Part shown: positions 1-64,000 of the stretch, one piece after another
Layout: each line of letters starts with the position of its first letter
Position numbering within the stretch: the stretch's first letter is position 1
Source of the DNA: Symbiotaphrina buchneri
Lineage: Eukaryota > Ascomycota > Symbiotaphrinales > Symbiotaphrinaceae
Assembly (NCBI GenBank): GCA_001599915.1
Contig: BCIG01000001.1
Location: 496,001 to 560,000 of the forward strand
DNA length: 64,000 nucleotides
Direction of reading: 5' to 3'
The notes under the pieces: generated by a model
What the model was told of the DNA's origin: nothing
The model's database searches: none
Seen by the model: only the letters and a program-made list of their open reading frames with translations
Translations under genes and position numbers: made by a program

Positions 1-2570
1 GGGTAGCTCATTCGACGCTTCAACTCAGCATAGCCCAATACCAAAGACATCGACAACGGAAGCCAGAGTTGCTACCTCGAAGCCTGCCGCAATCTGGATC
101 ATCTGAGCGCCACCCATTTCTACACGTGCCACGGAGAATAATACGGTGATTGCAATGTTCGTTCTTTGGAGCAACTGGATCAGCTGCCTATGTCGATCTC
201 GAACAGCACATACCGAACACTCCTGCGATCGTCCACTGTAATGAAGAGGTGGAGCAGCCCGGCGGAGCTCTACTTCCTCCTCCACTGGACGTGAAATCTC
301 AGCGTTCTCTTATGTGTGTTGGTTTGGAACGACATGGTACCAATTTCGTAATATTTCATCGATCATCTTCTACACTGGGCGCAGCAACACGAATATATCG
401 AACGGGACGAAATCAAGATCAAGCCCGGACAGTCCACCTCACCGGTTGCCATCGTTCTTTTTGATCATATCCTCCTTTTCTCCCGCAGACCGACAGTGGA
501 AGGTGGCGTGCTGGAGCTTTACCCTTCTTGCTCGTTCAGTTGATGATCATGCCCCACACAACCGATACGTTGAACGAACCACAAAGCCCCTGAACCCCTG
601 AGATGGTCGCTAAGCGAGCCGTTTCTGAGCGCTGCATCCGCCACGTGCTGGTGTAACACTATCACCCAACGAGCACAAGGACGGCTTCCTTCTTTAAATT
701 GACGACGTCATAAGGGATTGACCGCGGCAGCTCGGATGAAGGCTCATTCTTCTCCTGTTCAACAAAGCGTGGCCCATAAGTGACTGGAGAAGAGAGGTGG
801 AAGAACAGAGGAGTGGAAAGCGTGGTCGCTGAAGGTTGAGCAGAATAAATCTGCCCATGTCTCGATTTGCTGCAGATGATCAAGGCAGAAATAATCCCGT
901 TTTCCTCTACAGCCTTGATCCTTGTATCTCTCTGTCTTGGGAGGTTCAAAAATAAACATGCAAAGCACTTCTCGGGGTTGGAGATCGCCAAACCAACCGC
1001 ACACAATTTGCCGCCGCCGAGCATTTGCCGCCGCCGAGCGACACCTTATTGCAACGACGCCGCTTCATGGATTTATATCACTTTTCGACATCCCAGCAGT
1101 AATCCCAGATCTCAGATACGACACGGTGGAGTCTTGATCTACTGTGCGATGAAGATGGTCGTCGCCAAATGCTGCGAGTGGGCGTTAGGCTTGCCTGAAT
1201 TCTCATCTCCCAGCCCAGCAAGGGATAGAAAACTGGTCGGGCTTATCCTTCCAAGGACCTGGCCGAGATTCTGGTGTGACACCGAATGCGCATGATTTGG
1301 ATGCTCATCGATGGATATGTGGATAAAATGGGTGGCGAGGTGTGTGGTGCAGGAAGCCGGGCAGACGGTCCTCTAGCACCGAATCGGAAATAATTACGTA
1401 GTCCCTGGGAAACTGGCGGGAAGGGACATGTTCCAACAACCCAATCTGGCCCAGAAATACCTGCAGCAGCTGCAATACAAGAGCGGACTATGGAAGCTTA
1501 TGATGCCTCTCTGCTGGGACTGCGATGGGCGTATGCGACGTACTGCGTTCACGGTCTTGGAGATGATGATGATGGAGAAGCACGTTACCAGAGCACACGC
1601 TGGAGACGGAAGTCAAAAGTCGCGATGGAGGAAATATGGAGCGCAATTGCAGTCTAGACGAGCTGATTAAGGACCGCTGATAAGGTATTCTGTACACAAT
1701 GGAAACTCAGATGACCGCCAAAGATACACAGCCATGAGTTCGCAGCCACTAGGCTTTCCCATCCCAGCTCGCCCATGAATCACAATTGCCGTAGCAAAGG
1801 TCGGCAACGCTGCAAGCTTATCCCATCATCCTCTATCCATCAGTCCCTTCCAAGTCATGACTGATCTAACAGCAGAAACACGAAAAGCGGAACAAGCCAC
1901 CATTGCCGCGTCGGCGGGTGCTCGTCGTGGTCGTCGTCCCACGGCTGCGGCCTCCACCATAGCGTCCGCGTCTGTAGAAAGGCATTGTTGCTGTTGTAGT
2001 GTGGTTCGTAGCACTGAATGTGCGATCGTGAGATGTTGCAGGTGCAGATATCTGTCTAAAGCGACTGTTCGGCAAGATCGTCAGCGGATTGGTCGTAGGA
2101 GCAAGGATCAGAGTTGACGAACCTTGCTTGGAGGATTTATGCGTTCGTGACTTTGACTTGCGACAACGGGTATCTTCTTTCTTCGATTTTTGTATCGCAC
2201 AAGTGATGGAGAATAAGATAAAAGGTAGGAATGTGTCGCGTGGTTCTGCTGCTGCTTTATTTGAGATTCCCAGGGTTCTCAGGGTCCTGCTTGCAGGTGG
2301 TTGGAGGGATCGTCGGTCCAATGATGCAAGCCAAGCCTCGTTGCATCATGGGGCCGCGTTGCGAAGCCACGTACTAGCCACACTCGGTTCGGCCCAACAT
2401 TCCAGAAGCCTGTTTTGGGTCGTCGCTACCATCTTCGATCTTTAATTGGAACACCGCAGGTTCGATAAGAGTGATAACGGAGGCGGGAGAAAGACATTTT
2501 CCGGGCAGCGCATACGTCGTTGGTGGGTGAGGAGTTCGCAGGATGCCAGGAGCGGGTAGGCACGAATACC
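1..2570. other. No supported gene; mixed-composition flank
   Basis: Only short overlapping open frames on both strands are seen here, with no recognisable domain and no consistent intron pattern. The one stretch that hints at a protein is on the minus strand near 1866-1980, where a short frame reads Arg/Gly/Thr-rich (see the separate entry). Base composition is normal, in contrast to the AT-rich block that begins shortly after. Confidence 0.5.
1866..1979 (-). CDS. Possible small Arg/Gly/Thr-rich protein fragment
   Basis: A frame starting at an ATG at about 1979 reads MPFYRRGRYGGG, then a run of Thr and Arg, then GGLFRF before a stop. Many Pezizomycotina genomes encode very small conserved proteins that start in this style (MPF, basic residues, a Thr run, GLF), so this may be the first exon of one or a remnant. 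The following bases include a GTGTTT that could serve as a donor, but I could not find a convincing second exon. The assignment rests on style alone and is weak. Confidence 0.2.
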   Translation of the reverse strand, partial: FYRRGRYGGGRSRGTTTTTSTRRRGNGGLFRFSCFCC

Positions 2571-2579
2571 CATTGTTAA

Positions 2580-2614
2580 GGCGGACTATATCTACCAAAG
2601 GGAAGAAATCGCTT
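2580..2614 (+). repeat. Left terminal inverted repeat
   Basis: This 35-bp sequence begins GGCGGACTATA and is matched in inverted orientation at 7023-7057 with two differences. It marks one end of the AT-rich element. Confidence 0.85.
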
Positions 2615-5600
2615 GCAAGGCAATCCCATGTAAATTTGACCTCCTGTAGACAACCTTCTGAATCTTTCCCATCTATTTCCCCTATAAGCTATTCCTTCTA
2701 CCGTCTATAAGAGGCCGTTTAAAGGTATTCCTAGACCTGTATAAAGATTGGATCATTTCTTTATATTGTCAAGATATAACTCTTGCAATCATTTCCTAAC
2801 GACTTAATAATCAACATAGTATTATCATCTCTTCTTATATAATCAAAGCTAGGCTTAAAGATTAGAAAATCACCAAGTATACAAAATCAAATTTAAAGAA
2901 TCTGCTCTTAGCTTTATATATCTATACGCTTTAGACTAGTTGTTTAAGTAATAACATAATACTTTATGCTTTATATACTAAAGGATTTTCCATTGGTAAA
3001 AAGGCTTTAGTTAAGGAACAGAAAAAGCTTAGATTATATTAAAAAATAAGTATATAAGATAGGAAAGAAATAGATAAGTTATTAAAAGAATATATTTAAA
3101 AGGAATTGGATAAAGAAATAATTAAAGGTTATAAATATAGTTATCTTTATATCTATTTTCAATGATAAAGTTATTTAGTTTTCTAGTTTATATAAACATT
3201 TTTAAAATAAATAAATATAATTAATTATTATTTTAAAGATTAATTATTTTCTATTGTTAAAAAGCTTAATTTTAAAAGGATAAAACAATATTGATAGAAT
3301 TTATAATATTATTATGGTAAATATATTATTTTAGATCTTAATGTTATTTAATCAATTAATAAATATTATAAACTATAAAAATATAAAATTAAAATATATA
3401 AAATAATCAATATATATTTTTAATATATTATTACTTTATATATTAATAGTTTAATATATATAAAAATCAATTATATAAAATAATATTTAAAGATTATTTT
3501 ATAACTTAGTTATTATCTAGGTATTATATAATTTGATAAAAAGGTAAAAACTTTGTTAATAATTAATATTTATTATAAACTTATAAAAGAAAGTTATATA
3601 TTTAAAAATAAAGTTTTTATAATTGTTAATAATAAGCTATTAAAGGTAAATAATATTTAAAAGTATAATATTAATAAAAAGAATTAAAAGATTAAAACTT
3701 AATAATTATAATTTAATTTAAATATGATATAATGTTAACTAGTTAATTATTATTTATATATAAAGGATATATTATTAATTATTATTCTAAAGTTATTTTA
3801 AAGATTTAAAAAGGAAAACTTAATAAAAAAACATAGATTAACTAATTGTTTAATATTGATAATAGTTTATATGTTAATAATTTAATAAAAAGTTTAAAAA
3901 TTCATTTAAAATTAGAATTATTATAAGATTTATAAATAATTTAATTAACTTAATTATATCTATAATTAATCTATAATGTTGTACAACTGGTTAAAAAAAA
4001 GATTAAAAACTATATAATTTTTTATACTAGGAAAACTATAGATAATTTTTAAATAAAGTTATAAAAATAAAATAAGTTATTATTTATTTTCTATTTATTA
4101 TATATAGTTTATCTTGTATAAAAACTAGATAAGAATATATATTTATCATTATAAACAAAATAATAAATTAATGTTAAGTTATAAAAGTTAAAGTTTTTAT
4201 ATTAACCTTTTATAACTTAAATTTTAAAAAACAATAAATATAAACATTATACTATATATTTATATTTGTAAGATATAATTAGGTTATATATTAAAGATAA
4301 AGAACTGTTGATTTTTGTTAATATTAAAAGATTAACAATATAGAATTAATATAAATAAATAATTATAATTAAGGTTTTAAAAGTTAACAATAATGTACAA
4401 GCTAAAACAGGTTAGTTAAACCTATTAAAAGATAATTTAAATGATAGTATATTAGCTAAAGATTTTAATTTAAGGTTAATAATAAAATAAAATAAAAAAA
4501 AAGCAAAGATTAAAAAAGATGATTTAAAAATTGATAATATAAAAGAATAGCTATAGTTTTTTTTATAATTCTTTCTGATATTGTTTATATAATTAATATT
4601 ATTTTATTATAGCTTATATTCTGTTTTAAAAAAACCTTTTTTTATTTAGAATAAAATATATTATATATTGATATCAAATTATAATTTTATCTATATTATA
4701 ATCTAAATATCAAATCAGATAATCTATTGATGTTTATATAGATATATAATGTTTTTTATAGATTAATATCTTTAATCTTTTTAGATATAATTATAGTTTT
4801 TATTAATAATGATTCTTTAATTAAATTAAATGTTTTTAACTTATTTATTAACTATATTACAGATAATTAATGTTATACAGGCTTTAATAAAAACACTTTT
4901 AATTATAAACTATATATAAAAACTTTTAAACTATTAAATCATTTTATAATTATAATCTTAATAATAATATTAATTAATATTATTAATATCAAGATAAATA
5001 TTAATATATATATAATTATACAAGAGTTTAAATGGTAAAAAGATATAAAAACAGGTTAAATTAAATAAAAAATAAAAAGTTTTCTATAAAAAGAAAATCA
5101 ATATATTTAGATTTTTTTAGTTTTTTATTTTATTTTATAACTTTTATTTGTTTTTTATATAATATCATTTGTATAAATAATACTGATTTAAATTTTTAGG
5201 TTTTTTCTATATTTTTTTTAATTAATTATACAATTATATATCTTAATAATTTTATTTAAAAAAACCTTTAAACAAAGATATAATGTATATATATTAATAT
5301 ATTATAGATTATTAACCTTGTATATAAGCTTGTATATAATTAAATTAAAAAAATAATTTTATTTATTTTAATAATTATATTTAACAGATATAGAATATAA
5401 TAAAAGTTTTATAATACTTTGTTATTAAAAACAAGATCTTAATTTATTTATTTATTAATTATAAGTTTAAATATAAAGTTTTATTATATAATAACAGGTT
5501 AAATAAGAATAATGTTTTAAAAATAAAAAAGAAAAAGGAAAAAAAGAAATAAAAAATTAAAATTAAGTTTTAATAATATAAATTAACAGTTTATAATATT

Positions 5601-7022
5601 GATATTATACTGTTAATTATTAAAATGATAAATTCTATTACTTTATAAACTTTATTTATTTTTTTTAAAAAAAAAACTTTATTATTTTAACCTTGTTTTA
5701 ACTTTATTAACAATAAAGAAAAAAGAATATATCAAGGTAAACAGATTAATAAATATAAATGTTATATATTATATATGATGATATATTAATTAATTTCTTA
5801 GAATTCTTAAGTTTTTATTAATAATTTTTATAAATATAATTATTTACAAGTTAGATTATTATCTTTAATTGATTTACCCTTGATAGAAAAGCTATAATAT
5901 AAATAACAAAGTATAACATCTAACATGTTTTTTTTCTATTATATAAGGTTTAAAAATATAGAAAATTATAATCAGAATTAAATATAACAGGTAGATAAAA
6001 TTGTATTTTTCTTTTTTATCTATTTAAAATATGTTTTTAGTATATTTATCAATTAACCTAAATAATTTAAATAAAAGTCTTTTAAAATTTAAGCTATTTA
6101 TATAATTTGTTTATCAATAATACTAATAACTAAAAATAAACAATTAACAATATTATTATTATATTTACAGTTGTTATAAGCTTTATTAAATTAATTATAA
6201 AAACTTATATAATATTATTTTATAGTTAACAATCTGTTATATAATTAAATCTATATTTTATTAAATATAATATATATAAAATATATTCTTAAATTATATT
6301 AATAATATTTATATATATTTAAATCTGAATTATATATATTATTAAAATAATAATTAATAAAACTTATAAGATAAACTATATTATATAAATAAAATACTTA
6401 TTATAATTAGATTAAAAATAAATCTATAACTTTTATTTATTAAAAGTTTAAGATAATACAGCTAAGATTTAGTTTTATATTTTTTAATACATTATTTATA
6501 TAAATATTTTATTGTTTATCTATTATATAAAAGTTATATAGCTATCTTTGATTATATTATACAATAAAGTCTACAATCTTTAGCTTTTGGCTAAGGATTG
6601 TAAACTTATTGATAAGTTGTTTAAGATTGTTTAAAAAACATAAATAAGCTAAATCAAAAAATATTGCAGAAAGAGTAACAATAAAAGAGGTAAACATTGT
6701 ATAAGAAGATTATATTATAGATTTATAGCTAGATAGATATAGAAAAGATATCTAAAGAAAAAAACCCTTTTTTCCCAGGGGTTTTATCTATATTTATATT
6801 TAACACTTGTCTATCCAAAACCTTTGTATAATTGAGCATGCATATATAGACATATTTACTATATTGTTTGCTACCTTATTTGCTATATAGAAAATGATTT
6901 ACTGCATATATATTCACTTTAGCATGATAGCAGGAAGTAGTTATATTAACAATGATAGGTGTGTACAAAGGTGCAGGGGTGTAGAGTGAATTCAGGTTGT
7001 GATTTTTGGTGGGGAAGGTCAG

Positions 7023-7057
7023 AAGTGATTTCTTCCCTTTGGTAGTTATAGTCCGCC
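7023..7057 (-). repeat. Right terminal inverted repeat
   Basis: This is the inverted partner of 2580-2614, ending TATAGTCCGCC on the plus strand. It marks the other end of the AT-rich element. Confidence 0.85.
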
Positions 7058-7600
7058 GTCATTGTAGCAGTTCTTGGCACCGCCCAGGAGTCACCTGCAG
7101 GACACCACCAAAATTCGGATGCTAATTTGGCATCTAACCCGCATTGTCACGAACCCTTGCAACCATGGCGCCTTCGCAGTCTGGCCAACCTGTCGAGTCG
7201 AGGACAGGCCCTGGGCTTATGCACGACTGCGCACTGTCTGGGCGGTGCTACCGTGAGTTTCTAGCTCGAACAATGGGCCCCTCCATCATGGATTATCGAT
7301 AAGGTGGGGATGGCCACACCAACTCGACGGAATCCCAACATAGGCCCTGTCAAGCCCTGCGGACCGACAAGAAATCAGCGGGCTGAGCCGAACAGGTAGA
7401 GCTAAGAGTTAACTAGCCCAACATACCTGGACAATGGTTGGTTGACAGTTGTGCTGTGCCGCTTTTTCGCATGGATGGCATGGATGTCCGTTGGGGGCCG
7501 TTTCAGACCCTGTCTCCTCGCCAATCAAGCTTCTGCCTCACACTGTACAAAATAGCCAGGACACCCTCCCACTCTGTCACCGGCCCAGCAATGGGGCTCA
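7058..7600. other. No gene seen between transposon end and CorA-like relic
   Basis: Base composition returns to normal straight after the right inverted repeat. Only short unsupported frames are present. Confidence 0.5.
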
Positions 7601-7649
7601 GCCTGGCCTGTCACTCGGACCATAAAGCTGTCCCTCCCGATGGATTTCG

Positions 7650-9170
7650 TTGCGAGAATACGTCTCTCCATCACAGCTTGATGGTATCCAGGGAGTACAC
7701 ATTCCCTACCCTTCTCCCGAGATGCCTTTGCGATTTCGGCGAGACCGAGACATCGAATCGCAGGGGAGCTCTTTGATTGAGAATATCGAACTAGCTGCAC
7801 CTAAACAAACGGCTCCACGAAAGCAACCCTTATCCTCCCGGCTGTTTGGACCGTACAGACCCTTAGACACGTTGGAACAAACCTTAGAGCAAGGCGGCAT
7901 CCGCTACCATGAAAAGCGCAATGAATATTTTCGAGGCAATTATCGACGGTTGAAAGGGCGGCCAGGAGGCGATCTTTTGCCACATATTGTTTGGCACCAT
8001 GAGCTTGCTCCAATCATCCCTCTAAGGGTCAACCTTTGTCAGTATACAAAGCGCCTGCACGTGTGCCGACATTCTAATCGTCCTCCAGGGTCTGACTTGC
8101 ATCTGTGGAAATTCGACGACGAAGCTTCGTATTCCTCTTGTATTCAAGATATAGGGACAGCGCTAGAGAGGGACCATGGCGAGAATTTCCAGCTCTGGTA
8201 GCTCTAAAANCCCCCGCCACGCTGTGCCTTACTCGAATTCTTACCTTGTACTGTAGCGCTATCGTCGCCGAACCGGATGACCGTGCACTGTACAAAGCCT
8301 TCACGTTTTCGCAGAAGCTGACGGCATCATTACGGGGCAAACTCGATCTGCTGCGCGATACTCCTCGATGGTCGGTATCCACACTCCTTGTTCAAAAGTG
8401 GGAGCTATCATCGGATGTTTGCACGCTCCTGCAGCGCCAACGGGGTTCGCCAAGGCCTGTCCGGAAACTTGAGGTTCCATCCAGAGGTAGCGGTCCTGTA
8501 CTACGTCTAGAGGCTTGAGTTATCCAGCTAATCCTTAGTCAATAGCTCGACCGCCCCGTACATTGTCCTTTCAGAACCCGGCTGAGTACCACCTGGCGTT
8601 GACCTGGCAAAACCATGCACCCAAATACCGAGGCGACTTTGACATATATATCTGGCAACAACACCAGAATCCTCCCACTTTCGAATATGCCGACGTGTTC
8701 ATCCTTTCGCAGCATAGGATGCTTATAGCTTTCAAATCATCGGATCTTATCGCTCAATTTATCTTCCTCCGGCGTGGCGACGCTGTTCTAGGGCCGCCCG
8801 GGGACGCCTGCAACCCGTGGAATGCAACGAGCGAGCTCCTGCTCTCCATATGCTCACTATTTGAGCAGATGATAGAAGGGACTGCAAACTTTCTTACTGA
8901 GTGTATGGCGGAGATCGAAGGCATGGTATGCTCACAACGTTTCCACTAGAACTCGTACCAATCGCTGACTAGTTTGCACCAAATAGAAGGGTACAGGCCG
9001 GCGCTCTCCGTCCGCCAGCAAAGTTCGCTACATGGTCCACCTCAAAGACAGTACACTACTGGCTGATAAGAGCATCGAACACGCACTATCCCTGCTATCG
9101 AACATATCGACATCAACGCAGGAGCTGGTTACAAGCCAACCGTGTTGGGATGCTGGGACAAGCTTTGCCA
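7650..9170 (+). pseudogene. Relic or fragmented CorA-like membrane protein gene
   Basis: Several plus-strand segments in different frames look like pieces of one gene of the fungal CorA-like (Mg2+ transporter-like) class. A first piece (7650-8201) is rich in charged residues and holds the phrase FRGNYRRL. A second (8563-8949) reads YHLALTWQNHAP and later MIEGTANFLTECMAEIEGM. A third, after a probable intron at about 8935-8988, reads SASKVRYMVHLKDSTLLADKSIEHALSLLSNIS. The last two strongly resemble the soluble helical domain that precedes the two C-terminal membrane helices in that family, but no membrane-helix pair follows. An undetermined base (8210) lies in the gap between the first two pieces. 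A spliced functional gene cannot be excluded, but the missing C-terminus makes a relic more likely. Confidence 0.35.
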
Positions 9171-9499
9171 CACGATACGAAAGACACAGGAGACAACTCG
9201 TCGTCAGTGGGATCCGGAATCTCCTGAGGACGCAGCGAACTTGTCAAGAGGACAGTTGTTGAAGGCAATGCTTGCTGCGCGAATGGGATGCATCCATCCT
9301 GACTGCTTCGGTGCTCGGTATGACGAGTTTGGAGGCGAAGAAGACGCAGCAGATGCAGCATCGACAATGGATGATGAAATTGCACGCATCGAGGCAGTTC
9401 AAGCGAAGGCAAAGAAGCAAGACGGCGAATCCATTGCCCTTAGCGTCAGCAGTTCATACAGAATAAGCTTCGACTTCTGCAGGGGAATGGTGCCGATGA

Positions 9500-9720
9500 G
9501 GCGACGGTGATCGAGCTGATCGAGCATCGAGCGGAGATGGTGATCGAGGGGAGAGGATGATCGAGCGAAGACGATGATCAAGCGGCGACGATGATGGGAC
9601 GAAGACGGTGATCGAGTTGATCGAGCGGCCAAGCGGAGGTTGTGATCGAGCGGCGAGGATGATCGAGTGAGGACGATGATCGAGAGATGATGATCGAGCT
9701 AATCGGGCGATCGGAGCGAA
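9500..9720. repeat. Degenerate GATGATCGAG-type simple repeat
   Basis: The stretch is built from many imperfect copies of GATGATCGAG and TGATCGAGCGG with short spacers. No gene is supported across it. It looks like a locally expanded low-complexity tract. Confidence 0.7.
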
Positions 9721-11960
9721 AGCCTGCCACTTATGATCGAAGATTGCCCTGAACAGGCGGGAGACTGCGTCATTCGAGAAGCCCGTCGATTGGAATCAAC
9801 TCGCACAATGCATTGTCGAGTGAACATGGCTGTTTTGGGGGCAAATCCGCTACCCTAACGAAGCAGTCTGACCACAACTCCGTCGGTTTCTGCTTATTTG
9901 TCCCACCGCAATGCCCTCAAGCCGATAGCAACCGCCGCCGGTATCACGAGCCTCCGAGACGCGCCCGCTTCCGCAATAACCGGGAATGCATGCAGCTGGG
10001 TGAGCGCCGCTGCCGCCGCCAGTAACTCCAGTCCAGCGGAGATTGGCCAAGCAGAAGAGGATGGAACGGAGAATGTGGCAGAGTCCCCGCACAGTTTGTC
10101 TTCGGTCTTAGCCCGCCGCGTGGATTCAGGCCTGGAGGCAGAGCCCAGGGTGCAGAAACACACCACCATTGTATAGCTCACCGCCGCATCCGTGCCGAGC
10201 GTCAACTCACACTTGCTGCTCGCGCAAATGGGTGGAGATTATGCTTTCAAGGTGTACGGAATCCAGCCAGTGAAACAAGGGACGGGAAATCCTGGACATT
10301 CGGCGCGCTTGACTTTTATCAACACGTTGACAAGCTCCTGGAGTCGATGGCGATCCATATCAAACAAGGAGGCAAGGTTGATCAGTGTCGAAGGGCTTGG
10401 TAATTGTCGAACTGTATGACATCAATCAGCCACGCTGATGTTGTACTGTGCGTTTGCCACCCGCTACAGCTTCGCAACAAGGTCCGCTCCAAACCGTTGC
10501 AAACCGAGGTACTGGTGATTGACATTGCCTCTGACGGTTTTCAACGCAGGACAGACACTCCCAAAGCATCAGTGTCTCCACCACCGTGACCACCTGTTCT
10601 TCTTCTACCATAACAGCGGTGGCAGATACAAATGCTCTCGGTGCCCACGAGTAGGTCCATTGCGTCGTCGTTATGCACTTGGCATAGTCTTGCTGAAGGA
10701 AGTTGATCATGTGGTATACCGCTAACGAGATGTGCAGGAGTCTCTAACAATTCACTTGTTTGCCGTCTAACCACTAGCAGAACTGATGGATTTGAAATCC
10801 TTAGGGTCACAGAAACAATTGGCCTTTGTCGTTGTGATGATATCTTGGTGTCTAACGCATCCCATCTGCGTTCCAAGATCGACTGGACTGTGGGCTTCCA
10901 ATTGTGCGTAGAAGTCCACATCATAATGGCGACCGATAAGGACCAGTCAGGCATTGTTGGAGATCTGTCAAAGGTATGCACTCTTAAGTTCCCACTTCAG
11001 GAAGCGAGACCTGGAAGAGCTGGCCTCTTTCTCGATGTACTCCAACGTTTGTCGGCTTTCAGGCAATGGAATGATGCTTCTCGACGGATGATGGACTGGA
11101 CATGGTATCATTATTGCAGTCCTTTAACACCTAAAGTTCGCAGGCATGGCGTTATTCGAATGATTGAAGGACAAGTATAGCGATGAGGGCGATGAAGATA
11201 GTGCCTTGTTCATTGCTTATGTTGCGAGATTTACTCAAGTTCTCACAATGGCGGTTTCCTCTCTGTCTTCATTCGCTTCCGGGACTTTCCAAGGCCTCTG
11301 CCATATAATGAAGTCATTTTCACATGTCAAGTCTCTCAATAGTACTGGGCTCTTTCCTCGTGACCAGATTTCCTAAGACACTGAGTATCCTTCATCCAGA
11401 CGCCCCTGCCTACCTTACCTTGTCAACCGACGAAGAATCCTGCGTAGTCTTGGCTCTCCCTATTATATCTCGTCACCTTCCCACTTTCTCTCTCTTTCTT
11501 TCTCCTAACCATCAATGCTCCGTTTCTCCGCGACGACCTGTTGGAAAAGGTCAAGTACTTATCGGTGCGAGGGGCTATCGGTTCTCGAGAGTCTTATTGC
11601 CTGCCATCCTTCTGGGATTCTGTACTTTCTCCTATGACGCCAGTGGTCGTCGGTGGCTTTGAGTGGAGGTCGCTGGGTGGCTTTTGGTCACTCAAGCTCA
11701 CACTTGTGGGTTGTCCTCATAACACATTATTCATCGTCTGTGAGTCTCGGAGCATCATCCTCGATCAAGATTTGGAACAAGTAAGTTTCTATCCCCCCAC
11801 GCTGTCGTCACTGCCGGTGTCTGACGGATCTATCTAGGTTTCCTGATGGGAAGTATAAAGGTGACTATTATTTGTTGGTTTGGCTTTATTTCCTTTGTTT
11901 CCGACTGTCGATCTCTCCGTCGCCGTTAGCGGCCGCTTTCCGCGGCGGAGGCTCGCTCGT
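9720..11960. other. No supported gene
   Basis: Only short frames on both strands are seen, none with a recognisable domain. An alanine/serine-rich frame on plus at 9898-10176 overlaps an equally plausible frame on minus, so neither is accepted. Confidence 0.45.
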
Positions 11961-11989
11961 GCGCTTATAGGTGTGGATGCTGGCCGTCT

Positions 11990-12960
11990 CCAGCAGGATG
12001 GAGATCCAATACTCGGGTTGCCTGTCTCACCACACAGCCGGATGGAGATCCCAGAAAACTCACGCCGATCATCGTCCCAATGATCAGATGGAGATCTCTA
12101 ACCTCACGCCGATCATCGTCCCAATGATCAGATGGAGATCTNNNNNNNNNNNNNNNNNNNNNNNNNNNNNNNNNNNNNNNNNNNNNNNNNNNNNNNNNNN
12201 NNNNNNNNNNNNNNNNNNNNNNNNNNNNNNNNNNNNNNNNNNNNNNNNNNNNNNNNNNNNNNNNNNNNNNNNNNNNNNNNNNNNNNNNNNNNNNNNNNNN
12301 NNNNNNNNNNNNNNNNNNNNNNNNNNNNNNNNNNNNNNNNNNNNNNNNNNNNNNNNNNNNNNNNNNNNNNNNNNNNNNNNNNNNNNNNNNNNNNNNNNNN
12401 NNNNNNNNNNNNNNNNNNNNNNNNNNNNNNNNNNNNNNNNNNNNNNNNNNNNNNNNNNNNNNNNNNNNNNNNNNNNNNNNNNNNNNNNNNNNNNNNNNNN
12501 NNNNNNNNNNNNNNNNNNNNNNNNNNNNNNNNNNNNNNNNNNNNNNNNNNNNNNNNNNNNNNNNNNNNNNNNNNNNNNNNNNNNNNNNNNNNNNNNNNNN
12601 NNNNNNNNNNNNNNNNNNNNNNNNNNNNNNNNNNNNNNNNNNNNNNNNNNNNNNNNNNNNNNNNNNNNNNNNNNNNNNNNNNNNNNNNNNNNNNNNNNNN
12701 NNNNNNNNNNNNNNNNNNNNNNNNNNNNNNNNNNNNNNNNNNNNNNNNNNNNNNNNNNNNNNNNNNNNNNNNNNNNNNNNNNNNNNNNNNNNNNNNNNNN
12801 NNNNNNNNNNNNNNNNNNNNNNNNNNNNNNNNNAACTCACGCCGATCATCGTCCCAATGATCAGATGGAGATCTCTAAACCTCACGCCGGCCGTCGTACC
12901 CCACGGCTAGATGGAGATCTTGAAACTTGCGCGGGTCATCGTTCACACAATCAGTTTGGC
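11990..12960. repeat. 44-bp satellite array interrupted by assembly gap
   Basis: Units of about 44 bp, containing GATGGAGATC and then CGCCGATCATCG and CCAATGATCA, are repeated on both sides of a run of undetermined bases. The complete and partial copies before the gap (12047-12141) and after it (12834-12925) have nearly the same sequence, so the gap is almost certainly more of the same array. Diverged copies extend to about 11990 on the left and 12960 on the right. Confidence 0.85.
12142..12833. other. Assembly gap of 692 undetermined bases
   Basis: This is a continuous run of N inside the 44-bp satellite. Long open frames that cross it are artefacts of translating N. Confidence 0.99.
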
Positions 12961-13086
12961 ATCTTCAAAGCCGGGATGTCTGTCTCTCCACATAGGTGGA
13001 TGCAGATCCTATTCCGAAGTCCGTTCCGGGGGTTATAAAATACTGAAGTTCCTTTGGGTCTTGGCTGTCCGAGTTCGTTCCGAGAA

Positions 13087-13173
13087 TTATTGGTTCCGTG
13101 GGTTATTGGTTCCGTGGGTTATTGGTTCCGTGGGTTATTGGTTTTCGTGGGTTATTCGCTCCGTGGGTTATCC
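13087..13173. repeat. 16-bp tandem repeat (GGTTCCGTGGGTTATT)
   Basis: About five consecutive copies of GGTTCCGTGGGTTATT are present, the last two with small changes. No gene is associated. Confidence 0.9.
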
Positions 13174-13221
13174 AATATTGAAGTCCCTTTTCAGGGTCTT
13201 GGCTTTCTCCGTGCAGCTATC

Positions 13222-13345
13222 TCGCCTTTGGATCCTGGAACTTGGACTCTTGCACCTGGACTCTTGCACCTGGAACCCGGCCTGTGGAATCTGGAACCTG
13301 GAATCGTGCATTTGGAACACGACCGCCGGATTCTGGAACCCCGAC
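13222..13345. repeat. CTGGAAC-type degenerate repeat
   Basis: Imperfect copies of short units such as CTGGAACCTGGAAT and CTCTTGCACCTGGA follow one another. It is non-coding as far as I can see. Confidence 0.7.
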
Positions 13346-13672
13346 AATCTTGAGTGAGCCTCGGCTCTTCATATGGTGGATAACTCTTTTTTACTCACAG
13401 GTAATCATCTGAACACGCGAAGTTCAATCTCCGCAGCAGTCACTAACTACTTGGTGCAGACTTTTCCTCGATGCAGTCAGTCACCGTCATTGGAATCCGA
13501 CATCCGACATCTGCGCCACGTATAATCTTGAGTGAGCTTCGGCTCTTCATATGGTGGGTAGCTCTATTCAACTCAAAGGTATTCCGTTTGAACTTCGCTC
13601 TCCGCAGCAGTCTCTGACTCCTTGGTGTAGATTTTGAGGAATGCAGTCGCAGTCATCGCTATTACCCCACGA
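13346..13672. repeat. Tandem duplication of about 160-180 bp
   Basis: Two adjacent copies start at about 13346 and 13525 with CTTGAGTGAGC, then TCGGCTCTTCATATGGTGG. Both later contain CTCCGCAGCAGTC and CTTGGTG. They are diverged but aligned along most of their length, so this is an old tandem duplication. Confidence 0.75.
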
Positions 13673-14815
13673 TCTGGTAACACACACGCAACGAACCCTC
13701 TTTATCTCAGCATGATGAAGCTCCGACAATCGAGACCTTTTACCCCGATCAACTCACCTCCCGAATCGTGATTGCTCGGCGCCTCTATACTCCGGAGATG
13801 ATGAGAATTGAGAACTGGGTCCTCATACGAGAACTCTGGCAGAGAGCTCTGCACATTTCCGGCGTACGGTCCGTCTACATCCTGCATCAAAGGCAAACCA
13901 TGCTCCGCCTCCGACTCCGGCCGATCGAGGAAGCGCCCATTACTCGATACTTGAAGTTTCTTGGCTGCTCCATGGTATTCTTACACTACGCCTAGCGGTA
14001 CCGCCTTGTCCGTGCTCGCCGCTCTCATGCTCCATTCTAAGAAACCCGCTCCACGGCCGCACAAGCCTCTTTGAAGCTCCGCATGCCTATCACCATGTCT
14101 CCACCGTCATCGGGAGATATTAATTCTCTTCCGCCAACATTCCAACTCGCTGAAAGAACGTCCACGACACTCAGTACATCGGATGCGATTATCATCGCCG
14201 ACCTCCACGATCATCGACTTCCGAATGGTCAACGGCTCTTCACAATGGCTGTCACGCACCGCAGATGCCAACGGCCTCATCTCGGCCTCGCCGACCCTCC
14301 ACTTCCGAATAATCAGCGTCTCTTCACAATTTCCGTCCCGCACCGCAATGCAAACGGCTTCACCTCAACCTTGGCGGACTGCGTTTCACATGTCCAGCAT
14401 GACCAATCTACCCTAGACGATTTTCACTGCCACGAGCTTGGTTGAGACAAGAACCACACCATATTCGGCGTACGTGGCTCATGATCTCTGGAGGTACTTG
14501 GGAATTCTGAGCTTCTTCAAAGGCTCTGGGCCATATCCGTTCATCCAAGCTTCTGGCGGCTTTGTCTGGTACCCCTCAGTCGTCATACAACCTCTCCGGC
14601 TTGTGCGGGATGCTCTTCAATGCAAGGTCATCCCATGCAAATTCGATCGACCTACGTTGCGGACTATCCGGGATCTGGGCATTCACCGTAAATCTCGAGC
14701 CTCCACGTAACAGCCCATGCCAGTAGGACTGTCAATGCCCTTTTCTCGTATCGGCCAGTGTGTGGTTGACCATTCTGCAAAGCCTTTAGCAGAATGGACG
14801 CCCAACTGGCTCTTT
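13673..14815. other. No supported gene
   Basis: Short frames only. Near 14629-14655 there is a short match to the inner edge of the left terminal repeat of the AT-rich element (see findings). Confidence 0.4.
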
Positions 14816-14970
14816 TGGGGGAAACTACGGCCGGTCCAAAGTAGCATTTCAGCCAAGTAATCATCCACGCTAGCCCAGGAGGGGGAACTAGGGCCGGTCT
14901 GACGTAGCATTTCAAGCACGGATTTCATCCAAGCTGACCCGGGAGGGGGAACTACGGCCGGGAAAAATCA
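14816..14970. repeat. About 65-bp tandem repeat, two and a half copies
   Basis: Copies begin GGGGGAACTACGGCCGG at about 14817, 14882 and 14945. The first two continue through TAGCATTTCA and a TCATCCA segment. The third is cut short after about 25 bases. Confidence 0.75.
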
Positions 14971-15543
14971 GCAATCCCCGCCATTTTTCATGAGACTGGA
15001 TTTGGATGCTTTTGCTGATATAATGTATTCCATATAAATATGCCAAGTGCGCCTACATAGCGAGCTCAGTTATGAAAATTTAAGGAAAGACTGAACATCA
15101 GTGCAACTTTCTCTTATTTGTAGCCGAATGAATCGAGATAATTTCCTCCCCCAAATCATAAAGACGACGTTAGATTACGCGTTACCTAGAACCTCGGCCG
15201 CCATATCTTCTATCAGTAACATCATGACTATACTAAGTTCACACTCAATACGAGAATCGATACCAGGGCCTCAATCGAGATGCCGTTCATCCTGGACATT
15301 GGTTATTGATCAACGTCACACCTGGTCTCGGTGGTTACATGGGCATCATACGGAGTTGGGCCCGTAGCAATGTACTGATGCTCGGGCGACTGGTTACAAT
15401 ATGAGATAAATATTGAACGTGTAAAAGCAATCATTGAAAGCTATCGTACAAAAAAGGAAAAGAGAAAAAAAAGTGAACATAGAATTGAAAAGGCGGAAGC
15501 TGGACACTCAAGGCTCTAACGCCATCGAACAACAATTTGGAGA
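14971..15543. other. No gene seen; left boundary of the repeat-bearing gene cluster
   Basis: Normal-composition DNA without a supportable frame. The family A array begins at its right edge. Confidence 0.4.
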
Positions 15544-15675
15544 TAGGTGCTTGGACCGAGAGTAGGTGCTTGGACCGAGAGTAGGTGCTAAGACCGGGGG
15601 TAGGTGCTAGGACCGAGAGTAGGTGCTAAGACCGAGAGTAGGTGCTAAGACCGAGAGTAGGTGCTAGGACCGATA
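15544..15675 (-). repeat. Family A array in the 3' flank of the Cys-rich gene 1
   Basis: About seven 19-bp units lie just downstream of the stop codon of the minus-strand gene. On that gene's sense strand each unit reads CTCTCGGTCCAAGCACCTA with one or two changes. The orientation matches the other family A arrays relative to their host genes. A 19-bp unit does not preserve reading frame, so this copy of the array is non-coding. Confidence 0.9.
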
Positions 15676-15707
15676 ATTCGCCATTCAAGTTTCAAGGAGC
15701 TGGTGCC

Positions 15708-17567
15708 CTAGGACCTCGGCTTCTTGGCGGCGGGTTCTGGGCCGAGCTCGAGGTCATAATCATCCCAGTCGACCTCATCCTCAAAATCATCCTTTTCCTT
15801 CCTTTTCTTCGGAGGCGTGGCTGGGGCCGATGCCGCATCGGACCTAGCATCGGCGTCTTGATGGCCCACAGGATGATCTGATGATGACTGGACCTGCACG
15901 TTTCTTGTCTCCTCCAGCGCAGCAGATGTTGCTGGCGCTGCTGCATCATGCATTTCGTGATCTGCTGATGCTTGCGCTGGGGATGTTGATGCCGCAGGTG
16001 CTGCTGCTGCTGGCATCGGTGCAGGTGTGGATGATGATGCTGGAGCCGTGGTTGTTGTATTGGACGACTCCAGAAGACGGCCAGCTCTGGCCGCTTTTGC
16101 CCACTCGTTGTCCGGATCTTGCTGGGGCGGCCTGTTCTTGGGCTGAGGCCTGCCGTAGGGCCCAGGCCTTCCCCCGTACTGGTATTCACCTCCACCTCGG
16201 TTGTCTGCCCTGTTTTTGGGCGCGTGCGGCTGCGTATTGCTTGCCTTGTTGTTAGGCGCAGCCGAGGAGGCGGGTGTCTGCTTGGCCGGAGCGGAGGACT
16301 TGGCGGGGCCCAAAGACTTGGCCGGGGCGGAGGACTTGGCCGGGCCCGAAGACTTTGCCGGGGCGGTGGACTTGGCCGGGGCGGTGGACTTGGCGGAGGC
16401 GGGAGCAGGGGAATCCTTTTGTGGCCGGGAGGGGAGATCCCTTTGTCGCTGGTCCGGGCGGGATCTCTTCTGGGCCCCTGCGGGTTCGGAGGAGGACTTG
16501 GAGGTGCCGGGAGCGGAGGACTTGGTGGCGGTGGTGCTGGTGGCTTTGGTGGGGCCGGCGGGAGCTTGAGGCGGAGGGGCTGCATGCTTTGAGCGTCCGA
16601 TGAAACCCTCTCGAGACGCCTGAGGTTGAGCTCCTTGGCGTTGGGTGGCAGCTTCCACCGCAGCCTTGGACCTGGAGTCCTCACGAGATCGCCGTTCCTG
16701 ATCCATTTGTGCTAGTGGTCCTAGCGCTGGCGCGGCCGAGAATCTGCAAATCATCCATGCCCGCTCGTGGAGCTGGACAGCGGCCCGGACCAGTCCATCA
16801 ATCACGTCCGTAGGCTCACCAGCTTGCTCTGCCTGCAGGACCTCCCTCTTTGCCCTGGAGAACCTTTTCCGGGCGTCAGCCTCTTCTTGAGACATGCTGT
16901 TGGAAGGACGTTGAGGGGGCGCATTGCCAGGAGCCGACGGGAAGTGGGAGGTCTGGGCCGGGGGCTGAGGGGCAGGGAGGTGATTAGCCGTTGAAGGCGA
17001 GGGAAAAGCAAAGTTAGGCGTAAAGCCGGAAGGGAAAGCAGGGACAAAAGGAACAAAAGGCACAAAACCACCAAAGCCACCAAAACCACCAAAAGGAGAC
17101 GCAAAGGACGAAGAGAAATTAGGTGCTTGGACCGGGGGGGTAGGTGCTTGGACCGAGGGGGAAGGTGCTTGGACCGAGAGGGTAGGTGCTTGGACCTGAG
17201 TAGGTGCTGGGACCGGGGTAGGTGCTTGGACCGAAGGAAAGAAAGGCGCCTGACCGAAGCCAGGGCCCGCAAAAGGAGCTTGCTGCTGCTGGTGCTGCTG
17301 GTGCTGCTGGAGACGCTGCCGCTGGAGGCGCTCCTGCTGGTACTGCTCGTGCCGAGGGAAAGGATTTGCCGGATCATACCCGGCGTATGGGAGCGTGGAC
17401 GGGGCAGGTGCGGATGGCAGCGTCCGTGCAGGCCGCGGAGTCTGAGAGGATCCCGAAGGACCTCCTTCCCCGCGCGCGGCCAGCTGATGCCGGATGTGTT
17501 GACAGCCACGGACGAAAACCTTGCACTGATCGCACCAGACAGCCTTGCATGGACCGTAGTGGAGCAT
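15708..17567 (-). CDS. Cys-rich, disordered protein 1 with in-frame family A repeats
   Basis: The 619-aa frame opens MLHYGPCKAVWCDQCKVF. Directly upstream the same frame reads CARCG, so the protein probably begins in an earlier exon with a CxxC...CxxC metal-binding motif. After a Gln-rich, low-complexity stretch, residues about 105-150 are repeats of VQAP with spacers such as TLS or SPS. These are family A repeats translated in a 21-bp unit. Residues about 225-305 (starting near MSQEEADARKRF) match the smaller gene at 34229-35218. Later come tandem Lys-Ser-Ala-Pro repeats (about 390-430) and an acidic end with VDWDDYDLELG. No known family is recognised; the function could be nucleic-acid or protein binding. 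The upstream splice structure is not resolved: two probable introns lie between 17580 and 17720. Confidence 0.65.
   Translation of the reverse strand: MLHYGPCKAVWCDQCKVFVRGCQHIRHQLAARGEGGPSGSSQTPRPARTLPSAPAPSTLPYAGYDPANPFPRHEQYQQERLQRQRLQQHQQHQQQQAPFAGPGFGQAPFFPSVQAPTPVPAPTQVQAPTLSVQAPSPSVQAPTPPVQAPNFSSSFASPFGGFGGFGGFVPFVPFVPAFPSGFTPNFAFPSPSTANHLPAPQPPAQTSHFPSAPGNAPPQRPSNSMSQEEADARKRFSRAKREVLQAEQAGEPTDVIDGLVRAAVQLHERAWMICRFSAAPALGPLAQMDQERRSREDSRSKAAVEAATQRQGAQPQASREGFIGRSKHAAPPPQAPAGPTKATSTTATKSSAPGTSKSSSEPAGAQKRSRPDQRQRDLPSRPQKDSPAPASAKSTAPAKSTAPAKSSGPAKSSAPAKSLGPAKSSAPAKQTPASSAAPNNKASNTQPHAPKNRADNRGGGEYQYGGRPGPYGRPQPKNRPPQQDPDNEWAKAARAGRLLESSNTTTTAPASSSTPAPMPAAAAPAASTSPAQASADHEMHDAAAPATSAALEETRNVQVQSSSDHPVGHQDADARSDAASAPATPPKKRKEKDDFEDEVDWDDYDLELGPEPAAKKPRS
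17115..17240 (-). repeat. Family A repeats inside coding sequence
   Basis: Copies of the same core found in the 3' flank (GGTCCAAGCACCTA on the gene's sense strand) are here spaced mostly at 21 bp or other multiples of three. They therefore encode successive VQAP-containing units without breaking the frame. Confidence 0.85.
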
Positions 17568-17719
17568 GCCACAACGCGCACACGCTATCGAGGGTTAGAG
17601 ATGGTTCAAAAGGGTATGGGGTGGTGGAACAAAGCCAAGGTTACTTGCCAGGCATTCCAGTCATCTACATGAAGATATGTCAGTACTGATCAACTAGAGC
17701 AAGTCGTACCAATACGCGA

Positions 17720-18610
17720 GACTTACCTTGATGGTGGAAGGAAGGGAAAGAAGGAGGGATGGTGCTGGTGCTGGTGATGCTGCTGGTGCTAGTGGTGCAG
17801 TGGTGCAGATGGTGCCTTGCGGTTTGTGGGGATTTACAAAGAGGACTGTTTGTGGGAGGACGACGACATGGACGTACCCAGCTGCTAGGGTACAAGGTTT
17901 TCAGCCCTAAGACTACATGCAAGGTACCATGGTTATTATTAGGGAATTCTCTCAAGAGTGAATTATGCTGAGGTATTTGCCTTATCACTTGCCATAGGTA
18001 AGGTACCTACCTTCTTATTCACTTTTATACCCGAAATCTGGTCATTGCACTTCCGGGCTGATCCATCTCTCCTCCTACAAGTGACTCGGTCCTACCTTCT
18101 GCTGAAATAGTCTACGGCTCTTACGGTTGCGAGAGTTTTCCTCAACGCCGTGCGACCTGTCAAGATCAGGCTTTGCTAGAGATCATCAAGAGGAAACTCG
18201 CTCTACAAGTGCAGGTCTGGCAGCAGCCAAATTGGGCAAAGCCAAGGCCTTGTGGTCGGTCTAAACGATCGTCGACCATGATAGTGGCGCATGGAGTACC
18301 TGGAGACAATTGACGGTCAGGATGAGGCTCGTAGTAGATGTTGCTTGAAGCAATCATCACCCGTCCGAACGAAGATAGCAGGATCAATCGTTGTGTTGTA
18401 TAATGGCCCCATGACCGGTTCCCTCTGGACCAACCATCCAAGCGTTTCCAACATCTTTCTCCGCTCTTCTTGGCCCAATCCCTTCGCATCTAGACCATGC
18501 GAGTCCAGTCCAACACCGTGATACCATTGTAGGGTAATCCAGTTATCCTTGTCGTCAGCAATCCATCACCGTCGCCCCCAAGTCGGTTTCCGGCAATCCA
18601 TAAGCCGTCG
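17720..18610. promoter_or_regulatory. Upstream region of Cys-rich gene 1, similar to that of gene 2
   Basis: On the minus strand this holds the 5' leader and promoter of the gene ending at 15708. The segment about 17870-18050 resembles about 35480-35660 upstream of the paralogue: both contain a CTAGGGTA motif, a CCCTAA segment, GGTACCTACC-type sequence, TTATTCACTTT and a TTGCAC or TTGTAC end. The two genes were therefore duplicated with their promoters. No other gene is seen to 18610. Confidence 0.55.
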
Positions 18611-19870
18611 CTATGAGGTTTGAGAGTCCCGTGTTGCGGCGGTTGCGGCGGGACTCTTTTTGGAATGGGCAGCAGAGACTTTGAAGTTTGGAGAATTCGT
18701 GGCATTGGCTGAGGCCGCAGGTGCCCGTAATTGAGGCGGAGAGGATGCATGCTTTGAGGGTTGGATTTGCATCACTGGATCTGAATGGAATAAATTATCA
18801 GTAATGCCACGGTAAGTACGCTCCTGAAGGAAGCAACGCTGCAAATCAAAAGGGCCTGCTGGAGCCACGCATGCTCAGCGATGACTTACATATATTATCT
18901 GTAGCCAAAACCATTGGGCTGTGCGCTCGAGCTCGCCTGGTGTACGTCCCATATAGTCTAGAGTATGCCATGTCTGCACAGTTCTTTCTCCGTTGGATAG
19001 CATGGTGACCGAGACCCTTGACAGGCATAGGTCGACTAGCTCTTGGATCGGATTGTCCTTTCCAGGGTACCCGCACCTGCCGGAAAGAGTTAGTCAGCTT
19101 GATCAAGAATTGCACTGACAATGGATGCATACCTTCAGCCGTCTGAAGAGCAAGAATGTGTCTGGACGCGACGTGTCGAATCATCCAGCTCGCAGTCTTC
19201 GCCTTACAGCCTTGATGCTCAGAAGTGGTGAGGTTGAAAATTGGAGAGAACCAGCGAATGGTGGTGTAGTGTATGACGTCTGGAAAGAGGAGTTCCAGCC
19301 TTTCCATTCTAGACGACTGGCAAGGTATTGCAATCAGTTTCAACGGCCTGACCTTTGAAGCAGGGACTTACCAGACACTCAATCGTGACACAATTCTTCC
19401 TTCTACGGCCCAAGCGTCGTCAGAGAAGCAGGCGTCGGTTGGGGAACACCCGTAACTCTCAGTTGCTGTCACCGGTGAACCGAAATGGACCTTCCACTTC
19501 TCTGGACCTCCGCGAATTGAACGCCTGTCCCTCTGGAGTGTTCTTAACCGACTCCTGTACGCCATATACCGGCCGATCTTTTGTGTCTTCTCCATTCCGA
19601 CGGGTTGAAGCTCGAAGTTTGCGTATGACGTGAAAGACTCGAGGTTATCCGACGGGAAGATGCGATCGACGGTTTGCCACCGAGAACCTCTTTGGCCAGA
19701 CGACACTAGCATGGAAGAGGCAAGATGTAAACAAAGGCCGAGACGACCAGTTCTCGCAGACTCGCACAACCACCAGCAAAGGTCGAATCCGCGTAGGTTG
19801 GAAATCAGGCCTGCGGGAGGCGTCGGGAAGGTGTCGACAGGGTCGAAGCATTTCCATTCATGCTATTGTC
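18611..19870 (-). CDS. Unknown multi-exon protein; C-terminal exons resolved
   Basis: The last two exons are clear. One at 19076-18890 reads CGYPGKDNPIQELVDLCLSR and ends TAQWFWLQIIY. The final one at 18838-18611 reads RCFLQERTYRGITDN and ends in an Ala/Ser/Lys-rich tail with a stop at 18611. Upstream, a long frame (about 19865-19370) reads FDPVDTFPTPPAGLISNL, later IFPSDNLESFTSYANFELQ and GPEKWKVHFGSP, and ends at a GTAAGT. A further exon (about 19310-19210) reads LEWKGWNSSFQTSYTTPPF. I could not join every exon in phase, so the start and middle are uncertain. The tail SKHASSPPQLRAP resembles SKHAAPPPQAP of Cys-rich protein 1 and is similar at DNA level too. No family is recognised. Confidence 0.45.
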
Positions 19871-20279
19871 GCTAGCCTCTGGCCACAAAACATGCTGTGG
19901 CCTCCTAGAAGCACTCTAATTCAGTAACACTTCATGGCGGGCGATGATGGATAGAGTAGAAGCACGTACAGACGTGTGGTAGCATAAGTGACCCGGTCGG
20001 GACAGGATCAATGTACTGGACTTGAGAGAAAGGTAATCAGAAGGAAGGTGCGATAGGTGCAGTTGTATTATCAGGGCTCGCTAGATGTCACGCTTAATAT
20101 GGGGCACATAATTCACTTACCTTGTTCCAACTATTCATAGGCATCCCGACGGTCCAGTTATACTCAAACAGTCACTGCATTCATAATCTATTTACAGTGA
20201 CTTAATAAGTATGTATCTCTGTCCTTGATTCTGAGCATCTTGCAATCAGAGTTGATCTAGAAATTAGCCTATCTCGAAG

Positions 20280-21242
20280 ATGCCTCGCACAACCTCGACC
20301 GGGAAGTTCCCACGGAAGCTCAAGGTCACAAACCCTAAGATGGTACCAAATCCAAGTACCATGTACAGCTCAGCAAGGGATACAACTCGGTCGGCGGCTT
20401 TCTGTGAGTTGGCCAAATTTTCGATTGGTCTAGGTGATCAGGCCACACCAGATGGGGTGCTGCCACAATACGGGGAAGGGAGCGCCTTGCAAAGATGGGA
20501 TAAATGTCTACTCAAAATTGATCAAGACAAGTCTGTAGATGGAACCCTCTTCCTTTCCCTGAGTGGCACTGTGGTCGATGGAGCACCTGCTGGGACAACT
20601 CCAGAGATCGCCAGGTTCAAATTCCCGAACCGCCACGACCATATGTCGGTGATTATCCTTCGGAGTACCTTCACCATCCAGATCCTCAAGACTGACAAGC
20701 AGAACCAAAGTCAGAAGCAGTTGTGGGCCCTAATTCTCAAGGTGACGTCGGGGAATGCCAAAGAAGTCAAGAGATTCTACAACCATCTTCTCCGTCGTCT
20801 CCGTGACCTGCCTATGACTGCATTGTCCTATATCAATATCGGAAGGAATATGGCTGTAGCGGACCCCAGGCCTATTTCTTCCAGGTATAATCTCCGACGG
20901 AGACCTACCAAGAAATCAACCGATATTGAGACAGAGGATGGAGCTACCAGCAATGCAACTAATGCTGGTACAGGTGATGAAGGCCTTTGGGAGGATGTGC
21001 CGGACAATGATCAGGAGACGGAGCAAGAAGTTGAAGATCTGCCACCTTCGCTGTGGCAAAAGGTGGTTGAAAACAACAATGTCTGGGAGGTGGACATTGG
21101 AGACAAGACACCTCTTCAATTTACTGGAGCCTTCGCAAGCAAGCAGTTCATAGATATGTTTGAACGCCTTGAGATCGACACGGAGACTGCCTTTTCCTCT
21201 AGAGAGCGGAGAGAAGCAAAAAAGAGAAATCGAAATGAATGA
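20280..21242 (+). CDS. Unknown 320-aa protein with family B array in 3' flank
   Basis: A single uninterrupted frame starts at ATG 20280 (MPRTTSTGKFPRKLKV). The first 200 residues mix strand-like and helical segments, including HDHMSVIILRSTFTIQILK and EVKRFYNHLLRRLRDLPM. A basic patch SRYNLRRRPTKKS follows, then an acidic stretch of about 40 residues, then a tail ending in a Lys/Arg-rich cluster that could be a nuclear signal. No known domain is recognised. The family B array starts about 150 bp after the stop in sense orientation, tying this gene to the Spo11-like, AAA+ and chromo-shadow-like genes. Confidence 0.7.
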   Translation: MPRTTSTGKFPRKLKVTNPKMVPNPSTMYSSARDTTRSAAFCELAKFSIGLGDQATPDGVLPQYGEGSALQRWDKCLLKIDQDKSVDGTLFLSLSGTVVDGAPAGTTPEIARFKFPNRHDHMSVIILRSTFTIQILKTDKQNQSQKQLWALILKVTSGNAKEVKRFYNHLLRRLRDLPMTALSYINIGRNMAVADPRPISSRYNLRRRPTKKSTDIETEDGATSNATNAGTGDEGLWEDVPDNDQETEQEVEDLPPSLWQKVVENNNVWEVDIGDKTPLQFTGAFASKQFIDMFERLEIDTETAFSSRERREAKKRNRNE

Positions 21243-21393
21243 ATGCTACGGGAAACCAGTCCAGCAGACGATTGATCATGCTGAGATGGACCAACTTCTC
21301 CTCCGAGGCCTTTCGATCTGCATTTACTTTCTCTCTCTGATATTGGCATCGGCAATCTCTAACTCCTGATCGTCTGGTATCATCGCATGTTGT

Positions 21394-21565
21394 TCTGGCT
21401 TTAACGCCTACTTCGCCTTTAACGGCTACTCTGGCTCTAACGCCTACTCCGCCTTTAACGGCTATTCCGCCTTTAACGGCTATTCCGCCTTTAACGGCTA
21501 TTCCGCCTTTAACGGCTATTCCGCCTTTAACGGCTATTCCGCCTCTAACGGCTACTCTGTCTCTG
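21394..21565 (+). repeat. Family B array in the 3' flank of the 320-aa gene
   Basis: About nine 18-bp units such as GCCTTTAACGGCTATTCC and GGCTCTAACGCCTACTCC stand in the sense orientation of the upstream gene. In one frame they would read Ala-Phe-Asn-Gly-Tyr-Ser, but they lie beyond the stop codon. Confidence 0.9.
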
Positions 21566-22986
21566 ATGCTCTACCCGGCTAATGCCTAATCTGACGGCGT
21601 GCTTTTCTGATTTCCTGGCCTTAATATCCAGTTGGATTGCTGTCTTTTCATAAGTTGTTTGCTCTGTCTCTCCTTTGTACAGCTTCTTGCATAACATTGC
21701 GTGGCATAGCCGACTCGAGTGTCAATCTTGGATTTGCTAGCAACTCTCAATCCATGTCATTATTATTTAACATCTTAAAAAGTCCCCGTAAATCCTAAGC
21801 ATCCATACGCTATTTCACATTTCCAAGGCCATGCACGAACTATCCCATAAGTGTGAGGGGTTCTTGGCAGGCTTCCTAACTACAGTAGTATGGTTGGAAC
21901 GAGGCTTAGAAAGGTAGATAGGATATAATACAAGACTAAACGCTGTAGACTGAACCCCTGGGGACCCTCGGGGTTATAAGATAATGCCCAAGGTGGGGCT
22001 CCCTCCTGAACCCCTCCTTATGCCCCACACGGCGGAGGAATAACCCTCCGTCGGCCTGTAGTCCCTCCGGCCGTTCCGCTCGATATTCAGGGTGGATTCG
22101 TGGTGGTGTCCTAGTAGCTGTCTGACAATAAGGGACGACATCTTGCATCACCGTTCCATCTGATCCTCTTACCTTATTCCTGCAGATCATCTCCGCCGCA
22201 AGGATCCAGCGACTTCTTGAGACCATGGGTATTCCTCGGACCGAATCGTCTCTTACCCAACAACGAGTTCTGTAGCATTGCTTTCATGACTCTGACCGGT
22301 TATGCATCCTTCAACCGTGAAGGGACGTATCGTTCGGAACTGGCAGAGGCTCGGTCAAAACCACATTGTACCGGTAATTGAACTCATCGAAAGCCTGGCA
22401 GGAGTTTTCAGCGGCGGTTTCCCGGACCTTTAACATGGATGAAGAAGGCGTTGTTTGCCACTGTACGCCGTTCGTATTAGCCCCCGACTAATATCGTATT
22501 AGGAGATGTCAAAACATACGCCGAGAAGATACCGTCGTCCGAGAACATACAGCTTGTGATCCCAATCAACCGCACAGCTATCTGGCCAGTAAAGCTTCGG
22601 CTCAAGAGTCCTTCAGAATTCGCAAAATGGGCGTGGTTGCATGTCGGTGCAAATAGCTGTGGCGCGTAAGGTCGACGTTTGTAGCTGGTGATGTAAATCG
22701 ATCGCGCTTTGCACTGGAGCATCAAGCTTCGGAAACCGCTGGCTTTGATCTGACAATGTCAATTTGAAGGCATCATACCATGTCAAGTTCTTTATACATG
22801 GCACACCATGTCGGTCGTAAGTTATGGTACCGGGAAGGTATAATGCAGCATTTGAAGAGTCCAGATCTAGGAGCGTTTGAGTCGAAATGACGTAACCAGG
22901 GAAGGATGCACTGCGAGCCGACCTCATCTAGTATCTTACTTCAGTCAAATATATATGCAGATATTGCTAGACCACTCAATGAAATA
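21566..22986. other. Mostly no supported gene
   Basis: A minus-strand frame at 22613-22927 (104 aa) contains TQTLLDLDSSNAALYLPG and ITYDRHGVPCIKNLTWYDAF and looks protein-like, but it has no recognisable family and no clear partner exons. It may be an exon or a gene fragment. The rest shows nothing I can support. Confidence 0.3.
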
Positions 22987-23064
22987 GGTGCCCTGGCCGA
23001 GTGGAAGGTATTGTGACACAACGCAAGTTGCGATCAATTGCAGGTTCGACTCCTGCGGGCGCCG
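22987..23064 (+). tRNA. tRNA-like sequence, probably decayed
   Basis: The acceptor strands GGTGCCC and GGGCGCC pair with one G-T wobble. The T arm is perfect (GCAGG, loop TTCGACT, CCTGC), and the D-arm region TGGCCGAGTGG is typical of class II tRNAs. The anticodon arm cannot be folded with a normal 7-base loop and a U at position 33, and the region between D and T arms has the wrong length for either a simple or a class II tRNA. I read it as a tRNA pseudogene or tRNA-derived fragment. An unusual intron is a less likely alternative. Confidence 0.35.
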
Positions 23065-24178
23065 ATATACTTTTTTCTTTTTTTGCTCTTCTCGAATTAT
23101 TTGTCTTCTTTCCACTTTGCCAATCACCCGCATTGCACATTTTCTGGGAAACAACTGGTGAATACTTCAGGTAATCGACAAGATGACACTTCGCTCTTTA
23201 AGCCCACCTTAGGCACGAGCTCGAGCCCGATATGCTGGTACGTACAGTATCTGTAAGTCGGCAATGCAGTAATATTACTGGATACAGGTAAGGAACAGTT
23301 GCGGTTATTGATTAGGAAGGTACGTACCTTACCTTAAGGTAAAGTAAGGTAAGTAAGGTATTTCAACTCTGTAACCAATACTATAAGACCCTACCTGATC
23401 TATTACTCCGAAGCAGACGAAGAAAATACCTCTAAGGAGCATTGATAAGACACATTGAGCGCTACCAACAGTGGAAATGTACAGCTAATTTGATTGAAGA
23501 GCCCAGTAAACCCCAGGCGTAGAATCTAGAGCTATATAAAAACTGTCCTTGGCTGCAGTCAAGGATGTGTTGGAAGTTCAAGGCTGAAATTGTCCATTCA
23601 AGCCGGAGATTGGCCATTCAGGGCTGGGGTTAGCCATTCAGAGCAATAAGGAAGCAATCAAGAAGTTCAGTGTGATGCATCTGCGGAATGACGCTGTCAT
23701 GAAGCATGTTCAAGACTTTCCCTTGGTTATTGGAGCTTTTGGCTTGCGGGCAGCTGAGAGCTAGGCTTCGAGTTCTGTGGATAAAAGCCGTCAACTTGTT
23801 CTCCAATTGGCAATGGATGACATCCGGGTTTGTCCTGTTGTTTGCGGGAGTGAAGGAAATAGCAGCAAGCTTTCATCCAAAAGCGGTGTTTCACAGTGGG
23901 TATTGGAAATCAGACAGGAAGGGTTGCCTTAGCATTGCCCATATTAATAGCTAAGGAATAGCTCTGAAACGCTTAAAACTAGACTGTAAGCACAGTATTT
24001 GATCTGAAAATAAGGAGCTGAAAGGACAATGGCTGAGCTAGAGAAGAACGAAGCAAAACCGAAAACAAAAAACAAAACAAAAAAAAGGAAGAAAAGCAAG
24101 AAGAAAGAAAAGAATTCAGACACTAAAAAGGGAAATCGGATGTTATAAAGCTACATGAGCAGTACAGGATAGTCATGC
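23065..24178. other. Intergenic; short 22-bp tandem repeat at 23573-23645
   Basis: Three imperfect copies of a unit ending in GGCCATTCA (as in GCCGGAGATTGGCCATTCA) occur at about 23573-23645. A plus-strand frame at 23706-23954 is hydrophobic but unsupported. AAGGTAAGGTA-type motifs occur near 23330. Confidence 0.4.
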
Positions 24179-24352
24179 AGGCGGAGTAGCCGTTAAAGGC
24201 AGAGTAGCTGTTAGAGGCGGAGTAGGCGTTAAAACCAGAGTAGGCGTTAAAACCAGAGTAGGCGTTAAAACCAGAGTAGGCGTTAAAACCAGAGTAGCCG
24301 TTAGAGGCGAAGTAGCCGTTAGAGGCGGAGTAGCCGTTAGAGGCGACAGGGG
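24179..24352 (-). repeat. Family B array in the 3' flank of the Spo11-like gene
   Basis: About nine 18-bp units lie just beyond the stop of the minus-strand gene, in its sense orientation (for example GGTTTTAACGCCTACTCT). One frame reads repeated Gly-Phe-Asn-Ala-Tyr-Ser without a stop across the array. Confidence 0.9.
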
Positions 24353-24378
24353 ATGGAATGCCGTTTGAAGAGATGAGA

Positions 24379-26034
24379 TCACAACAGAAGAGCCCCGCTC
24401 ATAAGGATCTCACCGTTCTGAGATTGAGAAACTCGTTCTGGAGAAGTCTGTGTTGCAGTGACACTCGGAGCACTGTCAAAGGCTGCTGTGACAGAATATC
24501 GCTCCACTCGCGATTTGATCGGACCAGTTATAGTTGGCCCTTCGGCCAGGGGTGCTTCTTTGTCAAGGATTTGACAGACAAAGGTAATAGCCCCCATTTG
24601 GTCATTTTGGCAGAGTTCGGACATTCCAAATCCCTATATACCAGTAAGTAAGTATCCTGAACGATGTATTCGTGTTGATATACATACAAGAGCACCATGA
24701 TCCAGCATCCGGTCGATCTCCGGTCGAAGCTCTGGCTCGTGGTCCAGAAGACCCAAATTTCGGAAACCTCTAACCAAAGACCGGTCATTGTTCGTGACCT
24801 TGTTACCGTTGAGGACCCTGTTTGTATGGGCAGTCCAGTCCCTGCGAAGCTCAGCGGCCGTTGCTGGGACGCGGTCTTTGGCTATGGTTCGTCTGAGAGC
24901 TCGCTCTTCGGCTTCCGCCTGAGCGTATTGTCTGTTCGACTCATGGAGATCATCCACCGCCGGTCCTACCCATTTCATCCTTGGGCATGTTTGGATGTGC
25001 GATGCCCAGGCAGTGGCTTTGGAACCATACTTCATATTCAGGAAAATTTGAAACCCATTGAAGTCATGGTCCGAGAAGAAGAGTACTGGTTTGTCTCTCA
25101 GCTTGGCATCCTTGGCCAAGAGACAAAGAAATTCTCGGCAGGAAGAGTCTGCGTACCCGCTGGACTAAATACCACGTCGTCAGTGCTTGTCTACAGCTTG
25201 GTAGGAATCTGTGACTTACCATCACCACGATTGTATTCTTCACCTTATCGAAGGACTGTCGAAAGAGTTGGTCCAGGTTTCGATGTTCGCATACAATAAT
25301 TGCACGCGGGGTGATGCCCTTTGACTTGCAGGTGACTCGCAGGTCCTGAATCCTGAATGGGATTGTGTGACCCCCCTTCCTCGCCACCAAAGTGATGGGA
25401 TTGACCTCCGTGGGCTTGTGGATGTCAATAATTTGTCGGATGTGGATGCTCACCCCTGGTGGGACCATCACCGAACCATAGGACTCGGTCTCGATCCCTA
25501 AAGACACCGGATGGACACCCAACGTCATAGCGCAGGTGTATATGAACTGCTTGACCATTTCTTGCGGCATATGAGATGATTTCTGTATCGAGTCAACCAT
25601 AAAATCCCAGCAGGATCGAATTGCTCGATAAATACCATCTGATACCCCAAGCGACGTATCCGGATGGTCTGCTTGTGGCCAAGCATCTTGAGCAGGCGAA
25701 TGCTAATCAGGACAAGCCGGCAGATGAACCGTAGATGGGTTGGACATTCCATCTTCCTGGGGGTCTGTACTCACTCAGCCATGGTCCCAAATAGGAAGCT
25801 GCATCAACTCACAGGACGGCTCAACCTGACCAGAATGTGCCCTTGGCCATCTTCTGTTGGCTGAAGTTCGTATATTCCCTTTGCCGTTGATGACGCAAGT
25901 TCCACAGAGAGCTTCTTGTGCAAGTCACAGAAGCGTAACCATTTCTCCAGTGTAGACTTGACTTGAACGTCATTTCTCCAATCCAGGCGGACAACCTGAT
26001 TTGCCATTGTTCTGGCTCGTCTTAGTTTGGGCAT
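24379..26034 (-). CDS. Spo11 / topoisomerase VI subunit A-like protein
   Basis: Four exons (26034-25813, 25702-25220, 25164-24688, 24633-24379) join in phase to 478 aa. Known Spo11 and TopoVIA proteins cut both DNA strands through a tyrosine, with a Toprim domain holding the metal. Here residues about 186-194 (HTIPFRIQD) and AIIVCEHRNLDQLF (Glu213) match the Spo11 segment that carries the Toprim glutamate. SSGYADSSCREFL stands where the family has GKGYPD. SDHDFNGFQIFLNMKYGS supplies the Asp-x-Asp pair (267, 269), and CPRMKWVGP matches the conserved end of the domain. A tyrosine at 99 (SDGIYRAI) lies in the winged-helix region, but its context is not the usual R-D-x-Y-Y. A C-terminal tail of about 80 residues is extra. 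This looks like a divergent member, not the standard meiotic SPO11. Confidence 0.82.
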
Positions 26035-26520
26035 CTTCCAGGACAGAATTCCGGACTTCAAGTCATTGCAGATTGGAGACACTCACGATGAATATGAAGA
26101 GACGGGGTAAAGAATGGTATAAAATTTGACTCTTACAGGATTGTATTGTCGAGTTGCGTGTGTGTGTGTGTGCAAATGACCAGTGTTCTGACCCGACTTG
26201 GTCCCCTCGCTATGCCCACTCGCTTCCATGCCCTAGCCCTATTCGGCAATATCAAAACAGACGTGAGGTAAGGTAAGGTAAGGTACACAGGTGGGTAGGT
26301 ACCTTGGAGACCTTCGTTAAACTAGGCACCATCATCGCCACCAAGCACAATCACCGCCACCACTACCAGCGCAACTACTACTACCACCACCACCTTTTCC
26401 TCCAGATTTTTTTTTTTTTTTTTTATTTTTTTTTTGAAAAAAAAATATCGTAAGTATGGGATGGCAACCTACCTTCGGGTATCCGAATATCTCTGATGAC
26501 GTTATGTTACCTAGATAAGA
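26035..26520. promoter_or_regulatory. Shared promoter of the Spo11-like and acidic-basic genes
   Basis: The two genes diverge from this 486-bp interval. It contains a (GT)n run near 26158-26172, an AAGGTAAGGTAAGGTA motif near 26265, and long T and A runs near 26407-26444. A splice-like GTGAGT at about 26085 suggests a leader intron in the minus-strand gene. Confidence 0.45.
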
Positions 26521-27171
26521 ATGGCCAGGTCTGGATCGGACGAGTCCAGCTGGGAAGGCTTTGACGACGATGATATCGGCCAAGAGGAGGTCGATCTAAT
26601 CAAGTCCTCCCCAGGGCCGTCTCCCTCCCCTGGACACTCCGGACCGTCCCGAGCTTCCGAGGATTCTGATTGGTCCAAGGAGTCGGAGGCGGAGGAGGAC
26701 AAGGACGAGGACGAGGACGAGGTCGAGGAAGATGATGACCTTCGTGAGTATTCCTCCAGCATTTCACCACATCAGTACATACTCATATGGTTATGATCAG
26801 CTCCTGCTCTTAGGAAACCCCCGGCCTTAAAGACAAATCGTTGGCTCCGCTCTCTCAGGGATCAACTGCCCGCCATAGAACCGGCCATGCAGGCAAAGGC
26901 CAGGGCTCTCATCGAAAGAAAGGAGCAACGGAACAGGAGGAGGCTGCTCAAAAGGGCGGCCAACAAAAAGGCGAAGAGGTCCCAGCCTGAGCAGCCTCAG
27001 CAGCCGCAACCTCGCCAACCTCCCCAGCAGCCGCAACAACAGCCGCCACAGGCTGTCGGCCAAGCGTTGGGAGTTGCTGGTAGGAAGCAGAGAAGGAAGC
27101 AGAAGAGGAATGAGTTGCTGCATGATCGGAGGCTCCGGCAGAAGGCTGAAAGACAAGCGGCCAGACACTGA
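26521..27171 (+). CDS. Acidic N-terminus, basic C-terminus unknown protein
   Basis: Two exons (26521-26743, 26801-27171) join in phase to 197 aa. The first half is rich in Ser, Asp and Glu (MARSGSDESSWEGFDDDD, then a long Asp/Glu run). The second half carries a helical segment (LRDQLPAIEPAMQAKARALI), a very basic region (ERKEQRNRRRLLKRAANK), a Pro/Gln tract and a second basic cluster (GRKQRRKQKRNELL). The charge layout suits a nuclear protein that could contact DNA, RNA or histones, but no family is recognised. A family A array follows the stop by about 110 bp. It is divergently paired with the Spo11-like gene. Confidence 0.65.
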
Positions 27172-27283
27172 GCAACGTCAACAGAGTGGCTTGGTCTTCT
27201 GCATGCATGATGCTCCGGCACAATCTGCACCGGCGTTCATCATCAAACTCCTTCTTCGTCCTCTCGCCTTTTGAAGGTCTCAT

Positions 27284-27420
27284 ATTCGGTCTAAGTACCT
27301 ACACCGCCTGAGCGGCTATTTCGGTCCAAGCACCTACCTGCCCTGAGCGGCTATTCGGTCCAAGCACCTACCTGCCCTGAGCGGCTATTCGGTCCAAGCA
27401 CCTACCCGCCCTAAGTAGCC
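27284..27420 (+). repeat. Family A array in the 3' flank of the acidic-basic gene
   Basis: Four units of about 34 bp each contain CGGTCCAAGCACCTAC followed by CTGCCCTGAGCGGCTATT. The core is the same as in the other family A arrays and again in sense orientation. Confidence 0.85.
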
Positions 27421-28267
27421 AATCCGCTGTTTTTCAGATTTGTTGTTTTCCTTCCTTGGTTGACATGTACCATATCCTCTACGTAATTCTTGTTAGCCTA
27501 GCTTCGCTGGTTTCGATATAGGCAGGAGGTTAGATTCTTTGCACATTAGCCTAGCAGTGCTCCAGAGGATATAAGGGATATAGCTTTATCTCAGCTGCGC
27601 CATCTTATAGGTCCTTAGTTGGGAATATTCTGATGCTTGCTTAATGGATTGCTTTGAATGATCAATGATACAAAAGCGGTTAGCCTGAATATGAGAGCGA
27701 GTACCTGCCATCTTGGACACATTGAGGGTCTATATAAGGTACCTGGTAATAATCAACCACAAGGTACTCCGTACCTGCCCTGACAACTCTGCTCGCCTAA
27801 TGGAGGTTCGCAAGCACCTGATATTACAGAGAACCTCTGTCACATTCACCACAGACTGTGATTAAGGTACATATCTCCATTGCGGACCTGCATCGTAGGC
27901 TTCATCGTAGATTTCCATCGTGAATATCCTACCTAAGGTACTGATCACTTTCATAGCTCTTCATCGGGATCTTCGCCACAAGCGCCATCGTACATCTTTA
28001 TGGTAGATCTTTGAAATTAGGGTTCCACATGCTTAGTCCTGATTTCTACTTGTTGCGCAATTACAAGACGCAGGCTTACGAGCTCTATCCCTTTTAAGGT
28101 AGGTAGGTACCTTTGCCCGGGGCGGCAGTTTGGAAGCCCGGCCGAGAGCCATTGGTGTATTGCTACCTTGAATTGCAGCAAAAATTCAATGCCCAAAAGT
28201 AGATACAGGAGAGAAGAAAGGAATGAAACAGATATCGGAGGAGAACATTTGGTCATTGCACGCTTGA
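27421..28267. other. Intergenic between two 3' arrays
   Basis: No frame is supported. Several GGTACCTAC-like motifs are present. The interval lies between the convergent acidic-basic and AAA+ genes. Confidence 0.45.
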
Positions 28268-28443
28268 CGTTAGCCGTTAAAGGCGGGGTTGTCATTAAAG
28301 GCAGAGTAGGCGTTAAAGCCAGAGTAAGGTAGCCGTTCAAGGCGAAGTAGCCGTTAAAGGCGGAGTAGCCGTTAAAGGCGAAGTAGGCGTTAAAGCCAGA
28401 GTGGGCGTTATAACCAGAGTAGCCGTTAGAGGCGGAGTAGCCA
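28268..28443 (-). repeat. Family B array in the 3' flank of the AAA+ gene
   Basis: About nine units, mostly 18 bp, lie just beyond the AAA+ stop (28480) in its sense orientation, for example GCCTTTAACGGCTACTCC. A frame different from that of the AAA+ protein reads through the array as Asn-Gly-Tyr-Ser-type repeats. Confidence 0.9.
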
Positions 28444-28479
28444 TCAGACCGGAGACAGTACATGGACGACTTGATGGAA

Positions 28480-30396
28480 TCAAGGGTTAGGGACACCTTT
28501 GAAGAAGTCCATATTTCTCCGTGCAAGGACTTCGTCTTGTCCGGACGTTGCAGAAAGGTAGTAAGCGAAATCATCTGCCGTTATTGGGCGATGCCAAGCT
28601 TCCCTCCCAAGGGAATCAGCAGAAAGCCGTTGAGCGTCCTTATCCTTGTCTCCGCAGGGGATGAAAACATCCTTGCCTCTGATCTTGGCGGGCTTGAAAT
28701 GTGTAGCTTCCCACATTTCAAGGAGGAGTTGATCGGCGACCCGCTTGAAGGCACTCAGGATATCTCGACCGCTCTTATTGTCCGATACATCCTGAAGGTA
28801 AACAAGCCCCTTGGCGTCCACTTCATGAATCTCCTTGTCCAACATGTTCTTGATGATCAATTCCCTGGCCTTGCGTGTTGGAAGTCCCATGTGCAGTTGG
28901 ACTGGGCACCTGGAGAGCATTGCGGAATCGATGTTCCATGGGCAATTCGATGTTCCCATGACCACAACAGTGGCGGGCAACGAATTCATGAGCGAGAGGA
29001 CGGTCGTCGTGATACGATTGAGCGAGGAATGTTGTTCCTCCTCGCGTTTCTTGAAGAAGCTTTCCATCTCATCGAAGAAAACAATTGCCGCTGGCTCTCG
29101 GCAGGCCGCAGCGAAGAGAGCTGCGACGATCCTGTTACTGTTAACATGAGACCATTGAAGGGACCTGGGGACACCTACTTATCACTCTCACCGAGGTACT
29201 TCTGGATCAAGACGGCACTGGTGATCTGGAAGAAGGTGATCTTGAATTGCCTGGCCATGGCCATGGCCAGCGACGTCTTGCCAGTCCCAGGAGGACCATA
29301 GAGGATTACGCCACCGGCAGGGAAACAAGAGTTGGCGTACAGGTCTGGGTTGCTCCTCGTCGCTGCTGTAAAGACGAGTGCACCTTTTAGCCCTTTTTTG
29401 ACCTCTTCGTCACAGATAATGTCACTGGCCGGCTTGCTGTCACTGAGGTCGACCTTGAGACTTTGGACCAAATCGGCGAATTGACTCGCGTTATTGTCCT
29501 CTGTCATAGGTACGCCTTGCAGCCCGGACTCGCTAGTAAGTGACTGGGTATGTGAGCAAGAAGATTCGCCAGTCAAGGGGGAGGGTTGTTTGCCGTTAGA
29601 GGCGGAGTAGGCGTTGGAGCCAGAGTAGGCGTTGGAGCCAGAGTAGGCGTTGGAGCCAGAGTAGGCGTTGGAGCCAGAGTAGGCGTTAGAGCCAAGTTGG
29701 AACGTTGGTGTGCGAAAGCCGGCCAGACCACCTTGTACAGGTTCAGTGGGAGTTGGCGACCTCTCCTCCAGGTACTCTAGCACTGCTTCCAGCCTTTGAA
29801 GAACTTCTGGACTGTGGTCCCCGCTGTTGACCCTCTTGATGTGGGCAGAGAGGAGACAGTCGGCCTGTCGGAGGGCTAAAATACGGGCTTGGTCCTCAAG
29901 ACCCTGTGCCAAAGCCTTTTCTTGCACAAGACTCATGGCCAAAGCGATTTTCTCCAGGCGCGGACCTGAAGGTGGATGCTGCTGCTTGTTGCTCCGATTT
30001 TGGTCATGGCAGTCTAGAAGTAGTGGCCAAAGAGTGAAGGTTCGCACCTATGATCTCGATCAGCATCTAAGATTCACGAAGATGCCAGAACTTACATTGA
30101 GCCAACGTTGGTAAAGCTTACTAATGTCCTTTGTGACAGGACAGGTGAATAGTTTCCACAAAGAAAGCTTCATCCTTCGTGGGTCGGCAGCGGCTCCAGG
30201 AAACATGCTGAACGATGATTCCATCGTAATTGCCTCGATGCTTCCTGAGTATACATGCTCTGTTCTAAAAGAAACCCCGCATCAGCCAAAATCATCATTG
30301 CTTTGGGATGGAGACTCACGAGGATGTATTTGCCTTTTTCGAGGCCGACCCATCATTGGAATCAGCAGAACGCTTCGCGGGAACTGAAGAAGCCAT
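28480..30396 (-). CDS. AAA+ ATPase with in-frame family B repeats
   Basis: Four exons (30396-30320, 30264-30096, 30047-29179, 29131-28480) join in phase to 588 aa. The single AAA module has Walker [10 protein letters not shown] (about 333), the pore-loop region [16 protein letters not shown], Walker B IVFFDE (387-392), sensor 1 VMGTSN and an arginine-finger region AMLSRC. This order is that of the meiotic clade (Vps4, katanin, fidgetin), which remodel protein assemblies using ATP. The N-terminal part has a helical segment (about 112-172) that could be an adaptor or MIT-like domain, and then repeats of SNAYSG (about 202-236) as a flexible linker. It is divergently paired with the chromo-shadow-like gene. 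The precise clade and substrate are unknown. Confidence 0.85.
29596..29696 (-). repeat. Family B repeats inside the AAA+ coding sequence
   Basis: About five near-identical 18-bp units (GGCTCCAACGCCTACTCT on the sense strand) encode consecutive SNAYSG hexapeptides between the N-terminal helical region and the ATPase module. Confidence 0.95.
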
Positions 30397-30763
30397 GCTG
30401 GTGCTTCGAAGAAGTGAATGGAAATCAAGGTCTACAGTATAGGAACTTGATGAGATAATAGAGATCAAGATCTACAGTATGAGGTAGGTAGGAACTGGAT
30501 GAGATAATGTAGATCTTGTTTGTTAATTGCTGTATCTGGGAAGAGCGATCTCTCTTGATCAGTACATTGTACCTAAGGAAAGGTACCCTATCATCATAGA
30601 TTGGACATGAGTAATGACAAGTATACGTAGCCTACCCAGTACTTTTCGCTTCGTCCTCAGTCGGGTCGTAACCCTAACGCACCTTGAACACAGTGAATGC
30701 CATCCACAAAACGGAAAAGAATACAATTCTCTCTACTTTTCCAGTATTCATAAGTGGTTCATC
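30397..30763. promoter_or_regulatory. Shared promoter of the AAA+ and chromo-shadow-like genes
   Basis: A 367-bp interval separates the two divergent start codons. It contains two copies of a segment similar to GATCAAGGTCTACAGTAT (about 30427 and 30466) and GGTAGGTAGG and AAGGTACC motifs near 30484 and 30580. Confidence 0.4.
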
Positions 30764-32100
30764 ATGTCTTACGTCTTGTGTCAGTTTCCTATATTGATTC
30801 AACCAATCATGTAACTAATAGAAGAGACACAGTTTGCCGAAGTTCGTCGACCAATTCCGCTTCGGCCACACCGCGACGGCAACGAAAGGTGCCCACCACT
30901 GTCAATCTCGATGAGGGTGTAAGACTCATATTTACACTGTCTGATAGTTATGAATTTAGCTGACCATAAATCTAGGAGAGAAATGAGGAAGAGCAACCGG
31001 GTGGTGACGCTGAAGATCCCGTTCCCAGTGGCGAGAGCTCCAGTAGCGAGAGCTCCAGCGACGAGAGCTCCAGCGATGAGGACTCGGCCACTAAGGAAGT
31101 CAACGATGTGGTCGACGATGAAGCCCCCTTTCCCGACGACCAGGGCTCAGGGTCCAAGGAGGTCACATCAGTGACCGACCCTACATTGTTGCGGGAATCA
31201 CCTTTTCCGTTCCCCCCCGACTTCACCCAGCGTAGGCTCAAGCATAAATATCGAAGCCAGGGAACGCTCGGTCGGGGGGTTGACCCACCCACGGCTTCGA
31301 GGACTTCCGACAACCCGGCTAGGCCCTTGCAGTCAAGAAGATCTGTGGGCGCGAGCCCTGAACTTGGCTCACCAAGGACGCCTCCTCAACCCGCACCCAA
31401 GCACAGGCGTGACCGGGTTTCTGTTTCCTCAAGAATAAGTCCGACGGTGTATTCACCAAGCCCACCTCACCCTTCTACCTTGAATGACCAATCTCCCGCC
31501 TCTAACGGCTACTCTGGCTTTAACGGCTACTCTGGCTCTAACGCCTACCCTGGCTCTAACGCCTACCCTGGCTCTAACGCCTACCCTGGCTCTAACGCCT
31601 ACCCCGCCTCTAACGGCTACTCCCCCGCCTCTAACGGCCAATTACCCGCCCCCTCTTCTCATCAACAAGATGTTGGAACTGATGCTGCCAAGGCAAACGC
31701 CGACAAGGCTATCCATCAGTCGGCTGCAACCCTGAAAAGGAAGCGGACCACTGACGATGTGACGGAAGCTCAGGACCGCACGGCCGTAGGGCAAAGTCCC
31801 TCGTCTGCGAGTGCAGCACGAGATTGGGATGATTACGATTCCCTTGATGATGTTGAGGGTGTGATTGTTTCCAGCGTGGAGTACCGCCGGGACCACTACC
31901 AGCACTGGCTGGTGAACTTCACCCGTGACTCGGACGGCGAAGATTTGCAATTGCCTTTCCTTGAAGCTGTGAGACGTGCTCCAAATAAGGTTAGTATCGA
32001 ACTCCGATAGGTTTACTTTGGCAGTACTAACCAAAGCCAGGTCGCTATTCATCAGGGCATGCTCACTAATGCCATAATGAGAGCCCAAATAAGGCAATAA
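30764..32100 (+). CDS. Chromo-shadow-domain-like protein with in-frame family B repeats
   Basis: Four exons (30764-30777, 30822-30918, 30976-31989, 32041-32100) join in phase to 394 aa. A short basic start is followed by a Ser/Glu-rich acidic tract with repeated ESSS units, a long disordered region, and family B repeats reading SGSNAYP (about 31495-31640). The C-terminus reads DWDDYDSLDDVEGVIVSS, HWLVNFTRDSDGEDLQLP and FLEAVRRAPNKVAIHQGML. That layout resembles a chromo shadow domain: a W-(E/D)-D start, strands ending near a 'WNNG' turn, then a helix with P-x-K. Chromo shadow domains are dimerisation modules of HP1-type heterochromatin proteins. No chromodomain is seen. The 14-nt first exon and its weak donor are the least certain part. 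Confidence 0.6.
31495..31642 (+). repeat. Family B repeats inside the chromo-shadow-like coding sequence
   Basis: Eight or so 18-bp units such as GGCTCTAACGCCTACCCT encode SNGYSGFNGYSGSNAYPG-type repeats in the frame of the protein. Confidence 0.95.
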
Positions 32101-32646
32101 TTTGCACACCTAGCTTACTCAATACTGGTTTCAACGCCTAATTTTGGCCTCATTTTGCTGCCAACGCTGTATGTAGCAATTCTGCCAAAGGACGAGATTA
32201 CCTTTTTGGGAATACCAGCTCGCCGCACATGCTCACATTTAAATCCCATAGTCTGAGCTCTCGGACTTGTTCCTTCGTGATCTGACACCTGGGGTGTCTC
32301 GTGTTGACATACCCTTGGTATTGCTTCCGTCCATCTTTGTACTCGCGTAGTCCCGCCAGGCTCCTGGCACTGCTCGGTTACGCCTTAACTTTCCCAACGC
32401 AAAATAATTCCCCTGAGCAGGAAAAAGGGGGCGGTCACTCTTTCCGTTCTCCACAGCTTCACACCAAATTCCCTGAACCTACAGCCATTACCGATTCCCT
32501 AAGTCGCTAAGCTGGTTCGGTTGACCATACCTTGGGTCCTCGCACCACCGAGAGACATACCTCCTACCTACAAGACGTGATCACCACACCAAGCCAGGAA
32601 GCTTCAATCTTATTACCACAACTACAGCTTCCTGCAACAAGCAAAA
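32101..32646. other. Intergenic; promoter of the 222-aa gene
   Basis: No supported frame. It contains the 3' flank of the chromo-shadow-like gene and the upstream region of the next gene, including CT-rich sequence before the start codon. Confidence 0.4.
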
Positions 32647-33367
32647 ATGGATTCTCTTCCAGGTGTCGACGCTGATCTGTTTGAGCCGGCTCCTGCCTTC
32701 CTCCCTGAGGACATCGCTCATGCGTGGCGAATGTTCAACCTCACTCGTCAAACCAGAGGTGAGCTTCCAGAAGGGAAAAGCAAAAGAGTTCGAAGAACTC
32801 GCAATCGAGCTTTAAGAACCGCAGTGGGACCCTGCACTATGGCCCTCAAGATAGTCTTGAAGTTTGCTCGTGATCGGGTCCTTGCGGCCAGAGAACTTGG
32901 AGGTGATGACCCTGAGGCGCTCAACGTGGTCGGTCTCTGTGGGGATCGGATAATCTGGGTCAGTGTACTCATTACCTCCTGTCCATGAGCGTTGGGGCTA
33001 ATTGAAACAGTATAAAAGGCAGCCTTGCATAATAGAGCACGCAAAGGATTATACGGCGAATCCGTTGGTTTGGTGTACGGATTATTGCCGCGACGCGATC
33101 AGTCCGCTACGCAGGAGAACCAACAAAGGTCAAATAGTGCCACCGGAATTCAAGCCAGCCATCCTGAATTGCCAGGAATACTGGAAGCTCTTACAAATTG
33201 CTGTTGGGATGTTCCCGGACGATACGATCATCACATCGAACGAATGTGCCCGCGAGTTACTGTTCTTACAGTCAATGCTAGACAAGATCGCAAAGTTCGA
33301 ATCACAGGTCTTAGCTGCCGCCCAGCTAAAGAAAGGCACTAAGAGAAAATCTGAGGGTAACTCCTAG
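32647..33367 (+). CDS. Unknown 222-aa protein with family A array in 3' flank
   Basis: Two exons (32647-32958, 33011-33367) join in phase to 222 aa. The start is MDSLPGVDADLFEPAPAF. A basic segment (GKSKRVRRTRNRALRT) is followed by a hydrophobic helical stretch (TMALKIVLKFARDRVLAA). The second exon holds four cysteines (near QPCIIEH, VWCTDYC and ILNCQEYW) and ends in a helix and Lys-rich tail. No known family is recognised. A competing frame across the second exon is open but less protein-like. The family A array begins about 55 bp after the stop. Confidence 0.6.
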
Positions 33368-33422
33368 CAGCTTCTCCCTGATCAAGCCGTCAATCCGATA
33401 TCCGACCCCTGCGGCTAGTCAT

Positions 33423-33497
33423 TGGTCCAAGCACCTAATAACGGTCCAAGCACCTATTATCGGTCCTAGCACCTAATATCGGTCCTAGCACCTACTC
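33423..33497 (+). repeat. Family A array in the 3' flank of the 222-aa gene
   Basis: Four 19-bp units of the type CGGTCCAAGCACCTAATAA lie in sense orientation. Confidence 0.9.
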
Positions 33498-34053
33498 TGC
33501 CTGGTGTTTGTGTTTTCAGCTCATGCTTTTGTTTTGTCTTTATCGCTGCTGGGTTATGGTTGTTTCGTTGTTTCGTTGCTTCTTGTTCTTATCATCTGTT
33601 TCAAGACATAGATACTTGCGACACGTTAGCAATACTTGCTACACGTTAGCAATACTTGCTGCACGTTAGAAATACAACGGTGGCTCTCATCCACCGGCTA
33701 CATCATTCTATCCATAACGGGATCAGGCAAACTACTTGTTCGGAAGTCTTGCAGAGTGAAGAAAGAGATCCGGGACCTCGTGCGTAGATCTAGAGCACGT
33801 CGTAGTTGCCAGTTACCATACCATGTTCGTTACAATATCTTACATAAATCGGTGCGAGAAGTGGTGGCGTCCATAGCCGGTAAAGATTTTGGCAATTCTA
33901 AGCAGGTACGAAGATGTGACCAGGCTAACAAACAAACAACAAGCCAGATGGAAAATGGGTTGACACAATCAGACCCCGCCTTTAGCCATAAAGCAACAAT
34001 TCGATACACCACATATTGACCACTGACACAGGAATTTCAGGTATGGACCAAGA
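33498..34053. other. Intergenic; 20-bp tandem repeat at 33612-33673
   Basis: Three copies of ATACTTGCTACACGTTAGCA with small changes occur at 33612-33673. No frame is supported. Confidence 0.5.
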
Positions 34054-34183
34054 ATAGGTGCTTAGACCGAGAGTGGGTGCTTAGACCGAGAATAGGTGCT
34101 TAGACCGAGAGTAGGTGCTTAGACCGAGAATAGGTGCTTAGACCGAGAATAGGTGCTTAGACCGTTATTAGGTACTTCGACCG
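34054..34183 (-). repeat. Family A array in the 3' flank of the Cys-rich gene 2
   Basis: About seven 19-bp units (CTCTCGGTCTAAGCACCTA on the sense strand) stand just beyond the stop of the minus-strand paralogue. Position and orientation match the array after gene 1. Confidence 0.9.
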
Positions 34184-34228
34184 ATGATTAACCACTCAGG
34201 CAAAGGAGCCAGGCCTTTTGTCGGGACG

Positions 34229-35218
34229 CTAAGACCTCATCCTTTTGGCAGGACGGCTTTCACCATCGGACCCCTCACTTGATGCCGGTCGTTTGGCAGT
34301 GACAGCGCGCGGGGATGCGGAGGTGGCCGTGGTTGAGGGGCCCCATGTTCCAGGCGCTGAGGGCCGGGGACGGAAGGCCAAGGCCTGGTGGAAGCTGGGC
34401 ATTGGACGCTCGCCTGCTGGGCTCTGGGCTTCCTGGCGTGCTTCATCAGCCTCACCACTATACGGCCTGCCACCTTGATTTTTTGCCTTGGCCTTGACAG
34501 CGGAGGGCTGTGATTCGCCCGGCGCGCTGGTATTCTTTGACCGGCGGTTGAGATGTGGCGCCCTCGCCTTGGTTTGCCCTTTGGCCTTTTCTCTCTCCTT
34601 CCTTTCCTTGTCCAGATCGGCGAGTGGTCCCAGGCCTGGGGGCGGGGCGGTCCTGATGACCCTCGTGGCCTCTTGGTGGATTCTGATAGCCGCTTGAAGC
34701 AGCTCATCAACAACTTGGTCGGGCTCCCCAGCCGCCCGCGCCTCTCCAACGCGCTTCTTTGCCTTGTTAAACCTCCTTCTGACGTCTCGTTCTTCCTCAG
34801 GCATTTGCCTGGTCGAAGGCGGTTGAGAGTGCGGTTGGCCGGAGGCCGAGGGAAAGCTTGGTCCAGGGACCGAAGGTTGGGCGGTGGAGGGTTGAGGTGC
34901 CACCGAGGGCGAAGGAAAGGCGTTGTGTGGCATATAGCCAGGATAGGCGGGCACGAAGCCAGGAGGTAGCGACCCGGCTGGAGCGTATCCGAACACCCAA
35001 CCACCGAGAGGAGAGCCGAAAGGCTGTGAAGGCACTGAGCCCTGGTTGTATGGCCCTGGGGCCGGGTAGCTTGGCGCTGGGGCCGAAGCAAAGAAAGGCA
35101 TCTGGGCGAAGCCAGCAGCTGCCGGGGGCTGCTGTTGATACCGTCCGTGGAACGGACAGAAGCCAGGCCAAGCCCGACCACACTGCTGGCACCAGATCAT
35201 GCCTTGTTGCTCTGACAT
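34229..35218 (-). CDS. Cys-rich, disordered protein 2 (paralogue of 15708-17567)
   Basis: The frame starts at ATG 35218 (MSEQQGMIWCQQCGRAWPGF) immediately after a TGCAG acceptor, so a leader intron (donor at about 35281) probably ends at the start codon. WCQQCGRAWPGFCPFH matches WCDQCKVFVRGCQH of the larger paralogue, and both likely bind zinc. A Pro/Ala-rich region follows. Then comes a conserved block (MPEEERDVRRRFNKAKKR, later GLGPLADLDKERKEREK) that aligns with residues about 225-305 of paralogue 1, and a basic tail. It lacks the in-frame VQAP repeats and the WDDYD end of paralogue 1. Promoter similarity and the matching 3' array show that the whole locus was duplicated. Function unknown. 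Confidence 0.65.
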   Translation of the reverse strand: MSEQQGMIWCQQCGRAWPGFCPFHGRYQQQPPAAAGFAQMPFFASAPAPSYPAPGPYNQGSVPSQPFGSPLGGWVFGYAPAGSLPPGFVPAYPGYMPHNAFPSPSVAPQPSTAQPSVPGPSFPSASGQPHSQPPSTRQMPEEERDVRRRFNKAKKRVGEARAAGEPDQVVDELLQAAIRIHQEATRVIRTAPPPGLGPLADLDKERKEREKAKGQTKARAPHLNRRSKNTSAPGESQPSAVKAKAKNQGGRPYSGEADEARQEAQSPAGERPMPSFHQALAFRPRPSAPGTWGPSTTATSASPRAVTAKRPASSEGSDGESRPAKRMRS

Positions 35219-36196
35219 CTGCAAGGAGGAGTGTCAGAAATATCATCTCAAACAAGTCGTACCACTATGTGTGATCTCACCTTGACTTGCAAGATGCCGA
35301 GAAGACAGACGAAGGGAGTTATCCACGCGTTTTTTTCAGATATCTGTTCTGTCAGAGTCAAAATCTCAGAGGGCTCATGCCAATCTGTATAACTTACCAA
35401 GATCGTGGTTGGGATTTCAATGTTCCTTCGTTGGTGAGAGTGAGTGTGAAAAGGATTGTGCGTTGGAATAGTGATCACCTGGGTGGGTATACCCAACTAC
35501 TAGGGTAGAAGGTATCAAGCCCTAATAATAAGGTATAAGGCATAACAATTACTATGAGGGAGTTTGAACGTGAATCTTGGTCATTTGTCGTATTCCTTCA
35601 CTGCGGGTAAAGTACCTAAGGTACCTCTTTATTCACTTTATGACCCAGAATACTCTTGTTGTACCTTGTGACATCAGTAACTTGGGCGCCTTACCTTTTG
35701 GAATAGATTGGGTATGAAGATATAACGTATAACTTAATGAAGGAGAGCAGAGGAGAGGTCTGACTCCATCAAGACATTCGGATAGTTGTGAAGATGCCAT
35801 CTGGCACGTAACAACAGATAGGTACGTATGCTGAAAAGGAAGTCAGTTGCTCAAAGGTCCTTTCCTTGTGGGACAAGCAATGAGCGATAAGATCTTTCGT
35901 ATTTCTACAGCTTGTAATTGCATGGTAAGCAGAAATGAGCCATTCGACTCCGTGAATTGGCTCCTTGAGTTTGCTTACCCCTCAATTCCTGTAAAGTCCC
36001 AAGTTTGTTGTTTGCTTTTTTCAACCCCTCACCAGTTGCAAACTCAAGGGCTGTCCGTCTATTTAATAGACGCCCCTGCCCAGGTCTAGGGGGTTTTTCT
36101 TTTGGTAGACATGCAACTTATATCCTTATATATTTTTTGTTTCTGCTTTAGGACTCCTCTTCCAAGGACCCCAGCTGCGACGGAATACCGGATGCT
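35219..36196. promoter_or_regulatory. Upstream region of Cys-rich gene 2
   Basis: It includes the leader intron and the segment (about 35480-35660) similar to the upstream region of gene 1. The motifs AAGTACCTAAGGTACC and TTTATTCACTTTATGACCC are shared in order with 18000-18050. No further gene is supported up to 36196. Confidence 0.5.
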
Positions 36197-36985
36197 ATGG
36201 GGTTTTTCGAATTCTTGAAACTCCCCGCAGAAATCCGAAATATGATATATCAAAAATATCTGCTCTCTTCCAGCCCTGGGCCCGCACCTTATTGCCACCC
36301 AACATTCGATATGAGGAATGATGCAGATTGGGTCAACCTCTATTGCCGCGTTGCATTCTCTGAAGCCATCAATGGAGTGTTGGTCAATTCAACGAAGGAG
36401 GAGATCCGAGAGAATCACAGATCCATCGTGGATGCGCATCGACAGTCACCATCCGAGTATCTCAAGCCTGATGCTATCGACGGACAATCGAATGATTGGG
36501 CCAGCAGCTCACCCGATTCATCCAATAACTATGAGGTGTATAGCGAGTCCGTTCTTGGCTTGCTGGAAGTGTCTAAGCAATTGCATATGAGGTATTTGCG
36601 TTCCGACAGACAGATATTGATTGCAACCATAGCAATGGTCCCCACTCTTTGGCCGATGCTTCCATCTTGCCACGACCAAAATCGGGACAGCCCGGCTCCT
36701 GGCCCGGAGTCGCAACAACGCAGTAGCGGTCTGCGTTTTCTGATATTTGTCTGCTCTCAGAGGTTTGAGTTTCTGGGCTGGGCCTTGCAGTGGCTCAATG
36801 GAAAAGCCCCCACAGCCGCTCCCGGGATAGTGGCAAAACAACGGACCGCACCTGGCAAAGCAGCGAAGAGCGCCAGGTCGGTGAGGGGAAAATATCATAT
36901 CAACTCCAGAGCAAGCACAATTTTGTGCAGACGCTTTCAGGCTTCGCGGACTGCTTCTGCCGGGACCCAGGGCTACACAATTTGA
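36197..36985 (+). CDS. F-box-like protein (fungal LPAEIRNMIY type)
   Basis: The 262-aa frame opens MGFFEFLKLPAEIRNMIY. This phrase is the hallmark of a large Pezizomycotina family with an F-box-like N-terminus, whose members are thought to recruit targets to SCF ubiquitin ligases or have lost that role. Further in, ESVLGLLEVSKQLHM matches the second family landmark (LL.VSKQ.H). The C-terminal 100 residues look less conserved, and the reading could be cut by an unrecognised intron. No family A or B array is attached, so this gene may mark the right edge of the cluster. Confidence 0.55.
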   Translation: MGFFEFLKLPAEIRNMIYQKYLLSSSPGPAPYCHPTFDMRNDADWVNLYCRVAFSEAINGVLVNSTKEEIRENHRSIVDAHRQSPSEYLKPDAIDGQSNDWASSSPDSSNNYEVYSESVLGLLEVSKQLHMRYLRSDRQILIATIAMVPTLWPMLPSCHDQNRDSPAPGPESQQRSSGLRFLIFVCSQRFEFLGWALQWLNGKAPTAAPGIVAKQRTAPGKAAKSARSVRGKYHINSRASTILCRRFQASRTASAGTQGYTI

Positions 36986-37152
36986 TGAACTATCTCACAG
37001 CGCACCTTCGATGATATCGCTCAAGATTTCATACCCGGTTGAGACTTTCTTCAACTGCACCACTTACAACCTCTTCTCCGACTGCTCCATCCACAACATT
37101 TCTCCAACTGATAAGCGCTCTGCAGCAACAGGATCGCTACTATCTTGCAACA

Positions 37153-37744
37153 ATGGTACGTCTTTGTTTTGAAGTTAACTTGTTGTGAGATACTTACTGT
37201 ATCCAGGGTTTTAAATTCGAACCATTGCAGAAAAAGCCAATAACGAAGAGACCTCACGCAGAAACAATGGTATGATCCTTATCAATACGATGCATTGTCA
37301 TGACTAATTAGAATATAGGATGATGAGTCCAATGGCTTTGCTTCTGGTTCTTCGTCAAAGAAGACAAAGACGCACATAGGAGAAGATGGCGAGGTAAGAA
37401 TTATTACACACTATAAAAATTCTTATTACTGATATAATACATTGAGGGAATACAAGGTCAAGCTTGCAAAGGAGATTGGTGACCTGAACGTCAAACTGGA
37501 GGAGTTGTTAAAGAAGAAAGAGCATGAGGTGTCAACAAAGGAGCAACGATGGCGCAAAGTGAAGACTTTGGCCCTTGACTCCATCAAGGCATTGGAATTG
37601 TTGCAGGAAATCATTACGACGAATCTGGACAGTCTCCCTGGTGATTTCACCACAATTTTAGATGCGGAAATGGATGATATGCTGGAGAAAGAACGGCCGC
37701 GGCATTCGCAAGAGATGACGGTGACATTAAGCCCCTGTTGCTAA
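37153..37744 (+). CDS. Small coiled-coil protein, four exons
   Basis: Exons 37153-37155, 37207-37269, 37319-37393 and 37457-37744 join in phase to 142 aa. The first exon is only the ATG codon, flanked by a GTACGT donor. The protein starts MGFKFEPLQKKPITKR, has a basic Ser/Lys-rich part (SSSKKTKTHIGEDGE), and continues into a helical heptad-like stretch (KEIGDLNVKLEELLKKKEHE, later LDSIKALELLQEIITTNL). A dimeric or scaffold role is plausible. I do not recognise a family. The splice phases agree throughout, which supports the model despite the tiny first exon. Confidence 0.5.
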
Positions 37745-37923
37745 GAAGCCCAAGGTCTTAGCGCATCGCCCCAAACAATGTACTCCATAAGGCAAAGATA
37801 GCCGTGCCAAGGATTCGAAGCGAAAGAGCCGCAACTTGTTAAGGCCTCGACGGGCGCGACAGGGCGCGCCGGGTTGCTGTAATATTTATATAATATAATA
37901 TGACAAAATTTTAATGTTTTGAG

Positions 37924-38035
37924 GGGAAGATGCCCGAGTGGTTATGGGGTCAGGTTTAGGTCACTCTAAGCATGCACCCTCTTGGATGCTCCCTGATAGG
38001 TTAGTCCTGCGTGGGTTCGACTCCCACTCTTCTCA
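37924..38035 (+). tRNA. tRNA-Leu (anticodon UAG) with intron
   Basis: The sequence folds as a class II tRNA. The acceptor stem is GGGAAGA with TCTTCTC, and the D stem is CCC/GGG. The anticodon stem TCAGG/CCTGA has loop start TT-TAG-G, the long variable arm is AGG/CCT, and the T arm is GTGGG-TTCGACT-CCCAC. A 30-nt intron (37961-37990) lies one base after the anticodon, the canonical place. The mature length would be 82 nt, right for leucine tRNA. It decodes CUA, with wobble to CUG possible. Confidence 0.92.
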
Positions 38036-38527
38036 ACATTTTGCCATTTTTTTTTGTTTCTAGCATGTCTGTTGCAGTAGGTAGCACCTAGGAGGCCCGT
38101 AAATAAACTGGATTTCGGAAAGATGGAATTTTTGCGTCGAGGAAAAGGGTGGTAGAATTGCAGGAAAAGGCGGAAGCGATCGCTTGGTTTCGCGACTTTA
38201 GTCAGCTACGGTATCTAATCTGATAAGATCGTGGACTGCACCGGTTGGTCAGCCGCAGGACTGTATTAGCTACAAAGTACAATGCACTCCCACTTCTCAA
38301 TATATTTCGCCCTGTTAAGCCTGCACGATGATACATATTCTCGAGATATCTGAAGCCCCGATGTCTTAAGTCGGCAAAGGATGTTTCTATACCCGAATTA
38401 CAGGACTGCCATGCTCGAACGCTCCTTTTCCCCGAGTCCCTTCCGCATTAACATGCCATTATAATCATTTCATAAAGTTTGAACAAGAAGGGAAGACATG
38501 CATCTACATAAGGTGACCCTGGATAAC
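38036..38527. other. Intergenic; 3' flank of phosphatase gene
   Basis: No gene is seen. A poly-T tract just after the tRNA (38047-38056) could serve as the RNA polymerase III terminator. Confidence 0.5.
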
Positions 38528-40380
38528 TCAGGCGGTCTGTTTTCCCATTCCTAAACCAATGGCTTCAAAGAGAAGTGGATTGGCTTCTACACCGAGAATA
38601 GCAATGCCTGCGGTATGATTAGATACTCCCACGACTAGCTCAGCATGACATACCAGCGTAGACAACCAGCTTCGTCACCACCTCAACGTCGTATCGTACT
38701 CTTGGTTTCTGGACGTTGGCGAACATCTCGGTGTCTTCCTTCTCTTCCTCTGTACGGTTGTCATTCTTCCGATAGATTGGCCTGGGACCGACAGCCTCCG
38801 GACTGAAGAGCACAGTGCCTGAACCCATCATTTGTTCGTATTTCGAGAGACTATTCGACTTTTTCCGCCCATGAGCTGGTCCAGGTGATGAACTAGCAGA
38901 ATCATCCAGAGCCTCTTCAGTCTCGATCGAGGGGTGAACATTTAAGTAGCCCTCATTGCCTCTTTCCATACCGGAATTCGGGGTGTCGGCGCCAAATGGC
39001 GAGGAAGAGATGCTTTCGCGACGTCTCTTTTCTCTATATGCCAGTGTTTCGTAGGCATCCGCAGCAGATTGTGGTCCTATAGACACGGCTCTTCCCCTTC
39101 CGGTCCGCATTGAATTGAGCAACTTCGGGATATCCTTGACAGATGGAAGCACGTTGTCGACCTCAAGATTAGATGGTACGCGCTTGTACTCCCTAAGAAG
39201 GTTAGATCATTCTTGCAAGACAATAAAATACTTACGAAGCCTGCATGAAATATTTCCTAGGTAAATTGAGACCATGCTTCTCGATGAATCGATAGAGCGG
39301 TGGCAGTGTTGTCAGAAGTGTAGGTTTCATGATACCTCGCCAGGCGAATATTGTGAGCACGCCAAGCACGATCCGAACTATGACAATTGGCCAACCAATA
39401 GCCTCCAAATCGAAAGGAGCAGCTCCTGGAATAGAACCTTCGTATGGTATCGCCGAGTCAGAGTAATGCCAACCAGCGAACTCGGCACCTATAAAGACTC
39501 CTGCGAATGCAACACTATCATCAAAACAAGGGCAATCGTCCGCCGGTTCTGGATGGATTCGTATTAGGACGAGTATTACCACTGTAACTAGGAACACTGT
39601 TCTCCAAGTAGAATGATAAATGATCTCACTCCAGACCGGGCCATAGATGCATTCGACAATGGCAAGAAAAGCGCCCAACAAGCTGCCAATAATGACATCA
39701 AAAAAGCCATGCATGCCACAGTATAATCGTCCGAAAACAATAGAAACGGCATATCCATATGCTATCAATTCGAGCAGTAGTCTTGTCGTGGGATTTACAG
39801 TTGAATCCGGCGAGTGTAATTGATATAACGTATAGACCGCGACGGAAACAGCGTTTGTCGAATGGGTTGATGGGAAGCCATACTCAAGGGCTGCCGATCC
39901 AGACATGGTGATACGTTGTAGTGGAGGAGACAATGGTCGAGGCAAACATAGCATATCCTTCAAGAACCCGCTGAAGAATACGCCAGATGCCAACATATGG
40001 ACGAGCCTGTGATCTTTCAGTTATTATAGGATGAAATCGCCAAGCGGAAACGTACGCTCTACCCAGATCTGGTAAACCGCACCAGAAGAGGACGGGCAAC
40101 ATGACCATGAAGAATGTATGCGTGCCTAGGTTGGCAGTAATGGCAAAGTATGAGTCCAAGGTTGGTGTCCTGACCCGCTCTTGAACCCATGCTAGATACG
40201 GTGTCTCCCAGCGAACGAGGGGTAAGATCTTTTGTCGCAGATTGTAACGCCATTTCGGTAACCTGCCCTTATCTAGAACATAAGAAGTCAGAAGGTGAAG
40301 ATCTAGATATCCAATTGAGCTTGCGGAGACGTACAGTGGTCCACACTGCGCAAACCCGCATCGGGCTTATCGGAGTTCAT
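38528..40380 (-). CDS. LCB3: Sphingoid base 1-phosphate phosphatase (Lcb3/Ysr2-like)
   Basis: Five exons (40380-40335, 40272-40056, 40006-39236, 39192-38654, 38607-38528) join in phase to 550 aa. The family removes phosphate from dihydrosphingosine- and phytosphingosine-1-phosphate in the ER membrane and feeds sphingoid bases back to ceramide synthesis. The three PAP2 motifs are present: K-D-x6-R-P (KDMLCLPRP, about 104-112), FPSTHST (about 132-138, catalytic His136), and GRLYCGMHGFFD (about 180-191, with His187 and Asp191). Several hydrophobic helices surround them. The C-terminal third is a hydrophilic Ser-rich tail. The gene is divergent from the Rho4 gene. Confidence 0.93.
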
Positions 40381-41259
40381 GATGATAGGCCAAGTGGAGC
40401 TTGTGACGGGCAGGGAAAGAAGTCAATTGGCTTCATAGAGCGTGAAGGTATAGAGCACATCAATGCCCGTCTGGTGGAAGATGGTTGCCGTCCGTGATGG
40501 GTGTGAGTTGCGACGTGGAAGAGCGATGATGATGCTGCTGCCCTCAGCGTCAAGACTTGCAGTTGGGCTTTAGCTGCCTCATCTCACTAGCGCTCGGTAA
40601 GCATCTTGGTCGCTTCCCGGTTTGGTGCAAGCGCTTGCTGACCCCTGAACCTTCGAGCCGAGCTAGCCAAGGGGAAATCTGGGGCGCATATCACTGTTGG
40701 ACAGTCGATCTGATGGTGGATGAGATCAAACATGGAAGGTGTTGCTGGTGGAATAATTGAGTATTACTAATCGGTTCTGATACGTTTGATGAGCTTTCGC
40801 AGTGTACAAAGTATTTCTACCACTGTACAAAGGTACTGTCTCAGTGGATGTCACTTTTTGGCGGTGTCCGTACGTCATCTTCAGGTACCGTACCTTTAAC
40901 TGTGCAAATCTCACTAAATCCCCCGTTGCTGCTCCAACACCCGCGCACCCCGCTTAACTGGATCCGCTTAAGCTGCAGGTCAACACAGGCTCGTGAAAGG
41001 CTCCTTCCTTTTCCCGCTCCCTTCCTCCTTTACTTGCTGCTCTGCGCTCATTTTCCCTCCAAATCCTCAATCCAACCTTGGTGCATTCCTCAACTTCAAC
41101 TACTACTACGGCTATACCTCATTCCATTGTCATTGCACGCATCCTGTAATAAGGAGCTCTAGCTCTTACGTCTCTGTCGGACAAGTCGTCTCTTGCACGT
41201 TGCATCTTCCAGCATTATTACCACAACCTCTGGATCTCAAGCCGAGACACAGGGCGAAC
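40381..41259. promoter_or_regulatory. Divergent promoter, LCB3-like and RHO4
   Basis: This 879-bp intergenic region serves two divergent genes. The part next to the Rho gene is CT-rich, typical of fungal leaders. No additional gene is supported. Confidence 0.5.
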
Positions 41260-42214
41260 ATGTCGACGGGATCCTACGATTATGGCTACGATCAACCGCA
41301 ACGTCACTACTCAGTCATGAGTGCAAAAGCACCTTCAACCTCAGTATCCACTCGCCGCAAACCGGTTCGATCATACAGTGAACGAGTGAGCGAGAGTACC
41401 ATAAGCACTACTATGAGCACTTCCACCGGTCGGGAATCTGCTGCCACACACGTCACGCAACCTCCTGCGTACCACAAGAAGATAGTCGTCGTGGGTGATG
41501 GAGGCTGCGGAAAGACCTGCCTCTTGATCACTTACAGTCAAGGTTACTTCCCAGAGGTCAGTCTTACACCCTTTACGTGTGATGTCATTCTAATCGTGAA
41601 TTAGAAATACGTACCGACAGTGTTTGAGAATTACACAACTCATAGTGTCCATCCACCGACCGGTCAGACCGTGGAGCTGGCTCTATGGGACACTGCAGGT
41701 CAGGAGGAATACGACCGTCTTCGACCTCTATCGTACCCAGAAACGGATCTAATATTTGTTTGCTTCGCCATTGACTGTCCAAATTCTCTGGAAAATGTCA
41801 TGGACAAGGTAGGACTGCCACAAGCTTATGGAGGCCCGAACTGACTCACTGTTGCAGTGGTACCCCGAAGTGATGCACTTCTGCCCCACAACTCCTATCA
41901 TTCTAGTCGGCCTCAAATCCGACCTCCGCTCCAAGAGGACCTGCATCGACTTGCTTCGGACGCAAGGTCTTACTCCTGTCACTCCAGAACAAGGCCAAAC
42001 AGTTGCCAACCACATGGGCGCCGTATACATGGAGTGCAGCAGCCGAGAGAACCGAGGCGTCGAGGAAATCTTCGAGCGAGCCATTATGATGACTGTTGGC
42101 GAGCCAGACAGGAAGCGCGGTCGTAGCGCCGCAGGTGCTAGCGTTGCAGGTCCCTCGAACAGCAGGTTTGGCGGCAACAAAAAGATTAAGAAGCGGAAGT
42201 GCAACTTCCTGTGA
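41260..42214 (+). CDS. RHO4: Rho-family GTPase, Rho4 type
   Basis: Three exons (41260-41556, 41605-41808, 41858-42214) join in phase to 285 aa. The GTPase core has the P-loop GDGGCGKT (79-86), effector YVPTVFENY, switch [19 protein letters not shown], the base-binding region LVGLKSDLR (in place of the usual T-K-x-D) and a SAK-like ECSSREN. A long Ser/Thr-rich N-terminal extension of about 70 residues is the feature that separates Rho4 from Rho1 and Cdc42. The end KKRKCNFL is a polybasic stretch with a CaaX box ending in Leu, which favours geranylgeranylation. In yeasts and filamentous fungi Rho4 acts at the septum with formins in cytokinesis. The SIN scaffold gene at the right edge works in the same process. 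Confidence 0.93.
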
Positions 42215-42578
42215 TTACAGTTACACAACGTTCACACACGGAAAGCCATGAAAAAGACTATCTGATGAATTGCATGGATGAAACGACTGGTCTCTACACC
42301 GTTTATTGTTGGTTGCCGGTAACCAACATGGTCTGTCTTGGAGAAAGAATAAACACATGCTCTTGGCGTTTGGGTATTGTTCGGACTTTGGATCACCAGC
42401 TTCATGCGGAATCTTTCTGTCTTTTACACTTCTTGTTCGGCTTCTTGTGGATCGCATTGGCATAAGCGTTCATAATACAAGATTCAAAACCATGTCCATC
42501 CGTGTCCGTACCTTCAAAACTCCGCCGTCCCGTGACGCCTGAAAATGCAACCAATGACTCTTCCTTCATCTCTGGTAT
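42215..42578. other. Convergent 3' regions of RHO4 and DAD1
   Basis: A 364-bp gap between two convergent genes. Nothing else is seen. Confidence 0.6.
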
Positions 42579-43166
42579 TTATCCTTCCTTCTCATCCCGC
42601 ACCACCGTATCTTCACCCTCTTCTCGTTCGCCCTCTTCATCGTCCAATGCTTGCTCTTCAGCCTCGGGATCACGCGCCATGACATTCTCAAAATGCGACC
42701 ACAGTGCCTCGACGGACCCAAATTCGTTGCCGACCTACACAAGCGCACGTACCTACGTCAGCATCCCAGCCTCATCCAATTATAAGCCGTGGGATACGTA
42801 CAGCAATGACACCTTCGAGGCTACGGTTCAGCTTGTTGATGTTCTGCAGCACGTGTTCAAGGCTCTATCCACGCCATCGCAAAAGTTAGTAAACCACGAT
42901 GAAAGCTTTCACTTTTCCAAAGAGATGTGCGAAGGGACAGCAACCGAGTGAAGATGACGAGAAAGGGGTTGCGTAGGGCGTAGGACAGCGCGGATTGGGA
43001 AGCAACGTACCACGGCAATGTCCCCCACCAGCGCGTCACGCTCCTGTTCGAAGAGCGTCTTCTCGCGTAGGCCCCCGCTGGCGCCATTGGAATGCGCGGC
43101 GGAGGGGGCGGAGGGCTGCGAGGAGGTCGAGGTGTTTCGCCGGTGGTTTGAAGTTGAGGAGGACAT
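42579..43166 (-). CDS. DAD1: DASH/Dam1 complex subunit Dad1
   Basis: Three exons (43166-43011, 42864-42802, 42734-42579) join in phase to 124 aa. The DASH complex rings microtubules and couples kinetochores to them in fungi. The conserved core runs [35 protein letters not shown] and [19 protein letters not shown], which is the Dad1 signature. A Ser/Asn-rich N-terminal extension of about 35 residues and an acidic tail are typical of filamentous ascomycetes. The two introns lie inside the conserved core. The gene is convergent with RHO4 and divergent from the EF-hand gene. Confidence 0.93.
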
Positions 43167-43431
43167 CTTTTCCTTCTAGGTGGAGGTGTGGGGGATGCGG
43201 AAGCGGAGATCGTAGGGCGCGTGTCGCTTGGTGTTGAGATGTGGACGGTTTGGTAGGGCGGGAAGTGCCGTTGTGCGTCAATGGGACCTGCATTTGTGTG
43301 CAGCAAGGCGGGAAAGTAGCTTCCTCAAACGCTTTGATTCACGGTTCAAGATCTCTTCTTTTTCAACCTCCTCCGCTGTCACTTAATTCTTCGCTCGCTG
43401 CAGTTTGTCTCTATTTAAGACAGATACCACC

Positions 43432-44308
43432 ATGCCATTCGTTCCATCAATTGTCTCCCTCCTCGCCCTCACCACCGCCTTCGCTGGCATCGTCTCCGCC
43501 CATGGAGGCCACGATCAAGAACCCATCCCCGCCGACGCCGACTGGGCAACACGGCATATGATCGGTACTGCTCTCTTCCCTATCTACCTAATCCTCGCTT
43601 TCAATGGATTCATCCAATGCTAACGCCTCTCTCTCTGTATCAGAGGAACACCACATCGCCAACTTCGACGCAACCTCCTTCTTCACGCTACACGACTTCG
43701 ACGCCTCGGGCTTCTGGACGGGCCACGACATTGCCCGGCTTTACGGCCTAGCGGACGAATCCACGCGCGACGTTCCCCAAGAGAAGAAGGACCAGGTCGT
43801 TGCGGAGGTCATGGCGCTGCTGGATCGCGATGGGAGTGGCACGGTCGATCGCGAGGAGTGGAGAACGTTTGTGGGCGAGGGCGGCAAGTTGCCGGATTTT
43901 GGGGTGAGTTTTAGATCTTGAAGCTGGAGACTGGCCTGGGCTGAGAGGATGGGGGAGCTGACCAGGGAGTAGTTGGGCCCCGGGCATCATGGGGATGATG
44001 AGTACGAGTATGAGATTCATCATTTTGAAAAGTGAGTTCCTCTTGTCCAAGGATTTCCGGGGACAACTGGCTGACAGGCGGACAGATACCACGACGAGAG
44101 TATGCTCATATCAACCTGCAACTGATGTTGCACACCAAGGCTGACAATAGACATAGACACCAAAGAAGAAGACCTCATCCACCCGGAAGACATTGCCCAC
44201 TTCAAGAAACATGACGAGGAAGCCGACGCCGAAGAACGGCAGGAAGCACTCGACCGGCTGCCCATTGTGGAACAAAACATCCCCGCCAAGTTTCGGAAGA
44301 ACCCATAG
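43432..44308 (+). CDS. Secretory-pathway EF-hand protein, Ssp120/nucleobindin-like
   Basis: Five exons (43432-43564, 43644-43903, 43973-44031, 44086-44099, 44151-44308) join in phase to 207 aa. The N-terminus is a signal peptide (FVPSIVSLLALTTAFAGIVSA). Two EF-hand-like loops are visible: HDFDASGFWTGHDI and LLDRDGSGTVDREEW, the second being a perfect calcium loop. The C-terminal part reads DDEYEYEIHHFEKYHDE and EDLIHPEDIAHFKKHD, a layout shared with yeast Ssp120 and animal nucleobindins, which act in the ER/Golgi lumen in cargo sorting. The 14-nt fourth exon and a choice between two acceptors six bases apart before the last exon are minor uncertainties. Confidence 0.85.
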
Positions 44309-44430
44309 AATTTGTCTGTCGATTTCTTACCCGCCTTTTTGCGCCGGCCGCAGAGGGGGCCTAATATATGCAATATAATTCTTGATACAGCGATCAGGCC
44401 TATATTGAAACCATTGATCTGGACTGAAGT

Positions 44431-45957
44431 CTATTGATTTTGATCTGCTGGTAGAATTCTTATATCCAACACGCAATGCATCACGCCTGGAGCATACGAC
44501 TTGACCTTCTCGACATGCTCGCACTCCACGAAAGGCGCGTGATTGCCCTTACTCCCCTCTTTCCTTTTCTCCCTCCTCATCTGCACCATCTCCTCAAAAC
44601 ACCGCACCACTTCCGCCGCCTTGCTATCAATATCCCCAACCGCAATATTCTCATGCACATGCACCCAGCCTCCCCAATCGGGATCCAGCACTCCTACAGC
44701 TGTCTCCCAGCTGTCCCTGGACGACGGCAAAAGTCCGCAGTTGACGTGACGCACCGGCGGGATGCGGTCACGGACTGCCTCGATCCTCCTCAACGCATGG
44801 GTATTGTCCTCTTGGAAGACCACCAGCCGCTCGGTACCCAGCATCGCCGTTTCTCTCTGCTCATCCTCATTCCCTTCGCCCTGCACATCAGACGGCAGCA
44901 CGACCTTGACTCTCCACCCATTCCTTTCCGCACCTCTTCTAAACCCCTCCACACTCCACGGATTAATCTCCCAGCAAAACACCCTACCCACGCCGGCCCT
45001 TGCATAGGGAAACGCGAAGTAGCCGATTCCAGCATACAAATCCACCGCGCTAGTTTCTTCCGGCAGGACACCGAGCCTGTCTAGCCTCAGACTCGAGAGT
45101 GCTAGCACGCGAGCCTTCTCCTTGACATTACCGCGCGAGAACATGGTATACAGCGGCGCCCAAGTCTGGTAAATGCCGTTCTGCGTGGCACTGGCCCAGA
45201 AAGCAGCGGAGAAGTCGTGAGGTGAAGGGTGTGAGAGGGTCGATGGAGATGGCGAGGGACCGAAGGAGCCGTAGAGGGGAGTAAGGTTCGTTGGGGAGCG
45301 CAGGATATTGGTCTGCGATCTTGACTGGTCTGAGGTGGAAAGGAGCGGGATGGGTGCGTTAGAAGCGACGTGCGTGACGCCCATGGCGCGGGCGAGTGGT
45401 TCGAAAAGAAGGTCTGTGAGGTCGTCCTTCGACAGGAGGGGAATGAGAGCGGGCCATGGATTGTTGTGGAACGTGGTTGGAGGGAGCAGGAGGAGCGGCG
45501 GGTAGATGGTGTACGAGCGAGGAAACGCGTCAAGGAGCTGAGAGATCGTCGCATCTATGGAGGAGAGGAGCTCTGGATGGAGCGCCTCGAGGAATTTCCC
45601 AACAATCTTGCGCATCGTCTCAGCTGTATGTCCGCTCTGGTCATGTGCCGGCCGTAAGCTTGATGCATGTGGTGGTAGAATGACGGTAGAAGTCGAGGAT
45701 TGGAGGTCTGCAAGGCCCAACTCTTCCAGCACCGTGGCCTTCATCAGCGGCAAGTCCTCTTCTAGCTCCAATGAGTATTTCGATGGTATACAGAATAGCT
45801 CCCGTCCTTCCGAGTCGCCTATTTTCAGTTCCTCTCGCTCCTCCTCAGACAGTGGCCTGATCTTGAAGCTCTTATCCAGCTTACCCGCATTCTCGAGCGC
45901 GGACTTTACCCTCTTGACGTCTTCTTTCGGAGTAACAAAACAGATTTGGGCAGCCAT
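44431..45957 (-). CDS. TRM12: tRNA wybutosine-synthesising protein 2 (TYW2/Trm12)
   Basis: An uninterrupted 508-aa frame starts at ATG 45957 (MAAQICFVTPKEDVKRVKSA). Trm12 transfers the 3-amino-3-carboxypropyl group of S-adenosylmethionine in wybutosine synthesis at G37 of tRNA-Phe. The Rossmann core is at about residues 315-345: AVDLYAGIGYFAFPYARAG, then VFCWEINPWSVEGFRRGAERN. The later VRHVNCGLLPSSRDSW and WVHVHENIAVGD segments match the C-terminal half of the family. Upstream, GVTHVASNAPIP and LYGSFGPSPS correspond to the conserved substrate-side segments. The protein is somewhat long for the family because of a loop in the middle. Confidence 0.92.
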   Translation of the reverse strand: MAAQICFVTPKEDVKRVKSALENAGKLDKSFKIRPLSEEEREELKIGDSEGRELFCIPSKYSLELEEDLPLMKATVLEELGLADLQSSTSTVILPPHASSLRPAHDQSGHTAETMRKIVGKFLEALHPELLSSIDATISQLLDAFPRSYTIYPPLLLLPPTTFHNNPWPALIPLLSKDDLTDLLFEPLARAMGVTHVASNAPIPLLSTSDQSRSQTNILRSPTNLTPLYGSFGPSPSPSTLSHPSPHDFSAAFWASATQNGIYQTWAPLYTMFSRGNVKEKARVLALSSLRLDRLGVLPEETSAVDLYAGIGYFAFPYARAGVGRVFCWEINPWSVEGFRRGAERNGWRVKVVLPSDVQGEGNEDEQRETAMLGTERLVVFQEDNTHALRRIEAVRDRIPPVRHVNCGLLPSSRDSWETAVGVLDPDWGGWVHVHENIAVGDIDSKAAEVVRCFEEMVQMRREKRKEGSKGNHAPFVECEHVEKVKSYAPGVMHCVLDIRILPADQNQ

Positions 45958-46569
45958 GACAATAATGAGATAAACCTGATGGTCTGGGTTCCGCTGTCTT
46001 CATGAGGGATATAGGATGATCGAGGGGTTAGAAAGAGATGCGGGGAAAATTCTCAACGAACAACCTGCATTTGCAGCTCTCCCAAGCTGGAGTATGGTTA
46101 AATTGAGAAGCGGACAAATGAAAGAGACAAGGAAAAAAGATTAAACTAATAATTCAAGGTTGGAACTCAGAAGGACGGTTGTCGTGGATGCTATGTTGTG
46201 GCATCGAGGTTGCAACTCGAATTTGGTGGTTCTTGGCCGTTCGCTTGCGACCTCCGCCAGATTTCTGCAACAGCGAGACGGGTCTACTCAGAGATATCAC
46301 GCCTACAGTCAAGCCTCTCCACAAGTTACGAAGCTGTTGATTTCGGCGGTTGGCTCGTTCTCATGATACAATACAATGGCGCTGCAGTATCAAGAAATCC
46401 CTCACTCGCCCATTTCATGCGTGTCGCAACAGCGTGCCTCTAGCTGGAATTCGCTCGTTCCGTCCAATAACCGCATTGCAGCGCGATATCTACTATTAAG
46501 ACAATGCTGAGGCCGTTGAAGATGCTCATCACAAAGATCCTCCCATAACCAAGTGCAGGAAAGCGAACT
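45958..46569. other. Intergenic between TRM12 and EME1
   Basis: A 612-bp region containing the TRM12 promoter and the EME1 3' flank. Frames on plus at 46160-46443 overlap each other and are unsupported. Confidence 0.5.
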
Positions 46570-48419
46570 TCACACATCGTTCGAAGAAGGATCGGTCCCC
46601 ATGAAGACCTTATAGATGCGTTTACTAATGGCCGGACCAACTCTTGAATTCGTCAATGCACCATTTTTGTTTGCCGTTTTCTATGCCCCCTGGCGTCAGC
46701 AAATTCCTTTCTACTAAAGCATGAAGAAACGAAAGGGACATGAGCGTACTAACCCTGATATCTTCCAAAGCTGTAGGTCCATTGGCTCTAAGCCCCTTGA
46801 CTAACTCCATAAGAGTGGGATATTCTGTCGCTATGCCAAAGGCGACAGGAGCCGTGACTCGTACGATTTCTTGAAGCATCTTCGTATATGTGTCGCTGCT
46901 GTTCTCTCCGCTTCGTACCTGACCAACATCCATACAAAATGAAGTGTCCAAGCTCATACGTTCCGCTCTATCTCCAGTCAGAACGCCATTAGGGATCAAT
47001 CCAATCGACTTACTTGTAAGGAATTGTAGAGATATGCTCCGTGAAAGTCATAACCCACTCTGCCGTTTGCACATTCCCTGCTGTATGATGGATAAGACAC
47101 TTATGTATGACTTGTAACCGCAGTAATGCATCCTCAATAATATCCTCGTCGACAAATTGTGGGGCTTTCTTTTTGCGCTTTTGCTGATTTGAAGCGTACT
47201 CTTCTCCCATTTGACTCAAGACCGCTGCCTGATGTGCTCGATTTCTGGCTGTCTTGTTATCTCTCATCCACCTCACCATGCCTTCCAGAAGATAAATCGG
47301 AGTTCCACCTGCGCACTGGGATTTCAGCCTCAACACATGAGAATCCAGATCCTCAGCACCCGAATTTGCATCGGCTTGGACAAGTTGAGCAAATTCTTCT
47401 GCGGTCAATATACACAGCATGTGCTCTGCATCCTGGATATGCTCCCGTGTTGGTTCCCAATGGCCTAGCTCTTCATTGAACCTTGCTCTGACCTTTCGTC
47501 GCCATTTAACGACGTTTGGTAATGGACTGTCCCACGTAGACATGTCGACCTCCATCTTGTTCAACAATGCACGAATCTGTCCGCCCAGTGTGTCTGTCTC
47601 CAATGACGAAGGTAGATCAACAATCATCTCTTTGACCGACTCTTTCTTATCGTTCTTGGCCCTGTTCACCACTTCAAGTTCAGCCGCCTTTTGCTTCTCC
47701 CGAGCCTTTTCCTCGTTCAGCAACCGTTTCCTCTCCCTTTCGGCTTCTTTTGCTCTAGCTTTCCGCTCCCTCTCTCTTTCCCTTTCACGGGCTTTGGCTT
47801 CCTTGCCGATTGCCGTGCCAATCTTGCGAGGCGCTTTTGACAGGCCCTCATCCACATCCGATAAATTCAGGAAGTCGTCATGCTTCTTCGTACTCGCTTT
47901 GGATTTCCTCCCGTTTGGAGAGACAGGTCTCAATGGTGCCCGCACACCTGACAGCGGAGCTTTGTAAAGCTGCAAGGTTCCTCGCGTAGGAAATTCCGGA
48001 AGATCATCATCTGAAGCGGATATTGTTCTTTTGTGCGATGTCCGCTCTTTTATGTTCCTGATGACTTCCCGCGGTGAGGAAGTAAAAATGATCGGATCAT
48101 CATCATGTGGCCGTGTAGCAAAGCTTGGTTTTGCACCCGGTGGATACGTGGTATAAGGCCTCCTAATTGCTGTAGCATTGGGCAAAGGCAAGGTCTCAAT
48201 CGAAGTGAAGCCATCCTCTGCAGCTCTTTCAGCAAACGGCGGGCTGAGCCTTGGCCTTTTGGTTGGCTTTTCTGGCAATATATCCTCCAAGTTTTCAATG
48301 TCGAAGAAGTCGTCCGAGTACAACGCAACTGCAGGAAGATTGCGTGACCGCTGGATCTCAGCTTGTGGTGGTGCAGGCAATGGAGGGCTGCTCAATGTAA
48401 GGTCAATAACCTGACCCAT
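46570..48419 (-). CDS. EME1: Crossover junction endonuclease subunit Eme1
   Basis: Three exons (48419-47014, 46967-46754, 46680-46570) join in phase to 576 aa. Eme1 is the non-catalytic partner of Mus81 in cleaving branched DNA at stalled forks and recombination joints. The start MGQVIDLTLSSPPLP is the short conserved N-terminal motif of fungal Eme1. A basic helical linker (about 185-225) follows. The ERCC4-like domain and tail contain EDALLRLQVIHKCLIHHT, TAEWVMTFTEHISTIPYK, SFCMDVGQVRSGE, MLQEIVRVTAPVAFGIATEY and ANGPTALEDIR. The end reads NSRVGPAISKRIYKVFMG, part of the helix-hairpin-helix region. It is divergent from the next gene. Confidence 0.93.
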
Positions 48420-48957
48420 GATAAGGTCAACACCTCAATGTCATCCGTGACCGCAGCAATGAGCAAGATACAACCGATTATCAAGATTTAGAATGTCCGC
48501 GATATCAAGAGAGCAACATTGTCGACGGTGGTGATCTGTATGATATCAGCGGCACTGGCAGCTATGAAAGTGCTGTACGGAGAAGCTACCAGCCGAGTAG
48601 CTCAACGCGAAGGAAACACGCTAGTTTACGCGAAGATGCACACAATTTACCTGATCTGGCCATGGCAACCGACAGGTGGGAGACGGCACAACTGAACAGT
48701 CGGCGAAAGCCGTCGAGATCTTTTGGCAAGGCTTCAAGCGCACAACAGCTAACGAAACAGTAACCATTCGCACAATCTGCAGAGGCTTGCTTGATAACGG
48801 GAATGGCTGGGCAAACTTCTTTCAATCCCATCCGACGACAGAATACCCCGCAATTCTAGCCATCGGCCCCACCTTACTCCAGCTATCAAGCAAGACCTTC
48901 CGCACATGCACTCACTCACTTTCCCACTGTGGCCCTCACAACGATTCAGCCGTCGTG
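48420..48957. promoter_or_regulatory. Divergent promoter of EME1 and the nuclear disordered protein gene
   Basis: A 538-bp interval between two divergent start codons. The plus frame is open upstream of the chosen start at 48958 as far as 48676, but that extension lacks the conserved start of the next protein. Confidence 0.5.
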
Positions 48958-51414
48958 ATGACGTCCCTACCCTTGTCGATTGAGGATCTTGCAGATTTCG
49001 AGCCGGCTCCATCAGACATAGTGTACCAGGACTCCGAGTCAGACAATGGCCCCGAGGAAAGGGAAGCAAAGCGCCGGCGCATCGAGAAGGCGGCAAATGC
49101 ATACTTGCAGGGAAGAACTACGTATATGGTGTCTGCAAGACTCAAAGGTCCTTTCAAGGAGGGCTGGAAGAATCCGTGGCGAAAGAAGCCGTTATCCCCA
49201 TCCGCTCCATCTTCACAGACTCTCTCCGAGCGGAAGCGAATAGCAAGAGAATGGGGAGCTCAAGCAAGGAAGAGAGCGGACAAAGAAGCCCACGATAGAG
49301 GATTGAGACTGCTTGTAATGCCTAGCAGTCATACCAGCAAGCAGCCTCAGGTAGAAACAAACAGCAATACCACTGTTGTGAACGAGAACAAGGAAGAGCA
49401 ACCAGGAGCGAAGGAACGAGAACAAAAGCAACTGAGGCCTAGTCGTCTGGGAAGAGGCCAGTGGCTCAAGTCCGCACCAATCTTCATACGCTACACGGGC
49501 AAGGATCATGGTCCCATTGCTACACCGACGCCTGCCGCTCCAAAGCAAAGACTCCATGAGTGTCGAACATCTCCCTCGCCTAAACAGCATCCTATAGGGA
49601 AACAAAGTGCGGACGGCCAAGCGCAGAGCTCAGCACAAGGCATCTCGACGATCCCACCAAGCGTACAGTCCCATTCAACACCGGCAGTTGTGACATCGTC
49701 AGTGACAAAGACAACGGACGAAGTGACACAAGGCGAACAAGCTAGCTTCGACTCTACCTTGAAACCACAGTCTCACACCAAGCTAGAAGAGGGTGTGCTA
49801 CAGGACAAAGTCAAGGAAACACCTCTCGCTCAAGCTCCTGTGGATATCCTCACCGGTTGGCGAGAGGCAAAGAAATTGTCTCAAGAAGCTGCAAATCGCG
49901 CCATACGTTCTTTACAATCCAATCGTCAACCTTCGACATCCCCTCCCGCTGTCCATTCTAACGACGTCTACGGCCTACAGAGTGCGAAAAAGCTGTCTCA
50001 GGAGGCACTACTAAGAGCTTCTCGATCCACTTCGCAAACAGATGTGCCAAGTTCACGAAATACTTCATCACAAAACATGTCTTCACCATCCGGGCAAGCT
50101 GCCGCTTTGCAAAACCGCAAGCAGGATCGGAATATTCCTATCACCAGCAGGATTAAATCAAAGGATACCGAAGCCCGCTCGTCCAGTCCGGCACAAGGAT
50201 TGACGTTGGGAATGCAGAAGCTTTCCACAGCGTCGGAAGCATCTCAAACTACTCCTGTCCCACAAGCCTCACTCCACCACCTCTCACCCTCGCGCAGCTT
50301 GCCTGGATTTAAGTATCGGCGTGGCTTGAGGCCTAGACGTAATCTCGAAGCTCTTCTCCGCAACGATGATAGTATGGACGGTGAAGACGGTACATTGAAA
50401 AAGACGACATCCGCCAAACATGCGCCAGAACCACCAGGTCTAGAAAGTAGGGCTATGCCAGAAGAACTGGCCTCAACGCATGGGAAACCCTTCGCTCAGG
50501 CAGAAACGGAAACCAAGAAGATTAACGGTGATGCCGGAGGTCAAACAAAGGCACCTCTTCAGGAACACCACACAGGAGCGGACGCACAGCTGCGGAGTGA
50601 GCTCGCCTTAGCATCTTCTTCCCCGTCTGCAGCGGCCACGGGCACTGCCGCCCAGCTGGAACATATCAAGTCCTCAAGTCAGGACACATGGGCATCGGAT
50701 GACGATAACTTGGATAATTCCATATTACATCCATTTTCTACTCAAGCTGCTCTAGCTGCTGCCCAGCGTTCTTTCCAAGCAGATTTCTTTTCTCCAGTTC
50801 AACCTCAAGCTACCAGCAACAAACCAGATCCTGGGATAACAGCTACCCGAACTCCCGTTGATGTTACTACAACCATCCCTCCGCAGATCTTGCTTGATCA
50901 AGAGGATGATGATCCGCTGAGCACCCAGGCTCTATTGGATACGAAAATCACCTTTAGCACAGTCAAAAAGCCTGGTACGAAACGCGCCAGTTTTGCCTCA
51001 CCGCCACCACCATCTCGATTTCGTACGGCTCTCATCATAGATGACGATGATATAGCAGCAATGGACGTAGATGATCTACCACCCATGAGACAATCTCCTC
51101 GGGGTTCTGGGGCTGACTCTTCACCCAAAGGAATCCATACAGTATCTAGTGGAGCAAGAAAGAGCGCTCTTAAGAAGAAGGTTACCACACAAGTTGTAGC
51201 TAGCCCGCCACGCACTACGGCCGGTACCAAACGTCTATCCATTGCTCAAATCGCTGCCGACAATGGATCAAGTCGAAGTTTCGACGATACACAACTCGGC
51301 GACATGGTCACAGAAGTGAGCAGTTTCCTTGAGCACTGGGATGTGGATGCAGAGTTGGCACGCAGCAGGAGGATCCAGGAAAGGAACAATGCGCGAAAGC
51401 GAACGACAAGCTGA
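48958..51414 (+). CDS. Conserved Pezizomycotina nuclear disordered protein
   Basis: The start MTSLPLSIEDLADFEPAPSD is chosen because it leads straight into a conserved block: an acidic segment, then REAKRRRIEKAANAYLQGR and ARLKGPFKEGWKNPW (about residues 38-77). I know this block from unannotated or 'protamine P1'-like proteins of filamentous ascomycetes. The remaining 740 residues are Ser/Thr/Pro/Gln-rich and apparently disordered, with a repeated phrase (GWREAKKLSQEAANRAIRS near 300, LQSAKKLSQEALLRASRS near 345). The end carries acidic DDDDIAAMDVDDLPP and DTQLGDMVTEVSSFLEHWDV, also conserved-looking. The 818-aa frame has no introns. Its role is unknown; a nuclear place fits the basic and acidic patches. 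Confidence 0.75.
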   Translation: MTSLPLSIEDLADFEPAPSDIVYQDSESDNGPEEREAKRRRIEKAANAYLQGRTTYMVSARLKGPFKEGWKNPWRKKPLSPSAPSSQTLSERKRIAREWGAQARKRADKEAHDRGLRLLVMPSSHTSKQPQVETNSNTTVVNENKEEQPGAKEREQKQLRPSRLGRGQWLKSAPIFIRYTGKDHGPIATPTPAAPKQRLHECRTSPSPKQHPIGKQSADGQAQSSAQGISTIPPSVQSHSTPAVVTSSVTKTTDEVTQGEQASFDSTLKPQSHTKLEEGVLQDKVKETPLAQAPVDILTGWREAKKLSQEAANRAIRSLQSNRQPSTSPPAVHSNDVYGLQSAKKLSQEALLRASRSTSQTDVPSSRNTSSQNMSSPSGQAAALQNRKQDRNIPITSRIKSKDTEARSSSPAQGLTLGMQKLSTASEASQTTPVPQASLHHLSPSRSLPGFKYRRGLRPRRNLEALLRNDDSMDGEDGTLKKTTSAKHAPEPPGLESRAMPEELASTHGKPFAQAETETKKINGDAGGQTKAPLQEHHTGADAQLRSELALASSSPSAAATGTAAQLEHIKSSSQDTWASDDDNLDNSILHPFSTQAALAAAQRSFQADFFSPVQPQATSNKPDPGITATRTPVDVTTTIPPQILLDQEDDDPLSTQALLDTKITFSTVKKPGTKRASFASPPPPSRFRTALIIDDDDIAAMDVDDLPPMRQSPRGSGADSSPKGIHTVSSGARKSALKKKVTTQVVASPPRTTAGTKRLSIAQIAADNGSSRSFDDTQLGDMVTEVSSFLEHWDVDAELARSRRIQERNNARKRTTS

Positions 51415-51964
51415 GGGCGCAGGTATACGTATCATCGTCCTCGGTATGGCTCTGGCTGGGAACTCCATGAAGTTATGGAATGAAGATATGTCGCATGATC
51501 GACCTATGACTTTGCTATGATACCATGATGATCGCAGGGATGAGGTCCCATGGCTGCCTTGGTTTCAGTGCTTTATTCTGCGGCGGGGCGTGGCTATGAC
51601 ATTCAACGTAACAATACTGGCACATACATGAATAGAGGAGCTTGCAAGATAGATGGTCAGTTAAAGTTGTGCAGAAGTAGATCAGCTGCATTTGTATTGA
51701 CTACCAGGTATTGATGAAGATGCCTGAAAGTCGACCGGAATCGGCACCTCGGCTGCGCACTTCGGCCTCCACAGATGACGTGCCGCTAAATTTAAGCTTA
51801 TCCCGGCCGCGACTCCGGAGCTACACTCTTGTCGACCTTACCTTACTTCCTGCCTTACCTTAGGTAACCTGCTACCTTACCTTCCCTGAAGCATTCAACA
51901 TCCTTGCCATCACCCACTTATGGACGTAGCCATAATATAAGGGAAGGGCGAGCAGCTGCGCGGC
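51415..51964. promoter_or_regulatory. Intergenic; VPS11 promoter
   Basis: A 550-bp region with TACCTTACCTTAGGTAACC-type repeats near 51839-51885, similar to motifs in the promoters of the repeat-bearing cluster and common in this group of fungi. Confidence 0.45.
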
Positions 51965-54900
51965 ATGGCTTTGGCATCGGTAAGTCGTCGATTCTCTATT
52001 ATTATCAATGTATGCTAATGATCACCAGTGGAAAAGCTTCAACTTCTTCGATGTCAGTCAAGTCAAGCCGCCTGCGGACGGCGGGGCCGCATCGGTCTTC
52101 GAGGTATATCTGCATCTCATCTCTTGCTTGAGCTGTACTCATTGTATGTAGTCGAGCGACATAAGCTGCCTTTGCACCGGCTCCGATAATCTATTTCTAG
52201 GAACCCACGATGGCACGGTTCGGATCTTGTCGCAAGCCTTCAAGGTCGTGCGGTCTTTCAAGGCCCACGATACCGGATCGATTACCCATATGAAACAGAT
52301 TGAGGGCGCTTCACTTCTGGTGACTATATCGGAAGATCTCTCGAGCGAACCGGTGTTGAAGGTTTGGGCGTTGGATAAGACGGAGAAGAAGACCGGAGCA
52401 CCAAGGTGTCAGTCGACACTGACTATCCACAATGGTCGGAAAGCATTTCCCGTAGGACTCCATATATGGCTTCTATTCCATCCTACATGGTCTAATGTTC
52501 TTAGATCACTGCTTTCGCGGCCTTGGACAACCTGTCTCAGCTGGCTATCGGTTTCGGCAATGGAGCTGTTACTGTCGTCCGCGGTGACTTGATACACGAT
52601 CGAGGAGCAAAACAGAGGACGGTATTCGAATCTGAAGAGCCAATAACGGGAGTCGAGTTTTCGGAAGGAAATACAACAACACTCTACCTTGCTACGACGT
52701 CGCGTATCCTTACGTTGGTCATAACAGGAAAAGGACAGGGACAACCGGCTCGTGTACTTGAAGATGTTGGATGTGCAGTTGGATGTATGACTTTGGATCC
52801 TCTCACTGGAGACATTGTTGTGGTGCGAGACGACGCTATATACTACTACCGACCTCATGCCCGGGGGCCATGCTATCAATTCGAAGGTCCCAAGAAGCTC
52901 GTCAGGCCCTTCAAAGATTACATTGAACTAGTTGTAGGGCCTCACGGGAACACTTTGCCGGGCTTCGGCGGGACGAATGCTGAAGATCTGTTCAACACAT
53001 CCAGATTTCTCCTCTTGGACACTGACTTGAAGTTCATCGCTCACTCTGAAACCTTGGTGGCACAGGTCAAGGAGATCTTCTCGGAATGGGGAGATTTGTT
53101 CGTTCTCACTGATGATGGGAAGGTATGTAACCGGTTTTGATCGCCGATTATAAAGCTTACAAGTCACAGCTCTACCGGTACCATGAGAAATCTCTTCAAC
53201 AAAAGCTCGAAATACTCTATCAGAGGAATCTCTTTGTGATGGCAATTAACCTAGCTCAGAAGGCCGGTGTGAGCGCAGCACAACGGAATATCATCTATCG
53301 AAAATATGGTGACTATTTGTATCAAAAGGGCGATTTTGACAGTGCGATGCAACAGTATCTGAAGGCTATCGACAATACCGAGCCATCTCAGGTTATCAGA
53401 AAGGTGTGTGACACGTGCTTTATCCATTGAGCCAACTAACGTCAGAAGTTTCTGGACACTCAACGCATGCATAACCTCATCGAATACCTTGAAGAACTTC
53501 ACGAGCATCACAAGGCTACCGTCGATCATACTACGCTACTCTTAAACTGCTACGCTAAGCTGAAAGATACGGAAAAGCTTGATCAGTTCATCAAATCGCC
53601 TGGTGATCTCAAGTTTGATCTTGACACAGCTATATCCATGTGCAGACAAGGGGGCTATTACGAGCAAGCGGCATACTTGGCAAGAAAGCATGGAGAGCAC
53701 AGCTTAGTGGTGGACATCCTTATAGAAGATTCTAAGAAATATGAAGAAGCGCTGGCATACATCTGGCGTCTGGAGCCGGACCAGGTAAATATCCCACCGC
53801 CCCCTAGGTGCCACTCTCTAACAATTACAGGCTTACTCCAATCTGATGAAGTACGCTACGGTCTTGTTGGAACATTGCCCAGAGGCAACAACACAGCTTT
53901 TCATTGATTATTATACTGGCAAGTATCAACCAAAAAAGGAAGTTTCAGTGTCGGAGCTCCCGCAGGCAAAGGCTACTGCAACAAGTGCCGTACAAAATTT
54001 CACTGCACTACTTCAATTACCGTACATCGGGTCCTCTGGAACGCGCACACCTCAGACTACAACTGAACAGAGCAATACCGAACCGCCGGCGGATGCTTCG
54101 AAAGCAGATGCGGATGCCCCAAGATACGAGCCACCGAAGCCTCGGACAGCCTTTTCCTCATTTGCAGATCATCCCGATCAATTTCTGGTTTTCTTAGAGG
54201 CCTGTGTCCAGGAGAATCTGAATGAGGAGGATCGGAGAGAGCTTTATACAACGCTGTTTGAAATGTACTTGCATAAAGCGAATGAGAAGAAGGGAGATGA
54301 GAAACACGAATGGGAAGCTAAGGCAAAAGCCCTGGTTGAAGGCGGCGCAGTATGCATTCTCTATTCCCAGAACAAGACAATAGTTGACCATCCTAGATAC
54401 CGATTGATACATCAAACGTCCTTTTACTTTCCGAACTGTCAAATTTCAAGGATGGTACTACTTTGGTTCGAGAGAAGCAAGGGCTGCGGTTCGATATTTT
54501 CAGATCATACACCTCGGCACAGGACACAGCCGGGGCCATCAAAGCTTTGAAAAAATACGGACCTGAAGAGCCTCAGCTGTATCCAGCGGCATTGGCGTAC
54601 TTCGCCTCAAGTCCTAAAGTTATGGATGAAGCAGGAGACGAACTTGACGCTGTGCTCAAGAAGATTGACGACGATAGCTTGATGGCGCCTCTGCAGGTCA
54701 TCCAGACACTTAGCACGAATGCTGTTGCGACTATGGGCCGTGTTAAGAACTATCTCCAGACTACCATTGAGAGGGAGAGAAAGGAGATTGCCAATGTAAG
54801 TCGCTATCGGCGTTTGAGCCAGAGGGACTCTACTAAGTCGTTCACAGAATCGTCGGCTCATCGATAGCTATCGGACCGAAACGGAGACGAAGAGAAAAGA

Positions 54901-55285
54901 AATCGATGATCTGGCGACCAAACCTCAGGACTTCCGAGCCACCCGGTGTTCATCGTGCGGTGGAACACTCGACCTACCCGTCGTGCATTTCCTCTGCAAA
55001 CATTCCTTCCATCAGCGATGTCTCAACCATGTCGATGACAATATCGAGTGTCCTCTGTGCGCACCACAGAACGCTACCATCATAGCGATCAGGAGAGGTA
55101 AGTGCCACGGGCTTTCAGTGCCTTCAAACCACCATACGTATGTAGACTGACGCGGAGCAGCTCAAGATGAAGCGGCCGACAGGCACGACATGTTTCTGGA
55201 CGCTCTGCAGAGGTCAAATGATAAGTTCGGGACAATCAGCGAGTTCTTTGGGCGGGGAGTCATGTCGATACCCACGGTGGACTGA
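51965..55285 (+). CDS. VPS11: Vacuolar sorting protein Vps11/Pep5 (CORVET/HOPS core)
   Basis: Ten exons join in phase to 956 aa: 51965-51979, 52029-52103, 52152-52451, 52505-53122, 53170-53403, 53449-53784, 53831-54349, 54397-54795, 54848-55097 and 55161-55285. Vps11 is a shared core subunit of the CORVET and HOPS tethers at endosome and vacuole. WKSFNFFDVSQV is followed by a beta-propeller (ISCLCTGSDNLFLGTHDG, IGFGNGAVTVVRGD). Clathrin-like helical repeats come next (LYRYHEKSLQQKLEILYQRN, KFLDTQRMHNLIEYLEELH, GLRFDIFRSYTSAQDTAGA). A C-terminal RING-H2 starts at about 866: CSSCGG, CKHSFHQRC, CPLC. The first exon is only 15 nt. Full length for the family. Confidence 0.95.
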
Positions 55286-55586
55286 CTGATGGAGTGAGCG
55301 GTCTGTAGATTGGCGTAGTAGCATTTGCAGGGAGTTGGAAATTCTTGGGCACATTGCGGTGAGGCTGGAGTTATAAATCAGCAGATGCCAAAGATCATCA
55401 TGTACGAGAGTGAGCTGTCGATAACCGAGCCCTTGACTTTCCCCCACATTTTCGCACAGTCGCGCTTCCCCACAGTTGGCGGTTCATCTCGGTCACGGGA
55501 CCACGCGTCATTCCCGTATCCATTGATCGCGTAACCGAACCTTCAACCTCGCAGCACCGTGGTCCTTCCTATCGTCAGTGTCCACA
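55286..55586. other. Short intergenic region
   Basis: 301 bp between the VPS11 stop and the next start. Nothing further is seen. Confidence 0.5.
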
Positions 55587-58242
55587 ATGCCTCCCCTACG
55601 GGTGGTCCACGACTCGGACGAAACAGATTCGGGTTCGGAGGTCGGGAGTCCTTTTGAGGATATTCTTGACTCGGAGGAGGTCGGTGGACTGCATACCACG
55701 ACGCCTGCCAATCGCACTGAACAGGACGGGCAAGGCGGGCATGCTGACGTCCATGACGGTTCTCCGGCGTCAAATGGGCGGACAAGTTTAGGGACGACCA
55801 GCACGGGATCGACTGGTAAGTCTTGTCATGCGGCCTGAGAGCCAGACACTGAAAGCAGGAGGACCTGTGTCTAATAGGTCGTCTGCAGAGCGACTGAACC
55901 GACAAATCAAAGATGCCCATTCAGCACTCATGGCACCCACCCCGACGACGCAAGCGACGGTCATGACTACGCAATTAACACCGAGTCGGATCGTTCAATG
56001 CGATCGGGAGCTGAGGAGTAGTGAGAGACGCAGGAGTAGAGCGTCGGACGGCCTGCAATCTTTCGAGATGGGACGAGAACACCTAGGCTTTTCGGGGAGC
56101 ACAATCATGAACACAATGTCCAGTATGGTGGATGCCGAAGACATTCGTCCTGAGCGAAATGATCGAAAGAGGAGGAGGAGAGATGTGTGGGAGTTTCCGC
56201 AGAGCAGTCCGCCGTATGAGGCAGCACGACCCCGGAGGAACACGGGACCTACTACATCCGATATCACGCACAGCTCAGTTGAAGGACTTACTTTGCCGGT
56301 GGCTTCCAAGCCTACGAAACGATCCAAAACCTCAAGTGGTGCAACTAGTGTGGTGTCACAAGATCTGGACGCTGCAGATGCCAAGAAGGCGTCTAGACGG
56401 TCCAAAACTGCCACACCAGCTGTGGATGATTTGCTGCAAGCTGACGCCATGTCTCTGTTTGGAGCTGATGCACTTGACCCGATGAGGCTGGTCCCTGACA
56501 GTTCACTTCTGGTTGATCTGAGAGGTTCTAACCTCTTCAGCGAAAGCCAGAGAGAGCAGTATGAACAGGTCAGCGTTGGACCTACACCGGAGGAGCAGTC
56601 CATGCCATTGGCGAGCAACAAAATTCTGAGCACGCTTGATGACACTACGAGTTTATTGCTGCAGGGCAGCAGTGCCCCAACGAGAGATATAACACCGGTC
56701 GTCCAGCCTAGTTCCAAGGAAAACAAAACTTCTGAACACAACTTCACATCCTTTGAAACGACTATGGCTAGCAGTCCTCCTATTCCTGAGACCGACACCT
56801 TGCCGGAATCTGCGAAAGAAACTCTCACTGGCAGTCCCCCAGTTATTGCTTCCGGGGAAGAGTCTATAGCACCGCCTAATCCATCTCAGAAGTCGGAAGA
56901 TCAGCACGTGTTCAAGTTGCCAGTCTCCCCAGCCAAAGCACGCAGTCCAGTCACATATAGCAAGCGGAAGAAGGCCAAACGAGCTAAGACCATGGTCCAG
57001 CGTCCAACATTCACCCTCGACGAGGACTCTGAAGATGAACTGGTAGCGCCGTCGACCATCCTGGCTGAGATGCGCGCTTCCGTCAAGCCAGAGAAGAAAC
57101 CATCTAAAATCCGCGGCAAGAAGGAACAGGCTGAGGAGGTGGTCAGCAAGGACGAGCTAGGGTCAGAGGAGATTGATGCAGCCCCCCAGGAGCACTATGT
57201 ACCGAGGCCGACCAGTAGACGCAGCCGGAAGATTTCAGATGACATCTTTGAGACAATTGATTTCTCGAAGAGGCCGGAGGCGAATGCTAAAGCCAAGAGA
57301 AGAAAGAGTAAGGGGCATGAGACGAAAGTCCCAGAAGGTGGCATGCAACATGAAGTGGTCAATGGTGACACTGCAGAGAAGTCAGATACAACAAAGTCAG
57401 GTACAGCACGGACACCATCACACATAGCAGAACCGGCCGAAGAGTTGGCCCATGTCGAAGAGCAAGATGACGTTCCAGCAATGATGGAGTCAATACTGAA
57501 GCCGGCGGAGAAGGAGGCCTCCAACGAGAAAGAGAAACAGAAAGAAGACGACCCACAGCGCAGACGGCATGAGGGGACTCAGATTCTTCAGAACGATGGA
57601 TCTGCACATGTTTCGAAGGAAGGACCCAAGGACTCAGCGGCGACAGAAGAGCCATCCCGAAAACGGGGCCGCCCACGTAAGAAATCCAACCAAGCGCCTG
57701 TCGTCGAAGAGCCATCGGCGGACGAGCTGTCCACAGAAACAAATGTGCAAGAAAGTATCGTTGACGAAGGGTCGGACGACGAGCCTGTCGAGGCCGCTCC
57801 GCGACGGAAGCGCGGACGCCCCGCAAAGACAGCGGAGAAAGCCTCAGCAGGCGCCTCCCATACATCTCTCTCAAAGGAGCATGACGCGGACATCGCCAAC
57901 GCTGGCTCAGGACAGACGTCCTCATCTTCCAAAGACGCAGTTTCCGCCAAAGCCAGAGCCGCCAGCATCCTCAAAGAAACCACAGCAAACCACCAACAAC
58001 AGCAGCACTCTTCCGCTACCGACGTCGAGACGTCAACACCCACGCGCTCGAGACCCGAACTCCTGCCGGCGCCGAATCTGACTCCTCCGTCACCAAAGCA
58101 GCAAGGTGGCGGCGCTGGTGCCGCAGGGGCCAAGGCCGGTGGTCTGCATAGTCCCATTAGTGCGGGCAAGGTGCCGTATAGGGTGGGTTTGAGCAAGAGG
58201 GCGAGGATTGCGCCGTTGTTGCAGTGTGTGAAGAAGGGTTAG
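55587..58242 (+). CDS. AT-hook nuclear protein, unknown role
   Basis: Two exons (55587-55815, 55889-58242) join in phase to 860 aa. It starts MPPLRVVHDSDETDSGSE and is disordered along most of its length. Early on, QIKDAHSALMAPTPTT and MIERGGGE-free blocks such as DRKRRRRDVWEFPQSSPP look conserved. Two AT-hook motifs (KRGRPRKK at about 667 and KRGRPAK at about 716) predict binding to the minor groove of AT-rich DNA, which is abundant in RIP-affected genomes. The end GKVPYRVGLSKRARIAPLL is a short motif I associate with a conserved group of filamentous-fungal nuclear proteins of unknown function. Many SP and TP sites suggest phospho-regulation, but that is inference. Confidence 0.75.
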
Positions 58243-58819
58243 GTCGGTCGGACGACCACCGGGGAGGGTCCATGTGTACTGAAAGGTGCTTTTGCTACGC
58301 TGTGCTATGCTGTAACTCAGCAAGCAGGATGCTGGAAGCTGCTTGGTTCAGAGAAGAGAAGGGAAAGGAAATCACAGGGCATACTATTGCATATATGGGG
58401 CCAACGAAAGGGTGTATGAGGTTCTACGGCTTTCTGCTTACTCGCTGGGGCGTACTGGGGAGAAGAATAGGGATTATGATACCCCCTGGCTTTGTTTATT
58501 TGCATGAAGCATAGCAAAAACAGAATAGCAAAAGCAAGTCTCAAGTTCATTGGAAGTCATTCAATTCGCTAGCTGCATGCTAGAAGTACACATTAATCGT
58601 GTGTTGCGCATTAGCTGCGCAGCCAAGTTTGGCATCCCAACAGGACGTCCAGTAGCGCGCATACAACCAAGCGCCACAATGATGAGCCTTCATCGTCATC
58701 GTCTAATAATCCAATTCACGCCATAGTCAAAAGCCCCGAGACCCCTTTTCCCCCTTTACAAGCAGTGGTACAACAGAAATAAGGCTGGATGCAGCTCGAG
58801 AGCGACATGCTCGATCGGT
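58243..58819. other. Convergent 3' flanks
   Basis: 577 bp between the AT-hook gene and the convergent SIN scaffold gene. Nothing else is seen. Confidence 0.5.
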
Positions 58820-61800
58820 CTAGCACCCTGTATTTCTTCTCAAAACACCCAACGCCACCAATCTCTCCCATACCCAATCCCTCGCCAGGGCCTGCTCGCG
58901 ACCGAACACTAGCCCATCAAGCACACGTACGCTCTCGCACGCCGTGGCCAAAAGAATTTCATATACGCGGCGCCGCAACGTCGACTCCTCGTCCAACCTT
59001 GAGCGGTATGCTGCGTCATGCTCCGCCGCTGCCATGGCGAGAGCGAAGGGGTCGTTATTTTCTTCGTTCTCATGCGGGGAAATAGAGGACTCTGTATCGC
59101 TGTGTCCTGCCTCGGACGGGGTGGATGTAACAATTACTGTGCCGTTTGGAGACACGTCGCGGTGGGCGACAACAGCCTGGGATTTCCGCTGCGCATACTG
59201 TCGTGCTCCAGGAGAATGGAGAGAGGGATAGTATCCCAGTGTAAGTGGATTATTCCTCAGATCGACCTGCTTGAGCCCCTTGCCGAGGGCCTGAAGCACC
59301 TTGGCCGTGAGCCTAAGACGGGAAATGCGGATGCCTGCGAGGTGAAGGGAGCGCAAGTGCATAATCTGCGCCAGTGGCTTAAGGTCCTTAAGTGCATTCG
59401 CGTCGAGGTTGAGATAACGTAGATTCGGCATGCGGGTTCCGAAGTCCACAGGGAGTGATGAAAGCCCGCAGGAGGCCATTTCCAGGTGCTCCAGGTTGTA
59501 GAAGTCGCGTTTCAGCTCAAGGGCCGGAATGTAGTTGTTAGACAGGTATAGAGTTCGCACATTGCAGAGGGAGCTTATGGACAATGGAGCACGCTTCTCG
59601 CCCGGCGGAGGGGTTTGCGCCCGCATCGAGACTGTATGCAGAGATTTGAGGGCTCTGGCACCGCGAAGGCATTTTAGATGATTGCCATCAAGGTTAAGAT
59701 TCTCCAGCTTGTTGAGAGAAGAGACGTCGAGCTTCTTGAGCTTGTTTTGGGCGAGATTGAGCACTTCAATCTTGCGGCCCAAGTTTCCTGATGTCAAGGA
59801 GAACTCTTTAAGCTGGTTGTTTTCTGGATATTGTCAGTACGCTCTCAAGTAAAGCAACTCGAAAGAACTCACCAAGATTCAGATGGGTTAACTCCGGCAA
59901 CCGCTCAAGACAACGAACACTGGTTACCTGATTGGCGCCAACGTCAAGTTCGGTCAATCGTCTCCTATGCAACGATTAGCAACCTCGCAACCCCTCGCAA
60001 CGACAAACTCACAGATCGGCGCCCTCAAAATCCAAGGCATCAATAAGGTTGCCTCTGGCCTTCAACTTGATCAACCCATCCAATTCGAAAACGCCTTTAA
60101 GGCTCTTGATATTGTTATGATCAACTACCAATTCTCTCAAATGAACCAAGCTCTGGAATCCATCCAGTGTGGTGAGCTGATTGCCCGAAAGATCCACATA
60201 CTGCAGGTTTCTGAGACGTCCCCAGGCTGCCAGATCCGAAAGGGAATTCCGTTGAATGTTCAGATGGCGCAACCCCTCAGGTATACCGCTCAGCTGTCCT
60301 AGCTGGTTGTACGAGACATCCAAGTCCTCGATTCGGGGACAGAAGTCGTCAAGCTTGTGCATTGTCATGAGGTCTTTGCCGCTCAAGTCGAGCTTCTTGA
60401 TGTGACTCCAATGCGGTTCGAAGGGTTCCACTTCTGTCAGCTTCTCGACCAGCTTTTGCGTCGCGAGTGAGAATCCGTAATCGGCTTCTCCATTGTTTTC
60501 ATGGTAATCACTCTTGGCCATGTAGCTGACGTCCTGATGGTAGCTGTCATCGATTTGATTGACGCTAAACTCAGGCAAGGGTGTCAGACGGAGGCTGATA
60601 TAAGTCTTGCGCGAACTGCTCGTCGGTAGGAAGGACGTTGTTTGTTGCACACTCCTATTCGGAACAGGCGTAGACACAGCAAAAGCCGCGCCGTCTTGAT
60701 CATCATCGATGATTTCAACAATCGACTCTTCATTCTGCTCATCGATGCGCGAGACAGGGCGCGCCGTAAAGGCGATGCCTCCAACCGAGATATGGCGTGA
60801 ACCTGCTCTGTAGGCAGACCTAGTGCCAATCCCTATAGACGACTTTCGTGGATCGTTTTGTTGAAGCCCCGACACATCGTCGAAGGTGATCGGATATCTG
60901 ATGACAGAATCATCCAGTTCACGCTCAGCACCGGCAGGAATATCGATTTGACTTGGTTCAGGGCTGAAATCCTTCTGCTGCTGGACAGCAGTCACCAGTG
61001 GCGAAGAGAAAGTGATCGTCGATGGACGGCGGATCTGTTCGGCATTGGTAGCAGATACAGGAGATTGTGGATGTTCAACGTTCGGATCCTGTGCTGCCAC
61101 ACTGATCTGCCCATCGGTCTGCGGTTCTTGTTGTGGTTGCCCAGCTTCCACAGATGTTTGCTGAGTCGTAGCCGACTTTGGAGGAGGTGCCTTCGTAAGA
61201 GCATCGCCCCACGAAGTTGCACGAGTCTCGGGCTCCGGTCTCGATTGACTCGATGCCCATCGGCTATACTTCGACTGCGCAGAGCTTTGATTCACGGTAT
61301 TATCCTCTGCTTCTTCATGAACGTCAACTCTCGCGTCCGCCTGCACCGGTTTCATCTCTCCCCAGCCCTGCTCAACCACATTGAAGTGATTCTCACTGAT
61401 ATCGCGAGCAGACTCTCCAGAGGCATGAGCGGAGCGTTGATTGGCGACCAGCTTGACCTTTCGAAGCTCGTCCCTCTCATCAACACTCAAGTCAGGTATT
61501 TCCGCAAAGGGGTCTTCCTCGCTCTCTTCAGGCTTCTCGGGACTTCCTTTGATACTGGTCTGCTTCACCCACCTTTGATGCTTTTTATCAAAGGTCATGC
61601 CTGCGATCTCGCCGCCAATGAGATGCGAAACCTTCTCGGGAGCAATGATAACCGGTTCTGAGCCCCTGGAGCGTGTGGAAGATCCTGTAAGGACTCTGGT
61701 CGGCGAAGACCGATCGGAGGCCTGTGTGTGAATGGCAATGGTAGGAATGTTTGATCCTTCCGCCACAGAAGACGTAGAATGCTTCCGCTTAAGATTCGAA

Positions 61801-64000
61801 TTGTCAATGATCCGAACGTCTTCACGCTGGCCGAGAAATTTTGGCGAATTGAATTGCCCATCTGCTTCCGCAAGCTGAATGCTGCGGGAACGCAAAGAGA
61901 AGATGTCCTCATCAGTCTCTTGATATTTCTTGAGATGTGCATCCACTCGCTGACCTAGGAACTTAGGCGTGTTGTGGCCAATAATCAACCCTCCATCTCC
62001 ACGGACTGACTGACCGCTACGAGAGCGCAAAGAGATCGCGTCATCATCGGTTTCCTGATACTTCCTCAGATGATCGAGGATGCGAGGGTCAGTTGATGGC
62101 GGTGCCGGACCTCGGGACCATCCAATGTGACGACCTTCCCTGCTCGGTGGCCTTTCAAAAGGTTCGATAGAGGACATATCCTCTTCAAGAGCATGCGGAT
62201 CTGCATCTTGCCCTTCATTCACTTGGTCCGCTACCATCGATTGGCGCAGGCTGCTCTGTGCTGTCCTCGGGGTCTGTGATGGCGGCCCGCTATTCCGGAT
62301 GTATTCCATGATCTTCATAGCTTCATCAAGGAAGTCTTGAGTTGTCATCGAGCGTTTCCGGGTCTCTGCCGGCGGGTTCTGACCGAACCCCATAGCAACG
62401 AGGTCTTCTCGAAGTGCCAGGATCGGTTCTTCGCGAGACTCCGGACGAGCCTGGTTGCTCCAGCTTTGAAGGAGTTTTTCTCCACTGGCGCTCCTCAATG
62501 GTTTCAATGAGCCAGCATTGGCAGAATTTTGCGGCACATTTGCCTGTCGCCACTGATTTGGAGTGGGTGTTCTTGGACGAAGGATCTGTCGCGCAGCAAG
62601 GACCCTAGGATTGACCGCGGGTTCGATGTTGTCATATCGAGCATCTTTGCGTTTTCCAATGACTGATTGGATTGCTTGGTGCGTCGAATGGACAGATTTC
62701 TGCATCTCCTGAGTCTCTGCAACCACTTTCATCTCAGACTGCCCTACGGTTCGTCGCCGCTTGGGGGTCGGATCCTTCAATGGTGAATTGGGAATGCGTT
62801 TGCCTTTGGTATCCGTCAAGTCCTGCCTTTGGATCTCTTCATTGTCCTTCAAATGGACTGACTGAGAGGCGCTGTGCCTGCGAGAACCCGCACGAGACGA
62901 TACAGACTTCCCAGAATTGGGTCGCCTCTTGTGTCCTCGGTCGATGACTATACTGGACTCAATCTCTGGCGAAGCCTCGAGTTGGAATTTGAAAGAATGT
63001 TCAGCCTCCGTGTCCAAAAATGACACAGGAGGTTTATTCTCTCCATCTTCATCATATACGTTGGAAGGCGTCGAAACCCGTGGAGATTGCACCTGAAAAT
63101 TGTAATCATCCAGCTGACCGACACCGAAGCTGCCGTGTCTCGAAAATTCCGGTAACGTCGTTGTCCGAACAACCTCGTGGGTTTCAACCACTCTCTCCTC
63201 GGAGATGTACTCCTCGGTGGTTCGATTAACCTGTTTCTGCTCGAGAACGTACTCTTTGCTCGAATCCTTTCCAGCAACGATCGTATCCTCGAATTGGGTC
63301 ATACGTCGCACCAACTTTTGGTTGGTAAAAGTATCGTATTCGCCGAACAGCTTCAGAGGACTTCCAGAAGCCCTCGATTCGTGTTGACTTCCGCTTCTAC
63401 GGCTCGGACTGCCTTCTGGCGTCTCAGGAGCTTGAGGCGGTGTAGGAGCCGCTGGTGGAGCTTCTTTCTTGCTTCTGATGGTGCGTGGTAAGGTGGAGAT
63501 GGTGAGTCCATCGGGGGTCTGAACATTCATGGATTCATCGGGACGGAATGAAGACTCCTCTCCACTGAGATTCTTTCGTAAAAAGGAACTCTCATCCGAG
63601 TATCCTCCTCTTTTGGTGTTAATGTAACCTCCAGTAGAGATGAAAGCATTCGTGTCCATAGACTGATCCGCTTTTGTTGGCTCGGGCGTCTTTTGCTCGG
63701 CCTTATAATATGATGGAAGAGCACTTGAATCGAAGTTGTCTCCCTGGTTGTTGTCACTGTCGAAAGCGCGTAACTCTTCTGAGGTCACGGGTTGCTCTTC
63801 TTGTGATTGTTGTTCAGCACGAAGACGCATCTGAGAAGCTTCCCTTGCACCGAAGTCAATTTTGCCGTCGTGGGTGTTATACCTCGAGATCAAAATGGGG
63901 CTGATCCCTTCGTTGCTGTCTTGCATGCTGGAACGGCTTCCGTCGTGTGCGTCGACAATATCACTTGCAGATTCACGTCTGCTCTTTCCGCTCGAGGTAT
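58820..64000 (-). CDS. SIN scaffold, Cdc11/Nud1-type leucine-rich repeat protein (5' end outside window)
   Basis: Three exons lie in the window: 64000-60013 (open to the edge, so the start is beyond it), 59964-59873 and 59823-58820. They join in phase to more than 1,690 residues. The N-terminal 1,100 residues are charged and disordered, with a conserved-looking block near the middle (KVSHLIGGEIAGMTFDKKHQ, RWVKQTSIKGSPEKP). The rest are leucine-rich repeats (HIKKLDLSGKDLMTMHKL, RIEDLDVSYNQLGQLSGI, LRNLQYVDLSGNQLTTLDG, MPNLRYLNLDANALKDL), then a C-terminal helical cap. This layout is that of Cdc11/SepM/Nud1, which anchors the septation initiation network at the spindle pole body. Both introns fall inside the repeats. 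It is functionally related to RHO4 in septation. Confidence 0.85.

Follow-up and report, generated by a model that had tools for sequence, protein, structure and literature searches.

Oriented rows of hairpin-like repeats on eight neighbouring genes of Symbiotaphrina buchneri as candidate RNA tags for common post-transcriptional control

Post-transcriptional regulons usually depend on motifs that are short and degenerate, carried by dispersed genes, and CNGG and UGUANAUA are the motifs of Smaug and PUF respectively. The elements of ASH1 are stem-loops located in both the coding region and the 3′-UTR, few in number and mutually unlike, and the boxB, PP7 and MS2 hairpins are laboratory tags that are used as tandem arrays. 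In Schizosaccharomyces pombe, meiotic mRNAs that carry DSRs are bound by a YTH protein, Mmi1, and selectively eliminated in mitotic cells. In this DSR/Mmi1 system, as outlined in the source drawn on here, tandem short motifs put several mRNAs under one RNA-binding protein, and six or more motif copies are sufficient (PMC3352096). In the part of the literature cited for ASH1-type localization by She2/She3, several elements per mRNA and a set of messages bound by the same RBPs are described, and boxB, PP7 and MS2 are named there as mRNA labelling systems (PMC9656906).

We analysed a window of 64 kb from S. buchneri, in which the segment from 15.5 to 35.2 kb holds eight neighbouring genes, modelled by hand, and a doubtful ninth, with tandem arrays on all eight (Table 1). 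A first-pass annotation had described a nine-gene block; the eight modelled genes with arrays stand, and the ninth (gC) has neither a clean splice model nor an array. Judging from the sequence, these repeats are probably RNA hairpin tags that place the eight mRNAs under common post-transcriptional control. The arrays resemble the DSR/Mmi1 system in copy number only, with at least six units in nine of the ten (6–9 units; gH has 4), but none of the ten arrays contains the DSR core U(U/C)AAAC, and the unit here is longer and hairpin-like and marks genes that are adjacent; a Pfam scan found no YTH protein among the block proteins scanned. DSR sites were rejected on that count, as were Smaug CNGG and PUF sites (likewise 0 in the ten arrays). 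Like the ASH1-type messages as described in that source, the block carries multiple elements per mRNA over a set of messages, but its units are near-identical and stand in a row. The boxB, PP7 and MS2 hairpins also recruit a protein to an mRNA, which in the block is putative, and the block arrays, unlike these, are natural.

Table 1. Genes, arrays and single units of the block (positions in the 64 kb window)
Feature	Position	Strand	Description
gA 3′ array	15544..15671	-	7 units GGT/ACC, period 19, 36 nt past stop
gA	15708..17664	-	630 aa, two coding exons, Cys-rich, P/Q-rich
gA coding-region single unit	16985..16998	-	GCC-TTCAAC-GGC-TA
gA coding array	17120..17232	-	6 units, spacings 18 or 21
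gC	18850..19862	-	open exons; doubtful gene
gD	20280..21242	+	320 aa, single exon, uncharacterized protein
gD 3′ array	21397..21554	+	9 units GCC/GGC and GGC/GCC, period 18, 154 nt past stop
gSpo 3′ array	24187..24344	-	9 units (GCC/GGC, GGT/GCC, one GCC/AGC), 34 nt past stop
gSpo	24379..26034	-	478 aa in four exons, Spo11/TopoVIA-like Toprim protein; start codon picked by eye
gPQ	26521..27171	+	197 aa, low-complexity protein
gPQ 3′ array	27288..27421	+	8 units, families alternate, 116 nt past stop
gAAA 3′ array	28271..28433	-	9 units, one spacing 23, 46 nt past stop
gAAA	28480..30396	-	588 aa, classical AAA ATPase
gAAA coding array	29590..29693	-	6 units, translates as GSNAYS
gChr	30764..32100	+	394 aa; annotated as chromo-shadow-like, domain not detected
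gChr coding array	31498..31640	+	8 units, one unpaired GGC/GGC
gChr single unit	32127..32140	+	GGT-TTCAAC-GCC-TA, 26 nt past stop
gH	32647..33367	+	222 aa, uncharacterized protein
gH 3′ array	33424..33494	+	4 units, period 19, 56 nt past stop
gI 3′ array	34055..34182	-	7 units GGT/ACC, period 19, 46 nt past stop
gI	34229..35218	-	329 aa, Cys-rich paralogue of gA

The repeat unit consists of a 3-bp stem and a 6-nt loop (YYNARY) followed by UA, and recurs every 17–23 nt. Ten arrays contain 73 units in total, 68 of them with a fully paired stem, and the paired stems are of four kinds. Two tandem-repeat families had been annotated; the arrays are real, but a gapless alignment shows the supposed separate families to be variants of one hairpin element, and the gPQ array joins both in one compound 34-nt repeat. 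Position 4 of the loop is A in all 75 aligned units. The wobble stem GGT/GCC (five units) can form its G-U pair only in the sense strand, and in two GCC/AGC units the wobble would be in the antisense strand only. Unit-like matches off the arrays, counted from 14 kb on with up to three mismatches, numbered 21 (two of them counted as real single units) against 11–31 in eight Markov trials, which indicates that the unit is not dispersed across the window. Rfam covariance models gave 0 matches at the gathering score over the whole 64 kb, and between 15 and 36 kb, at E values up to 1, a single sub-threshold match to mir-962 (26953–27037) outside the arrays.

Pairing of the two arms persists through compensatory changes on both sides of the stem. 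Over 27 distinct rows, the covariation score was 0.541 compared with 0.251 after shuffling (none of 500 shuffles as high), and 92.6% of cells were paired compared with 74.6%. Sliding the columns by 1–3 positions lowered the score to 0.097 or less, and a scan of rival 3-bp stems (loops of 3–9 nt, unit plus 4 nt on each side) found that the next-best stem pairs in 23 of the 73 units. Two of the five pairing measures failed to beat the shuffles, namely doubly changed pairs (417 of 500 as high) and further pair types (499 of 500); because array units are copies, independent changes in the stem may number only three or four. For the family 2 units in coding regions (14 in all) the test was weaker, 24 of 5000 shuffles reaching the observed score. 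Folding predictions for single units gave the hairpin and nothing else, at −1.6 to −4.1 kcal/mol. Within arrays, the mean predicted probability of the local hairpin was only 0.04–0.36, because units pair with one another too, and the sense arrays of the gA coding region and the gPQ 3′ region were no more stable than shuffles (z +1.18 and +0.29 respectively).

All ten arrays are oriented in the sense of their own gene. Seven begin 34–154 nt past a stop codon and three lie within coding regions, and the earlier suggestion that the repeats tag all of the proteins fails on this count, the seven being outside the protein. The chance of such stop-proximal placement is 2.3e-8 on the assumption that the arrays are independent, the distance limit itself being derived from the data. 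In the coding arrays the spacing respects the reading frame, with 17 of 17 spacings divisible by 3 compared with 24 of 46 elsewhere. These features, i.e. a common oriented hairpin tag, compensatory changes and a position close to the 3′ end of the message, support the proposal that the genes form one module.

In the reading that we favour, the arrays would be transcribed and act as cis-acting RNA elements, with each unit forming a small hairpin in the cell. Rows of four to nine units would serve this purpose past the stop codon in seven genes and in the coding region of three, and gChr, the eighth gene, would have a single unit past the stop in addition to its coding array. Such multivalent arrays would be read by a trans-acting RNA-binding factor that may control the stability, localization or translation timing of the eight messages. 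Candidates for this factor are the Cys-rich, low-complexity paralogues gA and gI, which are tagged themselves. As had been annotated, these are paralogous, with 44% identity over 108 aa, and lie one at each end of the block; their upstream regions share two related fragments (36 bp at 83% and 71 bp at 73%), and the two diverged genes each retain a 3′ array of the same GGT/ACC unit. The Pfam scan placed gA in no family, and found no RNA-binding domain above cut-off in the block proteins.

The Spo11-like nature of gSpo was borne out by a Toprim domain (PF21180, E value 3.7e-17, 63.3 bits compared with a cut-off of 24.1), and its PDB matches include TopoVIA A subunits at 4.4e-6 and 8.3e-5. This domain is its likeness to Spo11/TopoVIA and to Wadjet JetD, a weaker JetD_C match (E value 5.3e-4) being under the cut-off. 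Unlike Spo11/TopoVIA, gSpo gave no TP6A_N match in Pfam, and the catalytic tyrosine was not recovered in an alignment with 40 archaeal TopoVIA sequences, in which the RELYY segment of gSpo stands opposite a gap, in a stretch that is unreliably aligned. In a plasmid collection, which is not fungal, gSpo matched one archaeal gene (E value 0.7). AlphaFold models made without an alignment had a mean pLDDT of 40.5 for exon 2 of gSpo and 36.7 for gD. The AAA+ assignment of gAAA was also confirmed (PF00004, E value 1.5e-28, 100.3 bits), with GPPGTGKTS as Walker A in the gene model; among the best 60 of 224 PDB matches, an order that is not a tree, Rix7 and Cdc48/VCP are on top, and spastin, of the meiotic clade to which katanin and Vps4 also belong, is near the bottom. 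We rejected gChr as an HP1-type chromo shadow protein, as it matched 0 Pfam families at E values up to 10 and, at the same limit in the PDB, no chromo protein, its lone match being Cmr5 (E value 1.3). What is left of a suggested DNA-break/chromatin system is one Toprim domain, with neither a chromo shadow domain nor a catalytic tyrosine recovered.

The annotated divergent pairs with short gaps were recovered, with 486 bp for gSpo/gPQ and 367 bp for gAAA/gChr between modelled start codons; the gC/gD gap is about 417 bp, the gC start being uncertain. The block had further been taken for a possible mobile or selfish element, a reading that we rejected because the flanks (13.4–15.54 compared with 34.19–38.6 kb) have no inverted match of at least 12 bp. 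Their sole direct match is 14 bp, at 15487 and 38164; the comparison thus gave neither terminal inverted repeats nor a flanking duplication, and Pfam found no transposase, recombinase or Starship captain among the 20 proteins and exon pieces scanned, which cover part of the window. Of the surroundings called RIP-affected, the region from 2.5 to 7.4 kb is indeed AT-rich (GC 0.19, TpA/ApT 1.11), but the dip at 12–14 kb is mostly a run of N (12142–12833). The left flank has further minisatellites at 9.5, 13.1–13.3 and 14.8 kb. Tandem-pattern searches for relatives gave 0 matches in viral contigs with both repeat families and 0 in genome contigs with family 1 only; in the viral contigs gSpo had no pattern match, and gAAA, gD and gH had pattern matches yet no relative. 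Absence from the viral, plasmid and genome collections says little, because none of them is fungal. Literature searches gave no paper that fitted, judged by title and listing, on Spo11-like/AAA/repeat modules, ascomycete 3′-UTR minisatellites, Spo11 with Starship cargo, fungal stem-loop RNA regulons, or tandem-repeat stem-loops with gene clusters and meiosis.

The units might instead be double-stranded DNA sites, with a dimeric protein on the inverted repeat (GGT-N6-ACC, GCC-N6-GGC or GGC-N6-GCC) to regulate the locus, insulate it or break it, the Spo11-like protein perhaps being the nuclease. The arms of the unit are inverted repeats, a Toprim protein is present in the block, and antisense arrays are predicted to fold about as stably as sense arrays, so that predicted stability offers no preference for the sense strand. 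We nevertheless consider this account unlikely, since the middle of the unit lacks symmetry (with a mismatch between positions 4 and 9), every array follows the sense of its gene past a stop or in a coding region, and the swapping of GGC and GCC arms is more readily explained by a stem than by a fixed half-site. Functionless minisatellites of single origin, whose copies multiplied through conversion or unequal exchange in a rapidly evolving region and pair because they descend from a few founders, are a similarly doubtful explanation. The homogeneity of the arrays, the few founder types and the other minisatellites in the left flank are in keeping with it, but the sense orientation, the placement at stop codons, the kept reading frame, the Markov-level count of off-array matches and the retention of arrays in the diverged gA and gI all argue against it.

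We give rather little weight to the arrays being an RNA addressing code that holds the block's own messages together by pairing in trans within a family, a model in which the gA, gH and gI mRNAs would gather by one code and those of gD, gSpo, gAAA and gChr by the other, making a self-tagging module around the Spo11-like enzyme. For the first 80 nt of the arrays, the predicted mean energy of pairing within families was −28.7 kcal/mol for family 1 (4 of 120 composition-shuffled controls as low, mean −18.4) and −32.6 kcal/mol for family 2 (3 of 200, mean −20.7), compared with −18.5 between families (−19.3 shuffled; 111 of 200 as low). The energies did not favour gPQ as a bridge of the two families (values as low occurred in 17 of 40 and in 8 of 50 controls). 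Any tandem repeat whose units are nearly palindromic should show part of the within-family effect.

It is very unlikely that the arrays encode repeated peptides or are degenerate relics of sequences that did, with low-complexity tails such as (GSNAYS)n serving protein condensation and the non-coding copies a by-product. In-frame GSNAYS/P in gAAA and gChr and VQAPTP in gA, together with the open frames and 18-nt spacing of the gD and gSpo 3′ arrays, speak for peptides, but one unit thus yields unrelated peptides in two frames, and the period of 19 in gA, gH and gI means that these three 3′ arrays, out of seven, cannot encode a repeating peptide, and neither can that of gPQ with its period of mostly 17; on these spacings we rejected peptide repeats as the main function. 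Least probable is that the hairpins are substrates of the A-to-I mRNA editing of the fungal sexual stage, which in the sources cited favours hairpin-loop adenosines with U at −1 (PMC11156358, PMC9600606) and would suit the invariant loop adenosine, but UA occurs in just 51 of the 73 loops, so that this A does not need a preceding U, and the sites reported there are mostly coding and come from Sordariomycetes and one Pezizomycete.

In the RNA-tag reading, neighbouring genes seem to have naturally occurring hairpin rows in common, close to the 3′ ends of their messages, so that membership of the group is legible from the sequence, and the genes so marked include a divergent Spo11-type protein. 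If true, this would provide a searchable signature for fungal gene modules, and a natural hairpin–protein pair.

The first-pass annotation had described the neighbouring genes at 15.5–35.2 kb as tagged by two repeat families. Its adjacent array-bearing genes are real, as eight genes were modelled by hand and the arrays found, with a doubtful ninth, gC, seen as open exons; its two families do not stand as separate entities, since both reduce to a single 14-nt unit. TRF splits the arrays into separate periods of 18–21 or 34, and when put in register they give a loop of six bases with three bases on either side and a closing TA, followed by a spacer of 3–9 nt to the next unit. Alignment A1 contains no gaps over its 75 units, 73 from arrays and two single, and every one of them has A at loop position 4 and C at unit position 12. 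Judged by sequence, all of the arrays are one element. The arms were fully paired in 68 of the 73 units, although units were collected at ≤4 mismatches from seven references, every one of them paired, which biases towards pairing while allowing arms to differ within the limit. Paired stems were of the types GGT/ACC (28 units), GCC/GGC (22), GGC/GCC (13) and GGT/GCC (5), and the five other units carried GCC/AGC (twice), CGC/GGC, GCC/GAC and GGC/GGC. This unifying feature, an oriented hairpin common to eight neighbouring genes, is new with respect to the first reading, and the paper searches we made for such a module turned up no fitting case.

Among 27 distinct rows, 92.6% of cells were paired compared with 74.6% after shuffling, both sides had changed in 18 cells compared with 8.5, and the covariation score was 0.541 compared with 0.251, with 0/500 shuffles as high for each measure; two coarser pairing measures were no different from shuffles (417/500 and 499/500 as high). 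The covariation score was ≤0.097 once columns were slid by 1–3, and alternative 3-bp stems within the unit plus 4 nt around it paired in at most 23/73 units. In family 2 (the gD, gSpo, gAAA and gChr arrays), 25/27 non-coding units were paired, against a maximum of 21 over 5000 shuffles, and the weaker test on coding units (n=14) gave 13 paired, with 24/5000 shuffles as high. Independent stem changes are few because units within one array are mutual copies.

All ten arrays lie on the sense strand of their own gene. A scan at ≤3 mismatches gave six antisense readings within arrays, all at three mismatches, a consequence of the near-palindromic unit. The first unit follows the stop codon by 34 nt in gSpo, 36 in gA, 46 in both gAAA and gI, 56 in gH, 116 in gPQ (a low-complexity protein) and 154 in gD, and gChr, previously called chromo-shadow-like, has one single unit 26 nt past its stop. 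In all three convergent pairs each array adjoins the stop of its own gene. A sense start ≤155 nt from a stop has a chance of 0.081 per array (8593 non-coding bases in the block), so that 7/7 would have a chance of 2.3e-8 if independent, a figure for which the limit is data-derived and which arrays of common ancestry, not being independent, would weaken. Outside the arrays, from 14 kb on, the unit scan at ≤3 mismatches gave 21 matches including two single units, within a Markov expectation of 11–31 (eight trials), and a covariance model of the unit added four sites at E <1 beyond its training set, with scores near chance.

Sites and features in and around the gene block
Position	Strand	Feature	Model E
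2.5–7.4 kb		AT-rich, RIP-like stretch	
9503–9699		Left-flank minisatellite	
12142–12833		Assembly gap (run of N), adjoining repeats	
13087–13340		Left-flank minisatellite	
14818–14961		Left-flank minisatellite	
15512–15525	+	Family-2 unit, full stem, strand opposite gA, directly past gA array	0.83
22987–23064	+	tRNA-like gene between gD and gSpo, anticodon unreadable (ARAGORN)	
23577–23645	-	Degenerate period-20 array ~740 nt past gSpo stop; two units of hairpin-unit architecture, loop CTGAAT	
33612–33675	+	Further array downstream of gH, unlike the first, period 20; hairpin TTGCTA-CACGT-TAGCAA possible in each copy (by eye), perfect in 1/3	
34687	sense	Covariance-model site, gI coding region	0.085
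35071	sense	Covariance-model site, gI coding region	0.26
54807		Covariance-model site	0.93

Spacings were divisible by three in 17/17 cases in coding arrays compared with 24/46 after stops, the post-stop arrays of gA, gH and gI having a spacing of 19. Translated, the unit reads VQAPTP in gA and, in a different frame, GSNAYS/P in gAAA and gChr, and a gap lies opposite most of the gA coding array in the gA/gI alignment. We read the protein repeats, in these three cases, as probable RNA tags accommodated in proteins.

Several results weigh against the RNA-tag reading, among them the chance-level matches outside the arrays and the absence of a recognised RNA-binding domain in the block. Folding z-scores were similar for sense and antisense arrays, and sense folding was no more stable than shuffles for the gA coding array (z +1.18) and the gPQ UTR array (z +0.29), the remaining arrays ranging from −1.18 to −5.5. 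Single units taken alone are predicted to fold as the hairpin; in whole arrays the predicted mean probability of the local hairpin is 0.04–0.36, because units pair with one another too.

The gene order is gA(-), gC(-), gD(+), gSpo(-), gPQ(+), gAAA(-), gChr(+), gH(+), gI(-). Three pairs of neighbours in this row are divergent and three convergent. The expected AAA+ ATPase was recovered as a classical AAA domain in gAAA (Pfam), and the Cys-rich paralogues as gA and gI, which lie one at each block end in the same orientation, share 44% over 108 aa and have related fragments upstream. The proteins gA, gD, gH and gPQ and the exons of gC gave no Pfam match of note, and a PDB search with E up to 10 returned nothing for gD, gH or the gA N-terminus. 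A short acidic stretch, DWDDYD, occurs in the gA C-terminus and in gChr ahead of its C-terminal region, and is perhaps an interaction motif. AGGTAC is enriched at 14.5–36 kb (32/41 of window copies), often as AAGGTACCT, occurs in several putative promoters, and is perhaps a promoter element common to block genes.

The Spo11-like assignment of gSpo held, with a Spo11/TopoVIA Toprim domain (Pfam), Toprim E and DxD residues visible by eye, and a Toprim region matched by a profile of 40 archaeal TopoVIA proteins; the hhalign match stretches across 344 columns (probability 90.9, E 1.1e-6, single comparison). The RELYY segment lies opposite a gap in this alignment, and gSpo may be a Toprim-type enzyme that lacks the catalytic tyrosine, like JetD, which is not known to have one.

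Nothing supported the suggested mobile element, either in a flank repeat comparison or in Pfam searches of 20 proteins and pieces. The RIP-affected neighbourhood stood in part: an AT-rich, RIP-like stretch exists, but 8 kb away from the block, and the GC dip at 12–14 kb is mostly due to the run of N. Within the block RIP-leaning indices were confined to gChr (0.95 and 1.05), where low-complexity arrays bias them. The unit scan found no hairpin-unit arrays in the left-flank minisatellites. Pfam recognised in the flanks a PAP2 phosphatase, part of a Ras-family GTPase, the domains TRM5/TYW2 methyltransferase and ERCC4, a VPS11 repeat and an LRR protein. The host is probably a filamentous ascomycete.

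The nearest working parallel to the hairpin arrays is DSR/Mmi1, in which at least six tandem motifs mark meiotic mRNAs (PMC3352096). We rejected the arrays as DSR, the core motif being absent from them. Pfam revealed no RNA-binding domain above cut-off in the block proteins; the sole profile hint was Zn_ribbon_PRDM4 in gI, which scored below threshold (E 0.011). In a bolder reading, for which computed pairing energies give a basis, messages of one family would pair with each other. In the proposed mechanism, one RNA-binding factor, for which gA and gI are candidates from zinc-knuckle-like Cys patterns seen by eye, would recognise the hairpin rows, and the outcome would be a regulon of eight mRNAs.
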